Positions 1-52,467 of a DNA stretch of 52,467 bases are shown here, piece by piece. Below the pieces are notes generated by a model that did no database searches, had not been told where the DNA came from, and saw only the letters and a list, made by a program, of their open reading frames with translations. The position numbers were made by a program, and so were the translations under genes. The DNA is from an uncultured Lachnospiraceae bacterium. Lineage in GTDB: Bacteria > Bacillota > Clostridia > Lachnospirales > Lachnospiraceae. Numbering within the stretch: the first letter of the stretch is position 1; each line of letters opens with the position of its first letter. The stretch covers positions 1 to 52,467 of the forward strand of contig CACYTU010000018.1 of NCBI GenBank assembly GCA_902777355.1, written 5' to 3'.

Positions 1-1
1 G

Positions 2-619
2 ATCACGGCGGCATCGGGCGCGACTGCACAGTACAATGCCGCCCCCTCAAAGACGGTCACGATCAAAGTGCTCCCTGCAGTCACTTCGTCTCTGACAGCA
101 GCCAACCAGGCGACCGGCATTAAGCTGACCTGGAAAAAGGTCTCCGGTGCGACAGGCTACAAGATCTACCGCAACTCCACCCTGATCAAGACTATCACCG
201 GCGACAGTATCGTTACCTATGTGGATACTAAAGCCAATACCAACATGACGAGGTATATCTACAAGGTGGTGGTTAAGGGACCTGCCGGAGACAGCCCTCT
301 TTCCAGATCAATCACTGTGTACAGGGTAAAGAGACCGGAGATTTCCTTTGCTGCAAACAGCGGTCCCTCCAGGATGACTGTCAAGTGGACCAGGACCCCA
401 AGGGCAACCGGCTATCAGATCAAGTACAGCACGAGCAAAACCTTTGCATCAGACAACGGGTCGGTCAGTGCGTATGGCGGGACTACAGATTCCAGACGCA
501 TAGGAGACCTGAAGAAGGGAAAAATCTATTACGTGAAGATCCGCACCTATAAGGTTGTTGGCAACGGATTATACTGGTCCGAGTGGAGCCCGGTGAAGAG
601 CGTGAAGATCAGTAAATAA
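2..619 (+). CDS. fibronectin type III repeat protein, 3' part only
   Basis: The reading frame is open from base 2, so the gene starts before the window and only its C-terminal part (about 205 residues) is present. Two consecutive fibronectin type III-like beta domains are visible. The first has the core pattern IKLTWKKVSGATGYKIYR and the second MTVKWTRTPRATGYQIKY. Each is followed by a YxYKV or YYVKIRTY strand and a WSEWSP-type edge. The protein ends directly after the second domain, with no LPXTG signal or membrane anchor. Such repeats usually form spacers in secreted or wall-attached Clostridia proteins. The enzymatic or binding part, if any, lies upstream of the window. A GTG at 68 could be read as a start but has no ribosome site and would cut into the domain. 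Confidence 0.8.
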   Translation: MTAASGATAQYNAAPSKTVTIKVLPAVTSSLTAANQATGIKLTWKKVSGATGYKIYRNSTLIKTITGDSIVTYVDTKANTNMTRYIYKVVVKGPAGDSPLSRSITVYRVKRPEISFAANSGPSRMTVKWTRTPRATGYQIKYSTSKTFASDNGSVSAYGGTTDSRRIGDLKKGKIYYVKIRTYKVVGNGLYWSEWSPVKSVKISK

Positions 620-636
620 AATCCATCAATCCTTTT

Positions 637-718
637 AAACATACATGTTTGTGTCTACTCACCCGTGGCGGCAAGGAATGAATTCAAGTCCGTAATTGAG
701 ACACAAGTACATATGTAG
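637..718. repeat. family D dispersed inverted repeat, copy D1
   Basis: An 82-bp palindromic element lies just after the fibronectin gene. The left arm (about 639-656, ACATACATGTTTGTGTCT) pairs with the right arm at 698-718, and the middle is unpaired. Related arms reappear near 26666, 34480, 34706 and 36670. It lies upstream of the terminator at 732. No reading frame is visible. Confidence 0.55.
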
Positions 719-731
719 ATTAGGACATCAC

Positions 732-758
732 AAGGCGCTCCTTCGGGGGCGCCTTTTT
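732..758 (+). terminator. Rho-independent terminator
   Basis: A 10-bp stem (AAGGCGCTCC with GGGGCGCCTT, one G-T pair) closes on a TTCG loop and is followed by a T run. It terminates the fibronectin gene. Confidence 0.85.
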
Positions 759-858
759 AGTTTGTGTTGGACAGAAGGATGGCTGTAACCATATGAATAT
801 GCTATTATTAAGCTGACAGTAAAATCCGGTGAGACAGTATTGCAAGAGGGGTGAAGAC

Positions 859-2649
859 ATGTCTGAAGACAACAGATCAACAGCCGGTTCCCGCCTTGCG
901 CGACGCACATCTGCCAAAGGGCGCATAAGCAGGAACAGAAGCGCAGAAAACCTCCGCAGGCCCGCAGGCACAGCGCAGAAATATGGAGGCCAGGCACAGT
1001 ATTTCGGACGAACAGCGCAGAATTACAGAGGCCCGGCACAGAATTCCGTACGCACAGCGCGATATTCCGGAGGAACAGCACACAATTCCGGACGCAGAGG
1101 CACAAAGCAGAGTTCACTGGGCACAAGCACAGGACGCGGTTCCCGCAATACAAAAGGAAACAGAAATAAAGGCCGGGAAATCCCCCCTGTGTCTCTGGAA
1201 CGCAACAGTAATATCATTGACGGTATCACGTTCGGCTTCTCCATTGCGCTGCTGCTGGGAGCTGCAGTCGGATGTGTCTATTCCGGAGCAGGCGATACGC
1301 TGATCGAGGACTTCATACGGATCCTGACCATGCCTGCGCCGCTCGTCACGGATTATTTCGCGCTGGGAAGCCTTCCGGCCACTTTCCTTAACGCGGGGCT
1401 CTGCGGCCTTTCCATGGCTCTTTTTATGTTCTTTATGCCGGGACTGTCCCATGTCAACACTCTCGCCGGTTTCTTTCTGATAATCTCACACTGCTTCTAC
1501 GGGCTCAATTTCCTAAATATGTGGCCGTGTTTTCTGGCGCCCTTCCTGTATTTGAAGCTGAAAAACCTCAATTACAATGATAACCTGCATATCTGCATGT
1601 TCGCGACCTGTTTTGCTCCCTTTGTCAGTGAACTTTTGTTCCGCTATATCCAGGGCGATATGTACCGCACAGGAACGATCACGATCACTTTACGGGGATG
1701 TCTTCTGACTGTCGTGTTCATGTTCATTCTCGCCTTCGTCGCGCCGGCTATCCTCCCCGGCGTCAATGCCTGGCACAAAGGCTACAATCTCTACAACGGC
1801 GGTCTGGCCTACGGTATGTTCGGATTCCTGCTCTTCAGCTTTTTGTACCGGACTATGGGCGTGGAGTACCCTCACGTTCCGATCCGGCACAACCAGCTTT
1901 ACAACCTGGCGGGCAACTCCTACCGTCTCTTTGGAAACACCTTTTTCCTTCTGCTGTTTCTCGCCTGTCTGGCGGCGGGATGGTTCCTGAACGGCAGATC
2001 CTTTAAAGGGATTGAGGTTTTTTTCCGTGACACGGGTTATCACAGTAATTTTGCACAGAAATACGGTATGCGTCTCTGTCTGATCAATATCGGTCTGTAC
2101 GGTATGTTCTTTCTGGTGTACATCAATATTGTCATTCATTTTACCAGAGGTGCCGGATTCACAGCCCCCACTTTCGGTGTCATACTGGCAGCTCTGACTT
2201 TTACCTCAATGGGGCAGCACGCACGCAACGTGTGGCCGATCTTCATCGGCTATCCACTGCTTTCTTTATTCTCGACCCTGTTCAACCACCTGATCGGCGG
2301 CAATGCCCTATGGACGGTGTCGACGCAGGCTTATATCAACAGCGTCGCCTTTGCCACCGGTCTCTGTCCCATCGTCGGACGTTACGGCTCGATTGCAGGC
2401 ATCATTGCGGGCATGCTCTGCGCCGCGCTCTGTACTGCAACAAGCTCCCTGCACGGAGGTCTGGTGCTCTATAACGGCGGCTTCACAGCCGGCATTACTG
2501 CCCTGATTCTCCTCCCGATCCTGGAGCATTATATCCCGAATCCCCGCAATGACATGAACCACCACATCGATCTGCGCGACATGATAACCCTCAGGGGCCC
2601 CTCCACTGATCCTCAGAACGAAACAAATCCTGAAAAATCCCCGGAATAA
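859..2649 (+). CDS. DUF1576-type polytopic membrane protein
   Basis: This predicted 596-residue integral membrane protein probably belongs to the DUF1576 family, whose function is unknown. The ATG at 859 is chosen because AAGAGGGG precedes it; a GTG at 829 would add ten residues but lacks a site. Residues 1-110 are hydrophilic, rich in Arg, Gly and Gln, and built of degenerate 11-residue units (AQxYxGxAQ type) encoded by a 33-nt repeat. The rest holds about ten hydrophobic segments. Two internally similar motifs, GYNLYNGGLAYG in the middle and LVLYNGGFTAG near the end, suggest an ancient duplication. The family assignment rests on the repeated LYNGG motifs and the topology and is from memory. 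The gene is monocistronic, and a 24-bp minisatellite begins at its stop codon. Confidence 0.65.
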   Translation: MSEDNRSTAGSRLARRTSAKGRISRNRSAENLRRPAGTAQKYGGQAQYFGRTAQNYRGPAQNSVRTARYSGGTAHNSGRRGTKQSSLGTSTGRGSRNTKGNRNKGREIPPVSLERNSNIIDGITFGFSIALLLGAAVGCVYSGAGDTLIEDFIRILTMPAPLVTDYFALGSLPATFLNAGLCGLSMALFMFFMPGLSHVNTLAGFFLIISHCFYGLNFLNMWPCFLAPFLYLKLKNLNYNDNLHICMFATCFAPFVSELLFRYIQGDMYRTGTITITLRGCLLTVVFMFILAFVAPAILPGVNAWHKGYNLYNGGLAYGMFGFLLFSFLYRTMGVEYPHVPIRHNQLYNLAGNSYRLFGNTFFLLLFLACLAAGWFLNGRSFKGIEVFFRDTGYHSNFAQKYGMRLCLINIGLYGMFFLVYINIVIHFTRGAGFTAPTFGVILAALTFTSMGQHARNVWPIFIGYPLLSLFSTLFNHLIGGNALWTVSTQAYINSVAFATGLCPIVGRYGSIAGIIAGMLCAALCTATSSLHGGLVLYNGGFTAGITALILLPILEHYIPNPRNDMNHHIDLRDMITLRGPSTDPQNETNPEKSPE

Positions 2650-2771
2650 ACGGTGCGGATTTTCTACGGAATATACAACCGGATTCCATATGGAATATAC
2701 AACCGGATTCCATACGGAATATACAACAGGTTTCCATGCGGAATATACAACAGTTTCCATACGGAATATAA
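2642..2771. repeat. 24-bp minisatellite starting at a stop codon
   Basis: Units beginning CGGAATATAC start at 2667, 2691, 2715, 2739 and 2762. An older diverged unit at 2642 contains the TAA stop of the DUF1576 gene. Spacing is 23-25 bp and the typical unit continues AACCGGATTCCATA. The region between this gene and the LysM gene otherwise holds only AT-rich promoter-like sequence. Confidence 0.85.
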
Positions 2772-2912
2772 AACAGGCTGACATTCTTCCCGCGAACGAT
2801 AAAACGCAGAAATGTTCCCGGCCCCGTTTTCGCGAACGGATGAGAAATATATAAATATCACTTTCATTGTCACGGGATATATCAAGACGCTGGTTAACAA
2901 GGAGGTCATTCG

Positions 2913-3959
2913 ATGTACATCAAAAGCTTTATGAACCGGCAGCACATATCAATCCTGACAGCTGTAGTCGTTCTTATCATGTCTTTCAGCACGCCAATGG
3001 CGGCCATCGCTTCCCAATCGGAGATGCCCGATGTCAGCACCGAATCCGGCGCGGAATCAAGTACTGAATCCGGTACTGAATCCATCCCTGAAACCAGCAC
3101 TGACTCCGTCACTGAATCCGGTACTGAATCAACGGCTGATGCCACCGGTGCGGAGTCCTTCCATTATCAGCACGATCCGATGGAAAATCCAAATGCAGCC
3201 AGGGACATTATCGTCAATCCCGAAGCTGTATACGGATATTCTCCGAGTCCCGATTCAGTAAGACTCAAGCAGTTTGCAGACTATCTCGATTGGACCGATA
3301 AGGAAGAAGTCGAGGCTGGCCGCAGGGAACGGGAGGAGTATCACGAGAATTTCAGTATCCTCTACAGAACGATTGAGGATATGCTCGGACAAGGTAAGAA
3401 TGTTGAGGAAATTGCGCGGGCTGTCAGTAAAGCCCGCAATGAGATCAGACTGGCGTCTTACGAAGGAAATCCGGAGGGGCTTGCGGATGTAAAAGAAAGT
3501 AATCTTCAAACCTACGGGCATGAAGAAGGCCCCACACCCGATCAGCTCTATGAGAAATACGGGTCATGGCAGACCGTGATCGAAAAGGCTCTCAGCTCCA
3601 ATCCCGGAATGGATGCCTGCCTCGGTCTTTACGATGAATACTACGACACATATGATATTCCGGACAGGCTCAGCGCTCTGCAGATCACAGATGAAAGCGA
3701 GAGCACAGGTGCACAGGCGGAAACCTCTGATGAAAACGGGAACGCCGATGCGCAGACAGAGACATCTGAGAAACCCGAAACAACCTCCGGGCCCTCCGGG
3801 ACTTACCGCGTCAAGAGCGGTGACTGCCTCTGGGATATCGCTGCTTCAGAGCTTGGCGACGGAGGCCGCTGGCAGGAAATCTATGAGCTCAATAAAAATG
3901 AGATCGATGATCCGCGCCTGATTTATGAAGGACAGGAATTTGTCCTCCCCGCCGCATAA
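2913..3959 (+). CDS. secreted LysM-domain protein
   Basis: The 348-residue exported protein has an N-terminal hydrophobic signal segment (about residues 10-30, ending AAIAS). A low-complexity Ser/Thr/Glu linker of TESG-type repeats (about 40-70) follows, encoded by a 12-nt repeat. Next is a charged, helical middle region of unknown fold (about 80-250), then an acidic linker. A single LysM domain at the C terminus (about 296-347) has the pattern YRVKSGDCLWDIA ... WQEIYELNKNEI ... LIYEGQEFVLP. LysM domains bind peptidoglycan or chitin glycans, so the protein is probably held on the wall. The start has a strong AAGGAGG site at 2898-2904. Function beyond wall binding cannot be read. Confidence 0.85.
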   Translation: MYIKSFMNRQHISILTAVVVLIMSFSTPMAAIASQSEMPDVSTESGAESSTESGTESIPETSTDSVTESGTESTADATGAESFHYQHDPMENPNAARDIIVNPEAVYGYSPSPDSVRLKQFADYLDWTDKEEVEAGRREREEYHENFSILYRTIEDMLGQGKNVEEIARAVSKARNEIRLASYEGNPEGLADVKESNLQTYGHEEGPTPDQLYEKYGSWQTVIEKALSSNPGMDACLGLYDEYYDTYDIPDRLSALQITDESESTGAQAETSDENGNADAQTETSEKPETTSGPSGTYRVKSGDCLWDIAASELGDGGRWQEIYELNKNEIDDPRLIYEGQEFVLPAA

Positions 3960-3986
3960 CACTTGCCAAAACAGGAGGTGTCCGGA

Positions 3987-4253
3987 TTGTTCAAGTGGAT
4001 TAAAAGGCTGTTTGCTGCTGCGCCGCGGCATGGGATGATCACAAGGAGATGCAGGAATTGCGGGAAGATCTTTTCTCTTCCGGAAGATGTTCAGTACTGG
4101 CCGGACTGCTACTGCCTGGAATGCAGGTCGAAGGCTCCTGAACAAATAATCACGAGAAAATGCAGGAGATGTGGAAAAATGTTCTCATTTTCCTCAACTG
4201 TAAGGCAGTGGCCAAAATATTGCCGGCAATGTCAGGCAAGGCGGAAACATTGA
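3987..4253 (+). CDS. small double zinc-ribbon protein
   Basis: The 88-residue basic protein carries two consecutive treble-clef or zinc-ribbon motifs. The first is CRNCGKIF with a later CLEC, and the second is CRRCGKMF with a later CRQCQARRK. Both resemble the 'probable zinc-ribbon' zf-trcl type, in which CxxCG and CxxC pairs hold one zinc. The TTG at 3987 is taken as the start because AGGAGG lies at 3973-3978. An in-frame TTG at 3963 is upstream of that site. It follows the LysM gene by 27 bases and may be co-transcribed. The role is unknown; nucleic-acid or protein binding is plausible. Confidence 0.7.
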   Translation: MFKWIKRLFAAAPRHGMITRRCRNCGKIFSLPEDVQYWPDCYCLECRSKAPEQIITRKCRRCGKMFSFSSTVRQWPKYCRQCQARRKH

Positions 4254-4505
4254 CATGGCGTGTGGTGTCAAACAATACTTCATGTATATATATGCGCATG
4301 GACAATGCGATGCAGTGTGATTTCCGTGAACAGGGCTGCATGTAAACACCCTGCGAGAGGGCGTGACAGTAACACGATGCTTCGCGTTCCGCTTCAGAAA
4401 TAGTGACTGATGTGGAAAACGGTGTCGATCTGTGCTACGATAAGTCTGTCGTGAAAGCGGCAGGAAAACATTTTTTTATAATTTACATTATTTCTTTTAA
4501 GGAGA

Positions 4506-4633
4506 GTGCTGTTTGAAGAAGTACAACACATTGGAGATTGTGGGCTGACCGGGAGGTTTGCTGACAATCACAAGCCTCCCGCTGAAAAGCAGCTTTTGGT
4601 CACAAGTTTTCAGGAGGTAAAAAACATTGAATA
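4506..4633 (+). other. possible leader or decayed small ORF before the acetyltransferase
   Basis: AAGGAGA at 4499-4505 precedes a TTG at 4513 that opens an 11-codon peptide (MKKYNTLEIVG) ending at a TGA at 4546. In the -1 frame, an ORF open from GTG 4506 continues through LTGRFADNHKPPAEKQ and stops at 4631-4633. That stop overlaps the TTG start of the acetyltransferase. The sequence between contains a hairpin (4549-4581, CGGGAGG with CCTCCCG). It could be a frameshifted small gene, a leader peptide or chance. Confidence 0.3.
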
Positions 4634-5253
4634 AAAATGACTGCACGATTCGTTTAGAAAAGAAGGAAGACTACAGAGCAGTTGAGAACCTTGTCAGGGA
4701 ATCATTCTGGAATGTTTATCGCCCGGGATGCAGTGAGCACTATGTAATCCATGTGCTCCGGGAGGATCCGGCTTTTGTAAAAGAACTGGATTTCGTCATG
4801 GAGCAGGATGGCAGGCTGATCGGGCAGAATATGTTTATGAGGACGATCATCGAAGCTGACGATGGCAGAGTGATCGATGTTCTCACTATGGGGCCGATTT
4901 GTATCACACCGGAGTTGAAGCGTCAGGGATGTGGAAAGGCCTTGCTGGACTATTCACTGGAAAAGGCTGCGGAACTTGGATTCGGAGCGGTGCTGTTCGA
5001 GGGCAATATTGATTTCTATGGCAAGAGCGGGTTTGACTATGCCGGAAAATTCGGAATCCGGTATCATGATCTGCCCGAAGACGCGGATTCATCGTTTTTT
5101 CTCTGCAAAGAACTGGTTACAGGATTTCTTGACGGAATCACAGGCGTTTATCAGACTCCGCAGGGATATTACGTGAGCGATGAGGAAGTGGATGAGTTCG
5201 ATCTGGATTTTCCTTATAAGGAAAAGCTGAAACTGCCCGGTCAGATTTTCTAA
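4627..5253 (+). CDS. GNAT-family N-acetyltransferase
   Basis: The 208-residue protein has the GNAT fold, which transfers an acyl group from acetyl-CoA to an amine. The acetyl-CoA pyrophosphate loop is visible at about residues 97-106 as LKRQGCGKAL (R-x-x-G-x-G/A). It is followed by the helix and strand of motif B (GFGAVLFEGNIDFYGKSGF). The C-terminal 60 residues form an extra lobe seen in YhbS-like members. The TTG start is preceded by AGGAGG at 4612-4617, and no better in-frame start exists. The substrate cannot be inferred. Confidence 0.88.
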   Translation: MNKNDCTIRLEKKEDYRAVENLVRESFWNVYRPGCSEHYVIHVLREDPAFVKELDFVMEQDGRLIGQNMFMRTIIEADDGRVIDVLTMGPICITPELKRQGCGKALLDYSLEKAAELGFGAVLFEGNIDFYGKSGFDYAGKFGIRYHDLPEDADSSFFLCKELVTGFLDGITGVYQTPQGYYVSDEEVDEFDLDFPYKEKLKLPGQIF

Positions 5254-5498
5254 ATGAAAAACCAATAATCCTGGCAGTTGATACTTCAGGGAGAAGCTGT
5301 TTTTCATTTCAGAGGTTTGCGCCGTAACGCCGTAAACCTACGTTTATCCCATCGGAGAAATCACCTACGCGGATTTCTCATTGGAGATACCTGAGTACTG
5401 ACATGCTCAGGCATGCTGTGAATGCATGCAAAATGAGCGGATACTGAGAGGATTCCGCTGAGAGGGAACGGATGTATTAATCTGTTTTCCGGATTTTT

Positions 5499-5535
5499 AC
5501 AAGGGCCTGCGATATGCAGGCTCTTGTTTTCTTTT
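5499..5535 (+). terminator. probable Rho-independent terminator
   Basis: A 12-bp stem (ACAAGGGCCTGC with GCAGGCTCTTGT) on a short loop is followed by TTTTCTTTT. It lies about 250 bases after the acetyltransferase. The sequence from 5254 to 5498 holds no credible gene. Confidence 0.65.
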
Positions 5536-5750
5536 CTCGCAGGGCTGCCGTAAGGTATCTTTTGCCTGATGGCGAACGGCAGCCGCCTCTTCCCTGCTGA
5601 CATGGTCCGCATAATGTTGTATTCCGCCCTGGGGCGGACACTCTACTTTCCGTAGGTAGCTTATTGATACAGGCTGAATTACAATCTGTACATGAGAAGA
5701 AACATAATTTGCGAAAGAAGCGTGATTTTTGAAAGAAAAAACGTAATCTT

Positions 5751-5804
5751 CAGAAGAAGTGAAATCTGCAGAAGAAGTGAAATCTGCAGAAGAAGTGAAA
5801 TCTG
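5751..5804. repeat. 18-bp tandem repeat, three copies
   Basis: The unit CAGAAGAAGTGAAATCTG occurs at 5751, 5769 and 5787 with perfect 18-bp spacing. Decayed GAAGAAAxxGTAATCTT-like units flank it from about 5710 to 5850. It lies in the 680-base gap before the regulator gene, where nothing else is recognisable. Confidence 0.85.
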
Positions 5805-5932
5805 CAAAAGAAAAAGTGTAATCTTCACAAGAAAAAGAGAGATCTGCGGATGCATTTCCTGAGTGCGCTTCGACAGAATGGCAGGCCGGCAGGGGAGCTG
5901 TGCCGATACCGGTGAGAGAGGAGAGTGCGGTT

Positions 5933-6625
5933 ATGAACCAGTATGTTACAGGTGCGGTTATTAAGGAACTGCGTGAAAGAAACAAAATGACCCAGCTTCA
6001 GCTGGCGGAAAAGCTTGGAGTAAGTGACAAGACGATCTCGAAATGGGAGACTGCCAAAGGATACCCGGACATTACCCTGTTGGAACCAATCGCAGGGGAG
6101 TTCAGGATTTCGGTCACAGAGCTGATATCCGGAAATACGATTTACAATGCGAATGTTTCCGCGAATATGCTCCGCTCGAAGTTTTATGTCTGCCCGGTGT
6201 GCGGAAATGCCATACACAGTATGGGAGAGGCGGTTATTCATTGTCATGGCATACTGCTTACTCCGTCAGAGGCGGAATCCACGGATGAACGGCACATGGT
6301 TTTTATTGAACGTGCAGAGGATGAATATTATGTACGAGTCGATCACAGTATGACAAAGGAACACTACATTTCTTTTGCGGCTGCTGTATCTCACGATGGT
6401 ATACAGATGGTTAAGCTTTATCCGGAGGGGAATGCCGAAGCGAGGTTCAAAATCAGAGGTGTCAAAAGGATTTTCTTTTACTGCAACCGGGACGGGCTGT
6501 TTTCAATCGATCCTGTAAAGGGTATTGATGACAAAGAAAGCGGATACGATGATGCCCGGGAGAGAAGGGAACTGGAGAAGGCCGCAGATATGCTGTTTGG
6601 ACAGAAAACGAATCTCAAAAGATAG
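5933..6625 (+). CDS. XRE-type regulator with desulfoferrodoxin/SOR-like sensor domain
   Basis: The 230-residue protein has an N-terminal helix-turn-helix (residues 8-60, LAEKLGVSDKTISKWE). A desulforedoxin-like metal knuckle follows (C87-PV-C90, then C104-H105 where the classical site has two Cys). The C-terminal part (about 113-190) resembles superoxide reductase. His121, His138 (DHSM) and His144 (KEHYI) match three of its iron ligands and Cys184 the axial Cys. The final CNxH motif reads C-N-R-D, so one His ligand is replaced by Asp187. This suggests a redox- or metal-sensing repressor rather than an enzyme. The ATG at 5933 follows GAGAGGAGAG. No partner gene is adjacent. Confidence 0.82.
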   Translation: MNQYVTGAVIKELRERNKMTQLQLAEKLGVSDKTISKWETAKGYPDITLLEPIAGEFRISVTELISGNTIYNANVSANMLRSKFYVCPVCGNAIHSMGEAVIHCHGILLTPSEAESTDERHMVFIERAEDEYYVRVDHSMTKEHYISFAAAVSHDGIQMVKLYPEGNAEARFKIRGVKRIFFYCNRDGLFSIDPVKGIDDKESGYDDARERRELEKAADMLFGQKTNLKR

Positions 6626-6674
6626 AGAATACGATGCCGCAGCCAAAGTGAGCTTCGAAATGAGAGTTTTTTAT

Positions 6675-6967
6675 GTGGAAACTGTTTAGTGAAAACTGTG
6701 TAGTGGGAACTGTTTAGTGGAAACTGTTTAGTGAAAACTGTGTGGCAGGAACTGTTTGGTGGAAACTGTTTAGTGAAAACTGTGTGGCAGGAACTGTTTG
6801 GTGGAAACTGTTTAGCGGAAACTGTTTAGCGGAAACTGCTTGCGAGAGCTGTTTAGTGGGAACTTCCTGGTGAGCATTTCCCGGAAAGCATTTCCTGGTG
6901 AGAACTTCTTAGTGAGAACTTCCCGGTGAGAACTTCCCGGTGAGAACTTCCCGGTCAGATCTTCAGG
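6675..6967. repeat. 14-bp degenerate tandem array, about 290 bp
   Basis: About twenty head-to-tail units of 13-16 bp fill the gap after the regulator. The first part follows GGAACTGTTTAGTG / GAAAACTGTGTAGTG and the last part AGAACTTCCCGGTG. It drifts steadily from one unit type to the other, as expected for replication slippage. It is not a CRISPR, because there are no unique spacers. Confidence 0.85.
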
Positions 6968-7020
6968 GGAAAAGCCGGGCTATCCGGGGAAACTATTCCG
7001 GTAATATGTCCGGAGATCAA

Positions 7021-7062
7021 AAGACCGCCGATGGAAAAATTAATTTCCTGCGGTCTTTTTTT
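7021..7062 (+). terminator. Rho-independent terminator
   Basis: The stem AAGACCGC (7021-7028) pairs with GCGGTCTT (7050-7057) and is followed by a run of seven or more T. It ends transcription through the 14-bp array. Confidence 0.8.
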
Positions 7063-7240
7063 ATTGGCAAAAGAAATTAAACTGCTACAATAAAACATGA
7101 CCCATTGATGACAATGAGCATGACCGGCAGAATTTTACCCTTTCAGGATGATCGATATGACCTGTCATGAATATAAGAACACTTCTAAATGAGTCTCTGT
7201 GATCCGGCATTTGATAAAGGTTAAAGGACAGGAGGACCAT

Positions 7241-7576
7241 ATGGCATCAACAAAAGAGTATCTGGATTTTATAATGGGGCAGCTGGAGGATCTTGATGAG
7301 ATCAGCTGCAGGGCCATGATGGGAGAATATATCTTATACTACCGCGGTAAATTATTCGGAGGTATCTATGACGACCGGCTCCTGGTAAAGCCGGTCCCGG
7401 CGGCAGTGAGAATGATGCCGGACGCTGTGATGGAACTGCCATATGATGGAGCTAAGGAAATGCTCATGGTAGATGATGTAGATGACCGTCAGTTCCTGTG
7501 TGAACTGATCGGGAGTATGTGGGCGGAACTGCCGGAGATGAAAAAGAAGAAATCAGGACAGGCACGTAAGTCCTGA
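7241..7576 (+). CDS. TfoX N-terminal domain protein
   Basis: The 111-residue protein matches the TfoX/Sxy N-terminal domain. It has the opening helix EYLDFIMGQL, the SCRAMMGEYILYYRGKLFGG core and the DDRLLVKP strand typical of this fold. In Proteobacteria the domain is part of a competence regulator; in Firmicutes the stand-alone form has no established role. The ATG at 7241 is chosen because ACAGGAGG precedes it by a few bases; an upstream in-frame start at 7199 lacks a site. The C terminus is Lys-rich. The deacetylase gene starts 47 bases downstream, so the two may share a transcript. Confidence 0.82.
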   Translation: MASTKEYLDFIMGQLEDLDEISCRAMMGEYILYYRGKLFGGIYDDRLLVKPVPAAVRMMPDAVMELPYDGAKEMLMVDDVDDRQFLCELIGSMWAELPEMKKKKSGQARKS

Positions 7577-7622
7577 AGCCCGGCAGAGCCATTTTGAAAA
7601 AAAGAAACTCAGGGAGCAGGAT

Positions 7623-9212
7623 ATGAGTGATAAATCTTACATGGACAATCCGGATCAGGCAGGGTCAGGGCATAAGGGAGACCGTCCCTCTGCCAATGGA
7701 GCAGAGCCTGTCCCTGCTGCGGGATCCGGTTCAGACGCCGTAAATTCCGGCAGTTCCGGCAAAGGAGAGATCAGTCTGATCGGGTGGGAGAAGGAACCCG
7801 GCAGAAGCAGGACAGCGAGGAAGAACAGACCGGGTCAAGGCTCTGCCACACCGGGCAGAGGCAGGGCTGTGAGGAGCAGGGCCGTCAACGGTGCCGGGAC
7901 AGGCGCCAGCGGCGACAATACAGGGAGCGGGAATGTCAGCAGGACAGGCGGCAGGACCGTCAACGACGGCGGGACAGGCGCAAGCGGCGATAAGACAGGG
8001 AGCCGGAACGTCAGCAGGACAGGCAGCAGGGCCGTCAGCGGCGGGACAGGCGCAAGCGGCGGGACAGGCAGCAGGCCGCCCTCCGCGGCAAAGAGAGGAA
8101 AGAGAGGGACCGTAAAAGGAAAAGGTGCAGGTGCCCGTTCCCGCAGACGCAGATTTCGGAGAAGGATGGGGAGGTTTCTTCCTGTCATACTGGCGGGTAT
8201 CATTGCCGTCTTTCTTTTGTTCCTGGTCATAAGCGGCATCAGGGCAGCGGTCAGCCGTATCATACCGGACAAAACTCCGCCTGTGATCGAACTGACCAGG
8301 AAGGCTGATTATTTTGTCGATTCCGCAGAGGAATATGAGGAAGAAGGATTTACAGCCCGGGATAACAGGGACGGAGACCTGACGGATCAGGTCACTGTTT
8401 CTGTCAATGAAAACACCATCTGTTATCGTGTCTCCGACCGCGCAGGGAATATAGCTCAGGAGTACAGGGAAATACCTCTCAGGGAGACCGGCACCGGAAG
8501 CGGTGACGGCACGGGAGCGACAGGCGGCGGTCAGAAGGGTGTATATGTATCTGACCTGAAAAATGTCGAACCCGCATCTGTGCCAGACACGAAAGTGATC
8601 TATCTGACTTTTGATGACGGTCCCGGAGAATATACGGAACACCTTCTGGATATTCTGGACCACTACGGAGTGCACGTGACATTTTTTGTGACTGGCGCAT
8701 TTCCCTACTACGAGGATATGATCAAAAAAGAATATGAGGCGGGACACAGTATAGGCGTGCACACCTTTTCCCATGACTTTGAAAAAATCTATTCCAGCGA
8801 CAAGGCCTTCTGGGATGATATTGAGAAAATGGAGAAAATCATCGAGAAACAGACCGGCCGGCGAACCAGCCTGATGCGATTTGCGGGCGGAAGCTCCAAT
8901 ACCATGAGTGCTGATTATACACCGGGGATCATGACATTGCTCACGCAGCAGGCGGAGAAAAAGGGAATGCACTATTTCGACTGGAATGTCTCCAGCGGAG
9001 ACGGGGCCGCCAATCCCGTCGGAGAGGAAGTTGTCAACAAGATCATCAGCCAGGTACAGAATAACGATTATTCGGTTGTTCTGTGCCATGACACCAAGGA
9101 GAGTACGGTCAACAACATTGAATATGTGATCGCCTGGGCGCTGGAAAACGGGTACACTTTCCTGCCACTGGATGAGACCAGCACGACAGCCCATCATGCA
9201 ATACTGAATTAA
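7623..9212 (+). CDS. membrane-anchored polysaccharide deacetylase (NodB domain)
   Basis: The 529-residue protein is predicted to remove N- or O-acetyl groups from a cell-wall glycan. Residues 1-180 form a cytoplasmic Gly/Thr/Arg-rich tail with a repeat of about 25 residues (GTGASGDxTGSxNVSRTG). One membrane helix follows at about 185-206, then an Ig-like or DUF5011-type domain (about 218-290, DKTPPVIEL ... DNRDGDLTDQV). The NodB catalytic domain occupies about 325-520. Catalytic features are TFDDGP (Asp331, Asp332), the metal-binding HTFSH (His380, His384), RFAGGSSN and a C-terminal VVLCHD. The start has AGGGAGCAGG upstream. Likely substrate is peptidoglycan or a secondary wall polymer. Confidence 0.88.
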   Translation: MSDKSYMDNPDQAGSGHKGDRPSANGAEPVPAAGSGSDAVNSGSSGKGEISLIGWEKEPGRSRTARKNRPGQGSATPGRGRAVRSRAVNGAGTGASGDNTGSGNVSRTGGRTVNDGGTGASGDKTGSRNVSRTGSRAVSGGTGASGGTGSRPPSAAKRGKRGTVKGKGAGARSRRRRFRRRMGRFLPVILAGIIAVFLLFLVISGIRAAVSRIIPDKTPPVIELTRKADYFVDSAEEYEEEGFTARDNRDGDLTDQVTVSVNENTICYRVSDRAGNIAQEYREIPLRETGTGSGDGTGATGGGQKGVYVSDLKNVEPASVPDTKVIYLTFDDGPGEYTEHLLDILDHYGVHVTFFVTGAFPYYEDMIKKEYEAGHSIGVHTFSHDFEKIYSSDKAFWDDIEKMEKIIEKQTGRRTSLMRFAGGSSNTMSADYTPGIMTLLTQQAEKKGMHYFDWNVSSGDGAANPVGEEVVNKIISQVQNNDYSVVLCHDTKESTVNNIEYVIAWALENGYTFLPLDETSTTAHHAILN

Positions 9213-9272
9213 GGCAGAAATATAATTTTATTTATCAAGCAATACTGAACTAAGGCAGAAATAATATTTTAA
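9198..9272. repeat. 41-bp direct repeat containing the deacetylase stop codon
   Basis: GCAATACTGAATTAAGGCAG at 9198 recurs at 9239 with one change. Each copy continues AAATA then an AT run. The first copy contains the TAA stop (9210-9212), so the last codons of the gene have been duplicated into its 3' untranslated region. Confidence 0.85.
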
Positions 9273-9279
9273 TTAAAAG

Positions 9280-9347
9280 AAAACAGAGAGCCGAAAGCAT
9301 ATTCTGATCTGACTGCGGGATCAGAAGCCGGGCTCTCTGTTTTTTTC
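9280..9347. terminator. bidirectional terminator between convergent genes
   Basis: AAACAGAGAGCC (9281-9292) pairs with GGCTCTCTGTTT (9331-9342), with T runs on both strands. It lies between the deacetylase (+) and the S-adenosylhomocysteinase (-). Confidence 0.85.
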
Positions 9348-9416
9348 AGCTCTGTTTTTGGTGTGATGGGATCGAAACAGTATTTGCTTTACAAGGGCAG
9401 CTTCAATAAATCTTTC

Positions 9417-10658
9417 TCATGCCCATCCGGACAGATATGCCTTCTGTTCGGGGGTGAGTTCATCGATTGCAAGGCTCATGGCGGCGAGCTTGTATCTGCC
9501 GATTTCGTCGTCAATGGAATCCGGCACATCGTATACCTTCAGGGTAAGCTCGTCTTTGTGGTCGACAAGCCATTTGAGGCTCAGGGCCTGGACGGCAAAG
9601 GACATATCCATGATCTCCGCGGGATGGCCCATGCCGCAGGCGAGATTGACCAGCCGGCCCTCTCCCAGAACATTGAGAGTGCGGCCGTCTTTGAGGGTAT
9701 AGCCCATTATATTTTTTCTGCGCTCATCGGCGGAGACAGCCATGCGGCTGAGTGCCGCGACGTCTACCTCGCAGTCAAAGTGTCCTGCGTTGCAGAGGAT
9801 GGCGTTGTCTTTCATTACCTCGAAATGCCTGGAGACGATGACGTCCTTGCAGCCGGTGACAGTGATGAAAAAGTCACCTATGCGGGCAGCGTCATCCATT
9901 TTCATGATGCGGAAGCCGTCCATGGTGGCGTCGAGAGCCTTGAAGGGGTCGACTTCGGTGATGACAACATTGGCGCCCATACCCTTGGCGCGCATGGCGA
10001 CGCCCTTGCCGCACCAGCCGTAGCCGGCCACAACGACCGTCTTCCCGGCAACGATCAGGTTGGTGGTATCCATGATCGCGGTCCAGACGGACTGACCGGT
10101 GCCGTATTTATTGTCATAGTAATGTTTTGCCTTTGCGTCATTGACAGCCATCATGGTGCAGGGCAGGATGCCCTCGCGCTCGCGGGCTCTGAGACGGTGG
10201 ATTCCGGTCGTGGTCTCCTCGCAGCCTCCGATGAGCTGATCCGCGCAGTCTTTGCAGCGGCCGCCGAGCAGGTTGATGAGGTCTCCTCCGTCATCCACGA
10301 TGAGGTGGGGGTGGCAGGCAAGGGTCGCCGCCAGGAGATCCTCATATTCCTGAGGGGAAACACCGTATTTGCCGAAGGTCTCGACGCCTCTTTCGGCGAT
10401 TGCGGCAGCTACGTCATCCTGGGTGGACAGGGGGTTGCAGCCGGTCAGGAAGACTTCTGCGCCGCCCTTCTGCAGAACGAGGCCGAGGTTGGCTGTCTTT
10501 GCCTCGAGGTGAACGGAGATTGCGATCCTGAGGCCCTTGAAAGGCTTTTCTTTTTCAAAACGCCTTTCTATCTCTGAGAGGGCGGGCATGTGGGAACGGA
10601 CCCACTCGATTTTTTTATGTCCTGAAGGGGCGAGAGATGCGTCTCGGATAATACTCAT
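9417..10658 (-). CDS. ahcY: S-adenosylhomocysteinase
   Basis: The 413-residue enzyme hydrolyses S-adenosylhomocysteine to adenosine and homocysteine using bound NAD, relieving product inhibition of methyltransferases. It shows SVHLEAKTANL near the N terminus, TGCNPLSTQDDVAAA, DDGGD, EETTTGIHRL and the Rossmann loop VAGYGWCGKG. It also has CNAGHFDCE and the conserved GMGHPAEIMDMSFA near the C terminus. The length fits the shorter archaeal/Thermotoga-type form lacking the insert of eukaryotic enzymes. The start MSIIRD at 10658 has GGAG upstream; a longer frame to 10721 would overlap the preceding gene. It lies 59 bases after an SAH/MTA deaminase gene, so two routes for disposing of SAH are side by side. 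Confidence 0.95.
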   Translation of the reverse strand: MSIIRDASLAPSGHKKIEWVRSHMPALSEIERRFEKEKPFKGLRIAISVHLEAKTANLGLVLQKGGAEVFLTGCNPLSTQDDVAAAIAERGVETFGKYGVSPQEYEDLLAATLACHPHLIVDDGGDLINLLGGRCKDCADQLIGGCEETTTGIHRLRAREREGILPCTMMAVNDAKAKHYYDNKYGTGQSVWTAIMDTTNLIVAGKTVVVAGYGWCGKGVAMRAKGMGANVVITEVDPFKALDATMDGFRIMKMDDAARIGDFFITVTGCKDVIVSRHFEVMKDNAILCNAGHFDCEVDVAALSRMAVSADERRKNIMGYTLKDGRTLNVLGEGRLVNLACGMGHPAEIMDMSFAVQALSLKWLVDHKDELTLKVYDVPDSIDDEIGRYKLAAMSLAIDELTPEQKAYLSGWA

Positions 10659-10717
10659 ATTGTGGTCTCCATATATTTGTTTTTTCCGGTTAATGTGATG
10701 CCCTGGTATGGCATCTG

Positions 10718-11992
10718 TCACAGATAAAGGTCAGCAGCCTTTTGCACCTCATAATAAACCTGCTCAGTATCGATCGTAAGCATCTCGCGGTTTCTCATCA
10801 CGAATTTACCGTCGATCATGACCGATTCCACCTCGGAGCCGTTGGCCGAGTAGCAGAGTGAGGAGAGGATGTTATTGCCGGGGAAGAGGGATGGCTCGCG
10901 CAGGTCGAGGAAAATAAGATCTGCACAGGCACCCTCGCGGATGACTCCCAGCCTTTCTTCCATATGAAGGGCTTTTGCGGCGTTGACAGTTGCAGCCCTG
11001 ACTGCTGTTTCAGCGGGAAGGGCGGCGGGATCGTGCTCTATTCCCTTGTGGATCAGGGACAGAAGACCCAGTTCCCGGAACATATTTAAAGTGTTGTTGC
11101 TGGCGGTTCCGTCTGTCCCGATGCAGAGGTTGATATTTTTGCGCAGAATGTCGGCCACGGGGGCAAAACCGTTGCCCAGTTTGGCATTGCTGGCAGGGTT
11201 TGTCACGATCGTGGAGCCGCTCTCGCGGATGAGATCCAGGTCGCCTCCCTGCATTTGGACGCAGTGGGCAAGGATCGTTTTGTCGTCGAGAAAACCCAGG
11301 TCAGCGAGCAGTCTGACCGGTGTCATGCCGTGTTTTTCCAGGCAGTCTTTGAGTTCGGTCACACTCTCTGAGAGATGGATCTGCTTGAGCATAGAGAGTT
11401 CCCGGCTCTGCTCCGCGACCTGTCTCAGAAGAGTTGTCGAGCAGGTGTAGATCGCGTGCGGGGAGAGCACGAATTTCAGTGTCCCGCACTCGAACTCCGC
11501 TTTTTCCTCGAGGGCTTCCCGAAATCTGTTGTTTCCTTTCTCAAAAAGATCGTCTCCGACCAGTCCCCGCCCGATGAATCCGCGCATGCCGGCCTGCTTT
11601 GCTGCCAGCGGCGACTGGCGGTGATACATATGCATATCGACAAAGCAGGTGGTTCCCGTCCGGATCATCTCGATGAATGCCAGCAGAGATGCCCAGCGGG
11701 CGGCCTCTGCCGGGAGGCGGTCCTCCACAGGCATCACACCATTAAAAAGCCAGTCTGTGAACGGTACATCGTCCGCATAGTTGCGCATAATGGTCATGTA
11801 GGCATGAGTGTGCATATTGATCAGTCCGGGCATGACCAGGCGGCTTTTGGCGTCCACGGTCTCAAAGGTCTCTCCCTGGGAAAATGGAATAAAAGAGATT
11901 TTCCCGTCACGGATATAAAGGTCTTCGGAACGGACTGAGATTTTATCACCGTCGTCAATAAGGAGTCGGCCATTGCTGATTTTATAATTCAA
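10718..11992 (-). CDS. mtaD: 5-methylthioadenosine / S-adenosylhomocysteine deaminase
   Basis: The 424-residue amidohydrolase-superfamily enzyme is predicted to deaminate SAH and methylthioadenosine to the inosyl compounds. The metal-binding HTHAYM follows GLINM at about residue 56. LSPHAIYTCS, a HLSES motif, LAHCVQM and TDGTASNNTLNMF complete the active-site set typical of the MtaD/DadD branch. The C terminus carries the small beta-domain (GACADLIFLDL). The start is a TTG at 11992 with AAAGGA upstream; no in-frame ATG fits. It is downstream of an AraC-type regulator and upstream of S-adenosylhomocysteinase on the same strand, making a methyl-cycle salvage cluster. Guanine or 5'-deoxyadenosine deamination is possible instead. 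Confidence 0.85.
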   Translation of the reverse strand: MNYKISNGRLLIDDGDKISVRSEDLYIRDGKISFIPFSQGETFETVDAKSRLVMPGLINMHTHAYMTIMRNYADDVPFTDWLFNGVMPVEDRLPAEAARWASLLAFIEMIRTGTTCFVDMHMYHRQSPLAAKQAGMRGFIGRGLVGDDLFEKGNNRFREALEEKAEFECGTLKFVLSPHAIYTCSTTLLRQVAEQSRELSMLKQIHLSESVTELKDCLEKHGMTPVRLLADLGFLDDKTILAHCVQMQGGDLDLIRESGSTIVTNPASNAKLGNGFAPVADILRKNINLCIGTDGTASNNTLNMFRELGLLSLIHKGIEHDPAALPAETAVRAATVNAAKALHMEERLGVIREGACADLIFLDLREPSLFPGNNILSSLCYSANGSEVESVMIDGKFVMRNREMLTIDTEQVYYEVQKAADLYL

Positions 11993-12042
11993 AGTAGTAT
12001 TCCTTTCATAAGGCGGCCGGCTGTGTGCCGGATCCGAGGGGA

Positions 12043-12999
12043 TTATTTACGCCGGACGATCTTGCTGAACTGCTCCGAGTAGTACCAGGGAACTTCCCCG
12101 CCTCCGTCTTTTTCGCGGTAATCCTTGGGGGTACAGCCCATCATGTCGCGGAAAACCTTGGCGAAATAACTGGGGGAACTGAAGCCGCAGTCCTCACTGA
12201 TCTCTATGATGCTTTTGGAAGTTTCCGCAAGCATATCGGCCGCCATGCGCACCCGGGTCTGGGTGAGAAAGACGTTGGGCGAGGTGTTGATGCAGCGCTG
12301 GAAACAGCGGGTGCACTCGCGGGTGCTGATGCCGGCGGATCCGGCTATATCTTCCAGGGAAAGTTTTTCGCTGCAGTGCTCTTTGATGAACTGTGTCATG
12401 AGCTTCATGCGCTCTGTATCCGCGCTGTTCATGGGAGCAGCAGTCGGCTTGATATCCTTCGTGTCCTCGAGCAGCATCAGCCAGAAATCACTGAGCAGAC
12501 TGCGGACCTTGAATTCATATCCGTAAGGCTCTTTGCGGCTCAGTTCGACCGCCCTCAGAATGAGCTCGGTCATCTTGAGGTGGCGCAGTGAATCGGGCTT
12601 GAAGTGCCAGAAAGGAAGACTGTTGTTGTGTATGAGAGGAAGAAAATATTTCTCTTCATAAACACTGTTGTACATTCCGGACAGAAAATGCATGTCGAAC
12701 AGAAGCGTGTAGTATTCGCAGGGGGTGCTTCCGATCGCGGAACAGGTGTGCAGGATCCCCGAGTTGAGAAAATTCACCTCTCCTGCACTGACCAGATACG
12801 TATTGTCGGGGGTCTGCCAGGAGAGCTCCCCTTTTGCGACATAGTCGATTTCAAATACGTTGTGCCAGTGCCAGGGGACAGGGTTGTCCGGACAGCAGTC
12901 CAGCCGGGTTGTTGAGCAGACATAAGGGAAAGAAACCATGTCCATGGGCAGGATTTCCTGCTGCTCCTTTCCTGTACTGATACGTGATTTCAAGAGCAT
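12043..12999 (-). CDS. AraC-family transcriptional regulator
   Basis: The 318-residue regulator has an N-terminal cupin-like sensing domain (about 25-110, PVPWHWHNVFEIDYV ... GEVNFLNSGILH). At the C terminus are two AraC-type helix-turn-helix motifs (about 210-305, LEDIAGSAGISTRECTRCF and IIEISEDCGFSSPSYFAKVF). The start at 12999 is preceded by GGAGGTG. It is the first gene of a minus-strand run with the SAH deaminase and S-adenosylhomocysteinase. It is also divergent from the secreted-protein gene at 13311, so either is a plausible target. The ligand is unknown; cupins of this class often bind sugars or small metabolites. Confidence 0.9.
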   Translation of the reverse strand: MLLKSRISTGKEQQEILPMDMVSFPYVCSTTRLDCCPDNPVPWHWHNVFEIDYVAKGELSWQTPDNTYLVSAGEVNFLNSGILHTCSAIGSTPCEYYTLLFDMHFLSGMYNSVYEEKYFLPLIHNNSLPFWHFKPDSLRHLKMTELILRAVELSRKEPYGYEFKVRSLLSDFWLMLLEDTKDIKPTAAPMNSADTERMKLMTQFIKEHCSEKLSLEDIAGSAGISTRECTRCFQRCINTSPNVFLTQTRVRMAADMLAETSKSIIEISEDCGFSSPSYFAKVFRDMMGCTPKDYREKDGGGEVPWYYSEQFSKIVRRK

Positions 13000-13254
13000 T
13001 TAAAAATGTCACCTCCAAAGGTTTTATGACTTAAATAACCGGTCAGACAATAAATGATGAATAAAAAAGTGTCCCGATCATCTTGTTTCATGAGCTGACA
13101 AAAGATACAATATATCCAGCATTGACGAAAACGAAGTGGAAAATGACTGCAGATGCGGACAAGTCCGGGCATGTGCGGACATCTTCGGGACGTTCAATCT
13201 TAATCATACGTCCAAGCCTAAAATAAAATCAAGCTAATTTCAAGAGACGTTCGT

Positions 13255-13280
13255 AAGTTGTAATAATAAGTTGTAATAAT
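13255..13280. promoter_or_regulatory. 13-bp direct repeat in the divergent intergenic region
   Basis: AAGTTGTAATAAT occurs twice head to tail immediately upstream of the ribosome site of the secreted-protein gene. The position between an AraC gene and a divergent gene suits an operator, but slippage is an equally simple explanation. Confidence 0.35.
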
Positions 13281-13310
13281 ATAAGAATATATTTGGAGGT
13301 GAAAAGAGAT

Positions 13311-14201
13311 ATGCTTTTAAAGCGTTCAGCGGGACTGCTGTCAGTATTGTTGGCATCGATGCTGGTCCTTGGGTTCCTGGGACCTGTTTCCGCACAGGCA
13401 AAAGAGACCTTTCAGGTGTCTGATCAGCTTGTGGGAGAGGGAGAACTGATTGAAAGTACTGAGGGGCTGACCCGGCTCAGTGAAGAAGAGAAAAAAGAAC
13501 TGGCCGATGCGCTGGGCAAAAAATACGCGGCAGATGTAATCTTTGATTACAACGGAAAAGCCAGGATAAAACTGAAGGCAAATATGCCGGTCAAACAGCT
13601 CGGCGGAAAAAAGATGGATGTGAATGCCGATGCCAATGCAGTGTTCGCAGAAAGTGAAGCAAATGCCATGTCCATGGCGGAATGCAACATTAACGTATCT
13701 GTTTTTCTGTTTTCCGGCAAAGTAAATGCCCTTTCCTATACTGACAAAAATGAAAAGCGTGAATACCGGAAGACAACTACTTTCGGAGAGACGGAAGGAT
13801 GGACATACAAAACAAAAAAGAAGACCGGCAGTCAGGATACGGCAATACCTTTTCTGGCCCCGGAGAAGATCAGGGAAGTGTACAAAGATCCCGCTTCGGG
13901 CTCTTATGCTGCTGTAATGGAGCTTGATGAAGATGATCTTGATCAAGTCACCGGATCCGGCACTGAAGCATTGGCGGGTATGGGACTGGATGATTCGGAG
14001 CTGGAAAAAGGGAAGTATATACTGACTCTGGACAAGGGAATATCTGTGATCGGACTGTATGCGGATCTTACAGAGGCCCTGAAAGGGGACGACATCTCTG
14101 TTTCTGACTGCAAGGTGAGGGCGGTGATCGAAGACGTTAATACCGGCCTGACGATCACACTTCCCGAAGAAGCCAAAAACGCGAAAGAAAAAAAGAAATA
14201 A
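13311..14201 (+). CDS. secreted protein of unknown function
   Basis: The 296-residue protein has a clear signal peptide (residues 1-29, hydrophobic core LLSVLLASMLVLGFLG, ending VSAQA). No lipobox or wall anchor is present. The mature part alternates charged and hydrophobic strands and ends in a Lys-rich tail (NAKEKKK). The overall pattern faintly resembles LolA/LppX or DUF6612-type beta proteins, but no diagnostic motif was seen and I do not assign a family. The ATG at 13311 is chosen because GGAGGTG lies at 13295-13301. It is divergent from the AraC regulator and ends at a bidirectional terminator. Confidence 0.75.
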   Translation: MLLKRSAGLLSVLLASMLVLGFLGPVSAQAKETFQVSDQLVGEGELIESTEGLTRLSEEEKKELADALGKKYAADVIFDYNGKARIKLKANMPVKQLGGKKMDVNADANAVFAESEANAMSMAECNINVSVFLFSGKVNALSYTDKNEKREYRKTTTFGETEGWTYKTKKKTGSQDTAIPFLAPEKIREVYKDPASGSYAAVMELDEDDLDQVTGSGTEALAGMGLDDSELEKGKYILTLDKGISVIGLYADLTEALKGDDISVSDCKVRAVIEDVNTGLTITLPEEAKNAKEKKK

Positions 14202-14283
14202 CAAGGATCAGGATTATATGGCGCGTTTCTTTCTGCGCGCCTGTCCCGCAGCTGCTATGAAGCTGCGGATATTATGCAATACA

Positions 14284-14358
14284 AAAAGAGAACCGGCCCG
14301 GAACTGTGACTGATGGAATGAAAGTCAGGATCAGTTTCCGGGCCGGCTTATTATTTTA
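14284..14358. terminator. bidirectional terminator between convergent genes
   Basis: A long stem (AACCGGCCCGGAACTG with CAGTTTCCGGGCCGGCTT) encloses a loop of about 24 bases with flanking A and T runs. It separates the secreted-protein gene (+) from the NlpC/P60 gene (-). Confidence 0.75.
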
Positions 14359-14430
14359 TTCTTCATCGCGCAATACCCGTTACTTCAGTCGTGAGATACG
14401 GGCGCAGGACTCGCGAGCGAGTCTTGAATA
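14353..14430. repeat. family E dispersed repeat, copy E1
   Basis: It contains the family core TTCATCGCGCAATACCCG, then ACTTCAGTCGTGAG and the 16-bp palindrome GACTCGCGAGCGAGTC. Other copies are at 27196, 33545, 33622, 34118, 40777 and 42531. It lies at the 3' end of the NlpC/P60 gene. Confidence 0.55.
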
Positions 14431-14447
14431 TAGAACACGGAGGGGTG

Positions 14448-15242
14448 TCAGAAAAATCTCCGGATAGAGAGAATGCGTGTATACCGGGCGTTGTAGCCGA
14501 TGCAGACTCCGGAATGGCTGCTGGTGGAATGGACGATCCGGTTGTTGCCCAAATAGATTGCAACGTGGCCATCATAGCAGATGACGTCTCCCGGCCGGGC
14601 TTTGGACAGATTTGAGACTTTTCTGCCGCACTTGCGGATCGAGGCGTCATAGTGAGGAAGATAAATGCCGAAATGTGCGTAGACCGCCATGACAAAGCCG
14701 GAACAGTCAGCACCCTTTGTCAAACTTGAGCCGCCCCATTTGTAAGGGGTTCCGAGAAACCTGCAGGCATAGTCGGCAACCTGCTGCCCTTTGCTTTTAG
14801 TTGTATTATAGCGTATCCCGTCGTAGGAGTACACGACTCCGTTTTTGTAGACCCTGAGCTTTTTCCCGGACACATACTGACTTTTTTTCTGCAGAACACC
14901 GAAACGGTTGAAGTAGTAGACCTTTCCGCCTATTTTCTGAAAACCTTTTACCGCAAAGGTGTTTTTCATAAAATAGTAGGTCTTTCCGTGAATGGTTTTC
15001 CACGAACTGCGGATATTTTTTCCGTTGGAACGCTTATAGCGGATTTTGTTTCCTTTCTTGATCAGACGGCCGCTTTTTGCATAGACACCCGGAACGGGGA
15101 GCGTCCTGCGGAGAGAAGAGCTGACAGACGAGGGGGCTGTGCAGGGCTGCGCGGTCTGTGCTGCCGCTGCTGCAGGGGCGGAAAATGTGAAAAGCATGCA
15201 CAGAAGGAGAGTGAACAGGCTTCGGCAGATTCGTTTGTACAT
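14448..15242 (-). CDS. secreted NlpC/P60 peptidase with wall-binding repeats
   Basis: The 264-residue exported hydrolase is predicted to cleave gamma-D-Glu-diaminopimelate-type bonds in peptidoglycan. It has a signal peptide (about 1-28) and about three choline-binding-type repeats (roughly 75-140: KTIHGKTYYFMKN, FQKIGGKVYYFNRFG). The NlpC/P60 domain runs from about 150 to 264. The catalytic triad is visible as Cys180 (GADCSGF), His226 (GHVAIYLG) and His238. The start at 15242 has GGAGG upstream. The same repeat type occurs in the GH25 lysozyme at 34870, suggesting that both target the same wall polymer. Confidence 0.9.
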   Translation of the reverse strand: MYKRICRSLFTLLLCMLFTFSAPAAAAAQTAQPCTAPSSVSSSLRRTLPVPGVYAKSGRLIKKGNKIRYKRSNGKNIRSSWKTIHGKTYYFMKNTFAVKGFQKIGGKVYYFNRFGVLQKKSQYVSGKKLRVYKNGVVYSYDGIRYNTTKSKGQQVADYACRFLGTPYKWGGSSLTKGADCSGFVMAVYAHFGIYLPHYDASIRKCGRKVSNLSKARPGDVICYDGHVAIYLGNNRIVHSTSSHSGVCIGYNARYTRILSIRRFF

Positions 15243-15361
15243 GAGAGACCTCCGGATTAGTTATTAGACGTGCTTTTCCGAAAAATGTGAAAAACCGTTA
15301 TAATTATACAATAAATATAAGAAAAATGATAATAAATTCTTGCAAAATGATAATAAAGATT

Positions 15362-15419
15362 CGATTTTTGTTACTGTTCACGCCCTATCGAGGGAGTGAA
15401 CAGTAATTTGCGAAAATCG
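15362..15419. repeat. solitary hairpin related to family C hairpin 1
   Basis: An outer stem CGATTTT / AAAATCG encloses TTACTGTTCAC / GTGAACAGTAA with a CCCTATCGAGGG-like loop. The loop matches that of the element at 39468. The 586-base gap 15243-15828 also holds an AT-rich tract and a possible TTGACA box near 15446, but no gene. Confidence 0.5.
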
Positions 15420-15828
15420 GAAACAGCCGGGATTCTTTTCCGCGCTTGACAGAAGCGGTGCCACGGTGATATTGTAATTTTTGCAGAAGATATCTGTTCT
15501 GCTGAATAAATAATTATATTCTGAATTCTGTCCGGATCGGACGCAAAATCATCATACATAAAACTGAATATTTCGGAGTCTGTATTTCTGTGTAAAATCC
15601 CGATAAAAAGAAGATTTTTGCAAAGCATCAGATCGGATTCCGCAGGAAATAATATCTAATTCATATTTATTGATAATATATATGATTGATTTATGATGAA
15701 TGATTATTTCACCGGCAAAAGAATAAGCCGGGTTGCCTGTATCTTCCCATGGCGTGAAAAGCAGGGAATCAGCGGACAGTCACAGAGGGATTCTTTGGCT
15801 GTCCGGGTGAAGGCAGAAGGAGGATATT

Positions 15829-18800
15829 TTGAAAAAGAGCAGAATGAAAACAGGCGGGGAGAGACTGCGGTACAGGTTTTCTGCGCTGGCTGTGGCCGGA
15901 ATTCTGGTTCTGATTCCGGTTCTGGTTTCTCTATGCGGTATAGGAGAATTCCACGGGGCAGATGTTTATGCGTCGGAGCGGACTGAAGGAGAAGAGGACG
16001 CGGGAGACGGCAGGACGTTCGCGGCAGAAGTAACTCCGGCAGGCAGTACATCAGGAATCAGCAGTCCGGGGGACAGCAGTTCCGGAGATGAGCAGTCCGG
16101 AGATACGTCCGGCAGCGGGACTTCATCAGGATCGAAGGAGGAAGGAGAGAACGCTGGAGGCGGCGATACATCCGCGGCAGGATCTCCGGGCGGCAGCGGA
16201 TCCGGGGACGAAGGATCCGGGAACAGCGGTTCCGGAGACGGACAGTCCGGGGAGACGTCCGGAGGCGGCACTTCAGCTGGATCGAAGGAGGAAGGAGAGG
16301 CCGCGGGAGGCGGCGGTACATCCTCGGAAGGATCCACAGGCGGCAGCGGATCCGGGGCCGGAAAGCCCGGGGAAAGCGGATCCGGAGACGGGCAGTCCGA
16401 AGAGACGTCCGGTGGCGGCGGGTCTTCCGGATCGGCAAAGGATGGAGGCAGTGAAGCCGGCGGCAGCGGAAGAACATCTGGCAGCGGGTCTTCTGACAGC
16501 AGTTCAGGCGATGTAAGGGGAGGCAGTTCTCCCCGCCCGGAACAATCGACCGGGGAGGAATCTGCCCCCGGAAGAAAAGGGAACGATACACAAAAGGAAA
16601 CCGATACACAGAAAGGAACCGATACACAAAAAGGAACCGATACACAGGATGAAAGCAGTCCTGGTGCCGGTACAGGCGCTACGGCGCAGACAGAAGAGGA
16701 TGCTTCCGCTCCCGGGGAGATTACGGAAATTACGGGAGAAGACTGGATGACAGCCGGGGAGTTTGAAAACGCATATGAGAGTGTGACCGAGGGCGCGGCA
16801 GGGGCAGCTTCTACACTGTCAGACGCCAGAATCGTGAGTAAAAGAAGCGAACTGGATTATGAGGAACTGGGACTTGGAGAAGAAATGGCCGGCGTCGTTA
16901 ATCACACGACTCCGATCGATATCGAGGACGGGGAAGGAAACAGTTACTACGGCGTGTGTGTGTCCCCCAACGACCGCGGATGGCCCAAGGGGACGGTTCT
17001 TCCCAATGTAAAAAGGGTCACTGATGCTGTGATGATCAAACTCTATTATTACACGGTGTTTGACAACTATGGGAAACAGCTGGCTTCTTCCAGAGGATAC
17101 GGAGGAAATGCGGAACAGGTTGCAGTCTGTGCCTGCCATGAGGCCATGTCCCAGCGGTATTCGGAGCTGGGAGGAGTTGAATATTACCGGCCCAATCTGG
17201 ACAGTGATTTCAGATCTCTTGTCTCGGCTTACCGCAGCGGGGTATCTTCAAAAGCAGTCCCCGATCCGGACAAGGTCATTGTGTATATCTGCGCCCGTTC
17301 ACAGGGCGACGGACACTGGAGGCAGGCTTATGTATTCGGACGCATCGAGGAAGAGGAGCCGGCAAATATTGTTCTGATGAAGACCTGTTCGGACCCGGAT
17401 ATGAGGCCCAGATACACGGCCTATTCCCTCTCGGAGACCGCGGAAGGCAAAGAGGTCGTCTTCCGCCTGTTTTCCGACAAGGAATGCACCCACCAGGTCA
17501 AAGTCTACAAGGATGCCGAAATGACGGTAGAACTCCCGTCGATCCCGGTAGGAGCCAACGGAAACACGGGATTGACCAACCGCACGTATTTTTACTGCGA
17601 ACCCGGAACCTATTACGTGAAGGAAATGAATGTTCCTATGGGCTATGAACCGCATCCCGAGCCCTTCGGTCCTTTTACATTCGAAGAAGGAAAGGGCAAG
17701 ACGATTAAATTATCCAATAAACCGCGGTACGGTCTGGCCGCTGTCCTCAAAAAGGACGCCAAGACGGGGAAAGGCCTGGAAGGAGCAGTTTTCAACATGT
17801 ATTCATCCAAAGAGGATGCCATGGACAATGCGTCTCCGGAGGGCAGGTTCGTGACCGGGGAGAACGGAAGATCCAATACTCTTCCGGTCATTCTGGGAAA
17901 AGGATACTACGTGCGCGAGGTATCCGCACCTGAAGGCTATGAGCTGTCTACAGAGGTCCGGCTGCTCAAACTGGCGGATACTTTCATCCATATCAGCTGG
18001 ACAGAAATCTCAAATGAAGCCGTTATTAAAGAGGGCAGGGTCCGGGTGAAGAAAATATCCGCGGACCCCGCTGCGAGCGGCGGCCCCTACAGCCTGGAGG
18101 GCGCTGAGTACACTCTGTATGACAGTGACGGAAAGGCCGCCGGAAAGCTGAAGACAGGAAAGGACGGAACCTCTGATGAGTTTACAGTGCCGTGCGGAAA
18201 ATACACTCTGAAGGAGACCAAGGCTTCCCCGGGATTTGAACTAGACATAAAGACTTATGATGTCACAGTGACAGAAGACAAGCTGACGACTGTGGAATCT
18301 GCGGAGATACCCAAAAAAGGGAAGGTCACCCTGGTCAAGTATTCGTCCGAGGAAAAAGAGAAAAAGGAAGCGGACACAATGCCGATCGCGGGAGCAGTCT
18401 ACGGCCTTTATAAAACGAAGGAAGACGCGGAGGAAATGCGCTCTGCCGCGGGCACTTTTGTCGTGCAGGCAGATGGCAGCTCTAACGTGATTGAGGTGCT
18501 GGCGGGAAGGTCCTGGTATATCCGCGAGACAAAGACACCTGAAGGATATCTGCTCGACGAGAAGATTTATGAGGCCAGGGTCGTATCATTTACAGAGGTC
18601 GTGACCGTACGAAGTGAAGATAAACTGATATTCGGCGGAGTGAAGGCATGCAAGCTTGATCTGGAGACAAATGAGGGCAGGCCCCTGGGGGGCGCCACAC
18701 TGCAGGGCGCTGTCTTCCGCATATTTAATGACGGCGACAGGTCTGTCTATGCAGGCGGAAAGAAAGTACTTCCCGGGGCAGAGGCGCTCACGCTGGAGAC

Positions 18801-21438
18801 AGACGACAAGGGAGTGATCCTGACTGCTCCCCGTGCTCTCTCCTACGGGACATACAGGATCGAGGAGGTGTCGCCTCCGGACGGATATACGATGACGGGG
18901 GCAAAAGCGGTCCGCTTCTCGATCAGAGAGGACGGCGCCGTCGTCGATCTGACGGGCAATAAGGACACTTCCATCAGAAACCAGATCATGCGGGGAGATT
19001 TTTCAATCCGCAAGCTTGACTCGTATACACAGCGGAAAATGGCGGGCGTGACATTTGAAGTCACGGCTTTGGATTCTGAGGGGAAAGAGATTGAAAAGCA
19101 TCGTTTTACGACAGACCGGAACGGATTTTTTGACAGTACGGCAGTATGGGCCTACGCGCAGAAAAATATTAAGAACCCGATCAGAGCTGACATGCCGGCG
19201 GACTCAGAAGGCGGAACAGCACAAGGCGGAGAAGCACAAGGAGGAACAGCACAAGGCGGAGAAGCACAAGGAGGAACAGCACAAGGCGGACGCATTTGGT
19301 TCGGAGCGGGCACAGAACCGTCAGATTCAATGGGAGCCCTGCCCTACGGAGATTACATCATCGAAGAAATTGAGGGAGAGAATAACCGGGGCAGAAAAAT
19401 GTTTTCCGACCGCTTCTCTGTATACGCGGATAAACAGATGATCATGCTGGGCAATATTGAAAACACCTTGAAGCCGGTCCTGGGAACAGAACTGGAGGAC
19501 GAAGACGGCGACCATTACGCAGACAAAAACGGAATCGTCACGCTGACAGACACGGTCGCCTATGGCGGAATGGAAGAATATATCGGCAGGGAGGTCGTCT
19601 TCCACGGAGTCATTTATGTCAAAGAGACCGGACAGCCGCTGGTCATCGGGGGGAATAAGGTTCAGGCAATAAAAACAAAAAAGATCCTGTCCCCCGCAGG
19701 CACGGTTAAGCTGAGGTTCACTTTTGACGCTTCACAGGCAGAGGGAATGACACTGGTATGCTTTGAATACGCCTCGGAACTTCCTGAAAAAGCTGAGCCG
19801 GACAGCGGACAGGGGCAGGGAGAAAACCCGGAGCAGGCTTCGGAAGGAGAGACAGGCCAGACAGCGGACGGACCAGGAGGCCAAACACCGCAAGGTGAGA
19901 CTGGCGAAAATGACCAGCCCGGTGGACAGGGCGGAGAGACGGCAGAGACAGGCACGCCGGAGACGAATCCGGAGGAGGATTTCCACGACAGCACAAACGG
20001 AGGGAAAGACATCGCCTCACATACTGATCCTGAAGATGAGGCCCAGACCGTCCGTCTGGTTTCGGTAGAGACTGACGCGGAGGACAAACTGACCGGTACC
20101 AAGACCGGATTAGCCCGGGAAGGCGCAGTCACTGTGGACCACGTCACCTGCAAAGGCCTGATTCCCGGATATTATTATCAGGTGTCAGGGACTCTGGTTG
20201 ACAAGTCTGTCGGCCATCCCTTAAAAGATGCTGCAGGAAAACAGATTGAGGCCCATGCTTCTTTCAGGGCAGAGAAAGAGGAGCAGACCCTGGACCTGAT
20301 ATTTACTTACGACGCTTCTGCGCTGGAGGGAACGACAGTTGTCGCATTCGAAAAACTATATTTCAAGGGTAAGGAAAAACCGCATGTTCCGGATGTTCCG
20401 GATGACCCGGATAACCCGGACGATCCGGATAACCCGGATAATCCCGATACTCCCGGTGATCCTGAAGGGGACGAACCGATCGCAGTCCATGAGGACCCGG
20501 ACGATGAAGACCAGAGCATTCATTATCCTTCCATCAGGACTTTTGCGTCAGCTAAGGACGGGGAGACCAAAACTTTTACGATCGGAGAAAAGCTGGTCCT
20601 GCAGGACCGTGTGATATGGAAAAACCTGATCCCGGGAAAGACTTACGCCCTTCGCGGAAGTCTCATGAGAAAGGACAACGGAAAAGCCTTTGAGGCAGGG
20701 GGAAGCGCGGTGACCGCGCAGACATCCTTTACTCCCACAAGGGCAGACGGGGAGACGATTCTCGATTTCACATTTGATTCCTCCTCTCTTACAGATAAAG
20801 AAGAAAAAAAGACCAGTGCTTCCTCCGGCAGCACTGCAGCAGAGGAAAGCATGAGTTTCAGAGTTGTCGCTTTTGAAGAACTGTATCTGCTGCCCGCGGA
20901 GACGGATGGAGGACCTGATGATCAGACGGATGATTCTCCGGATGCCCCTTCCCCGGGAACAGGCAGGGACGACCCGGATCCTGAAGAGGAACAGCTGGTC
21001 GCGGAACACAAAGACCTTGAGGATCCTGCACAGACAGTACTCCTGAAAGCGCCGGAGGAGCCGGAAAAGCCGGAGGAACCTGAGAAACCTGAGGAACCTG
21101 AAAAGCCGGGGAAGCCGGAGAAACCCGAAAAGACAGAGAAAACAGAGAAGACAGAAAAAACGAAGGTGACAGAGAAAGAAAAGGAATATGAAAAGCGCAC
21201 AACTGTAGAAAAGGAGAAAGAGAAAACAGAGACGGGAAGCAGCCGCAAAAAAGTGACTCCGGCTTCGCCCGAGACCGTGAGGGTGTCGGGATCGCCGCGG
21301 ACAGGCGATGAATCCGGGGCTGCTGCCTTCGCGGTCTTGATGATTCTCGCCGCAGGCGCAGTGGTTTTCATCCTTCATTCCGGCATTTCAGGAAAGAAGC
21401 AGGGAAAAGACCACGGGACAGACAAGGACGGAAGATAA
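15829..21438 (+). CDS. giant thioester/Cna-B/VaFE surface adhesin with SPRTG anchor
   Basis: The 1869-residue wall-anchored surface protein has a signal peptide (about 1-48) and a Ser/Gly/Glu-rich stalk (about 60-265) ending in DTQKGT repeats. A TQXA-type thioester domain (about 345-510) has the expected Cys377 (YGVC) and Gln430 (EQVA); such a bond can attach covalently to host or other surfaces. About six Cna-B/SpaA beta domains follow (roughly 515-1210), marked by GAxF/Y, GxYxxxE and PxGY motifs. The last is interrupted by a GGTAQGGEAQ repeat (about 1127-1153). Two or three VaFE-type T-Q ester domains follow (VVAFEKLY, VVAFEELY), spaced by Asp/Pro and Glu/Pro/Lys linkers. A sorting signal SPRTG (1822-1826), a membrane helix and a basic tail end it. 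The TTG start follows AAGGAGG. No sortase gene is in the window. Confidence 0.92.
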   Translation: MKKSRMKTGGERLRYRFSALAVAGILVLIPVLVSLCGIGEFHGADVYASERTEGEEDAGDGRTFAAEVTPAGSTSGISSPGDSSSGDEQSGDTSGSGTSSGSKEEGENAGGGDTSAAGSPGGSGSGDEGSGNSGSGDGQSGETSGGGTSAGSKEEGEAAGGGGTSSEGSTGGSGSGAGKPGESGSGDGQSEETSGGGGSSGSAKDGGSEAGGSGRTSGSGSSDSSSGDVRGGSSPRPEQSTGEESAPGRKGNDTQKETDTQKGTDTQKGTDTQDESSPGAGTGATAQTEEDASAPGEITEITGEDWMTAGEFENAYESVTEGAAGAASTLSDARIVSKRSELDYEELGLGEEMAGVVNHTTPIDIEDGEGNSYYGVCVSPNDRGWPKGTVLPNVKRVTDAVMIKLYYYTVFDNYGKQLASSRGYGGNAEQVAVCACHEAMSQRYSELGGVEYYRPNLDSDFRSLVSAYRSGVSSKAVPDPDKVIVYICARSQGDGHWRQAYVFGRIEEEEPANIVLMKTCSDPDMRPRYTAYSLSETAEGKEVVFRLFSDKECTHQVKVYKDAEMTVELPSIPVGANGNTGLTNRTYFYCEPGTYYVKEMNVPMGYEPHPEPFGPFTFEEGKGKTIKLSNKPRYGLAAVLKKDAKTGKGLEGAVFNMYSSKEDAMDNASPEGRFVTGENGRSNTLPVILGKGYYVREVSAPEGYELSTEVRLLKLADTFIHISWTEISNEAVIKEGRVRVKKISADPAASGGPYSLEGAEYTLYDSDGKAAGKLKTGKDGTSDEFTVPCGKYTLKETKASPGFELDIKTYDVTVTEDKLTTVESAEIPKKGKVTLVKYSSEEKEKKEADTMPIAGAVYGLYKTKEDAEEMRSAAGTFVVQADGSSNVIEVLAGRSWYIRETKTPEGYLLDEKIYEARVVSFTEVVTVRSEDKLIFGGVKACKLDLETNEGRPLGGATLQGAVFRIFNDGDRSVYAGGKKVLPGAEALTLETDDKGVILTAPRALSYGTYRIEEVSPPDGYTMTGAKAVRFSIREDGAVVDLTGNKDTSIRNQIMRGDFSIRKLDSYTQRKMAGVTFEVTALDSEGKEIEKHRFTTDRNGFFDSTAVWAYAQKNIKNPIRADMPADSEGGTAQGGEAQGGTAQGGEAQGGTAQGGRIWFGAGTEPSDSMGALPYGDYIIEEIEGENNRGRKMFSDRFSVYADKQMIMLGNIENTLKPVLGTELEDEDGDHYADKNGIVTLTDTVAYGGMEEYIGREVVFHGVIYVKETGQPLVIGGNKVQAIKTKKILSPAGTVKLRFTFDASQAEGMTLVCFEYASELPEKAEPDSGQGQGENPEQASEGETGQTADGPGGQTPQGETGENDQPGGQGGETAETGTPETNPEEDFHDSTNGGKDIASHTDPEDEAQTVRLVSVETDAEDKLTGTKTGLAREGAVTVDHVTCKGLIPGYYYQVSGTLVDKSVGHPLKDAAGKQIEAHASFRAEKEEQTLDLIFTYDASALEGTTVVAFEKLYFKGKEKPHVPDVPDDPDNPDDPDNPDNPDTPGDPEGDEPIAVHEDPDDEDQSIHYPSIRTFASAKDGETKTFTIGEKLVLQDRVIWKNLIPGKTYALRGSLMRKDNGKAFEAGGSAVTAQTSFTPTRADGETILDFTFDSSSLTDKEEKKTSASSGSTAAEESMSFRVVAFEELYLLPAETDGGPDDQTDDSPDAPSPGTGRDDPDPEEEQLVAEHKDLEDPAQTVLLKAPEEPEKPEEPEKPEEPEKPGKPEKPEKTEKTEKTEKTKVTEKEKEYEKRTTVEKEKEKTETGSSRKKVTPASPETVRVSGSPRTGDESGAAAFAVLMILAAGAVVFILHSGISGKKQGKDHGTDKDGR
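19208..19290 (+). repeat. in-frame 36-bp (18+18) minisatellite inside the adhesin
   Basis: Alternating 18-bp units GGCGGAACAGCACAA and GGCGGAGAAGCACAA with minor changes encode GGTAQ GGEAQ repeats. They split a Cna-B domain with a flexible loop. Length is a multiple of three, so slippage would change loop length without a frameshift. Confidence 0.85.
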
Positions 21439-21524
21439 GCACTCCGTTTTCTGAGAACACAGAAGCGCAAGGGGCTTTGACAGCAGAGGCAAGTGTGCCG
21501 ATTTAAAAAACAGCGTCTTCCGGC

Positions 21525-21577
21525 TGCCCGCATGAAGGGATACACCTGGCAGGTGTCTCTTTGTGCGGGCTTTTTTC
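21525..21577 (+). terminator. Rho-independent terminator after the adhesin
   Basis: GCCCGCA pairs with TGCGGGC across a loop that contains its own small stem (ACACCTGGCAGGTGT), then TTTTTTCTT. It ends the adhesin transcript. Confidence 0.85.
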
Positions 21578-21701
21578 TTGTGACACGGCCCGTGTAATGA
21601 ATATTTCCGTCTTACGGCGGACACTGGCCGGTCGGGGATAGAGAGCGGCGCGGCCGCCTCTGCCCCATTCCAAAAGAAGACGATAAGAGAAAAAGAAACG
21701 T

Positions 21702-21846
21702 TACAAGTCACACCCGCACCAAACACTTTGCTGTTTGGTGCGGGGCCTGTGGCCTTGACCGGGCTCCAGGGCGTTTTCCATTGGCCGAAGGTCAATTTGG
21801 AATGGAAAACGCCCCTTTACTGGTCACGGTGTGACCAGTAACAAAG
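21702..21846 (-). repeat. family C three-hairpin element, copy C3 (reverse)
   Basis: Read on the minus strand, hairpin 1 is TTACTGGTCA/TGACCAGTAA. Hairpin 2 is GGGCGTTTTCCATT/AATGGAAAACGCCC, with ATTCCAA at its opening. Hairpin 3 is CCCGCACCAAACA/TGTTTGGTGCGGG, followed by GACTTGTAACG. It has the same order and the same ATTCCAA and ACTTGTAACG signatures as the copy at 42328, with different stems. It fills most of the gap before the lipoprotein gene. Confidence 0.6.
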
Positions 21847-22043
21847 AAACATCTGCCGGCGGATATGTTTTTTCCATTAAAGGGGGAAGAAGTGGTATAC
21901 TAGAAAAGTAAAATTTCGTTAATTGATCGGATATGTCAGCGCGGAAAGAGGGCATCGGGCATGGCCGGGAATGAGGCACTCTGATCACTGCGTTTTTCCT
22001 CCAGTATCAATGCGGTACAAAAAGACATCACAAGAGGAATGCT

Positions 22044-23006
22044 ATGGACAAAGATAATAAAGGCGCACGGCAGGCCGGGCATCACGCAGGCCGCGCCGCC
22101 CATGGGAAAGGGTCTGCTTCCGTGTGGACAGCAGTTATTCTGGCTGCGGGGATGCTGGTATTGTCGGGCTGCGGAGGACCGAAGGCGGGCACGGTATATG
22201 AACCGTCCCATCAGGAGGAAAGCCTCTACGTGGACATGACGGCATTTCAGGCTCAGGAGCAGGAGAAGGAAGAGAAAGAACTCCCTCAGGTGGAGATTCT
22301 CGACAGCGGATATACGATCACTCAGATCGATGAGTCGGATGTCTATCCTCCTGTAAAAACAGATGATTACGGAAACGCTCTGCCGGCCTACAGGCTCAAC
22401 TACGCGGCCCGCATTTCCAACAGGGGCAGTGATAAGGCCATGATACGGCCCACCATTGTCGTAAAGGTAATGGACGTGAACGGAGAACGCATTGGCAAGA
22501 GCAGAAAGACATTCCGCACCTATGTGCTGCCCGATGAGGAAATTGCCGTTGCGGGCGATATGATTATCCGGGGGGAAAATCCTTCGGAGATCAGCATTAC
22601 CGCGGAGAGCGAGGATCCGGAGGACTTTTATCCCACTGAGGAGGAACTGAGGATACCGGGCTCAGACAGCTACAGCGCATCGGATGTCATGGTAGAGGTC
22701 CTTGAAGAGTACAAGGATAAGGCGCCTGCGGCGGGCAGAGAGAGTTCGGAGGGACTGGCCAGGGGATATTTCCGCTTCGGGGAACTGCCGGCTCTGTCAG
22801 GCAGGATCAGCTGTAATTCAACTGAGGACCAGGAGGCTTTTGTCACCATTCTTTTTAAAGACGGGGATAAGCTGCTGGGAGGTGAGACGGGCCGGGTAAT
22901 GATTCCGGCGGGAAAGGAGGCCTTTTATACTTTTTCCGCAGGAGGGCCTGTTCCGGCTGAAACGGACAGCTATGAGGTCAGTGCTTTTTCCATCGCGCAT
23001 TATTGA
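22044..23006 (+). CDS. lipoprotein of unknown function
   Basis: The 320-residue protein has a hydrophilic N-terminal stretch, a hydrophobic segment and a lipobox (VLSGC, Cys43). It should be lipidated and held on the outer face of the membrane. The mature part is acidic and contains two beta-rich segments (about 85-180 and 225-320), possibly a DUF5067-like immunoglobulin-type fold. This is a weak guess. The ATG is preceded by AGAGGAA. It lies 168 bases upstream of the clostripain-like protease gene, which also has a membrane-anchored N terminus. The two may form one operon. Confidence 0.75.
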   Translation: MDKDNKGARQAGHHAGRAAHGKGSASVWTAVILAAGMLVLSGCGGPKAGTVYEPSHQEESLYVDMTAFQAQEQEKEEKELPQVEILDSGYTITQIDESDVYPPVKTDDYGNALPAYRLNYAARISNRGSDKAMIRPTIVVKVMDVNGERIGKSRKTFRTYVLPDEEIAVAGDMIIRGENPSEISITAESEDPEDFYPTEEELRIPGSDSYSASDVMVEVLEEYKDKAPAAGRESSEGLARGYFRFGELPALSGRISCNSTEDQEAFVTILFKDGDKLLGGETGRVMIPAGKEAFYTFSAGGPVPAETDSYEVSAFSIAHY

Positions 23007-23174
23007 CTGCGGGGCGGATCAGAAGGCATTGCGGATCATGAAGAAACGATCCTGCAATTAAGAAGAAAAAAGAAGAAAATTGTTACTGGTAGTTGGCATA
23101 GGAAGCTGTTGCATGCTGGGAGCGGTCATATTCCGGTCTTTCCGGACAGGACGTTCCCAAACGGGAGGTAGGTT

Positions 23175-25667
23175 ATGGATATCGACAAGAAACCTCATGG
23201 CAGGGAACGACATGTAGAAGGAAAGGGAAGCGGTCTGAACCGGAGAGGCGACGGCCTGGGAACAGGACCTGTCGGCGATAAGGACGGCTACAGCGGACGG
23301 GGAAGCGGAAACGGCGGAGGCGGCAGCAAGGTCACCCGCGGCGTCGGACTCAGTCTGCCGGTCATTATCATTGCGATCATAGTCTATATGATGGGCGGCG
23401 GAAATATGCTTGGCGGCTCGGGCGGCAGCGGAGCGGACTATGACTACGGCGGCTCCAACCAGAGCTCCTATGGAAGCTTCGGAGGATACTCGGACAACAG
23501 CCCGGCGGAATCCACACCCGGAGTTCCTCAGCAGTCCCAGGAAACACAGGGGAGCTGGGCTGCTTCCAACAGCGGGGGCGATGCCGATACCCAGGTGGCT
23601 GCCGAAGCCAGGGAAAAACGCACTGTGATCAAGGGAGGCGGCAAAGATATCGTGACGATTATGGTCTATCTGTGCGGCACCGACCTGGAATCCAGGAGCA
23701 AGATGGCGACTTCCGACCTCCAGGAGATGATCTCCTCCAAAATCTCGGACAATATCAACCTGATCGTTTATACCGGCGGATGCAGCCGCTGGAACAACAA
23801 TGTGGTCAGCAGCAGTACTAATCAGATCTATCAGGTAAAAGAAGGCGGGCTGCTTCTTCTGGAGAAAAATCTGGGATCCAAGCCTATGACGGATCCCAAT
23901 ACACTGGCTTCGTTCATCCAGTACTGCAAAAAGAACTTCCCCGCCAACCGGAACGAACTGATCTTCTGGGATCACGGCGCCGGTTCCGTCAGCGGATACG
24001 GATATGACGAAAAATTCAAATCCAGCGGTTCCATGAGCCTGGCCGGCATCAACAAAGCGCTGAAAAGCGGCGGAGTGACCTTTGACTTTGTGGGCTTTGA
24101 CGCCTGCCTGATGGCGACGACAGAGACCGCCCTGATGATGGACAGATACGCCGACTATCTGGTTGCCTCGGAGGAGACGGAGCCCGGAATCGGCTGGTAC
24201 TATACCAACTGGCTGACGGCTCTGAGCAAAAATCCTTCTATGTCCACACTGGAACTGGGCCAGCGCATCGTTGATGACTTTGTGACCACATGCGCCAAGA
24301 GGACTCCCGGACAGGGGACGACTCTTTCCGTCGTAGATTTGGCAGAACTCTCGGCAACAGTCCCGTCAAAGCTGAGTGCTTTCTCCAAATCCGTCACAAA
24401 ATCCATTGAGGACAAAGACTATTCCAGGATTTCCAGAGCAAGGAACGGATCCCGGGAATTTGCAAGATCAACCGGCATCGACCAGATCGACCTGGCACAT
24501 TTCGCAGAGAATGTCGGAAGCACAGAAGGCAATGAACTCGCAAAGACCATCCGGGACGCGGTCAAGTACAACCGCACGTCCTCGAATATGACCAATGCCA
24601 ACGGTCTTTCAATTTATTTCCCCTACCGAAGCGTCAAAAATGTGGTCAGGGCTACACAGGACTACAGTGAGATTGGTATGGGAGAGGAATACGCGCATGC
24701 GATCCGTGCTTTCGCAAGCCTGGAGATCAGCGGACAGGCGGCCTCGGGCGGCAGCACCTACGGCTCCCCGATTCCCTCCCTGTTCGGCACACTCCTGGGC
24801 GGCTCCCCTTCGGGAAGCTCAGGTGGGTCAGGCTATTCCGGCTATTCCGGAGGAACGGGCCAGTCCCCTTACGGGTCTTCCGGCGTGAATGAGGAGCTCA
24901 TAGGACAGCTTCTGGGAAGCTTCCTGGGCGGTGACTACAGCTCGATCAGCGGGCTCTCTTCCTCCAATGCCGGATTCCTGACCGACAGGGTGCTCAGCGA
25001 CCAGGACACGGTTCAGTATATCACCGACAACCACATTGATACTTCCGCCCTCTACTGGACGGAAAATGAAGACGGCCAGTATATCATGACCCTTCCCCGC
25101 AGCCAGTGGGAGCTTGTTCAGAACCTTGTGCTCAATCCCTTCTACGATGACGGCGAGGGCTTCATCGATCTGGGATACGACCAGATCTACAACTTTGACG
25201 AGGACGGAAACCTGGTAGCGGATGAGGGAAAACACTGGCTTGCCATCAACGGACAGATCGTGCCCTATTATCATCTGGATTCTGTCGAGGACGGGGACTA
25301 CTGGAATATCACAGGACGCGTTCCTGCCATGCTCAACGGACAGAGAGTGGACCTGATCATTGTCTTTGACAATGACCATCCCTCAGGATACGTGGCCGGT
25401 GCCCGCAATGATTATCGGGATGAGGAGATCGAGGCGATTGCCAAGAACCTCACAGAGATCAGTGAGGGAGATACTCTGGACTTCCTGTGTGACTTCTATT
25501 CCTATGAGGGTGAATACCAGGACAGCTATATGCTGGGAGACCGCATGACCGTGCGCGGGGATCTGAAAGTGAGCGACGTGGAGCTTCCCGAAGGAAAAGT
25601 GCGGCTCAGCTATCGTCTGGATGATATTTACAATCAGTCCTACTGGACAGAGAGCATAGAGCGCTGA
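23175..25667 (+). CDS. clostripain-family (C11) cysteine protease, membrane anchored
   Basis: The 830-residue protein has a Gly-rich cytoplasmic start, one membrane helix (about 60-75, LPVIIIAIIVYMM) and a Gly/Ser linker. A C11 peptidase domain (about 155-510) follows. The catalytic dyad is visible as His267 (FWDHGAG) and Cys311 (GFDACLM), as in clostripain, which cuts after Arg or Lys. A second Gly/Ser/Tyr linker (about 530-580) precedes a C-terminal domain of about 250 residues seen in many Lachnospiraceae homologues and of unknown role. The start has GGGAGGTAGGTT upstream. No immunity or substrate gene is obvious, although the C39-like gene follows 140 bases later. Confidence 0.9.
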   Translation: MDIDKKPHGRERHVEGKGSGLNRRGDGLGTGPVGDKDGYSGRGSGNGGGGSKVTRGVGLSLPVIIIAIIVYMMGGGNMLGGSGGSGADYDYGGSNQSSYGSFGGYSDNSPAESTPGVPQQSQETQGSWAASNSGGDADTQVAAEAREKRTVIKGGGKDIVTIMVYLCGTDLESRSKMATSDLQEMISSKISDNINLIVYTGGCSRWNNNVVSSSTNQIYQVKEGGLLLLEKNLGSKPMTDPNTLASFIQYCKKNFPANRNELIFWDHGAGSVSGYGYDEKFKSSGSMSLAGINKALKSGGVTFDFVGFDACLMATTETALMMDRYADYLVASEETEPGIGWYYTNWLTALSKNPSMSTLELGQRIVDDFVTTCAKRTPGQGTTLSVVDLAELSATVPSKLSAFSKSVTKSIEDKDYSRISRARNGSREFARSTGIDQIDLAHFAENVGSTEGNELAKTIRDAVKYNRTSSNMTNANGLSIYFPYRSVKNVVRATQDYSEIGMGEEYAHAIRAFASLEISGQAASGGSTYGSPIPSLFGTLLGGSPSGSSGGSGYSGYSGGTGQSPYGSSGVNEELIGQLLGSFLGGDYSSISGLSSSNAGFLTDRVLSDQDTVQYITDNHIDTSALYWTENEDGQYIMTLPRSQWELVQNLVLNPFYDDGEGFIDLGYDQIYNFDEDGNLVADEGKHWLAINGQIVPYYHLDSVEDGDYWNITGRVPAMLNGQRVDLIIVFDNDHPSGYVAGARNDYRDEEIEAIAKNLTEISEGDTLDFLCDFYSYEGEYQDSYMLGDRMTVRGDLKVSDVELPEGKVRLSYRLDDIYNQSYWTESIER

Positions 25668-25720
25668 CCGGAGGCGCACAAGCCACGCTGACCGGAGGCG
25701 GACAAGCCGGGCTGACCGGC
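25662..25720. repeat. 24-bp minisatellite including the protease stop codon
   Basis: CGCTGACCGGAGGCGCACAA at 25662 recurs at 25686 (one change), with a third partial unit at 25710. The first unit contains the last Arg codon and the TGA stop (25665-25667) of the protease gene. Confidence 0.9.
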
Positions 25721-25807
25721 TCAAACAGACATAAAAGCTCTTCGGATCGCTCCGTGCTCCACACTCCGGGAACGGAGACGGGTCCGGAAGCAGAGGATTA
25801 GCGATAA

Positions 25808-26635
25808 ATGATAAGAAATGTGCTGAAAAGGGCAGGCGGGGAACGGAGCAAAAAAGCAAAGTCCCCCGCGCAGACAGGAACCGGAGCACAGAGGCAGTAT
25901 ACAGAAGGGGGATCCGGGAAATGGATCCCCTTTGCTTCCTTTTGTACGACCGGTCAGTTCATGAAACTGGGAAAAGGATATGTACAGCACTGCGGACCTA
26001 CAGCTGCGGTGAATCTGATCAGGAGCCTGGAAAAATACGCCGACCGCAATGCCGGCCAGAACGCCGATCGGAAAGCAGACTATTGCGCCGACGGCAATGC
26101 AAACCGGAATGCCGGCCAGTATGCAGACCGGAATACAGGTCAATACCCTGGCCGCAATGCCGGCAAGTACACCGACCGATTAGCCGGCAGCGGAAAAAGT
26201 GCTGTTCCCGGGAACAGAGACAGAGCGGAACCCGAGAGTCTTTTTCTGATGTGCGCGGAGATTGGACGACGGACACGTATCTACTGGAACACAAAAATCC
26301 TTGGACGTTTCGGGGGAACCTCCAACCCGCTGACAGGAATCTACCTCCGCAGATGTCTGCGGGCGTCGGGAGATGCTTCTTTAAAGGCAAGAATCCGCTT
26401 TCATGTCCGGATTACCCCTGACGCGGTCGAGGAGGCTCTAAGAAGCGGAGCAATCGTTTATCTTCAGGTATATGGTCATCCTAAATATAAGAACCACCAC
26501 ATGCTCTGTTACGGTTTTCGTTATAAGGGCGGCAGAAGAGAGTTCCTCCTGGCTGATGGATGGTCACCCGGTCCTGCCTGGGTGGGAGATAAGGAAATCG
26601 GCCACGGTCATTATCTGACGATACACTGCAATTGA
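25808..26635 (+). CDS. C39-like papain-fold protein with repeat insertion
   Basis: This 275-residue protein shows the signature of C39-type papain-fold peptidases. It has a Gln-Cys region (GYVQHCGPTAAVNL, Cys62), a His pair (NHHMLCYGF, His230/231) and an Asp (LLADGW, Asp250). No signal peptide or ABC-transporter part is present, so it may be a free cysteine peptidase or an inactive relative. Residues about 78-125 are a degenerate eight-residue repeat (NAGQYADR type) encoded by a 24-bp minisatellite, inserted between catalytic Cys and His. AGAGGA lies upstream of the ATG. It follows the clostripain-like gene on the same strand. A hairpin terminator lies 80 bases downstream. Confidence 0.72.
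   Translation: MIRNVLKRAGGERSKKAKSPAQTGTGAQRQYTEGGSGKWIPFASFCTTGQFMKLGKGYVQHCGPTAAVNLIRSLEKYADRNAGQNADRKADYCADGNANRNAGQYADRNTGQYPGRNAGKYTDRLAGSGKSAVPGNRDRAEPESLFLMCAEIGRRTRIYWNTKILGRFGGTSNPLTGIYLRRCLRASGDASLKARIRFHVRITPDAVEEALRSGAIVYLQVYGHPKYKNHHMLCYGFRYKGGRREFLLADGWSPGPAWVGDKEIGHGHYLTIHCN
26041..26184 (+). repeat. in-frame 24-bp minisatellite inside the C39-like gene
   Basis: About six degenerate units of AATGCCGGCCAGTAYGCAGACCGG type lie in the + frame. All are multiples of 12 or 24 bp, keeping the frame open. Confidence 0.8.
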
Positions 26636-26708
26636 ACGATGTTTAATGCAGCGCGTGGCTTCAATCATCTATGTTTGTGAACACCTGATTATGGGCACAA
26701 ATATATAA
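26636..26708. repeat. family D dispersed inverted repeat, copy D2
   Basis: The arms CATCTATGTTTGTG (26666) and CACAAATATATA (26696) are diverged from copy D1. It follows the C39-like stop codon. Confidence 0.4.
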
Positions 26709-26715
26709 AAAAGTG

Positions 26716-26767
26716 AAAACCGGCGCATTCTCATGACTTCATATGGTCATGAGAATGCGCCGGTTTT
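26716..26767. terminator. perfect 22-bp stem, bidirectional terminator
   Basis: The AAAACCGGCGCATTCTCATG arm is repeated as its exact complement across an eight-base loop, with A and T runs outside. It lies between convergent genes (C39-like + and the small minus-strand gene at 26824). Confidence 0.85.
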
Positions 26768-26823
26768 ATGATACGGCAAGTGAAAGAGTCCTGCCCGGCA
26801 GAAAGAGAAAACGGGAGAACAAG

Positions 26824-27126
26824 TTATGATCCTGAGCTTTTCAGCCCGGCCAGCTGTTCCATAAAGAGTTCGTAATAGTCATCCTCCCCCGTGAGAAGAG
26901 GTGAATTCTCTCCGCCTCCATTTGTGGAACGACGCATGGCAGCATAGTAATCCTCCCCTGCGGAGAGCAGATCCATCTCATAGAGCGGCAGTCCCAGTTC
27001 TGTGCTCAGACGGCAGAAATCAGACAGGGGAGTGCGGCTCTTAGTGGTTTTAAGAAGACGAAGCCGCAGCGCCTCATCTTTTGCCGCCATTTTCAGAAGA
27101 TTGTCTAGTACATCATTTACATTCAT
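26824..27126 (-). CDS. small Nif11-like acidic protein
   Basis: The 100-residue protein has two predicted helices with the pattern DExLRLRLL ... PLSDFCRLSTELGLPLYEMDL, resembling the Nif11 domain. The C-terminal half (GEDYYAAMRRSTNGGGENSP, then GEDDYYELF) is strikingly regular. Nif11-like domains occur as leader regions of peptide natural products and as free proteins. Here a GGG lies two-thirds along, but no modification enzyme or transporter is adjacent and the tail has no Cys. A conserved house-keeping role is therefore more likely. The start has AGAGGTTC-like spacing. It is downstream of tRNA-Thr on the same strand. Confidence 0.65.
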   Translation of the reverse strand: MNVNDVLDNLLKMAAKDEALRLRLLKTTKSRTPLSDFCRLSTELGLPLYEMDLLSAGEDYYAAMRRSTNGGGENSPLLTGEDDYYELFMEQLAGLKSSGS

Positions 27127-27195
27127 AATGAACCTCTCTTCCCGGGTTAAAGAGTATTATCTTCAAGACACGCCTGTGAGTCTTATTTCCCTTTT

Positions 27196-27246
27196 TGCGA
27201 GAGTAACCCAAGACTGAAGTCACGGGTATTGCGCAAAGGAGAATAA
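27196..27246 (-). repeat. family E dispersed repeat, copy E2 (reverse)
   Basis: Read on the minus strand it starts TTTATTCTCC, then GCGCAATACCCGTGACTTCA and GTCTTGGGTTACTC. It lies between the tRNA terminator and the small minus-strand gene. Confidence 0.5.
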
Positions 27247-27290
27247 AAAAAATCCCTGAACCGGCAAAGACCATGGCTTTCAGGGATTTT
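27244..27290 (-). terminator. terminator of tRNA-Thr
   Basis: On the minus strand AAAATCCCTGAA pairs with TTCAGGGATTTT and runs into a T tract. It begins four bases after the tRNA end. Confidence 0.85.
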
Positions 27291-27293
27291 CAG

Positions 27294-27366
27294 AGCTGGC
27301 AACGAGAATCGAACTCGTGACCTCCGCACTACCAATGCGACGCACTACCGACTGTGCTATGCCAGC
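27294..27366 (-). tRNA. tRNA-Thr (anticodon GGT)
   Basis: The 73-base cloverleaf can be folded by eye. The acceptor is GCTGGCA/TGCCAGC with discriminator T, the D stem GCAC/GTGC with AGTCGGTA loop, and the anticodon stem TCGCA/TGCGG with loop TTGGTAG. The T arm is ACGAG/CTCGT with loop TTCGATT. The anticodon GGT reads ACC and ACT threonine codons. CCA is not encoded. Confidence 0.95.
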
Positions 27367-27511
27367 ATTTTGTTCGCTGCTGTTTTCCGCAACGAATGTA
27401 TATTACCACGCCTGCACTGGTTCTGTCAATGAGTATTTGAATAAAAATTGCAACGAAACAATACGAAAATTTGCATCGAAACAATATGAAAAAAGGCTGA
27501 CATAAGTTTTC

Positions 27512-27720
27512 GATTTCAATCCGCATCTTTCGGGGGATGTGTATCCGTCACCACTCCACAGAAAGTCGGAGCACGCAAGTGCTCCGGCATCGTCAACGGA
27601 AAGACGTGAAGACGATTTCTCGTTGACATCAGGGGATGTTTGTGCTCCGGCACAAACATCCGGATTAAAAAATATCGTATCGAAGAATTTTTTAATCTTA
27701 CTGCAGCGAATCCCCCTGGC
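27512..27720. repeat. cluster of four strong hairpins, no gene
   Basis: Consecutive stems are CGGAGCAC/GTGCTCCG (about 27568-27588), TCGTCAACG/CGTTGA (about 27588-27630), GGATGTTTGTG/CACAAACATCC (27635-27662) and GATTAAAAAAT/ATTTTTTAATC (27663-27698). The arrangement is like the multi-hairpin family C but with different sequences. It lies between the tRNA promoter side and MITE copy A1. No open frame with a ribosome site is present. Confidence 0.5.
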
Positions 27721-27771
27721 ATGCTTCGGAAAATACTTGGATGAACAGAATATTTCTGATGCTATAATCAC

Positions 27772-27929
27772 ATGATGTAAAGGTCAAAAGCCAGGAAAAG
27801 GCTCTGAGTCTCGTCAATATGCACATACAACCGCAGGACCATTGCGCAGCTCCGAAGGAGATGTTGCGAGGTGTTTGTGCATATTGACGAGACGGATTAT
27901 CTTTAACCACCTTTTGACCCCGACATCAT
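27772..27929 (+). mobile_element. MITE-like element, copy A1 (158 bp)
   Basis: The terminal inverted repeats are ATGATGTaaaGGTCAAAAG on the left and the complement of ATGATGTcggGGTCAAAAG on the right. An internal palindrome GTCTCGTCAATATGCACA / TGTGCATATTGACGAGAC brackets a small CTCCGAAGGAG hairpin. It is flanked by the 3-bp direct repeat CAC. No coding capacity. This is the shortest of the complete copies, lacking an internal segment of about 26-45 bp found in the others. Confidence 0.85.
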
Positions 27930-28183
27930 CACATAAGGATATTACATTAGATTGCCGGAGAGCTCCGGAACAATACCGGCAGAGACATTACGTCCCGGCT
28001 TGAATTCAACAGTGACCTGCCTGCGTTTCCGCCAATCCTGAGTAAGGAAACGATTTTCAAAATACCCGAATACCCTCTTATATACTCTGTTTTAGTGATA
28101 AGACAGAAAACAATGATGTGTCCATCCATTAGCTGGAGCACGACATATTTAAAAATATTGTGGGAAAGGAAGGTTATAAAACT

Positions 28184-28408
28184 ATGGGAAAAAAATTATG
28201 GCATACATGGGAATGCTCATGATTATCGGCGGAGCCTTCATGCTGATCTATACACAGTTTGATTATTACAAAGACTGCTCAGGTGGACGTCAATTATCAT
28301 TCAATATCTGTGGACAAACAAATGACACTTGAAATCGTTGAATCAGCGATTAACGCGCATACGGATGCAGTACAAAAAGTCGATGGGCTTGATCAGAAAG
28401 CAACGTAA
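28184..28408 (+). pseudogene. decayed small membrane-protein gene
   Basis: GGAAAGGAAGG precedes an ATG at 28184 (MGKK). One base appears missing in the A7 run at 28188. The next frame reads MAYMGMLMIIGGAFMLIY (28198 on), a membrane helix, then YYK. One extra base near 28273 restores the first frame, which reads TAQVDVNYHSISVDKQ and continues to a TAA at 28406-28408. The two changes cancel, giving 75 codons in total. This suggests an inactivated or sequence-error version of a small secreted or membrane protein. Family not recognised. Confidence 0.45.
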
Positions 28409-28437
28409 TGTGATTGGTTGATTCGAGGAGGACAGAA

Positions 28438-28524
28438 ATGAAAAGGACACTTTCAAGAGCGATAGCACCCTCAACAGCACTGATGTTGTCATTCAAGCTT
28501 TTGTTTGGCACAGTTTGTACATAA
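28438..28524 (+). CDS. 28-residue signal-like peptide ORF
   Basis: A strong GAGGAGG site precedes an ATG that opens 28 codons: a basic start (MKRTLSRA) then a hydrophobic stretch (ALMLSFKLLFGTVC). It resembles an isolated signal peptide. It could be a truncated secreted protein or a real small membrane peptide. Its stop is 18 bases before the RNase Z start, so it may be translated with it. Confidence 0.35.
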   Translation: MKRTLSRAIAPSTALMLSFKLLFGTVCT

Positions 28525-28542
28525 AGAAAGGCGGTGATCATT

Positions 28543-29469
28543 TTGATAGATATTGTATTACTCGGAACGTCGGCACTGATTCCTCTGCCGGACAGGGCTT
28601 TGACTGCAGCTGTACTGTACTGTAGAGGGCATTCCATCCTGTTCGACTGCGGCGAATGGACACAGGCCGCGGCCAGGAAGGCAGGAGCATCCCTGATGCA
28701 GGTGGATATGATTGCCCTGACCCATTATCACGGCGACCATATTTTCGGCATGCCGGGTCTGATGCAGACTTTGTGCAGCATGGGCAGAACGGAGCCCCTT
28801 TACATCACGGGTCCGGAAGGAATGGAAGAGGAACTGGCACCTATTCTAAAGCTGGTGGGCTGGACTTCTTACGAAATCAGGATGATTGAAGTGCCCAAAG
28901 ATGGTCTGAAGCTTGCAGAACTGGATCCCGGCTGGCCGTCGGAAGCAATGCTGCATGCCTTTAAGACCGAGCACAGGATCTCAAGCCAGGGATATAGCTT
29001 TACCCTGGGCAGGCCCGGAAAATTCATGCCGCAGAAAGCCAAAGAACTCGGTATCCCCGTCAATCAGTGGGGACTCCTGCAGAAAGGAAACAGTGTCCGT
29101 GTGGGGGATATGACGGTCACGCCGGACCAGGTTCTGGGAGAACCCAGGAAAGGACTGAAGTTCGTCTTCTCGGGAGACACGGCTGTCTGCGATACACTTA
29201 TCGATGCGGCGAAGGATGCCGATCTTCTGATTGCCGAGGCGACCTACGGAGAGAACGGGCAGGCGCAGCTCGCGATTGACCACGGTCATATGAACTTCGC
29301 CCAGGCTGCTGCTGTCGCGTCGCGATCCGGCGCCAGACAGCTCTGGCTCGCCCACTATTCTCAGATGATCGAGGATCCGGAAATATATCTTCCCAACGCG
29401 GCAGAGATCTTCCCTGATACACATTGCGGTAAAGACGGCATGAGGACATCCCTGCAGTTCGAAAAATAA
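28543..29469 (+). CDS. rnz: ribonuclease Z
   Basis: The 308-residue metallo-beta-lactamase-fold endonuclease trims the 3' ends of tRNA precursors. The zinc-binding THYHGDH is at residues 60-66. A conserved N terminus (IVLLGTSALIPLPDR), FSGDT, an acidic/His motif DHGHM and LAHYS near the end complete the family pattern. The exosite region (about 150-185, PGKFMPQKAKELGIP) is typical of the short bacterial form. The TTG at 28543 is chosen over a GTG at 28534 because AAGGCGGTG is its ribosome site and family members begin at this point. A tRNA-Thr gene without encoded CCA, a typical substrate, lies 1.2 kb away. Confidence 0.92.
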   Translation: MIDIVLLGTSALIPLPDRALTAAVLYCRGHSILFDCGEWTQAAARKAGASLMQVDMIALTHYHGDHIFGMPGLMQTLCSMGRTEPLYITGPEGMEEELAPILKLVGWTSYEIRMIEVPKDGLKLAELDPGWPSEAMLHAFKTEHRISSQGYSFTLGRPGKFMPQKAKELGIPVNQWGLLQKGNSVRVGDMTVTPDQVLGEPRKGLKFVFSGDTAVCDTLIDAAKDADLLIAEATYGENGQAQLAIDHGHMNFAQAAAVASRSGARQLWLAHYSQMIEDPEIYLPNAAEIFPDTHCGKDGMRTSLQFEK

Positions 29470-29753
29470 AGCTCTGATAAAAGCCGGGATATTGCGGTGA
29501 ATTGATCACAGTATTCCGGCTCTGCTGTGTGCGGAAGAATTAAGCGTTCTTTTTCCGTGTTCTCAGAAAAGGAGAAAAAGACAGGATTTATCATGTGATT
29601 AAAATTCAGTTCTCTTTTTCACACAAACTGCTTTGCCATGCGGATACAGGTAATCAGTGTAATCTTTTGCGATGTCATCAAAAAATAGATAAAGGGATGG
29701 ATTTAAAAAATCGGTGAGATGAAAAAAGGAAGATAATTATTATTTATAATAGT

Positions 29754-30002
29754 ATGTTGTCAGGGGCAAAAGGCAGGTAAGTGAAGTCTGTCTCGTTAAT
29801 GTATACAAACGCTTTGGGAACGCTCTCGCTCTTCCTCACTGGAAGCGGTAGTAAGGGCGCTAAAAACAAACCAGCGCCCAAGTACCTGACACACAGCATC
29901 TCCTTCGGAGCTGCGCAAAGGCTCTGCAGCTAAAGGCTCTGCAGCTGTTTGTACACATTGACGAGACTCTGATCCATCATGTATTTTTGTCCTTTACATC
30001 AT
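29754..30002 (-). mobile_element. MITE-like element, copy A4 (249 bp, reverse, diverged)
   Basis: It begins ATGTTGTcaggGGCAAAAGG and ends GTCCTTTACATCAT, the reverse orientation of A1-A3. The inner palindrome GTCTCGTTAATGTATACAAA / TTTGTACACATTGACGAGAC is shifted in sequence on both arms compared with A1-A3. The central GCATCTCCTTCGGAGCTGCG is the reverse of the A1 centre. It is flanked by the 3-bp repeat AGT. The remainder of the 29470-30095 gap is AT-rich with no gene. Confidence 0.78.
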
Positions 30003-30012
30003 AGTATTGGAG

Positions 30013-30099
30013 ATGACCCCAAAAGAAAAGGAACTGAAAGAAAAAGGAATGCAAGAAAAGGGACTGCAAGAAAAATGCTTGAAAGGAATGAGAAGATGA
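30013..30099 (+). CDS. possible 28-residue Lys/Glu repeat peptide coupled to DUF1810
   Basis: The ATG after ATTGGAG opens a peptide of KEKGMQEKGLQEK type. Its TGA stop overlaps the start of the next gene as ATGA. The coding sequence is itself a 15-18-bp degenerate minisatellite. It may be a real coupled upstream ORF or simply a repeat that happens to stay open. Confidence 0.28.
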   Translation: MTPKEKELKEKGMQEKGLQEKCLKGMRR

Positions 30100-30542
30100 A
30101 TAATATGGATTATAATCTGGAACGGTTTAAAAGCGCTCAGCAATACGACTATGGCATTGCTCTTCGTGAGATCCGCAATGGCAGAAAGACAAGCCACTGG
30201 ATGTGGTATATCTTTCCGCAGGCAAAAGGACTGGGACACAGCAGAATGGCGGAATACTACGGGATCAGCAGTATAGAAGAGGCCAGGGCTTATCTGGCTG
30301 ACCGGGAGCTTGGACCCCGGCTTCTTGAAATCAGCGAGGCTTTGATGAAGCTGGAAGAGAAAGATGCTGTTAAGATCTTCGGTTTCCCGGATGTTTTGAA
30401 GCTTTGTTCCTGCATGACATTATTTGCAGCGGTGACCGGGGAAAACTCTGTCTTCCAGAGAGTCCTGGATGCCTATTATCATGGCAGAAAGGATGATCGT
30501 ACACTTGAAATATTGAGCATGTGGGCCGCCGGACGATCATGA
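30096..30542 (+). CDS. DUF1810 family protein
   Basis: The 148-residue protein carries the DUF1810 hallmarks YNLERFKSAQQYDYGIAL, SHWMWYIFPQAKGLGHS and YYGISSIEEARAYL, and has the usual family length. The function is unknown; members are soluble, helical and often encoded alone. The ATG at 30096 is chosen because AAAGGA lies 8 bases upstream. The longer frame from 29979 begins inside the MITE copy A4 and would add a basic repeat-encoded extension. Confidence 0.88.
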   Translation: MNNMDYNLERFKSAQQYDYGIALREIRNGRKTSHWMWYIFPQAKGLGHSRMAEYYGISSIEEARAYLADRELGPRLLEISEALMKLEEKDAVKIFGFPDVLKLCSCMTLFAAVTGENSVFQRVLDAYYHGRKDDRTLEILSMWAAGRS

Positions 30543-30754
30543 AAAGAATACCTTTTGCCCAAATCCCGACAAATCTCAGCTTATGAAAGCGTTTATCTGA
30601 TATACTTGTGGCTATAGGCGAGTACCCGCAAACATATATGATTGAACCATGCGGTGCACTGCCTCTTATATAGATGTAGTATTATACTGCTTCGCTTTGT
30701 AGAAGAGGAAAGCACATTGCAGAAGGCTGAAAGATAGGACAGGAGACAAAAGCT

Positions 30755-31468
30755 ATGATTTATACTGAACTGACAGAGAAGGCGATGAAGATTTGTTTCC
30801 AGGCACACAAAGAACAAAAAGATAAAGGGGGGATACCCTACGTTTTCCATCCCTTCCATGTTGCCGAACAGATGGACACAGAAACAGAGACCTGCGTTGC
30901 CCTTCTTCATGATGTGATCGAGGATACAGGCTGGACACTGAATCAAATAGCGGCGGAAGGCTTTCCGTCTGATGTGTTGAATGCGCTTGAACTGATGACA
31001 CACTATTCCGGGGTCCAATATCTGGATTATGTTCAGGAGCTCAGTGTCAATCCAATAGCCAAAAAGGTCAAAATGGCAGATCTGAGGCATAACAGCACAC
31101 GGGAACGACTGAAAAACTTTACGGAGAAGGATGTAAAAAGACTGAAAAAGTATTTGAATGCCCAGGCTATCCTGACAGGCGGGACAGCGGATTTGGAGAC
31201 CATGGCCCTGCGGGTCAGCAGGCCGCTGACGGATATGGACGGAAAACAGGCAGTCCTTGAGATTATTTATGAGCCGGATGGAAGAGTCAGGAGCTTTATT
31301 CTGAAAATCAATGCGGGCGAGGAGAAAGAAGAGAAAGCAGCGAAAGAAGATAGTGAAGGATCCATTCAGACGACTGAGGAGGTGAGTTTTCAGGACAGGA
31401 TCAGTCTGGTAAAGGGACTGGAAAAAAGAAATATTTCCGCCGCCCAGATCCGCGAACTGTTCGCGTAA
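30755..31468 (+). CDS. HD-domain ppGpp-hydrolase-like protein
   Basis: The 237-residue protein begins with an HD domain like the hydrolase part of RelA/SpoT and the MESH1/small alarmone hydrolases. His32 (FHPFHVA), His52-Asp53 (LLHDVIEDT) and Asp109 (KMADLRHN) are the expected metal ligands. No synthetase domain is present. A C-terminal tail (about 165-237) contains an acidic linker and a short helix with QIRELFA. It may degrade (p)ppGpp or a related nucleotide. The start follows ACAGGAGA. It is followed by a hairpin at 31511 that can end it. Confidence 0.85.
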   Translation: MIYTELTEKAMKICFQAHKEQKDKGGIPYVFHPFHVAEQMDTETETCVALLHDVIEDTGWTLNQIAAEGFPSDVLNALELMTHYSGVQYLDYVQELSVNPIAKKVKMADLRHNSTRERLKNFTEKDVKRLKKYLNAQAILTGGTADLETMALRVSRPLTDMDGKQAVLEIIYEPDGRVRSFILKINAGEEKEEKAAKEDSEGSIQTTEEVSFQDRISLVKGLEKRNISAAQIRELFA

Positions 31469-31510
31469 GAGCTGCTTTACATTACACGGGACACGGGCGT
31501 GCAATAATAA

Positions 31511-31560
31511 AGAAAAGCCGATGAATATTCCGGGATGTCCGGAGAATTCATCGGCTTTAT
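31511..31560. terminator. terminator shared by convergent genes
   Basis: AAAGCCGATGAAT pairs with ATTCATCGGCTTT, with an inner TCCGG/CCGGA stem. T runs are better on the minus strand, where it ends the sufC-sufB transcript. Confidence 0.7.
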
Positions 31561-31654
31561 GCGTGCATAATTGGTCTTGCGGATATTTGCGATTGACTGC
31601 TCTATGAGCAATGGTAATGTTTTGCTTCGCAGTCCATCAGAGCAAGCCAAAGCA

Positions 31655-31768
31655 GCTAAGACGGCTGCAGCTGAATTACTTCAACAAACCAAAACCGCTA
31701 AGGCGGCTGCAGCTGAATTACTTCAACAAACCAAAACCGCTAAGACGGCTGCAGCTGAATTACTTCAG
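31655..31768. repeat. 42-bp minisatellite containing the sufB stop codon
   Basis: The unit GCTAAGACGGCTGCAGCTGA + ATTACTTCAACAAACCAAAACC occurs at 31655 and 31697 (one change), with a third partial copy at 31739. The third copy includes TTACTTCA, the complement of the last Leu-Lys codons and TAA stop of sufB (31760-31762). Confidence 0.92.
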
Positions 31769-32695
31769 GAAGCCGTTGATGATCTGCTCCTCCGCTTCGG
31801 CCTCTGTAAGACCCAGAGTCATCAGCTTGATGATCTGCTCGCCTGCAATCTTGCCGATGGCAGCCTCATGAACCAGGGCTGCCTCGGTGCTGTTGGCCTC
31901 CAGTGAAGGCACTGCCAGGATGCGGCCATTGTCCATGATGATGGAATCACACTCTGTGTGGCCGCTGCAGGCGGCATTTCCCAGGATACACATGTCAAGC
32001 TTCTGGTAGGAATTGTCGCGGGCGACAGAGCGGGAGACAACGTCAGCGCTGGACCCGTCACCATTAAGTTCTACATTGTAGATGCTGTAGGCATCCTGGG
32101 TTCCGTGAGTCATCAGACGTTCCTGAACGACCAGGCGGGCACCAGCCTTGAGCTCGGCTTTGGTATCTCTCTTGGTGGAATCAACGCCCTTGATCTGGAC
32201 CATCTCCATCTCCATGGTGCTGTCTTCATCCATATAGACTTCCGTGCCGGGATTGAGCAGGCGCTTGCCGGTCCCGTCACCGGAGCCGTAGTGCTTCTCG
32301 ACATATTTGACCTTGGAGCCTTTGCCGACAAAGAAGCGGTGGATACCGTCATGCTCGGAATCCTGTGCGCCGCAGTTGTCGATGCCGCAGCCGGCGACAA
32401 TGACAACATCACAGTCCTCACCGATGTAAAAGTCGTTATACACGATTTCCTTGAGGCCGCTCTGGCTCATGACGACAGGGATATGGACGCTCTCGTTCTT
32501 GGTCCCGGGCTTGATCTTGATATCGATGCCCGAGCAGTTTTCTTTAGAAATGATATCTATGTTCGCAGTGGTATTTCTCATGGCAGACTCGCCGTTGGCA
32601 CGGATGTTGAAGGCTCCGCTGGGGACACTGTGAAGATCCGCAATCTCTTTGAGAAGCCTTTTCTGGATTTCATCTATCTCTTTAATCTGAAGCAT
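31760..32695 (-). CDS. sufB: SufB/SufD-like Fe-S cluster scaffold
   Basis: The 311-residue protein is the beta-helix scaffold partner of SufC, as in the two-gene SUF/SMS systems of anaerobes. It assembles iron-sulfur clusters. The C-terminal part shows ACSGHTECDSIIMDNGRI and VPSLEANSTEAALVHEAAIG followed by EAEAEEQIINGFL, all conserved in SufB. The N-terminal domain of larger SufB proteins is absent. The gene is 55 bases downstream of sufC. No sufS, sufU or iscU lies nearby, so the sulfur donor is encoded elsewhere. Confidence 0.9.
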   Translation of the reverse strand: MLQIKEIDEIQKRLLKEIADLHSVPSGAFNIRANGESAMRNTTANIDIISKENCSGIDIKIKPGTKNESVHIPVVMSQSGLKEIVYNDFYIGEDCDVVIVAGCGIDNCGAQDSEHDGIHRFFVGKGSKVKYVEKHYGSGDGTGKRLLNPGTEVYMDEDSTMEMEMVQIKGVDSTKRDTKAELKAGARLVVQERLMTHGTQDAYSIYNVELNGDGSSADVVSRSVARDNSYQKLDMCILGNAACSGHTECDSIIMDNGRILAVPSLEANSTEAALVHEAAIGKIAGEQIIKLMTLGLTEAEAEEQIINGFLK

Positions 32696-32750
32696 TTTGT
32701 GTTCTCCATTATTTTGTATTCATTAAGCTGCATGCCCGGGATTCTACCGG

Positions 32751-33500
32751 TCATTTTTTGGAACTGAGGACCTTGCAGGCCTCCACTGCGGAAGTGGTTC
32801 CGATCAGCGCGGGGAGGATTTCATCTCTGGGACCGCTGGCGTGGATCCTTCCGTCCCTGAGAACGACGATCTCATCGGCTATCTCGAGGATGCGCTCCTG
32901 GTGAGAGATGATCATGATGGAACTGTCATGGATCTGGGACCTCATTTTCTCAAAGACCTCAATCAGGTTCTGGAAGCTCCAGAGGTCGATTCCGGCTTCA
33001 GGCTCGTCGAAGACAGACAGCCTGGTGGCGCGGGCAAGAACAGTGGCGATCTCAATGCGCTTCAGTTCTCCGCCGGAGAGGCTGCTGTTGACCTCGCGGT
33101 TGATGTAATCTTTGGCGCACAGACCAACTTCTGCCAGATACTGGCAGGCTGCGGCCGGAGTGGTCTTTTTGCCGGAGGCCAGCCTGATCAGGTCGAAGAC
33201 CTGGATTCCTTTGAAGCGAACCGGCTGCTGGAAAGCAAAACTGATACCGGCTTTGGCGCGCTCGGTGATGCTTTTGTCAGTGATGTCCTCGCCGTCAAAG
33301 AGGATTCGGCCGGAAGTGGGCTTTTCAATTCCGGCGATAATTTTGGCCAGGGTGGACTTTCCGCCTCCGTTGGGGCCGGTGATCACGACAAACTTGTTGT
33401 CCTCTATCTTGAGGTTAATATCGTTTAGAATTTCTTTGTTGACAGAGCCGGTGCTGCTTTCCTCAGTGACACCGAAAGAAATATTTTGAAGTTCCAGCAT
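32751..33500 (-). CDS. sufC: SufC ATPase
   Basis: The 249-residue ABC-type ATPase powers Fe-S assembly on SufB. Walker A (GPNGGGKSTL, about 40-49), Q-loop (AFQQPVRFKGI), signature (SLSGGELKRIE), Walker B (LSVFDEPEAGIDL) and the H-loop (MIISHQERI) are complete. It is cytosolic, with no membrane domain. AGGAG precedes the ATG at 33500. It is followed by the SufB gene, giving a minimal sufCB pair. Confidence 0.95.
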   Translation of the reverse strand: MLELQNISFGVTEESSTGSVNKEILNDINLKIEDNKFVVITGPNGGGKSTLAKIIAGIEKPTSGRILFDGEDITDKSITERAKAGISFAFQQPVRFKGIQVFDLIRLASGKKTTPAAACQYLAEVGLCAKDYINREVNSSLSGGELKRIEIATVLARATRLSVFDEPEAGIDLWSFQNLIEVFEKMRSQIHDSSIMIISHQERILEIADEIVVLRDGRIHASGPRDEILPALIGTTSAVEACKVLSSKK

Positions 33501-33544
33501 GTTTATTCTCCTGAATGTTGGGCTCCCCGGAGGGAACAGGTGCT

Positions 33545-33650
33545 TGGTGGTCTATTTATTCTTTATCGCGCAGAACCCGGAACCTCATGGCAGCCGCGGG
33601 ACAGGCGCGAAAAAAGAGCTTGTTTCATCGCGCAGCATACGGATTCTTAT
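33545..33650. repeat. family E dispersed repeats, copies E3 and E4
   Basis: TTTATTCTTTATCGCGCAGA (33553 region) and GTTTCATCGCGCAGCATACG (33622 region) are two degenerate copies in tandem. They lie in the 230-base gap between DUF134 and sufC. Confidence 0.4.
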
Positions 33651-33730
33651 TACAGCCGCATGATACGTGCCTATAAAATGGAAACCTGCTTTATCTAAGT
33701 GGAACCTGTTTATCAAAGTGACACGGATGA

Positions 33731-34081
33731 TCAGGTACGGTCACAGGGTGACTTGATGCAGTCGCTTCTGCCGCCGGAGCAAAGTTCCCAGCGCCCTCCG
33801 GAAATATGCAGCTCTTTTCCCAGGACCAGGGACGCGGCGACTTTTTTCCGGGCAGATTCACAGATTTCGGTCACGGTTGTTCTGGAAATATTCATCTGCT
33901 TGGCGCATTCGCTGTGCGTGATACCTTCAAAATCCACAAGCCTCAGGACTTCGAATTCATCGACTGTCAGGATGATCACGTCAGCCCCGCCCGCCTCATC
34001 GGGAGAAGGGCTGTGGGAGGGCACAAAAGTATTGAAGGCCGGCATATGGCAGATGCGCCGGCTTTTCTGTGGTCTGGCCAA
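33731..34081 (-). CDS. DUF134 (UPF0251) DNA-binding protein
   Basis: The 116-residue protein matches UPF0251: ARPQKSRRIC at the start, then ILTVDEFEVLRLVDFEGITH and the helix-turn-helix HSECAKQMNISRTTVTEI, then ARKKVAASLV and a C-terminal ISGGRWELCSGG. The family resembles sigma-70 region 4 and is thought to bind DNA; targets are unknown. The start is a TTG at 34081 with AAGGAGGTG directly upstream. A much longer frame from 34231 lacks support. Its place next to sufCB may be coincidental. Confidence 0.85.
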   Translation of the reverse strand: MARPQKSRRICHMPAFNTFVPSHSPSPDEAGGADVIILTVDEFEVLRLVDFEGITHSECAKQMNISRTTVTEICESARKKVAASLVLGKELHISGGRWELCSGGRSDCIKSPCDRT

Positions 34082-34117
34082 TGGGCACCTCCTTATACTC
34101 ACTCTTTGCTTTGATTC

Positions 34118-34170
34118 TACATCGCGCAATAGCCGTGACTTAAAACAGTCGTGGGGCATGGGCGCAGAAA
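34118..34170. repeat. family E dispersed repeat, copy E5
   Basis: CATCGCGCAATAGCCGTGAC is followed by CAGTCGTGGGGCATGGGCGC, matching E1 (14353) over most of its length. It lies just upstream of the DUF134 gene. Confidence 0.5.
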
Positions 34171-34372
34171 AAGATATCGCTTGCTCATGCAGTACCCGGG
34201 ACTTTACAAAGAACCGTGGGTCCACACGCAAAAAGAGATCAGATTTCCTTGAACTGCCTGCGGTAACAGAGAAAATGTTTCCGACATAAGTCGATTATAG
34301 AGGGCGGAGAGCGGGTTTGTCTACTCTAATTTAATGCGGGATTGTATCTGTATATATACAGTGTTTAATAGT

Positions 34373-34430
34373 GAATTGCAGCGGAGCTGCAGAAGCGGAA
34401 TTGCAGCAGCGGAGTTGCAGAAGCGGGATT
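34373..34430. repeat. short minisatellite (GAATTGCAGCGGAG type)
   Basis: GAATTGCAGCGGAGCTGCAG, AAGCGGAATTGCAGCAGCGG and AGTTGCAGAAGCGGGATT are imperfect 24-30-bp repeats. The 790-base gap 34082-34869 contains no gene, only this tract, family D and E repeats and a terminator. Confidence 0.65.
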
Positions 34431-34440
34431 ATATGTGCAG

Positions 34441-34526
34441 CATTGCGGGAGCGCCAGAGCGCGGAGCAATGCGTTGTTTATTCATACATGTTTGCGGGCA
34501 CCCGCCCATGGCCACAAGTATGTAAG
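34441..34526. repeat. family D dispersed inverted repeat, copy D3
   Basis: It contains GGGAGCGCCAGAGCGCGGAG, then TTTATTCATACATGTTTGCG and the returning arm CCACAAGTATGTAAG. The first part matches, in reverse, the copy at 36665. Confidence 0.55.
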
Positions 34527-34700
34527 AAGCAGCGAGGAAAGCGGCCGCAAATGCCGAGCTCGCTCAGGCATTTGCGGACATTTTCCGAGCGCCAAACATG
34601 AGGAAGAAGCCACACAAGGACACCAATGTGTCCGCAGTGGGGCGGGATTCCGAATGTTTGGAGCGGGCTGAGAGCGTCGAAGACGCGACAGCACGCGTAG

Positions 34701-34750
34701 CTTCTTACATGTGAGTCTGTGAGCCATGCTCATAACCACAAGTATGCAAA
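34701..34750. repeat. family D dispersed inverted repeat, copy D4
   Basis: CTTCTTACATGTGAGTCTGT is paired with ACCACAAGTATGCAAAG. It is 170 bases from D3. Confidence 0.45.
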
Positions 34751-34756
34751 GAACTA

Positions 34757-34797
34757 AAAACTCCGCCGCGGAGGTAATAACCGCGCGGCGGAGGCTT
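34757..34797 (-). terminator. terminator of the GH25 gene
   Basis: On the minus strand CTCCGCCGCGCGG pairs with CCGCGGCGGAG and is followed by TTTTT. It is 73 bases after the GH25 stop. Confidence 0.75.
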
Positions 34798-34869
34798 AGG
34801 AGCAAAGGAAATTTATATTGATGATTTTTTATTTCCGTGATTATTTACTCAATGATCAATTGAACGACC

Positions 34870-36210
34870 TTATTTGATGATCGATGAATCGAGCAGGAGA
34901 TCGCAGTCCACGATGCCTTTCACACCGGAGACAGTGCCCACGGCGGAAAACTGCCACAGATCAAACTGCTTGGGAGGAGAGATCATATCCGCCCGGAGCC
35001 AGATCTTTCTGTCGAAGATATTGTTTCCCCAGTAGGCGTACCAGGTAGAATACTTTTTCAGTTTGGATGCGTCATAGTAGCACTTCAAATAAGACAGATT
35101 GAAATAATAACCCGCACGTCGTCCCGCTCTGGTGATCGTGTCGCAGAAGACCTGAGTCATAGCGGTGATGCTGGAGCGGTTGGGCCTTGCGCCATGTTCT
35201 CTGGCATATCGCATGGAATCGTCTTCCCAGTCGTAATAGACCGGCAGGTTGAGATTGTACTTTTTGATCACGCGGAGGCAGTAGTTGGCTTCTTTGATCG
35301 CCTGCTGCTTTGTGAAGGCATAACTGAACCAATATACGCCCACACGAAGACCTGCAGCTTTGGCCTTTTTGATGTTGGAGTAGAAGTATTTGTCTACATC
35401 GCAGTCTCCGAAGCCGGCGCGGATGATGACTGCCTTGACACCTGAATCCTTGACCTTCTTGAAATCGATATTTCCATTGAACTCGGAGACATCGATCATG
35501 TGCGTGTATTTTTTGGAGTTATTGTATGCGTCGCCCAGCAGTTCACCGGTGATTTCATCAAAGCGATATCTGTTTTTCCCAATCCGCCAGGGGCCTGTCA
35601 GAACCTGGCCGTAGGTGTTCTGAGCTTTGTTGCAGCTGGAATAATACTTCTTCCCGGAGACCTTGAACCAGCCTATGACCATATGGCCGTTAGAGTTAAA
35701 ATAGTACAGCTTTCTGTCTATCTTCTGAAAGCCCTTTTTGAGGGCGCCCGCATGCGGCTTGGAAGCAGGATCGAGATAATAGTAGTATTTTCCGATTTTG
35801 CACAGTCCTGTCAGGATTTCTCCCTTTCCCTTGTATCCCTTCCGAACGCTGGCGTAATAGACCTTGCCGTCGACCTTGAAGAATCCGGTCTTCAGATATC
35901 CCTTGGAATCAAAATAGTAGGTCTTCTTTTTGTATTTGACGAAGCCCTTCCTGTACTTTCCGTTAGGAGCCTGAATACGATATCCACCGTCGAACTTGAC
36001 CCATTTGAGATCATCTCCGGATGCCGCACTGACTTCTGCCTTTTTTTGATCGACAAAAGCGGAGCCGTCCTCTCCGGAAGAGGCGGTCAGAGATCGAGCC
36101 GGCCCGTTTTCCCTTGTCCGCACGGATGCGGATGCGGAAACACCTGTCATGCATATAATGAGGGTGATGAGAAGGACAACACTGATTAATTTGCGAGAAA
36201 GTTTTTTCAT
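34870..36210 (-). CDS. secreted GH25 lysozyme with wall-binding repeats
   Basis: The 446-residue exported muramidase has a signal peptide (about 1-28). A run of about six choline-binding-type repeats follows (roughly 70-225: YKKKTYYFDSKGYLKTGFF, FQKIDRKLYYFNSNGHM). The GH25 domain (about 236-446) cuts between MurNAc and GlcNAc. Active-site acids are visible as Asp240 (HMIDVSEFNG), Asp327 and Glu329 (YYDWEDD). AGGAGATATC precedes the ATG. It stands alone between terminators. The shared repeat type with the NlpC/P60 protein (14448) points to a common wall ligand. It likely acts in wall remodelling or lysis of competitors. Confidence 0.92.
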   Translation of the reverse strand: MKKLSRKLISVVLLITLIICMTGVSASASVRTRENGPARSLTASSGEDGSAFVDQKKAEVSAASGDDLKWVKFDGGYRIQAPNGKYRKGFVKYKKKTYYFDSKGYLKTGFFKVDGKVYYASVRKGYKGKGEILTGLCKIGKYYYYLDPASKPHAGALKKGFQKIDRKLYYFNSNGHMVIGWFKVSGKKYYSSCNKAQNTYGQVLTGPWRIGKNRYRFDEITGELLGDAYNNSKKYTHMIDVSEFNGNIDFKKVKDSGVKAVIIRAGFGDCDVDKYFYSNIKKAKAAGLRVGVYWFSYAFTKQQAIKEANYCLRVIKKYNLNLPVYYDWEDDSMRYAREHGARPNRSSITAMTQVFCDTITRAGRRAGYYFNLSYLKCYYDASKLKKYSTWYAYWGNNIFDRKIWLRADMISPPKQFDLWQFSAVGTVSGVKGIVDCDLLLDSSIIK

Positions 36211-36404
36211 GATATCTCCTGGTTTTGCTTCAAGGGTGAACCGGATTCCGAAAGAACAAAGAACTGTCAGGAGTAAAACTCAAAACTGCAGGCACATGTG
36301 TGATCGGAACAAACAGCTGTCTTTCGTTTAATATTTCCCTTATGGAACTGCTGCGGTTTTCCGTCCCGGGTCATAATTCATATGAACGTAATTCACATGA
36401 AAAA

Positions 36405-36440
36405 AGAAGCCCGGCAAAAAGACCGGGCTTCCTTTTTATT
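36405..36440 (-). terminator. terminator downstream of glgCD
   Basis: GAAGCCCGG pairs with CCGGGCTTC with T runs on both sides. It is about 290 bases beyond the glgD stop on the minus strand, and no gene lies between. Confidence 0.75.
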
Positions 36441-36664
36441 TACACTTTGAATACGGCTTTGTAAAAGGCCGGTGTGAATAAAATGCGCGGTCAATAAGAA
36501 TCTTTGCGGACGCGGGCAGAACCCGGGTCCCAAGGAAGCGCTATTGCCCCTTCTATTCACTATACTATGAACATGCTCCCCTTGTAAACAGAAAGAATTC
36601 ACAGAATAAACATATATTTATTCGTATGATCCCGGAAACGTTACATTTGGGGACATGATCCGGC

Positions 36665-36730
36665 GTTTACAAACATGTATGAATAAACTTCGCGCTGCTC
36701 CGCTCTTGCGGGCTCCCACATCGCTGTTTA
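36665..36730 (-). repeat. family D dispersed repeat, copy D5 (reverse half)
   Basis: The reverse complement reads GGGAGCCCGCAAGAGCGGAG then TTTATTCATACATGTTTG, matching D3. It directly abuts the glgD stop codon. Confidence 0.5.
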
Positions 36731-37840
36731 TTACAGAGTATCGCTGTGTTTGATGTAGCCGGGTGCATCTGCCTCTGCCAGAATCTTGTTCTCGTGTACG
36801 ATCTTGGCATATTTGTCGACAACCTGGTTCTGCAGTACGACGTTCTCGCCGATCTCTGCATAAGCCATGACGATGCAGCCCTTGAGGGAGGAGCCTTTTC
36901 CGATTGTGACGCCGCGGCCGATGACGGAATCTTCGATGGATCCCTTGATCTCGCAGCCGTTGGAGACGAGAGAGTTCTTGACATCTGCTTCATCATAGAA
37001 CTGGGTCGGGCAGGAATCGGAGGTCCTGGTGTAGATCGGCCAGTCTGTGCCGAACAGAGTAGCGGACTCGTCGACATCGATCAGGTCAAGGTTTGCCTTG
37101 TGATAGGTTTTCAGGCTCGTGATAGGAGCGAAGAAGCCATGGTGCTCAACAGCGCGGACATTGAGCTCGCCGCACTTTGCGTTGACGATGTTGGCCAGTG
37201 TGTAGACAGAGGATGTCTCACGTGCGGCAAACATCAGGTCGAGCAGGAGATCTTTCTTCATAACGAAGGACTCCATGAAGATGTCCTTGGTATCCTCGTC
37301 GCCAAGGTTTCTGGAGATTCCGGTGACCTTCTCGCCGTCAAGCGTGAGGGCGTTGCAGGTGGAATAGCCTTCCTTCGCGTCAAATACTTTGTGATACAGA
37401 AGAGTGATGTCCGCACCGGATTTCGCATGATCCTGGAGGAGCTCATCATAGTTCTGTGCAAAGACCATGCAGCTGGGAGCGATCACAACATACTCGCGGC
37501 TCTGACGGCGGATATAATCAATGTTCGAGAAGAAAGCATTGATGTTGGTGTTGTAGATCGGATTGACCAGGTCCTCATTGGGGACGATGATCTGGATCCT
37601 GCCGCGCTTGGAGTTGATGTTGTAATGACGGCCGGTGCCGATGTGAGCGACCAGCGAACGGGGTTTGGAGCTGATATAAACCTGAATGTTATTGATTCCG
37701 CTGTTGCTGAAGTTGGAGATCGGGAAATCGATCACACGGAATCTGCCGAGGAAGGAGAAAGCGCCGATCGGGCGGTAATCCTGCATGCCCTCTACCTTAT
37801 GCTCAGGTGAAGATGTTACGATACCAAATGCTTTTGCCAT
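36731..37840 (-). CDS. glgD: glucose-1-phosphate adenylyltransferase, GlgD subunit
   Basis: The 369-residue protein is the regulatory partner of GlgC in ADP-glucose synthesis for glycogen. It shares the sugar-nucleotide transferase fold (RVIDFPISNFSNSGI near residue 35 and a left-handed beta-helix from about 280, EIKGSIEDSVIGRGV). The N-terminal nucleotide loop GGRGxRL of GlgC is replaced by SSPEHKVEGMQ, so it is unlikely to be catalytic on its own. In Firmicutes GlgD forms mixed tetramers with GlgC. The start has a G-rich ribosome site and lies 14 bases after glgC. Confidence 0.93.
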   Translation of the reverse strand: MAKAFGIVTSSPEHKVEGMQDYRPIGAFSFLGRFRVIDFPISNFSNSGINNIQVYISSKPRSLVAHIGTGRHYNINSKRGRIQIIVPNEDLVNPIYNTNINAFFSNIDYIRRQSREYVVIAPSCMVFAQNYDELLQDHAKSGADITLLYHKVFDAKEGYSTCNALTLDGEKVTGISRNLGDEDTKDIFMESFVMKKDLLLDLMFAARETSSVYTLANIVNAKCGELNVRAVEHHGFFAPITSLKTYHKANLDLIDVDESATLFGTDWPIYTRTSDSCPTQFYDEADVKNSLVSNGCEIKGSIEDSVIGRGVTIGKGSSLKGCIVMAYAEIGENVVLQNQVVDKYAKIVHENKILAEADAPGYIKHSDTL

Positions 37841-37854
37841 TTTATTGTCCCCCC

Positions 37855-38991
37855 TTACACATCCTGCGCCTGCAGCAGGATTTCTTTGCTGTCGGCGCTG
37901 CCGATGACAGCACCTGCGGCAATCTTCACATTGTCAGCGACCAGAGCCCTTGTGACGACTGCACCGTCTCCGACGACAGCGCCGGGCATCAGGACAGAAT
38001 CAATGATCTGAGCGCCATTTCCGACAGTTACGCCTGTGAAGATGACCGAATTCTTGATCTTGCCGTCAACTCTGCAGCCCTGTGTGATATAGGCGCGGTC
38101 GATGTCGGCGTTCGGTCCGATATAGGCAGGCAGACCCAGAAGGCCGGTTCCGTCTTCTGTGTAGATCTTCCAGGTGGGATCATCGAGGTTCAGTTCGCAA
38201 TTCTCATCGAGAAGGTCCATATTTGCCTCCCAGAGAGAATCGATGGTTCCGACGTCTTTCCAATATCCCTCAAACTTGAAGGCAACGAGCTTGTCGCCGC
38301 TGTTCAGCAGAGTGGGGATGATGTTCTTTCCGAAGTCATGATCGGAATCAGGATCATTCATATCCTTCACCAGCAGCTCGCGGAGTCTGGGCCAGGAGAA
38401 AATGTAGATACCCATCGACGCAAGTGTGCTGCGGGGATTCGCGGGCTTCTCTTCGAAATCGATGATGTTGTCGTTTTCATCCGTGATCATGATACCGAAA
38501 CGGCTGGCCTCTTCCATGGGAACAGGCATAACTGCGATTGTGGCTGCCGCGTCTTTTTCCTTGTGGCAGTCAAGCATCTTGTCGTAATTCATCTTGTAAA
38601 TGTGATCGCCGGAGAGGACAAGCAGATATTCGGGATTATAGCTGTCGATGAAGTCTATATTCTGCGTGATGGCATCTGCTGTTCCACGGAACACTTCAAG
38701 GCCGGAATCAGCTTTCTCGCGGGGAGTGAGAACGAAGACACCGCTGTCCTTTGTGTCAAGGCCCCACAGGCCGCCCTTTGCGACATAGCTGTTGAGCAGA
38801 ACGGATTCGTACTGGGTCAGAACCCCCACTACATCAATTCCGCTGTTGGCACAGTTGCTGAGGGGGAAATCGACGATGCGGTATTTTCCACCGTATGACA
38901 CTGCAGGCTTTGCCACCTTGTTGGTGAGATCATGCAGACGACTTCCCCGACCGCCGGCCAGGATCATTGCTAACATTTCAGTTTGTTTCAT
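37855..38991 (-). CDS. glgC: glucose-1-phosphate adenylyltransferase, catalytic subunit
   Basis: The 378-residue enzyme makes ADP-glucose from ATP and glucose-1-phosphate. The nucleotide loop [40 protein letters not shown] and FEEKPANP are all present, and a hexapeptide beta-helix follows from about 285. The gene begins the glgC-glgD pair. No glgA, glgB or glgP is in the window, so the remaining glycogen genes are elsewhere. The upstream 780-base gap carries a family C structured element and no gene. Confidence 0.96.
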
Positions 38992-39467
38992 GATGAGCCC
39001 TCTCTTTCCTGAAATTGAAGGAACTGTTCAAACTTCCCTTTAAAAATGACGGATAGGTGCCGGTCTGCTGCTGATGACATCCATTTGAATCCCATCCGCA
39101 GAACTGAAGAGGGTCTAGAGAACAATTCCTAAGCTACGCAAAGAATCTTCCGCTGCTGCCAGACCTGAACAGTGTCGGCTCCCCGGATTATTCAACCGGC
39201 ATAGAATCCTTTGAAAGACCGGAAGGTGCTTTCATGATGATTCTGCCGCCCGGCCGGCTGTGATGCCCGGCTCCTGTCAGGGCGCCCGGAGAAAGCGGCT
39301 CTGCCTTTGGTCCTGCAGACGGAGGTTCCATGTGCGTCAGGTGCTGACGCACATACAAATGTCTGACTGGAGTGATCCGCAATCAGACTGCAACTTATTC
39401 ATATTGTACAGGATTGAGGCGTTAAAGTAAATAATCTCTGTAATTTTGCATAAGAAAAATCCTTCTG

Positions 39468-39650
39468 ACGCTACTGTCCACGCCCTATCGAAGGCGTGGA
39501 CATGTAACGACGCGTTTGGCGATTCCAATGCGCTTACGCGCCGCCAAACGCCGTACAATTCGGGTTTTCGCGGAAAAGCCGCGAAAAACACCTCGAATGT
39601 CCGCCTGACTTTGTATTAGATAACAGCAGGCTGTAACGTTATTTCTAAAA
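39468..39650 (+). repeat. family C three-hairpin element, copy C2
   Basis: Hairpin 1 is TGTCCACGCC/GGCGTGGACA (39477-39504). Hairpin 2 is GCGTTTGGCG/CGCCAAACGC with ATTCCAA at its opening and an inner GCGC stem (39513-39552). Hairpin 3 is TTTTCGCGG/CCGCGAAAA (39563-39588) followed by CACCTCGAAT. A CTGTAACGTT-like tail closes it. The other part of the gap 38992-39771 is featureless apart from the terminator at 39673. Confidence 0.65.
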
Positions 39651-39672
39651 CACACCCGGTTGAGGGCGTGCA

Positions 39673-39721
39673 TGAAAATGGCGAAAACCCCATTGTGAAT
39701 CACACGATGGGATTTTCGCCG
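39673..39721 (-). terminator. terminator of the repeat-rich lipoprotein gene
   Basis: GGCGAAAA...CCCAT pairs with ATGGG.TTTTCGCC over about 17 bp. On the minus strand it is followed by ATTTTC. It lies 51 bases after the stop codon. Confidence 0.65.
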
Positions 39722-39771
39722 TAAAAGTCCTGGGGTTCCCGCTGAAACCGCGCGGAAAGGCCGGACACTGT

Positions 39772-40536
39772 TTACTGAATACTGCTGACCATTGCCGCCA
39801 GTCTCTCGGCATTGAGTCCGAAATCTTCATCTCCGCCGAGGCCTTCGGCAACGATACTGAAATACATATCGTCCACTGTCCAGATGCTCTTCGATGCATC
39901 ACCTTCCCTGTTGCCAAAGCAGGTCACTTCAATTCCGTTGACATCCTCAGTCCAGGTGTTGGCATATTCTGTGTAATCTCCGGATATGTCGCCTTCTTCG
40001 GCATAGGTACTGTTACCCTTGCGGACTGTCAGGGCGCTGGCAGGGTATTCCAGACGGGCTTCTGCAATGCCGTCCATGCAGCGGTATGTCCTTTCAAAAT
40101 TTTCTCCCAGATCAATGCCGGGATCCTCTGCAATCACAAAGCTGTCGATGCCGGCTCCCTTCGCTGCTTCTTCGGCGCTTTCCACATCGCTCCAGGGATT
40201 GGCGAGGCCTGTGATCTCTTCAGCAGCAGCGCTTGCAGCCGTCGCAGCGATTTCTGTTTCAGCAGCGCTTGCAGCCGTCGCAGCGATTTCTGTTTCAGCA
40301 GCGCTTGCAGCCGTCGCAGCGACTTCCGTTTCAGCGGCGCTTGCAGCCGCGACAGCGCTTTCTTCTTCAGCAGCACTTGCCGCCATTGCAGTGCCCTCAG
40401 TTTCAGCAGCATTCTCCTCCACCGCGGCGGCGGGCTCTTCTTTCTGCCCGGCAGAGCTGCCGGAACTGCATCCTGCAAGCATTGCCGTAAGCATAACCAC
40501 AGCAAGGAACATAGGTAAAAAGACTCTCTTTTTCAT
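39772..40536 (-). CDS. lipoprotein with Ala/Glu repeat linker
   Basis: The 254-residue protein has a signal peptide with lipobox LAGC (Cys at about 23). A linker of 11-residue repeats (ASAAETEIAAT, about 45-107) is encoded by a 33-bp minisatellite. A C-terminal domain (about 110-254) begins GLANPWSDVESAEEAAKGAG and contains NREGDASKSIW. I recognise this C-terminal arrangement from uncharacterised Lachnospiraceae lipoproteins but know no function. AAGGAGG precedes the ATG at 40536. It stands alone, and MITE copy A2 is 27 bases upstream, where its promoter should be. Confidence 0.78.
   Translation of the reverse strand: MKKRVFLPMFLAVVMLTAMLAGCSSGSSAGQKEEPAAAVEENAAETEGTAMAASAAEEESAVAAASAAETEVAATAASAAETEIAATAASAAETEIAATAASAAAEEITGLANPWSDVESAEEAAKGAGIDSFVIAEDPGIDLGENFERTYRCMDGIAEARLEYPASALTVRKGNSTYAEEGDISGDYTEYANTWTEDVNGIEVTCFGNREGDASKSIWTVDDMYFSIVAEGLGGDEDFGLNAERLAAMVSSIQ
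40218..40400 (-). repeat. in-frame 33-bp minisatellite in the lipoprotein gene
   Basis: About five units of GCAGCGATTTCTGTTTCAGC + AGCGCTTGCAGCC lie head to tail. The inner copies are nearly identical and the outer ones diverged, a pattern of recent expansion. Confidence 0.88.
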
Positions 40537-40562
40537 TTTTTTCCTCCTTAATTTTTAATTTT

Positions 40563-40746
40563 ATGATGTAAAGGTCAAAAGCCAGGAAAAGGCTCTGAGT
40601 CTCGTCAATATGCACATACAACCGCAGGACCATTGCGCAGCTCCGAAGGAGATGTTGCGGCGAGGATTGAGCGAGAGCGTGTCCAAGGTGTTTGTGCATA
40701 TTGACGAGACGGATTATCTTTAACCACCTTTTGACCCCGACATCAT
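40563..40746 (+). mobile_element. MITE-like element, copy A2 (184 bp)
   Basis: Termini and inner palindrome are identical in design to A1. The interior holds an extra GCGAGGATTGAGCGAGAGCG segment. It is flanked by TTT on both sides. It separates the lipoprotein gene from its upstream region. Confidence 0.85.
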
Positions 40747-40776
40747 TTTATTACAGACATATTTTAACATTATTCG

Positions 40777-40818
40777 AGACTCGCTCGCGAGTCTTGCGCG
40801 ATGAAGAATAAATACTCA
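40777..40818 (-). repeat. family E dispersed repeat, copy E6 (reverse)
   Basis: The reverse complement reads TTTATTCTTCATCGCGCAAG followed by the palindrome GACTCGCGAGCGAGTC, as in E1. It lies 30 bases from MITE copy A2. Confidence 0.5.
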
Positions 40819-40893
40819 CCATTTAATTGTTGAAGGTGGAACCCGCTGCCTTCAGACGGCGGGGGGGGAAAAAACTTTCTACAGTGTTTTATA

Positions 40894-42168
40894 TTACGGA
40901 AGGACATGTCTGGAGAGATGTTTGGGGAAGGGACCCTCCACCTTATAGGGAATCTCCAGCTCGTCCAGTATTTCCTTCAGGGCGCCTATATATTTTGTTT
41001 CCCGGAACAGCCGCATGACAGTAAGGGAAATTTTATCCCCGATAGAGGAGACCTCAAAAACCATGTGCCCATCGACAATGTAGTTAAAGTTCTCAATATA
41101 ATCCGCAACTTCTCCCCAGTCCATCTGGCCGGTGTAATTACACACGAAGGTTCCGTGTCTGGCGTCCTTGCCGGTGGAGGGATTGTGCTTTTTGATAAAG
41201 GCTCTTTTCTCTTTCAGACCTTTGATCTGATCCAGTTCATCATAGAGCCCGAAGAGCTTCCTCAGCTGGCCGGCCGCAACGCTGGGATCTGTCTGGAGGA
41301 TCATCAGTCCCCTGGTCATGGTTCCCAGCTTTTCCATATCCCATTTCAGCATGTCTCTGTCGTAATCGAAGAATGCGTGGCTGAGATAATCGCAGTGTGA
41401 ATTCGGTATGCCAAGGTCTTTCACAGGATTGTGGGCGGTCTCGCCTCCAATCACACGGATTTTTTCCGGCAGAACCCTGTCCAGAGCTTTTGCAATGACT
41501 ACAATGAAAAAGGAGACGACACTGTAGTCATTTACTTTGATAAAGTTAATGAGTGATTTCTGGTCAAAGGTAAAGACCAGATAGTTGGGATCTCTTTTAA
41601 AAGGGTTGTAAAGTCCTGTCAGGTAATCTTTGATCAGGACGGCAGGTTTCATGCCCGCATAGTAGTAAATGGGCTTTTCGTCCGGCAGAGCTTCCAAAGA
41701 GCATTCGGCGGTTTCATCAGGCAGGAGAGGACTTCCGGGCTTGCGGATTCCGGGAGCGTCCGGCAGAACGTGGTGTTTGTCGACAACATACTGGTAAACA
41801 GCAGTCATGATCCAGGGCTGGAATCCTTTTCCCCCGCAAAGTGAGTGACTCATATGAAAAAAGATATCATTGCCTTCGCATTCCACAAAAAGCAGGTGGC
41901 CGTTGACTCTTCTGCTGCCTGCTTTCGGGCATTTTTTTAAGACGGGCAGGACGACGACCTCCTTATGGTTGGGCCGCAGGACGTAGGCGCCGTCTTTGTC
42001 TACTGTGACATGGACCGCATAATAGGGGTACCTCTTGATCGCAGTGTTGACCGAGCGGCGAAGGATATCTATGTCGACGGGCTCCTTCATGGTTACGCGG
42101 GCGCGCATGACTGTGGAAAATTTTTTATCATCCTGATAAAGGCGGTAAGTGTTGATACTATATTTCAT
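40894..42168 (-). CDS. condensation-type (alcohol/CoA) acyltransferase-like protein
   Basis: The 424-residue protein resembles the chloramphenicol-acetyltransferase/condensation fold found in alcohol acetyltransferases and wax-ester synthase-like proteins. The N-terminal half holds the FHMSHSLCGGKGF motif at the usual HxxxDG position, with Gly-Gly in place of Asp-Gly. The C-terminal half has the typical VCNYTGQMDWG strand region before a second helix-sheet layer. No carrier domain, adenylation gene or exporter is adjacent. Substrates are unknown, and the altered motif could mean a different or lost activity. AGAGG lies upstream of the ATG at 42168. Confidence 0.68.
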   Translation of the reverse strand: MKYSINTYRLYQDDKKFSTVMRARVTMKEPVDIDILRRSVNTAIKRYPYYAVHVTVDKDGAYVLRPNHKEVVVLPVLKKCPKAGSRRVNGHLLFVECEGNDIFFHMSHSLCGGKGFQPWIMTAVYQYVVDKHHVLPDAPGIRKPGSPLLPDETAECSLEALPDEKPIYYYAGMKPAVLIKDYLTGLYNPFKRDPNYLVFTFDQKSLINFIKVNDYSVVSFFIVVIAKALDRVLPEKIRVIGGETAHNPVKDLGIPNSHCDYLSHAFFDYDRDMLKWDMEKLGTMTRGLMILQTDPSVAAGQLRKLFGLYDELDQIKGLKEKRAFIKKHNPSTGKDARHGTFVCNYTGQMDWGEVADYIENFNYIVDGHMVFEVSSIGDKISLTVMRLFRETKYIGALKEILDELEIPYKVEGPFPKHLSRHVLP

Positions 42169-42327
42169 TGATTCTGCCTCTTTTCGTATTTTTGTCTACA
42201 GATAAGTCCCGGCAGGTAAACCGGACTTCTTCTGCTTCCTGATTCATTCAGGACACAGGAAACATGATACCACATCAGTCATAATAAAGGAACTTACAGG
42301 CGTATAGAAACCTTTGGGATATCGTTT

Positions 42328-42487
42328 GGACGTTACTCGTCACACCCTGACCAGGTTGTGACGAGTAACGTTGCGTTCGGCGATTCCAATTTCGCTTCGC
42401 GAAACGCCGAACGCCCTAAAACTCCGGTTTTTGAGCGCCCCGGCGCTCAAAAACACCTCGAATCTGATGGCGGAGCGACTTGTAACG
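42328..42487 (+). repeat. family C three-hairpin element, copy C1
   Basis: Hairpin 1 is GTTACTCGTCACA/TGTGACGAGTAAC (42332-42369). Hairpin 2 is GCGTTCGGCG/CGCCGAACGC with ATTCCAA at its opening and an inner TTTCG/CGAAA stem (42373-42413). Hairpin 3 is TTTTTGAGCGCC/GGCGCTCAAAAA (42427-42454), followed by CACCTCGAAT. Outer pairings CTCCG/CGGAG and AACG...CGTT close the structure, ending GACTTGTAACG. Confidence 0.7.
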
Positions 42488-42565
42488 TTTGGACATATAC
42501 ACGCCCTTCGAGGGGGCGCGTACAGTAACAGTGCGCAATACCCGCAGGCGAGTCTTGAATTTCCA
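42488..42565. repeat. solitary family C hairpin 1 plus family E copy E7
   Basis: CACGCCCTTCGAGGGGGCGCG (42499 region) recalls the hairpin 1 loop of C2. It is followed by GTGCGCAATACCCGCAGGCG and AGTCTTGAATTTCC, a family E core. Three repeat families are thus stacked between 42328 and 42794. Confidence 0.4.
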
Positions 42566-42591
42566 ACTGTTTTTCGGAGAGAATTAATGAT

Positions 42592-42794
42592 ATGATGTAA
42601 AGGTCAAAAGCCAGGAAAAGGCTCTGAGTCTCGTCAATATGCACATACAACCGCAGGACCATTGCGCAGCTCCGAAGGAGATGTTGCGGCCCTTAGTACC
42701 GCTGCCAGCGAGGATTGAGCGAGAGCGTGTCCAAGGTGTTTGTGCATATTGACGAGACGGATTATCTTTAGCCACCTTTTGACCCCGACATCAT
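42592..42794 (+). mobile_element. MITE-like element, copy A3 (203 bp)
   Basis: It has the same terminal repeats and internal palindrome as A1 and A2. Its interior holds the longest insert among A1-A3 (GCCCTTAGTACCGCTGCCAG then GCGAGGATTGAGCGAGAGCG). It is flanked by GAT on both sides. It lies upstream of the YARHG gene. Confidence 0.87.
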
Positions 42795-43081
42795 GATATT
42801 ATATATTAATGATATTATATTAAGAAGCAGTTGGATTGCTGACAGATCCCATGCGGTCTGCGGCTGCCGGCTTTGACAGATTACTGATTACTACACCACC
42901 GGTTTCGATATGTTTTTGAGCGCCTGAGCGCCCGGCATGCGGGGGTGGACATTGACGGAACCGGTCCGTGCACTGCCCTGCTCTTCAAGAAGTTCTGCGG
43001 CATATTATGGCGCTTGTATAAATGGCGTCTTTTGACATTTAATGGCGTTTGACGAGAAGGGAAGGGGAAAGGAAAAAGGAT

Positions 43082-44188
43082 ATGTTATATTGTATTTATT
43101 GTGGAACTCCGTTGGAGGATGGAGACCTGTTTTGCACCGGCTGCGGCCAGCCTGTGGCAAATACAGAGAACATACACATGATGCCCGGCCGCGAACCTGT
43201 CAGACAGGGGAGCCTTGATCCCACAAATCCTGACATCCGCCCGGAGAGATCTGCCGGGGCAGGAGGGCTTTACTACGGAGAAAATGGAGGCTCAGGCGGA
43301 ATGGGCGACGGGGATGACCCGGGTCCGGGAAAGAACAGGATCGCCATTATTATAGCAGGAGTTGCATTTGCGGTGATCATTTGTGCTTTTTTCCTTCTTC
43401 TGACGGGCGGGTTTTTTAAGAAAGATAAAGACACAAAAGAAGAGGAAACAGTGGCTTATCAGGAACCGGGATCTGATGAAGAGGAGAGTGTTTCCGGACC
43501 TGACGGATCCGGGCAGGAAGCTGAGGACGGGGAAATCCCGGATGACGGGGAGGCCTCCGGACAGCCGGAGGAGGAAGCGCCGGCTGCTGAACCTGTTGAG
43601 CAGGAAGCGGCTCCCGCGTCTGAAGAACCGGTCGATGAAGAAAAAGACGGAACAGGGGCAGCTCCTGCCGGGAGCCAGTCCGGCACGCCGGCTGAGCAGT
43701 CTGATCTGTCACAGGCGGCAGAAACTCCGCTGGATCAGCAGAAGAGTGATACAGCGGCTCAGGAGAATGCCGCTGCAAAAAAACAGGCGGCAGAAGAGCA
43801 GAATAAAAAGAATCCTTCCGGCCGGGAGAATATGAGCGGCGTCGATTCCACGGAAAAGCTGAAAGAGGAGCCTGTTGCGGCCTCGGGCGACAGCAGCTAT
43901 ATACTGGCTGACAGCGACAAAAGGACTTACAGCAGGGAAGAACTGAGCAGACTGGATGACTATACTCTCCAAATGGCCATTAACGAGCTGTACGCCAGGC
44001 ATGGAAGAAAGTTCAAGACACCGGAGATTCAGGAGTATTTTGACGGGAAATCCTGGTATGACGGGACGATCAGCCCTGAAGAGTTTGACGGCAATGAAGC
44101 CGCCTATTTCAATAATTATGAGATGAAAAACCGCGAGCTGATGGCAAAGATCCGTGACGAGAGAGCCGCTGTCGGGAGCCAGCGTTAG
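43082..44188 (+). CDS. zinc-ribbon membrane protein with YARHG domain
   Basis: The 368-residue protein begins with a zinc-ribbon (Cys4, Cys7, Cys18, Cys21 in YCIYCGTP and FCTGCGQ). A Gly-rich stretch, one membrane helix (about 95-115) and a long Glu/Ala/Pro-rich linker (about 125-275) follow. The C-terminal YARHG domain (about 290-355, LQMAINELYARHGRKFK ... YFDGKSWYDGT) is an extracellular domain of unknown binding role, common in Clostridia. The ATG at 43082 follows GGAAAAAGGA; a TTG at 43049 is upstream of that site. The next gene starts 46 bases downstream and has the same one-helix design, so the pair is probably an operon. Confidence 0.85.
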   Translation: MLYCIYCGTPLEDGDLFCTGCGQPVANTENIHMMPGREPVRQGSLDPTNPDIRPERSAGAGGLYYGENGGSGGMGDGDDPGPGKNRIAIIIAGVAFAVIICAFFLLLTGGFFKKDKDTKEEETVAYQEPGSDEEESVSGPDGSGQEAEDGEIPDDGEASGQPEEEAPAAEPVEQEAAPASEEPVDEEKDGTGAAPAGSQSGTPAEQSDLSQAAETPLDQQKSDTAAQENAAAKKQAAEEQNKKNPSGRENMSGVDSTEKLKEEPVAASGDSSYILADSDKRTYSREELSRLDDYTLQMAINELYARHGRKFKTPEIQEYFDGKSWYDGTISPEEFDGNEAAYFNNYEMKNRELMAKIRDERAAVGSQR

Positions 44189-44195
44189 AAACAAG

Positions 44196-44258
44196 TTGGA
44201 TGGAAGAGAAGAATACAGACAGAATAGGAGTTGGATGGAAGAGAAGAATACAGACAGG
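44196..44258. repeat. 34-bp direct repeat at the start of the next gene
   Basis: GTTGGATGGAAGAGAAGAAT + ACAGACAG occurs at 44196 and 44230. Only the second copy has AGGAG before it and an ATG (44235) in the gene frame. The first copy's ATG is out of frame. Confidence 0.8.
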
Positions 44259-45563
44259 ACAGAGAATGAGAAGCTTATGACCGGAACAGGGACACCCGCC
44301 GGGGAGGATTCCACTTCGGATCGCGATGCGTCCGCCCGAAAGACCGGATCCTCCGGCAGGAAGTGGAAAATCGTCCTTGTCCTGTTGGCTATAATCCTTG
44401 CGGGATGCGCTTACGGCTGGTATTACTGGAACCTCCCGGAACAGCAGCTAAAACGTATCCTTCAGGAGTCGGAAGAGTTCCTGGCGAAGGGCGATTATGA
44501 AAATGCTGCCTCAGGTTTCACCAGAGCCATGGAGATCGACCCGGACAATACCGGGGCTGTGGAGGGCTGGCTGAAGGCCAGGATGGCAATCGCGGAGGAG
44601 GCTGCCCAGGCAGGAGGAGATATAGCCGGGCGCGCCCGTGTCTGCGGCCTTTTTGAGGAGATCATATCTTTTTGTGATGAAAAAACAGATCATGCGGGAT
44701 CTGAGGCGGATGTTTCCGCCCCGAATGCAGGAGGAACTTCGGAGGCCGCTGCAGCAGGAGAAGCGGCCACGCAGGAGGCCATGGCATCCGCAGCTGACGA
44801 AAACCCTGAGAAGACTGAGGCCTCTGATCCTGCGGGGGACGGCGGACCTCTCGCCGCCATCGTCGGACCTGTGCGCGAAGAGGCTGCGGACCGGCTGGCC
44901 CGGCTGCGCAGGGAAATTGCGGAGGATTATGATTCGGTACAATGCGAGACTGTCAGGGAGGACCGGTCCGGAAAGGTGGTCCTTACAGACGGAACAGAAG
45001 TGCCTTATACCTGGTATTATGATCTGGTGCAGATCCGGGATGATAATTATCCTCTGGCGGATGAAATCAATGCCGTTCTGGAGGCGCAGAAAGATGCTTT
45101 CTTTTCCGGAGAACAGACGAACCCCTCGGCAGGTATAGGAGGTGTGATTACCCGGGCTGAGGGAGATTATCAGGACTATGTCGGCGAAGCCGGTATTTAT
45201 TCCGGAAAAGGCATACTCAGCATCCGTATGGCTGAAATCAGGTCGGCAGGACTGGCAAGGGCAGGTTTTTTCCGCGGGAAGACATTCCGACTCTCGGACG
45301 GAAAGGAACTGACTCTGGCAGATGTGACTGACAGGACGGACTCAGGCTTAAAACACCTGGTAAAAAAGAAGATCCGGGAGTGGTTTGAAAATGAAGGCTA
45401 TTCCTCTGTTTCCATGTCGGATGTAGAGGACTACATAGATCAGACGGCTCCGGAGGAGCTGAAATTCTGTATCAGGGAAGACGGGATCGTCTATCTGGCA
45501 GTCGACCAGGAGATGCCCTTCTTTACCGGTGCGGGGGAAATCCTCGAGATTCCGCTTAATTAA
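44235..45563 (+). CDS. membrane protein with TPR-like helix and RsiV/DUF3298-like domain
   Basis: The 442-residue protein has a short cytoplasmic part, one membrane helix (about 38-58, IVLVLLAIILAGCAYGW) and a TPR-like helical pair (FLAKGDYENAASGFTRAMEI). A low-complexity acidic Ala/Glu stretch follows (about 160-205). The C-terminal domain (about 230-442) resembles the DUF3298/RsiV extracellular domain (GKTFRLSDGKELTLADV ... FCIREDGIVYLAVD). Such domains occur in anti-sigma factors and lipoproteins, but no sigma gene is adjacent. The ATG at 44235 is chosen for frame and its AGGAG. It is the likely partner of the YARHG protein in an envelope function. Confidence 0.75.
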   Translation: MEEKNTDRTENEKLMTGTGTPAGEDSTSDRDASARKTGSSGRKWKIVLVLLAIILAGCAYGWYYWNLPEQQLKRILQESEEFLAKGDYENAASGFTRAMEIDPDNTGAVEGWLKARMAIAEEAAQAGGDIAGRARVCGLFEEIISFCDEKTDHAGSEADVSAPNAGGTSEAAAAGEAATQEAMASAADENPEKTEASDPAGDGGPLAAIVGPVREEAADRLARLRREIAEDYDSVQCETVREDRSGKVVLTDGTEVPYTWYYDLVQIRDDNYPLADEINAVLEAQKDAFFSGEQTNPSAGIGGVITRAEGDYQDYVGEAGIYSGKGILSIRMAEIRSAGLARAGFFRGKTFRLSDGKELTLADVTDRTDSGLKHLVKKKIREWFENEGYSSVSMSDVEDYIDQTAPEELKFCIREDGIVYLAVDQEMPFFTGAGEILEIPLN

Positions 45564-45600
45564 AAGGTATCGAAAAAGATATTGAAAAAGATATCGAAGC
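45563..45600. repeat. 12-bp repeat directly after the stop codon
   Basis: AAAGGTATCGAA, AAAGATATTGAA and AAAGATATCGAA follow one another starting three bases after the TAA. Confidence 0.75.
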
Positions 45601-45620
45601 GGGAAATGTTCCAATCTGGT

Positions 45621-45738
45621 ATGATGTGAAGATCAAAAGCCGGGAATAGCCGGGGCTGCTTTCCCTGCTTTTTGCCCCGACATCCCGTACACTTTTTGCC
45701 CCCGACATCCCGTTTCTTTTTTGCCCCCGACATCCCGT
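45621..45738 (+). mobile_element. degenerate MITE-like copy A5 with triplicated right end
   Basis: The left end ATGATGTGAAGATCAAAAGC is recognisable. The internal palindrome is lost. The right end TTTTTGCCCCGACATCCCGT is repeated three times in about 24-bp steps. No flanking 3-bp repeat is found. Confidence 0.55.
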
Positions 45739-45884
45739 TTATCATCTCGTTTATAAAGAAGGAAGAAAAATCAGTACAGCCGGGAACCAGAGATTCTGGT
45801 GTCCCGGCTGTATTATTTTTGTTAAGGGAGCCTCATATGGAAGCTTCAGAAGGAAGCTTCTGGTTAGACAATACATTGCAGCTA

Positions 45885-45990
45885 TTCAGGCAACGTATTG
45901 CCGCCCCTCAGGCAATGTATTGCCGTCGGTCATGCGCTTCATTTCCACTATTCAGGCAATGTATTGCCGTCCTTCAGGCATTGTATTCAT
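45885..45990. repeat. 22-bp minisatellite containing a stop codon
   Basis: TTCAGGCAATGTATTGCCGT-type units start at 45885, 45907, 45951 and 45973. The last (TTCAGGCATTGTATTC) is the complement of the final Tyr-Asn-Ala codons and TGA of the minus-strand regulator gene. Confidence 0.85.
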
Positions 45991-47434
45991 CCAGGATATT
46001 CTGCAGGGTGTCCATGGAAGCTTCCGTGCTCATACAGATGCTGTCCGGTATATTACGGAAAAAGTCATTTAAGAGAGACAGGAGTCCGGGATCACGGATC
46101 AGGATGACTTTGCCCGCTCCGGAAATATTCTGCAGATGAATGCTAATAAGTCTGTCATCGACCCAGATTCTGTTTCTGGAGGAAGTATTGCCGAACGATT
46201 CCTTTATGATACGCAGGGAGGCTCCGTGCTCCCGGATCATTTCCATAAAGTCACATAGCAGGAGGACCCGGTCCTCTGGTTCGATCGGATCATACCATTC
46301 TATAGGGCAATCAGGGAGAATTCCGGTCTCCATAAAATCCCGGATGCCTTTTTCAGAGATTATCAGGGTGGCATTGGCCGTGTCCAGGAACTGCATATCT
46401 TTTTTTGAGAGCTCAAGCAGGGAACTTTTGATGAAGCTCCGATTGGAAAGTTCCATTTTTAAATATTTTTCCAGGGTTCGCCCGTTGAGGAAGAAGTCCA
46501 GGCCGAAATGCATATGGAAGGAGACAAAATTGTTGCCGTTCCTTCTCTGGCTGTTGCAATACAGCAGATCCCTGTGGTCCCTGATCTCCACGGTGAGAGG
46601 GATGCAGCCGCTCTTGATTTCATTGAAGGTCTTTTTAAAAAAAGTGACTGTTTCCGGCTGTTTATGAAGGAGACCAAACTGCAGATCCTCGGAAAACTGC
46701 AGGGCATATTCATCCGTGATCACCGCGCAGGGGAGAAAGAGAAAAGCCCGGTTTCCCGTCAGCAGGTTTGCGTAATAGTAGTAGAGGTTATAATCAGATA
46801 CGCTTTTGAGGACGGGCAGCATAGTGCTCATGACATTGATATTGCGTACATCGCTGTCCGGGAGAACCTTGTTTTCGTCCAGGGCAAAAACATGCTCGAT
46901 CTGTATCTTTTTACCGATTTGTCCGTCCGCGTCCCCGCAGACAGTCCGGATGATATCCATGGTCCTTCTGTCGGGAGGCATACGGATATAAATGTGCGAG
47001 TCGGGCTGTTTCTTTACTTTATGAAAGAGATAGGAGAATGTACTCAGAACATTGCTCTCTCCATTCAGTACACGGGATGCCTGATCGGGGGCGGATAATG
47101 ATTCGTCGAGGGGTTTTAAAAAGATTGAGGGGGACAGGGGCGGATTGTATTCAAAGCACCTCTGAAGGAAGGCCGCAACTGTCTTTCTGCGAAAGTAGTG
47201 TTCAGCTCCGGTCTGGATGATCCTGTATTTTTCCATGAGAACCCCGGTCTCTTCAGGTGTCAGCTTCATGTAGAGGGCCATAAGTTCCACCTGAGCTTCC
47301 GAAGAGGGTTTCCGTGTGCCGTGAACAATTTTGTACATGGACGAACGGTCGATTTTACAGAAAGAAGCCATCCGGGCAATATTGATTTCCTTGGCAACAA
47401 TGATGGAGCTGAGCTGTCTGGAAAATATATTCAT
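45974..47434 (-). CDS. large HTH regulator of unknown family
   Basis: The 486-residue protein has an N-terminal helix-turn-helix (residues 12-50, IARMASFCKIDRSSMYKIVHG, XRE-like) followed by about 430 residues without a recognised domain. The large part alternates sheet and helix and contains FFKKTFNEIKSGC and a C-terminal RDPGLLSLLNDFFRNIP. Many Lachnospiraceae carry such long single-HTH proteins, of unknown signal. No catalytic motif is visible. The TGA stop is embedded in a minisatellite. It is divergent from purO, with a 630-base gap in between. Confidence 0.7.
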   Translation of the reverse strand: MNIFSRQLSSIIVAKEINIARMASFCKIDRSSMYKIVHGTRKPSSEAQVELMALYMKLTPEETGVLMEKYRIIQTGAEHYFRRKTVAAFLQRCFEYNPPLSPSIFLKPLDESLSAPDQASRVLNGESNVLSTFSYLFHKVKKQPDSHIYIRMPPDRRTMDIIRTVCGDADGQIGKKIQIEHVFALDENKVLPDSDVRNINVMSTMLPVLKSVSDYNLYYYYANLLTGNRAFLFLPCAVITDEYALQFSEDLQFGLLHKQPETVTFFKKTFNEIKSGCIPLTVEIRDHRDLLYCNSQRRNGNNFVSFHMHFGLDFFLNGRTLEKYLKMELSNRSFIKSSLLELSKKDMQFLDTANATLIISEKGIRDFMETGILPDCPIEWYDPIEPEDRVLLLCDFMEMIREHGASLRIIKESFGNTSSRNRIWVDDRLISIHLQNISGAGKVILIRDPGLLSLLNDFFRNIPDSICMSTEASMDTLQNILDEYNA

Positions 47435-47790
47435 GCGTTTCCTCTCCTTTTCCTGCGTATGTCCCTGCGGATGCCTCCAGAGACGAATTGCCGGAGGCAG
47501 GACACGTGCGTATAGATGGAATTTAACAGAGTAGCACGCTACTACAATAAAGTATAGAGTGTGATGTTATTATAACAGATATTATGTGCGTATGGGAAAT
47601 TTTTTTGAACACAAACAGAACACATAAATGCAGAGATAAAAGATACGTTGCCATCCATCCCCTGTCGTGTGCCCGGATACTGACGGCAGCAAAGCTGAGT
47701 GATGATAAGTACAATAAAAATAAGGAAAAAATTCATTGCCAGATAAAAAAGATTTGATAGAATGGAATTGATTTGGTAGTATATTTTTTT

Positions 47791-47862
47791 ATGACAATGG
47801 TAAACCATATGACAATAGTAAGCTTTATGGTAATTGTAAACATTTTGACAAATAGGAAACGG
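47791..47862. promoter_or_regulatory. four 18-bp phased repeats in the gap before purO
   Basis: ATGACAATGGTAAACC (47791), ATGACAATAGTAAGC (47809), ATGGTAATTGTAAAC (47827) and TTGACAAATAGGAAAC (47845) are spaced exactly 18 bp. The last overlaps a TTGACA box. They could be an operator array or another minisatellite. The rest of the 633-base gap 47435-48067 is AT-rich to the left and, near 47980, contains a fragment resembling family C (AGTCACACCCGCAC). Confidence 0.45.
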
Positions 47863-48067
47863 GCAGATTGATTAAGTCCGCCTGAAAAAAGTGAAAAATG
47901 ATGCCGATGCACTGTTTTTCACTCGGGAGGTCTGCATCGAAGCGCCGCAGATCTTTCGGACAGCAGGGAAGAGTCCGCATAAGTCACACCCGCACTATAG
48001 GCTCCGCCTGTTTGGAGAAGCTTTCCCGCGTGTCTTTGCACAGAGCGCTTAGTCATGGAGGTTAAAA

Positions 48068-48787
48068 ATGGCAGATCTGGAAAAGATTCTTCGGGAGGTC
48101 AGTTATCCCGGAAGAGGTATTACAATCGGAAGAAGCGCAGACGGAAAGAAGGCTGTGATCGCTTATTTCATCATGGGCAGAAGTTCGAACAGCCGCAACA
48201 GGGTCTTTGTGACAGAGGGGAACGGCATCCGCACAGAGGCTTTTGATCCTTCCCAAATGGAGGATCCCAGCCTGATCATTTACGCACCGGTCCGTGTACT
48301 CGGAAATAAGACGATCGTCACAAACGGCGACCAGACAGACACGATCTATGACGGCCTTGACAGGCAGATGACCTTTGAACAGTCTCTCCGCAGCCGTGAA
48401 TTTGAGCCCGATGCTCCCAATTATACACCCAGGATCTCGGGAGTACTCCATGTGGAGGCGGGAAATTACAATTTTGCCATGTCCATTCTGAAATCGGACG
48501 ACGGTGACCCGGCTTCCTGCCTGAGGCAGACATTTGCCTATGAGAAGCCCGCCGCAGGCACCGGCCGTTTCATCTCCACATACCAGGGAGACGGAAATCC
48601 GCTTCCTTCCTTTGCGGGAGAACCCGTGAAGCTTGAGTTTGACCAGGCGTTTACGGAAGATATAGATACATTTGGGGAGCGCATCTGGAAGGCTCTCAAT
48701 GAGGACAACAAGGTCTCCCTGTTTGTGCGTTTCATCGATATAGAAACAGGAGAGACAGAAAGCCGCATCATCAACAAGAATGTGTGA
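48068..48787 (+). CDS. purO: IMP cyclohydrolase, PurO-type
   Basis: The 239-residue enzyme matches the archaeal-type IMP cyclohydrolase that closes the purine ring from FAICAR, the last step of IMP synthesis. The family signature YPGRGITIGRSADGKKAV followed by AYFIMGRSSNSRNRVF is clear near the N terminus, and YTPRISG is conserved in the middle. Most bacteria use the N-terminal domain of PurH for this step. TGGAGGT precedes the ATG. It is 38 bases upstream of the free-standing AICAR transformylase, so both activities of PurH are encoded as separate proteins. Confidence 0.88.
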   Translation: MADLEKILREVSYPGRGITIGRSADGKKAVIAYFIMGRSSNSRNRVFVTEGNGIRTEAFDPSQMEDPSLIIYAPVRVLGNKTIVTNGDQTDTIYDGLDRQMTFEQSLRSREFEPDAPNYTPRISGVLHVEAGNYNFAMSILKSDDGDPASCLRQTFAYEKPAAGTGRFISTYQGDGNPLPSFAGEPVKLEFDQAFTEDIDTFGERIWKALNEDNKVSLFVRFIDIETGETESRIINKNV

Positions 48788-48825
48788 TCTTCCGGTCAAA
48801 AAGTCAGTAACAGAAAGGAATTCAA

Positions 48826-50025
48826 ATGAGTACAGAGAACATTGCAATCACAGAACTTCCCCTGAAATATGGCTGTAACCCCAATCAGAAGCCTTCCCGT
48901 GTTTACATGGAAGACGGCAGCGCTCTGCCCGTCACAGTCCTGAACGGCCGTCCCGGCTACATCAACCTGCTGGACGCCCTGAACGGATGGCAGCTGGTCA
49001 AAGAGCTGAAGGCAGCGACCGGAAAACCCGCAGCGACTTCCTTTAAGCATGTCTCCCCCGCGGGAGCGGCGATCGGACTTCCCCTCTCCGAGGTGGAGAA
49101 GAAGATCTACTGGGTTGAGGACGCAGGTGAGCTAACACCCCTTGCAAGCGCCTATGCCCGCGCCCGCGGCGCTGACAGGATGTCCAGCTTCGGTGATTTC
49201 ATCTCGCTGTCCGACAAGTGCGACGCCTGCACAGCCATGCTGATCAAGCCCGAGGTTTCCGACGGCATCATCGCACCCGGTTATGACGAGGACGCTCTGG
49301 AGATCCTGAAGAGCAAAAAGAAGGGCAATTACTGCATTCTTCAGATGGATCCGGATTATGTCCCCGCCCCCATCGAGAAGAAGCAGGTCTACGGCATTAC
49401 TTTTGAGCAGGGCCGCAATGAGCTGGTCGTTGACGACGCTCTTTTCTCCAATATTGTGACCAAAAACAAAGATCTTCCCGCGGCAGCCCGGGATGATATG
49501 GCGATCGCTATGATCACCCTGAAATATACTCAGTCCAATTCCGTCTGCTACGTCAAGGGCGGTCAGGCCATCGGCATCGGAGCCGGACAGCAGTCCCGCA
49601 TCCACTGCACACGCCTTGCCGGCCAGAAGGCCGACAACTGGTATCTTCGCCAGTGCCCCAAGGTTCTCAATCTTCCTTTCAAAGAGGATGTGCGGCGTGC
49701 TGACAGGGACAATGCAATCGACCTCTACATGGGCGAGGAGTACATGGATGTACTCGATGACGGAAAGTGGCAGGCGCTCTTTACCGAGAAGCCCGCTGTT
49801 CTCACTGCGGAAGAGAAGAAGGAATGGCTGGCGGGCAACACCGATGTAACACTCGGTTCCGACGCATTCTTCCCCTTCGGCGACAATATCGAGAGAGCTT
49901 ATCGCAGCGGCGTGAAGTATGTGGCACAGCCCGGCGGCTCCATCCGCGACGACAACGTCATCGCTGCCTGTGACGCGCACGACATGGTCATGTGCTTTAC
50001 CGGCATCCGCCTCTTCCACCATTGA
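48826..50025 (+). CDS. AICAR transformylase (stand-alone PurH C-terminal type)
   Basis: The 399-residue enzyme transfers a formyl group from 10-formyl-tetrahydrofolate to AICAR. Diagnostic motifs are [12 protein letters not shown] at the start, [11 protein letters not shown] (catalytic Lys-His) and [52 protein letters not shown] and [10 protein letters not shown] are also present. The cyclohydrolase domain of bifunctional PurH is absent. AGAAAGGAA precedes the ATG. It lies directly after purO and is probably co-transcribed with it. Confidence 0.94.
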
Positions 50026-50037
50026 TCATACAGCCGT

Positions 50038-50200
50038 AATAGGACAGCAGTTTGTAAACAGCAGTCCGGAAAAAATGGTCCGAAAACAGCAATTCGCAAA
50101 CAATAATCCGGAAAAAGCAATCCGGAAACAGCAGTTTGTAAACAGCAGTCCGGAAAAAACGATCCGAAAACAGCAATTCGGAAACAACAGTCCGGGACAG
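50038..50200. repeat. 15-bp degenerate minisatellite
   Basis: About ten units of ACAGCAGTCCGGAAA / AAACAGCAATTCGCA type lie head to tail between the transformylase and ispF. The + strand reads mostly as Gln/Asn codons in one frame, but stop codons and the lack of a site argue against a gene. Confidence 0.85.
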
Positions 50201-50241
50201 GAGATTCTGCCCCGGACTGAGATTTGAGCAGGTGATTCAAG

Positions 50242-50829
50242 ATGCGTATAGGAACAGGATATGATGTCCACAAGCTGGTAGAGGGCAGGAAACTCATTCT
50301 GGGTGGAGTGGAGATTCCTTATGAAAAAGGTCTGCTGGGTCATTCGGACGCAGATGTCCTGGTGCACGCCATTATGGATGCGCTTCTGGGAGCTGCTGCC
50401 CTGGGAGATATCGGCCTTCACTTTCCGGACAAGGATCCTGCATATAAAGGGGCGGATTCGCTCGAGCTCGCCCGCAGGGTTTCCGGAATCCTGGCGGAGA
50501 ACGGCTATCTCATTGAAAATATTGATTCGACCGTGATCGCGCAGGCTCCCAGACTGAGACCTTATATTGATGAAATGCGCGCGAATATTGCCAGAGCTCT
50601 GGATCTGGATGTAACCCAGGTCAGCGTAAAGGCGACTACAGAAGAGCATCTGGGATTCACCGGACGAGGAGAGGGAATCTCCGCGCAGGCTGTGGCCCTG
50701 ATCACTTCGCCCCGGGATCTGACCGCCAGCCGGGTGGATCTCATGGAGGCCGCCGACATTGGCGGGTGTTCATCCTGTCCCATGCGGCGGGCGGGGGGAG
50801 ATAGTCCTGCAGACTGCCCCGGAAACTGA
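50242..50829 (+). CDS. ispF: 2-C-methyl-D-erythritol 2,4-cyclodiphosphate synthase
   Basis: This is the fifth enzyme of the MEP isoprenoid pathway. It shows [40 protein letters not shown], and [21 protein letters not shown] with the zinc ligands Asp8, His10 and His42. The first 158 residues are the usual length. About 37 extra residues follow ([14 protein letters not shown] then [13 protein letters not shown]) with three Cys, not part of the normal enzyme. The start has AGGTGA upstream. It is 142 bases before cysS. Confidence 0.93.
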
Positions 50830-50970
50830 AAAAAGTAGAATAAATGCTCCGCGGGGATAACCGCGCGCAGGCACCAGCCAACGAAAAACAAGAAAAAGGA
50901 ACTGCGGCAGGCTGAGCAGATCATTTTGCTGCAGACACCTGGATACACAAAAGTTAAAGAGGGACTGTAA

Positions 50971-52413
50971 ATGATCAGAATTTACAACACAATGTCGAAG
51001 CGCAAAGAGGATTTTGTTCCTCTCAAAGAGGGAAAGGTCGGGATGTATGTCTGCGGCCCCACCGTCTACAACCTGATTCATATCGGGAACGCTCGTCCTA
51101 TGATCGTCTTTGACACCGTCCGCAGGTATTTCGAATACCGGGGATACGAAGTAAACTTCGTCTCCAATTTCACGGATGTCGATGACAAGATCATCAATAA
51201 GGCAAAAGAAGAGGGTGTCGACGCCAGCGTTATTTCCGAGCGCTATATAGAAGAGTGCAAAAAAGACATGGCGGCCATGAATATCCGCCCTGCCACGACA
51301 CATCCGCAGGCGACCCTGGAAATCGGGGGCATGATCAAGATGATCGAAAAGCTCATCGATACCGGCTACGCCTATGTGGCAAAGGACGGCACCGTCTACT
51401 ACCGCACCCGCAAGTTCAGGGATTACGGCAAGCTCTCCCACAAGGATCTTGACAATATGCAGACCGGCCTGCGCATGCTGGCGGTCACCGGCGAGGACCA
51501 GAAGGAAGATCCGCTTGACTTCGTTCTCTGGAAACCCAAAAAAGAAGGCGAGCCTTTCTGGGAATCCCCCTGGTGCCAGGGCCGTCCGGGCTGGCACATC
51601 GAGTGCTCGGTCATGAGCAAGGAGTACATCGGAGATACGATCGATATCCACGCAGGCGGCGAAGATCTGGTGTTCCCGCACCACGAGAACGAGATCGCCC
51701 AGTCCGAGGCGGCCAACTGCTGCACATTTGCCCGCTATTGGATGCACAATGCCTTCCTTAATATCGACAACCGCAAGATGTCCAAGTCCCTGGGCAACTT
51801 CTTTACCGTCAGGGACATCCTGGACCAGTACGACGGACAGGTCCTGCGCTATTTCATGCTCTCTGTCCAATACCGCAGCCCCCTGAATTTCAGCAGGGAA
51901 CTCATGGAGTCCGCAAAGACTTCCTACGAGCGGATCGTCAACTGCGCGGAGAACCTCCGCTTCCTGCTTGAGAAGGCAGCCGGCGCGGGCAGAACTCCCG
52001 AGACTGATGGCATGACGGAGGCAGAGGAGGCCATGCTGGCCGAAGCTGATGCCTTCCGCACTCAGTTTGAGACAGCGATGGACGACGATTTCAATACCGC
52101 AGACGGTATTTCCGCGGTCTTCGAACTTGTCAAGTGGATCAACAGCAACGCAAATGAGAAATCTTCCGCGGCCTTCCTCAAGAAGCTTAATGACGAACTG
52201 GAAGCCCTCACCGACGTGTTTGGCCTGATCCTTGTCCGCGACAAGAGTCTGGATGACGATCTGGCAGCCTATGTAGAGGCTCAGATTGCGGCCCGCCAGG
52301 CGGCACGCAAAGCCCGCGATTTCGCCAGGGCTGACGCCATCCGCGATGAGCTCAAAGCCAGGGGCATCATTCTCGAAGATACCAGGGAAGGTGTCAAATG
52401 GAAAAAGGCCTGA
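50971..52413 (+). CDS. cysS: cysteinyl-tRNA synthetase
   Basis: The 480-residue class I aminoacyl-tRNA synthetase charges tRNA-Cys. VCGPTVYNLIHIGNARP holds the first zinc Cys and the HIGH motif. GWHIECSVMS, DLVFPHHENEIAQSE and KMSKSLGN complete the active site. The C-terminal DALR-like helices end KARGIILEDT. The length is normal. GAGGGA precedes the ATG. No T-box leader is visible upstream; the 140 bases hold only a small GC hairpin. It ends in a 21-bp repeat that includes its own stop codon. Confidence 0.97.
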   Translation: MIRIYNTMSKRKEDFVPLKEGKVGMYVCGPTVYNLIHIGNARPMIVFDTVRRYFEYRGYEVNFVSNFTDVDDKIINKAKEEGVDASVISERYIEECKKDMAAMNIRPATTHPQATLEIGGMIKMIEKLIDTGYAYVAKDGTVYYRTRKFRDYGKLSHKDLDNMQTGLRMLAVTGEDQKEDPLDFVLWKPKKEGEPFWESPWCQGRPGWHIECSVMSKEYIGDTIDIHAGGEDLVFPHHENEIAQSEAANCCTFARYWMHNAFLNIDNRKMSKSLGNFFTVRDILDQYDGQVLRYFMLSVQYRSPLNFSRELMESAKTSYERIVNCAENLRFLLEKAAGAGRTPETDGMTEAEEAMLAEADAFRTQFETAMDDDFNTADGISAVFELVKWINSNANEKSSAAFLKKLNDELEALTDVFGLILVRDKSLDDDLAAYVEAQIAARQAARKARDFARADAIRDELKARGIILEDTREGVKWKKA

Positions 52414-52461
52414 GGCGGAAGTGAAAAGGCCTGAGGCGGAAGTAAAGCAAGCCTGAGAAGG
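52401..52461. repeat. 21-bp minisatellite containing the cysS stop codon
   Basis: GAAAAAGGCCTGAGGCGGAA at 52401 contains the Lys-Ala codons and TGA stop (52411-52413). It recurs at 52423 and, diverged, at 52444 up to near the window end. Confidence 0.9.
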
Positions 52462-52467
52462 ATAAAA

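Follow-up and report, generated by a model that had tools for sequence, protein, structure and literature searches.

The window, a 52,467-nucleotide stretch of the genome of an uncultured rumen Lachnospiraceae bacterium (contig CACYTU010000018.1), carries four copies of a MITE whose interior folds into a conserved hairpin tip, hereafter the head. A MITE, an IS1182-like partner, a conserved head hairpin and joins made during assembly together very probably account for these repeats as a whole. The elements would be non-autonomous MITEs of about 230–250 bp served by an IS1182-like DDE transposase encoded elsewhere, which would recognise the 17-bp ends GATGTnnnGGTCAAAAG and insert the element at AT-N3-AT or AT-N4-AT, gap repair then leaving 7- or 8-bp duplications.

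The four copies that an earlier note had described in this window are all present with their ends in inverted orientation, and a scan of the window for the end pattern with up to three mismatches gave 11 matches against a mean of 0.57 in shuffles. The element ends given previously lay 2 bp too far out on each side, as the terminal AT is part of the target and GATGTnnnGGTCAAAAG marks the start of the element (Table 1). Likewise, the 3-bp flanks CAC, AGT, TTT and GAT exist, but they are merely the middle of the 7-bp duplications ATCACAT, ATAGTAT, ATTTTAT and ATGATAT; random draws at 150–260 bp spacing in the window gave a 7-bp match in 27 of 200,000 cases. ORFs lying wholly within A3 and A4 do not exceed 50 aa and one 63-aa ORF overlaps most of A3, an ORF content that leaves these copies with no transposase gene of their own.

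Table 1 MITE copies, target duplications and heads in the window, with corrected element spans.
Feature	Position	Strand	Remark
Target duplication ATCACAT of A1	left copy 27767..27773; right copy 27928-27934		
MITE copy A1	27774..27927	+	95 bp from the left joined to 59 bp from the right; loss of the interior probably an assembly effect
Target duplication ATAGTAT of A4	left copy 29749..29755; right copy 30001-30007		
MITE copy A4	29756..30000	-	245 bp, uninterrupted, more diverged
Conserved head of A4	29805..29952	-	by pattern; covariance-model match 29805-29918
Target duplication ATTTTAT of A2	left copy 40558..40564; right copy 40745-40751		
MITE copy A2	40565..40744	+	junction 95 bp from left end
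Head of A2	40614..40695	+	interrupted at junction
Target duplication ATGATAT of A3	left copy 42587..42593; right copy 42793-42799		
MITE copy A3	42594..42792	+	junction 95 bp from left end
Head of A3	42643..42743	+	interrupted at junction
62-bp short relative with related ends	45623..45684	+	no exact target duplication of at least 4 bp

The genome-wide search for the ends that had been proposed earlier returned 61 forward and 58 reverse matches with up to two mismatches, and the reversed pattern returned none on either strand. At up to one mismatch, the ends were matched in 18 of 61 genomes (the window's own and 60 relatives), with two single matches beyond the genus. When the end was searched together with an inner box, the named carriers (50 stretches) were uncultured Lachnospiraceae assemblies, namely RUG assemblies, UBA4380 and a sheep duodenum bin, in a listing that may omit the window's own genome. 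The inner box, CTCGTCAA, occurs in both MITE ends, 19 bases inside the first box (positions 39–46 of the AT-inclusive end). The copies lie mostly between genes: 26 of 27 tested copies in the window's genome fall outside ORFs of at least 120 aa, as against random points in the same loci, 63% of which fall inside, and a position between convergent genes is commonest, being seen in 10 of the 21 copies with both neighbours called. Inverted terminal repeats, high copy number and a size far below that of an autonomous element characterise the family, and both the end matches and the duplications uphold its identity as a MITE that inserts with target duplication.

Target duplications were surveyed in 84 copies with both ends within two mismatches of GATGTnnnGGTCAAAAG (sum of at most three), 20 flank bases on each side and a spacing of <300 or 1,700–2,100 bp; three copies are of the long kind, and one (L132) comes from another family and may be a chance match. 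A4 was excluded for its number of end mismatches, as were copies truncated at a contig end. An exact direct repeat of 7–9 bp flanks 65 of the 84 copies, compared with 2.7 expected when flanks are re-paired (2.45 for 7 bp, 0.22 for 8 bp and 0.04 for 9 bp). The longest exact repeat is 7 bp in 47 copies, 8 bp in 16 and 9 bp in 2, and the 19 copies outside this range have a repeat of 4–6 bp (3) or none (16). An exact central 3- or 4-mer is present in 73 of the 84. Among the inner dinucleotides, 12 are not AT, and 10 of these 12 equal the outer dinucleotide of the opposite flank; because deviations are mirrored in this way, the AT is target and not element. The target rule is thus AT-N3-AT or AT-N4-AT, the duplication is 7 bp and sometimes 8, and the element begins at GATGT. 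The 7–9 bp repeats and the mirrored dinucleotides lead us to reject a 3-bp duplication. Nor was there any sign of a palindromic insertion target: complementary positions outside the duplication averaged 3.60 of 12 in 63 MITE copies versus 3.41 after re-pairing (reached in 174 of 1,000 re-pairings), and no copy had nine or more. When the joined flanks of the 84 copies were compared with the collected loci to look for empty sites, four hits spanned the junction. Three of these were the locus of the copy itself; the fourth is an unoccupied locus in a related species whose intergenic DNA has diverged too far for an alignment, so that none of the hits gave a base-precise empty site.

Hits to the end pattern with a spacing of 1.9 kb led to larger elements in relatives (L144, L145 and L148). 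L144 and L145 have the same ends as the MITE, with one mismatch at one end, encode one transposase each (552 or 546 aa) and are flanked by a 7-bp ATATTAT and an 8-bp ATGATTAT duplication, respectively. L148, the IS of the MITE-rich genome G026, is without a matching duplication and has a doubled right end, and a divergent cousin in G075 (L273) carries a 7-bp ATATAAT duplication (AT-N3-AT) read by eye. The transposases of L144 and L148 match Pfam DUF772 and DDE_Tnp_1_6 above cut-off, and among the NCBIfam models IS1182 scores best (E 1e-36 to 1e-39), at 126–136 bits against a cut-off of 270; they therefore show the DUF772 plus DDE_Tnp_1 architecture of that family and do not reach its curated model score. 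The earlier remark that no named family has these ends can be refined accordingly: ends and target rule are those of IS1182-like transposase elements in related species, with the same reservation about the IS1182 model.

Same-ended IS elements in relatives and the shared target rule support the proposal that a transposase acts in trans. A full-length transposase element with the same ends, which the earlier note had suggested looking for, is present in the relatives G028 and G026 and was not found in the window's own genome. Transposases of this type, whole or in part, were detected at E ≤ 1e-60 in 7 of 62 genus genomes and in 4 of 295 genomes of the order sample; at this threshold, none was found in the window's genome (84% complete) or in the copy-rich G008. 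Two candidates were set aside. A 602-aa IS1182-type transposase in the window's genome (G000:C46), the closest one found there, shows no such end in the preceding 750 bp, and the contig ends shortly after the gene. The ends of the IS elements of G069 are related to these without being the same, and the two copies whose flanks were read by eye show 6-bp AT-N2-AT repeats. The IS elements share only the end box with the MITEs. The second box, CTCGTCAA, is absent from the IS ends, and the immediate driver of the MITE may therefore be an element not yet seen. The ends, the duplications and the same-ended elements in relatives are read directly from the sequence; the clade acting here would be this IS1182-like one.

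Next to the target rule, the sizes of the copies call for a different explanation from that offered before. The earlier note had read the series A1 < A2 < A3 as internal deletions, and the series is most likely an assembly artefact. Among 50 junctions in interrupted copies, 39 lie 90–99 bp from an element end, compared with a null mean of 6.9 and a maximum of 19 in 20,000 draws; uninterrupted copies, copies of at least 215 bp, L017, L241, L244 and copies without the CTCTGAG mark were left out of this count. A1, A2 and A3 each have 95 bp on the left. Because the junction positions cluster at this distance, most of the apparent deletions are interpreted as scaffold joins, and the differing lengths of near-identical copies are probably mostly such joins. 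The alternative, that an unstable hairpin tip makes each copy lose its own piece during or after transposition, is unlikely. It can draw on the almost exclusively private junctions of near-identical copies, the exceptions being one internal variant common to 15 copies of relatives and three other shared breaks, and on the breaks of the diverged copies L028, L034 and L069, which do not fit the artefact distance. It is opposed by the regularity of that distance, which is counted in base pairs and not in structural units and holds across three assemblies, by the junction homology of only 0–2 bp (4 bp in one copy), and by the contig ends that fall inside elements of the window's genome, six of ten of which stop 95–101 bp in (the other four 146–192 bp in). 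Some deletions may nevertheless be real, because 11 of the 50 junctions misfit the artefact distance.

Gaps of N occur within 5 of 60 aligned copies. The default largest k of idba_ud is 100. A rumen study describes assembly with MEGAHIT and idba_ud and mentions 150-bp reads for at least one sample; we take this study to be the source of RUG375. Diverged copies without interruption reach 208 and 227 bp in relatives, A4 measures 245 bp, and the complete MITE is thus probably about 210–250 bp long. In metagenome bins built from short reads, graded sizes of hairpin repeats should not be read as biology without long reads.

Nearly the whole interior of the MITE forms one long hairpin, with a multi-helix head of ~110 nt at its tip. 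The full element folds better than its shuffles, with z scores of -9.5 for copy L247 and -4.7 for A4. In an alignment of 12 copies, 8 of 80 pairs showed double compensatory changes (reached by 6 of 500 shuffles), amounting to 17 cells (0 of 500). In 12 heads, with a structure taken from the fold of one row after removal of failing pairs, 12 of 34 pairs had changed on both sides versus 4.1 in shuffles (0 of 500), and the number of pair types alone was no higher than in shuffles (208 of 500). The signal extended to 30 of the 34 pairs (0 of 500 shuffles) in 67 heads from seven genomes, where 512 cells were counted and shuffles gave 137, in an alignment that was fitted to the covariance model and leans towards it. 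A GNRA mini-hairpin loop, in the form of GAGA, GAAA, GGGA, GCAA, GCGA or GGAA, is present in all 67 heads, which were collected with a model trained on GNRA heads that may favour such matches. The head thus displays the compensatory base-pair changes expected of a structured RNA. No Rfam family matched a head at gathering score, and below that score heads were hit by microRNA hairpin models from plants or animals (best E 4e-5, 46 of 137 bits). That the interior is a conserved structure whose range extends well past this MITE lay beyond what the earlier reader could see.

Weak matches in relatives without GATGT ends led to the head in other surroundings. With a covariance model it was detected in 24 of 62 genus genomes (E ≤ 0.01), twelve of which have at least 10 to 29 copies, counts that are lower bounds with few candidates scored per genome. 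In the order sample it was found in 59 of 392 genomes, the window's included, and in 29 of 174 genera (E ≤ 0.001), all 59 belonging to the window's family, whose share of the 392 is unstated. Outside this MITE, the head occurs within other repeats and in solitary hairpins whose arms are specific to the copy; some of these hairpins are orthologous between species. It is found in no fewer than three repeat families that differ in their ends: the GATGT family described here, one with outer ends GGTACGCTGACTC in G022 (arms shared by 6 of 12 copies) and one with outer ends GGCTGTCGCATTAT in G031 (7 of 9; GGCTGTC). Just outside the head, at least 7 of 10 arm positions pair in 52 of the 67 copies, versus 2.9 copies on re-pairing. 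These arms are specific to the copy in G016 (sharing in 0 of 19), G073 (0 of 8) and G030 (0 of 4), and are partly shared in G002 (3 of 13). No convincing head match was found on plasmids, phages or viral contigs, where the single match listed was one of 32 bases in Rhodococcus with E 0.6.

Seven head loci, with nearly identical heads, are orthologous between G086 and G123; in these species the head has thus been inherited without moving. At two of the loci (L403/L405 and L409/L412) the arms differ between species: within each species 14 and 12, and 15 and 15, of 15 arm positions pair, compared with 9 and 4, and 9 and 9, across species. At four of the other loci the arms are almost unchanged between species, and the fifth lies in between. 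A naive pair count over all seven loci runs counter to a reading of compensated arms, with 6 pairs compensated, 21 changed on one side and 54 broken. The head appears to be an old, apparently undescribed folded motif. In the literature searched, which covered subscription papers to a small extent, no paper was recognised as describing either the MITE or the head.

Whether the head acts as RNA or as DNA bears on two readings. That it is transcribed, as a structured noncoding RNA common to the family and spread by the MITE as cargo, is a serious possibility that we place somewhat below an even chance. The compensatory changes in 30 of 34 pairs, the GNRA loop kept through six variants and the retention of orthologous copies, two of the seven pairs having clearly diverged arms that nonetheless pair within each species, speak for it. 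The head stems, on the other side, are almost purely Watson-Crick, with 31 G-U against 19 A-C among 2,034 head cells; the arms, less clear-cut at 29 G-U to 13 A-C over 52 copies, weaken this objection. A scan for promoters in front of heads found no excess, no bias towards a gene strand was seen, and the many paralogues per genome also weigh against this reading. The second reading, a single-stranded-DNA or cruciform hairpin that a DNA-binding protein would recognise in replication, recombination or transposition, is rated only slightly lower. The Watson-Crick-rich stems and the lack of a strand rule relative to genes agree with a DNA hairpin, as does the back-to-back arrangement of neighbouring heads: among the matches listed, 12 of 14 pairs within 2 kb are (-,+), none is (+,-) and two are on the same strand (P 3e-6 at 1/4), in a set picked by hand, with MITE copies excluded and one orthologous pair counted once. 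Against it stand the 7.1% G-U of the arms in an RNA fold and the fact that no partner protein was identified. The HUH Y1 transposase of the REP/RAYT model was rejected as the driver of the head, as Y1 had no match in 12 of 24 carriers (drafts 63–99% complete), including G016 with 20 heads at 96% completeness, and in 8 of 38 non-carriers.

Repeats that are short, mostly intergenic and palindromic could also be ordinary REP/ERIC-like palindromes without transposon ancestry; the exact 7–8 bp target duplications, together with full-length elements that share these ends, make this very improbable. The MITE itself most likely arose when IS-type ends came to flank a head hairpin, which transposition would then have multiplied. 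We consider it an even proposition that one bacterial family, Lachnospiraceae by its named carriers, possesses in the head a new kind of conserved nucleic-acid structure, with a fixed multi-helix core, tandem-GA-like and GNRA motifs and copy-specific palindromic arms, which in places would be old and passed on vertically. It might then serve otherwise unrelated small repeats as a shared functional organ, perhaps helping hairpin elements to replicate, excise or survive. MITE interiors are usually taken as filler; in this family the interior has a wider distribution than the transposon ends. The head therefore poses a testable question, namely what role a family-wide hairpin tip plays and why repeats with different ends carry it.

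The elements of relatives resemble the IS1182 family in their DUF772 and DDE_Tnp_1 transposase domains, in having IS1182 as best model and in an element length of ~1.9 kb, and differ in a transposase score below the family cut-off (126–136 versus 270 bits). IS1272, an IS1182 member, is described as replacing a stem-loop target (PMC5678879); in contrast, the elements here give 7–8 bp AT-N3/4-AT duplications and show no sign of a palindromic target. Covariation, a GNRA loop and a multi-helix fold are shared between the head and the structured RNAs of Rfam, in which it has no family match at gathering score. REP/REPIN palindromes with RAYT provide another comparison: both have a conserved hairpin feature, many copies and paired inverted copies, whereas the head here is a ~110-nt multi-helix structure with copy-specific arms, found in carriers in half of which (12 of 24) no Y1 transposase was detected. 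The bacterial MITEs Correia, RUP and ERIC are alike in being short, without a long ORF, bounded by inverted ends, flanked by a target duplication, high in copy number and mostly intergenic; unlike theirs, the interior here is a conserved structure that is also found outside the MITE.

Heads, the conserved multi-helix structures of ~110 nt with a GNRA loop that occur inside and outside the MITE, show a prevailing arrangement where they lie close together. Among the matches listed, the back-to-back orientation (-,+) predominates for close heads in ten genomes (G016, G002, G073, G030, G338, G389, G427, G381, G390 and G086), with 45 to ~1,600 bp separating such neighbours; the exceptions among these matches are same-strand pairs within 2 kb in genomes G084 and G424.

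Within the window, the motif resembling the right end of a 62-bp MITE relative, TTTTTGCCCCCGACATCCCGTTT, recurs in two further copies downstream of it. Further palindromic stretches lacking MITE ends were seen by eye at 27640-27700 and 42330-42490.

Coordinates of head pairs, the short MITE relative and RNA genes
Feature	Location	Strand	Remark
62-bp MITE relative, then two more copies of right-end-like motif	window 45623-45740
Same-strand head pair	G084:C6:33027-33315 (L382)		tandem
Same-strand head pair	G424:C31:52927-54477		within 2 kb
Clostridiales-1 RNA (RF01699)	window 34524-34706		81 bits, model matched over full length
tRNA gene	window 27294-27366	-	~400 bp away from MITE copy A1

The N-terminal part (DUF772) of an IS1182-type transposase was also observed within a long open frame of the window's own genome (G000:C3:95536-95919, L176), and the same part lies within long frames in this and 12 other genus genomes. 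This N-terminal stretch spans 120-170 aa of host frames of 1,055-1,562 aa, and in all four such frames analysed with Pfam a glycosyl hydrolase family 2 (beta-galactosidase-like) enzyme forms the fusion partner of the DUF772 part.
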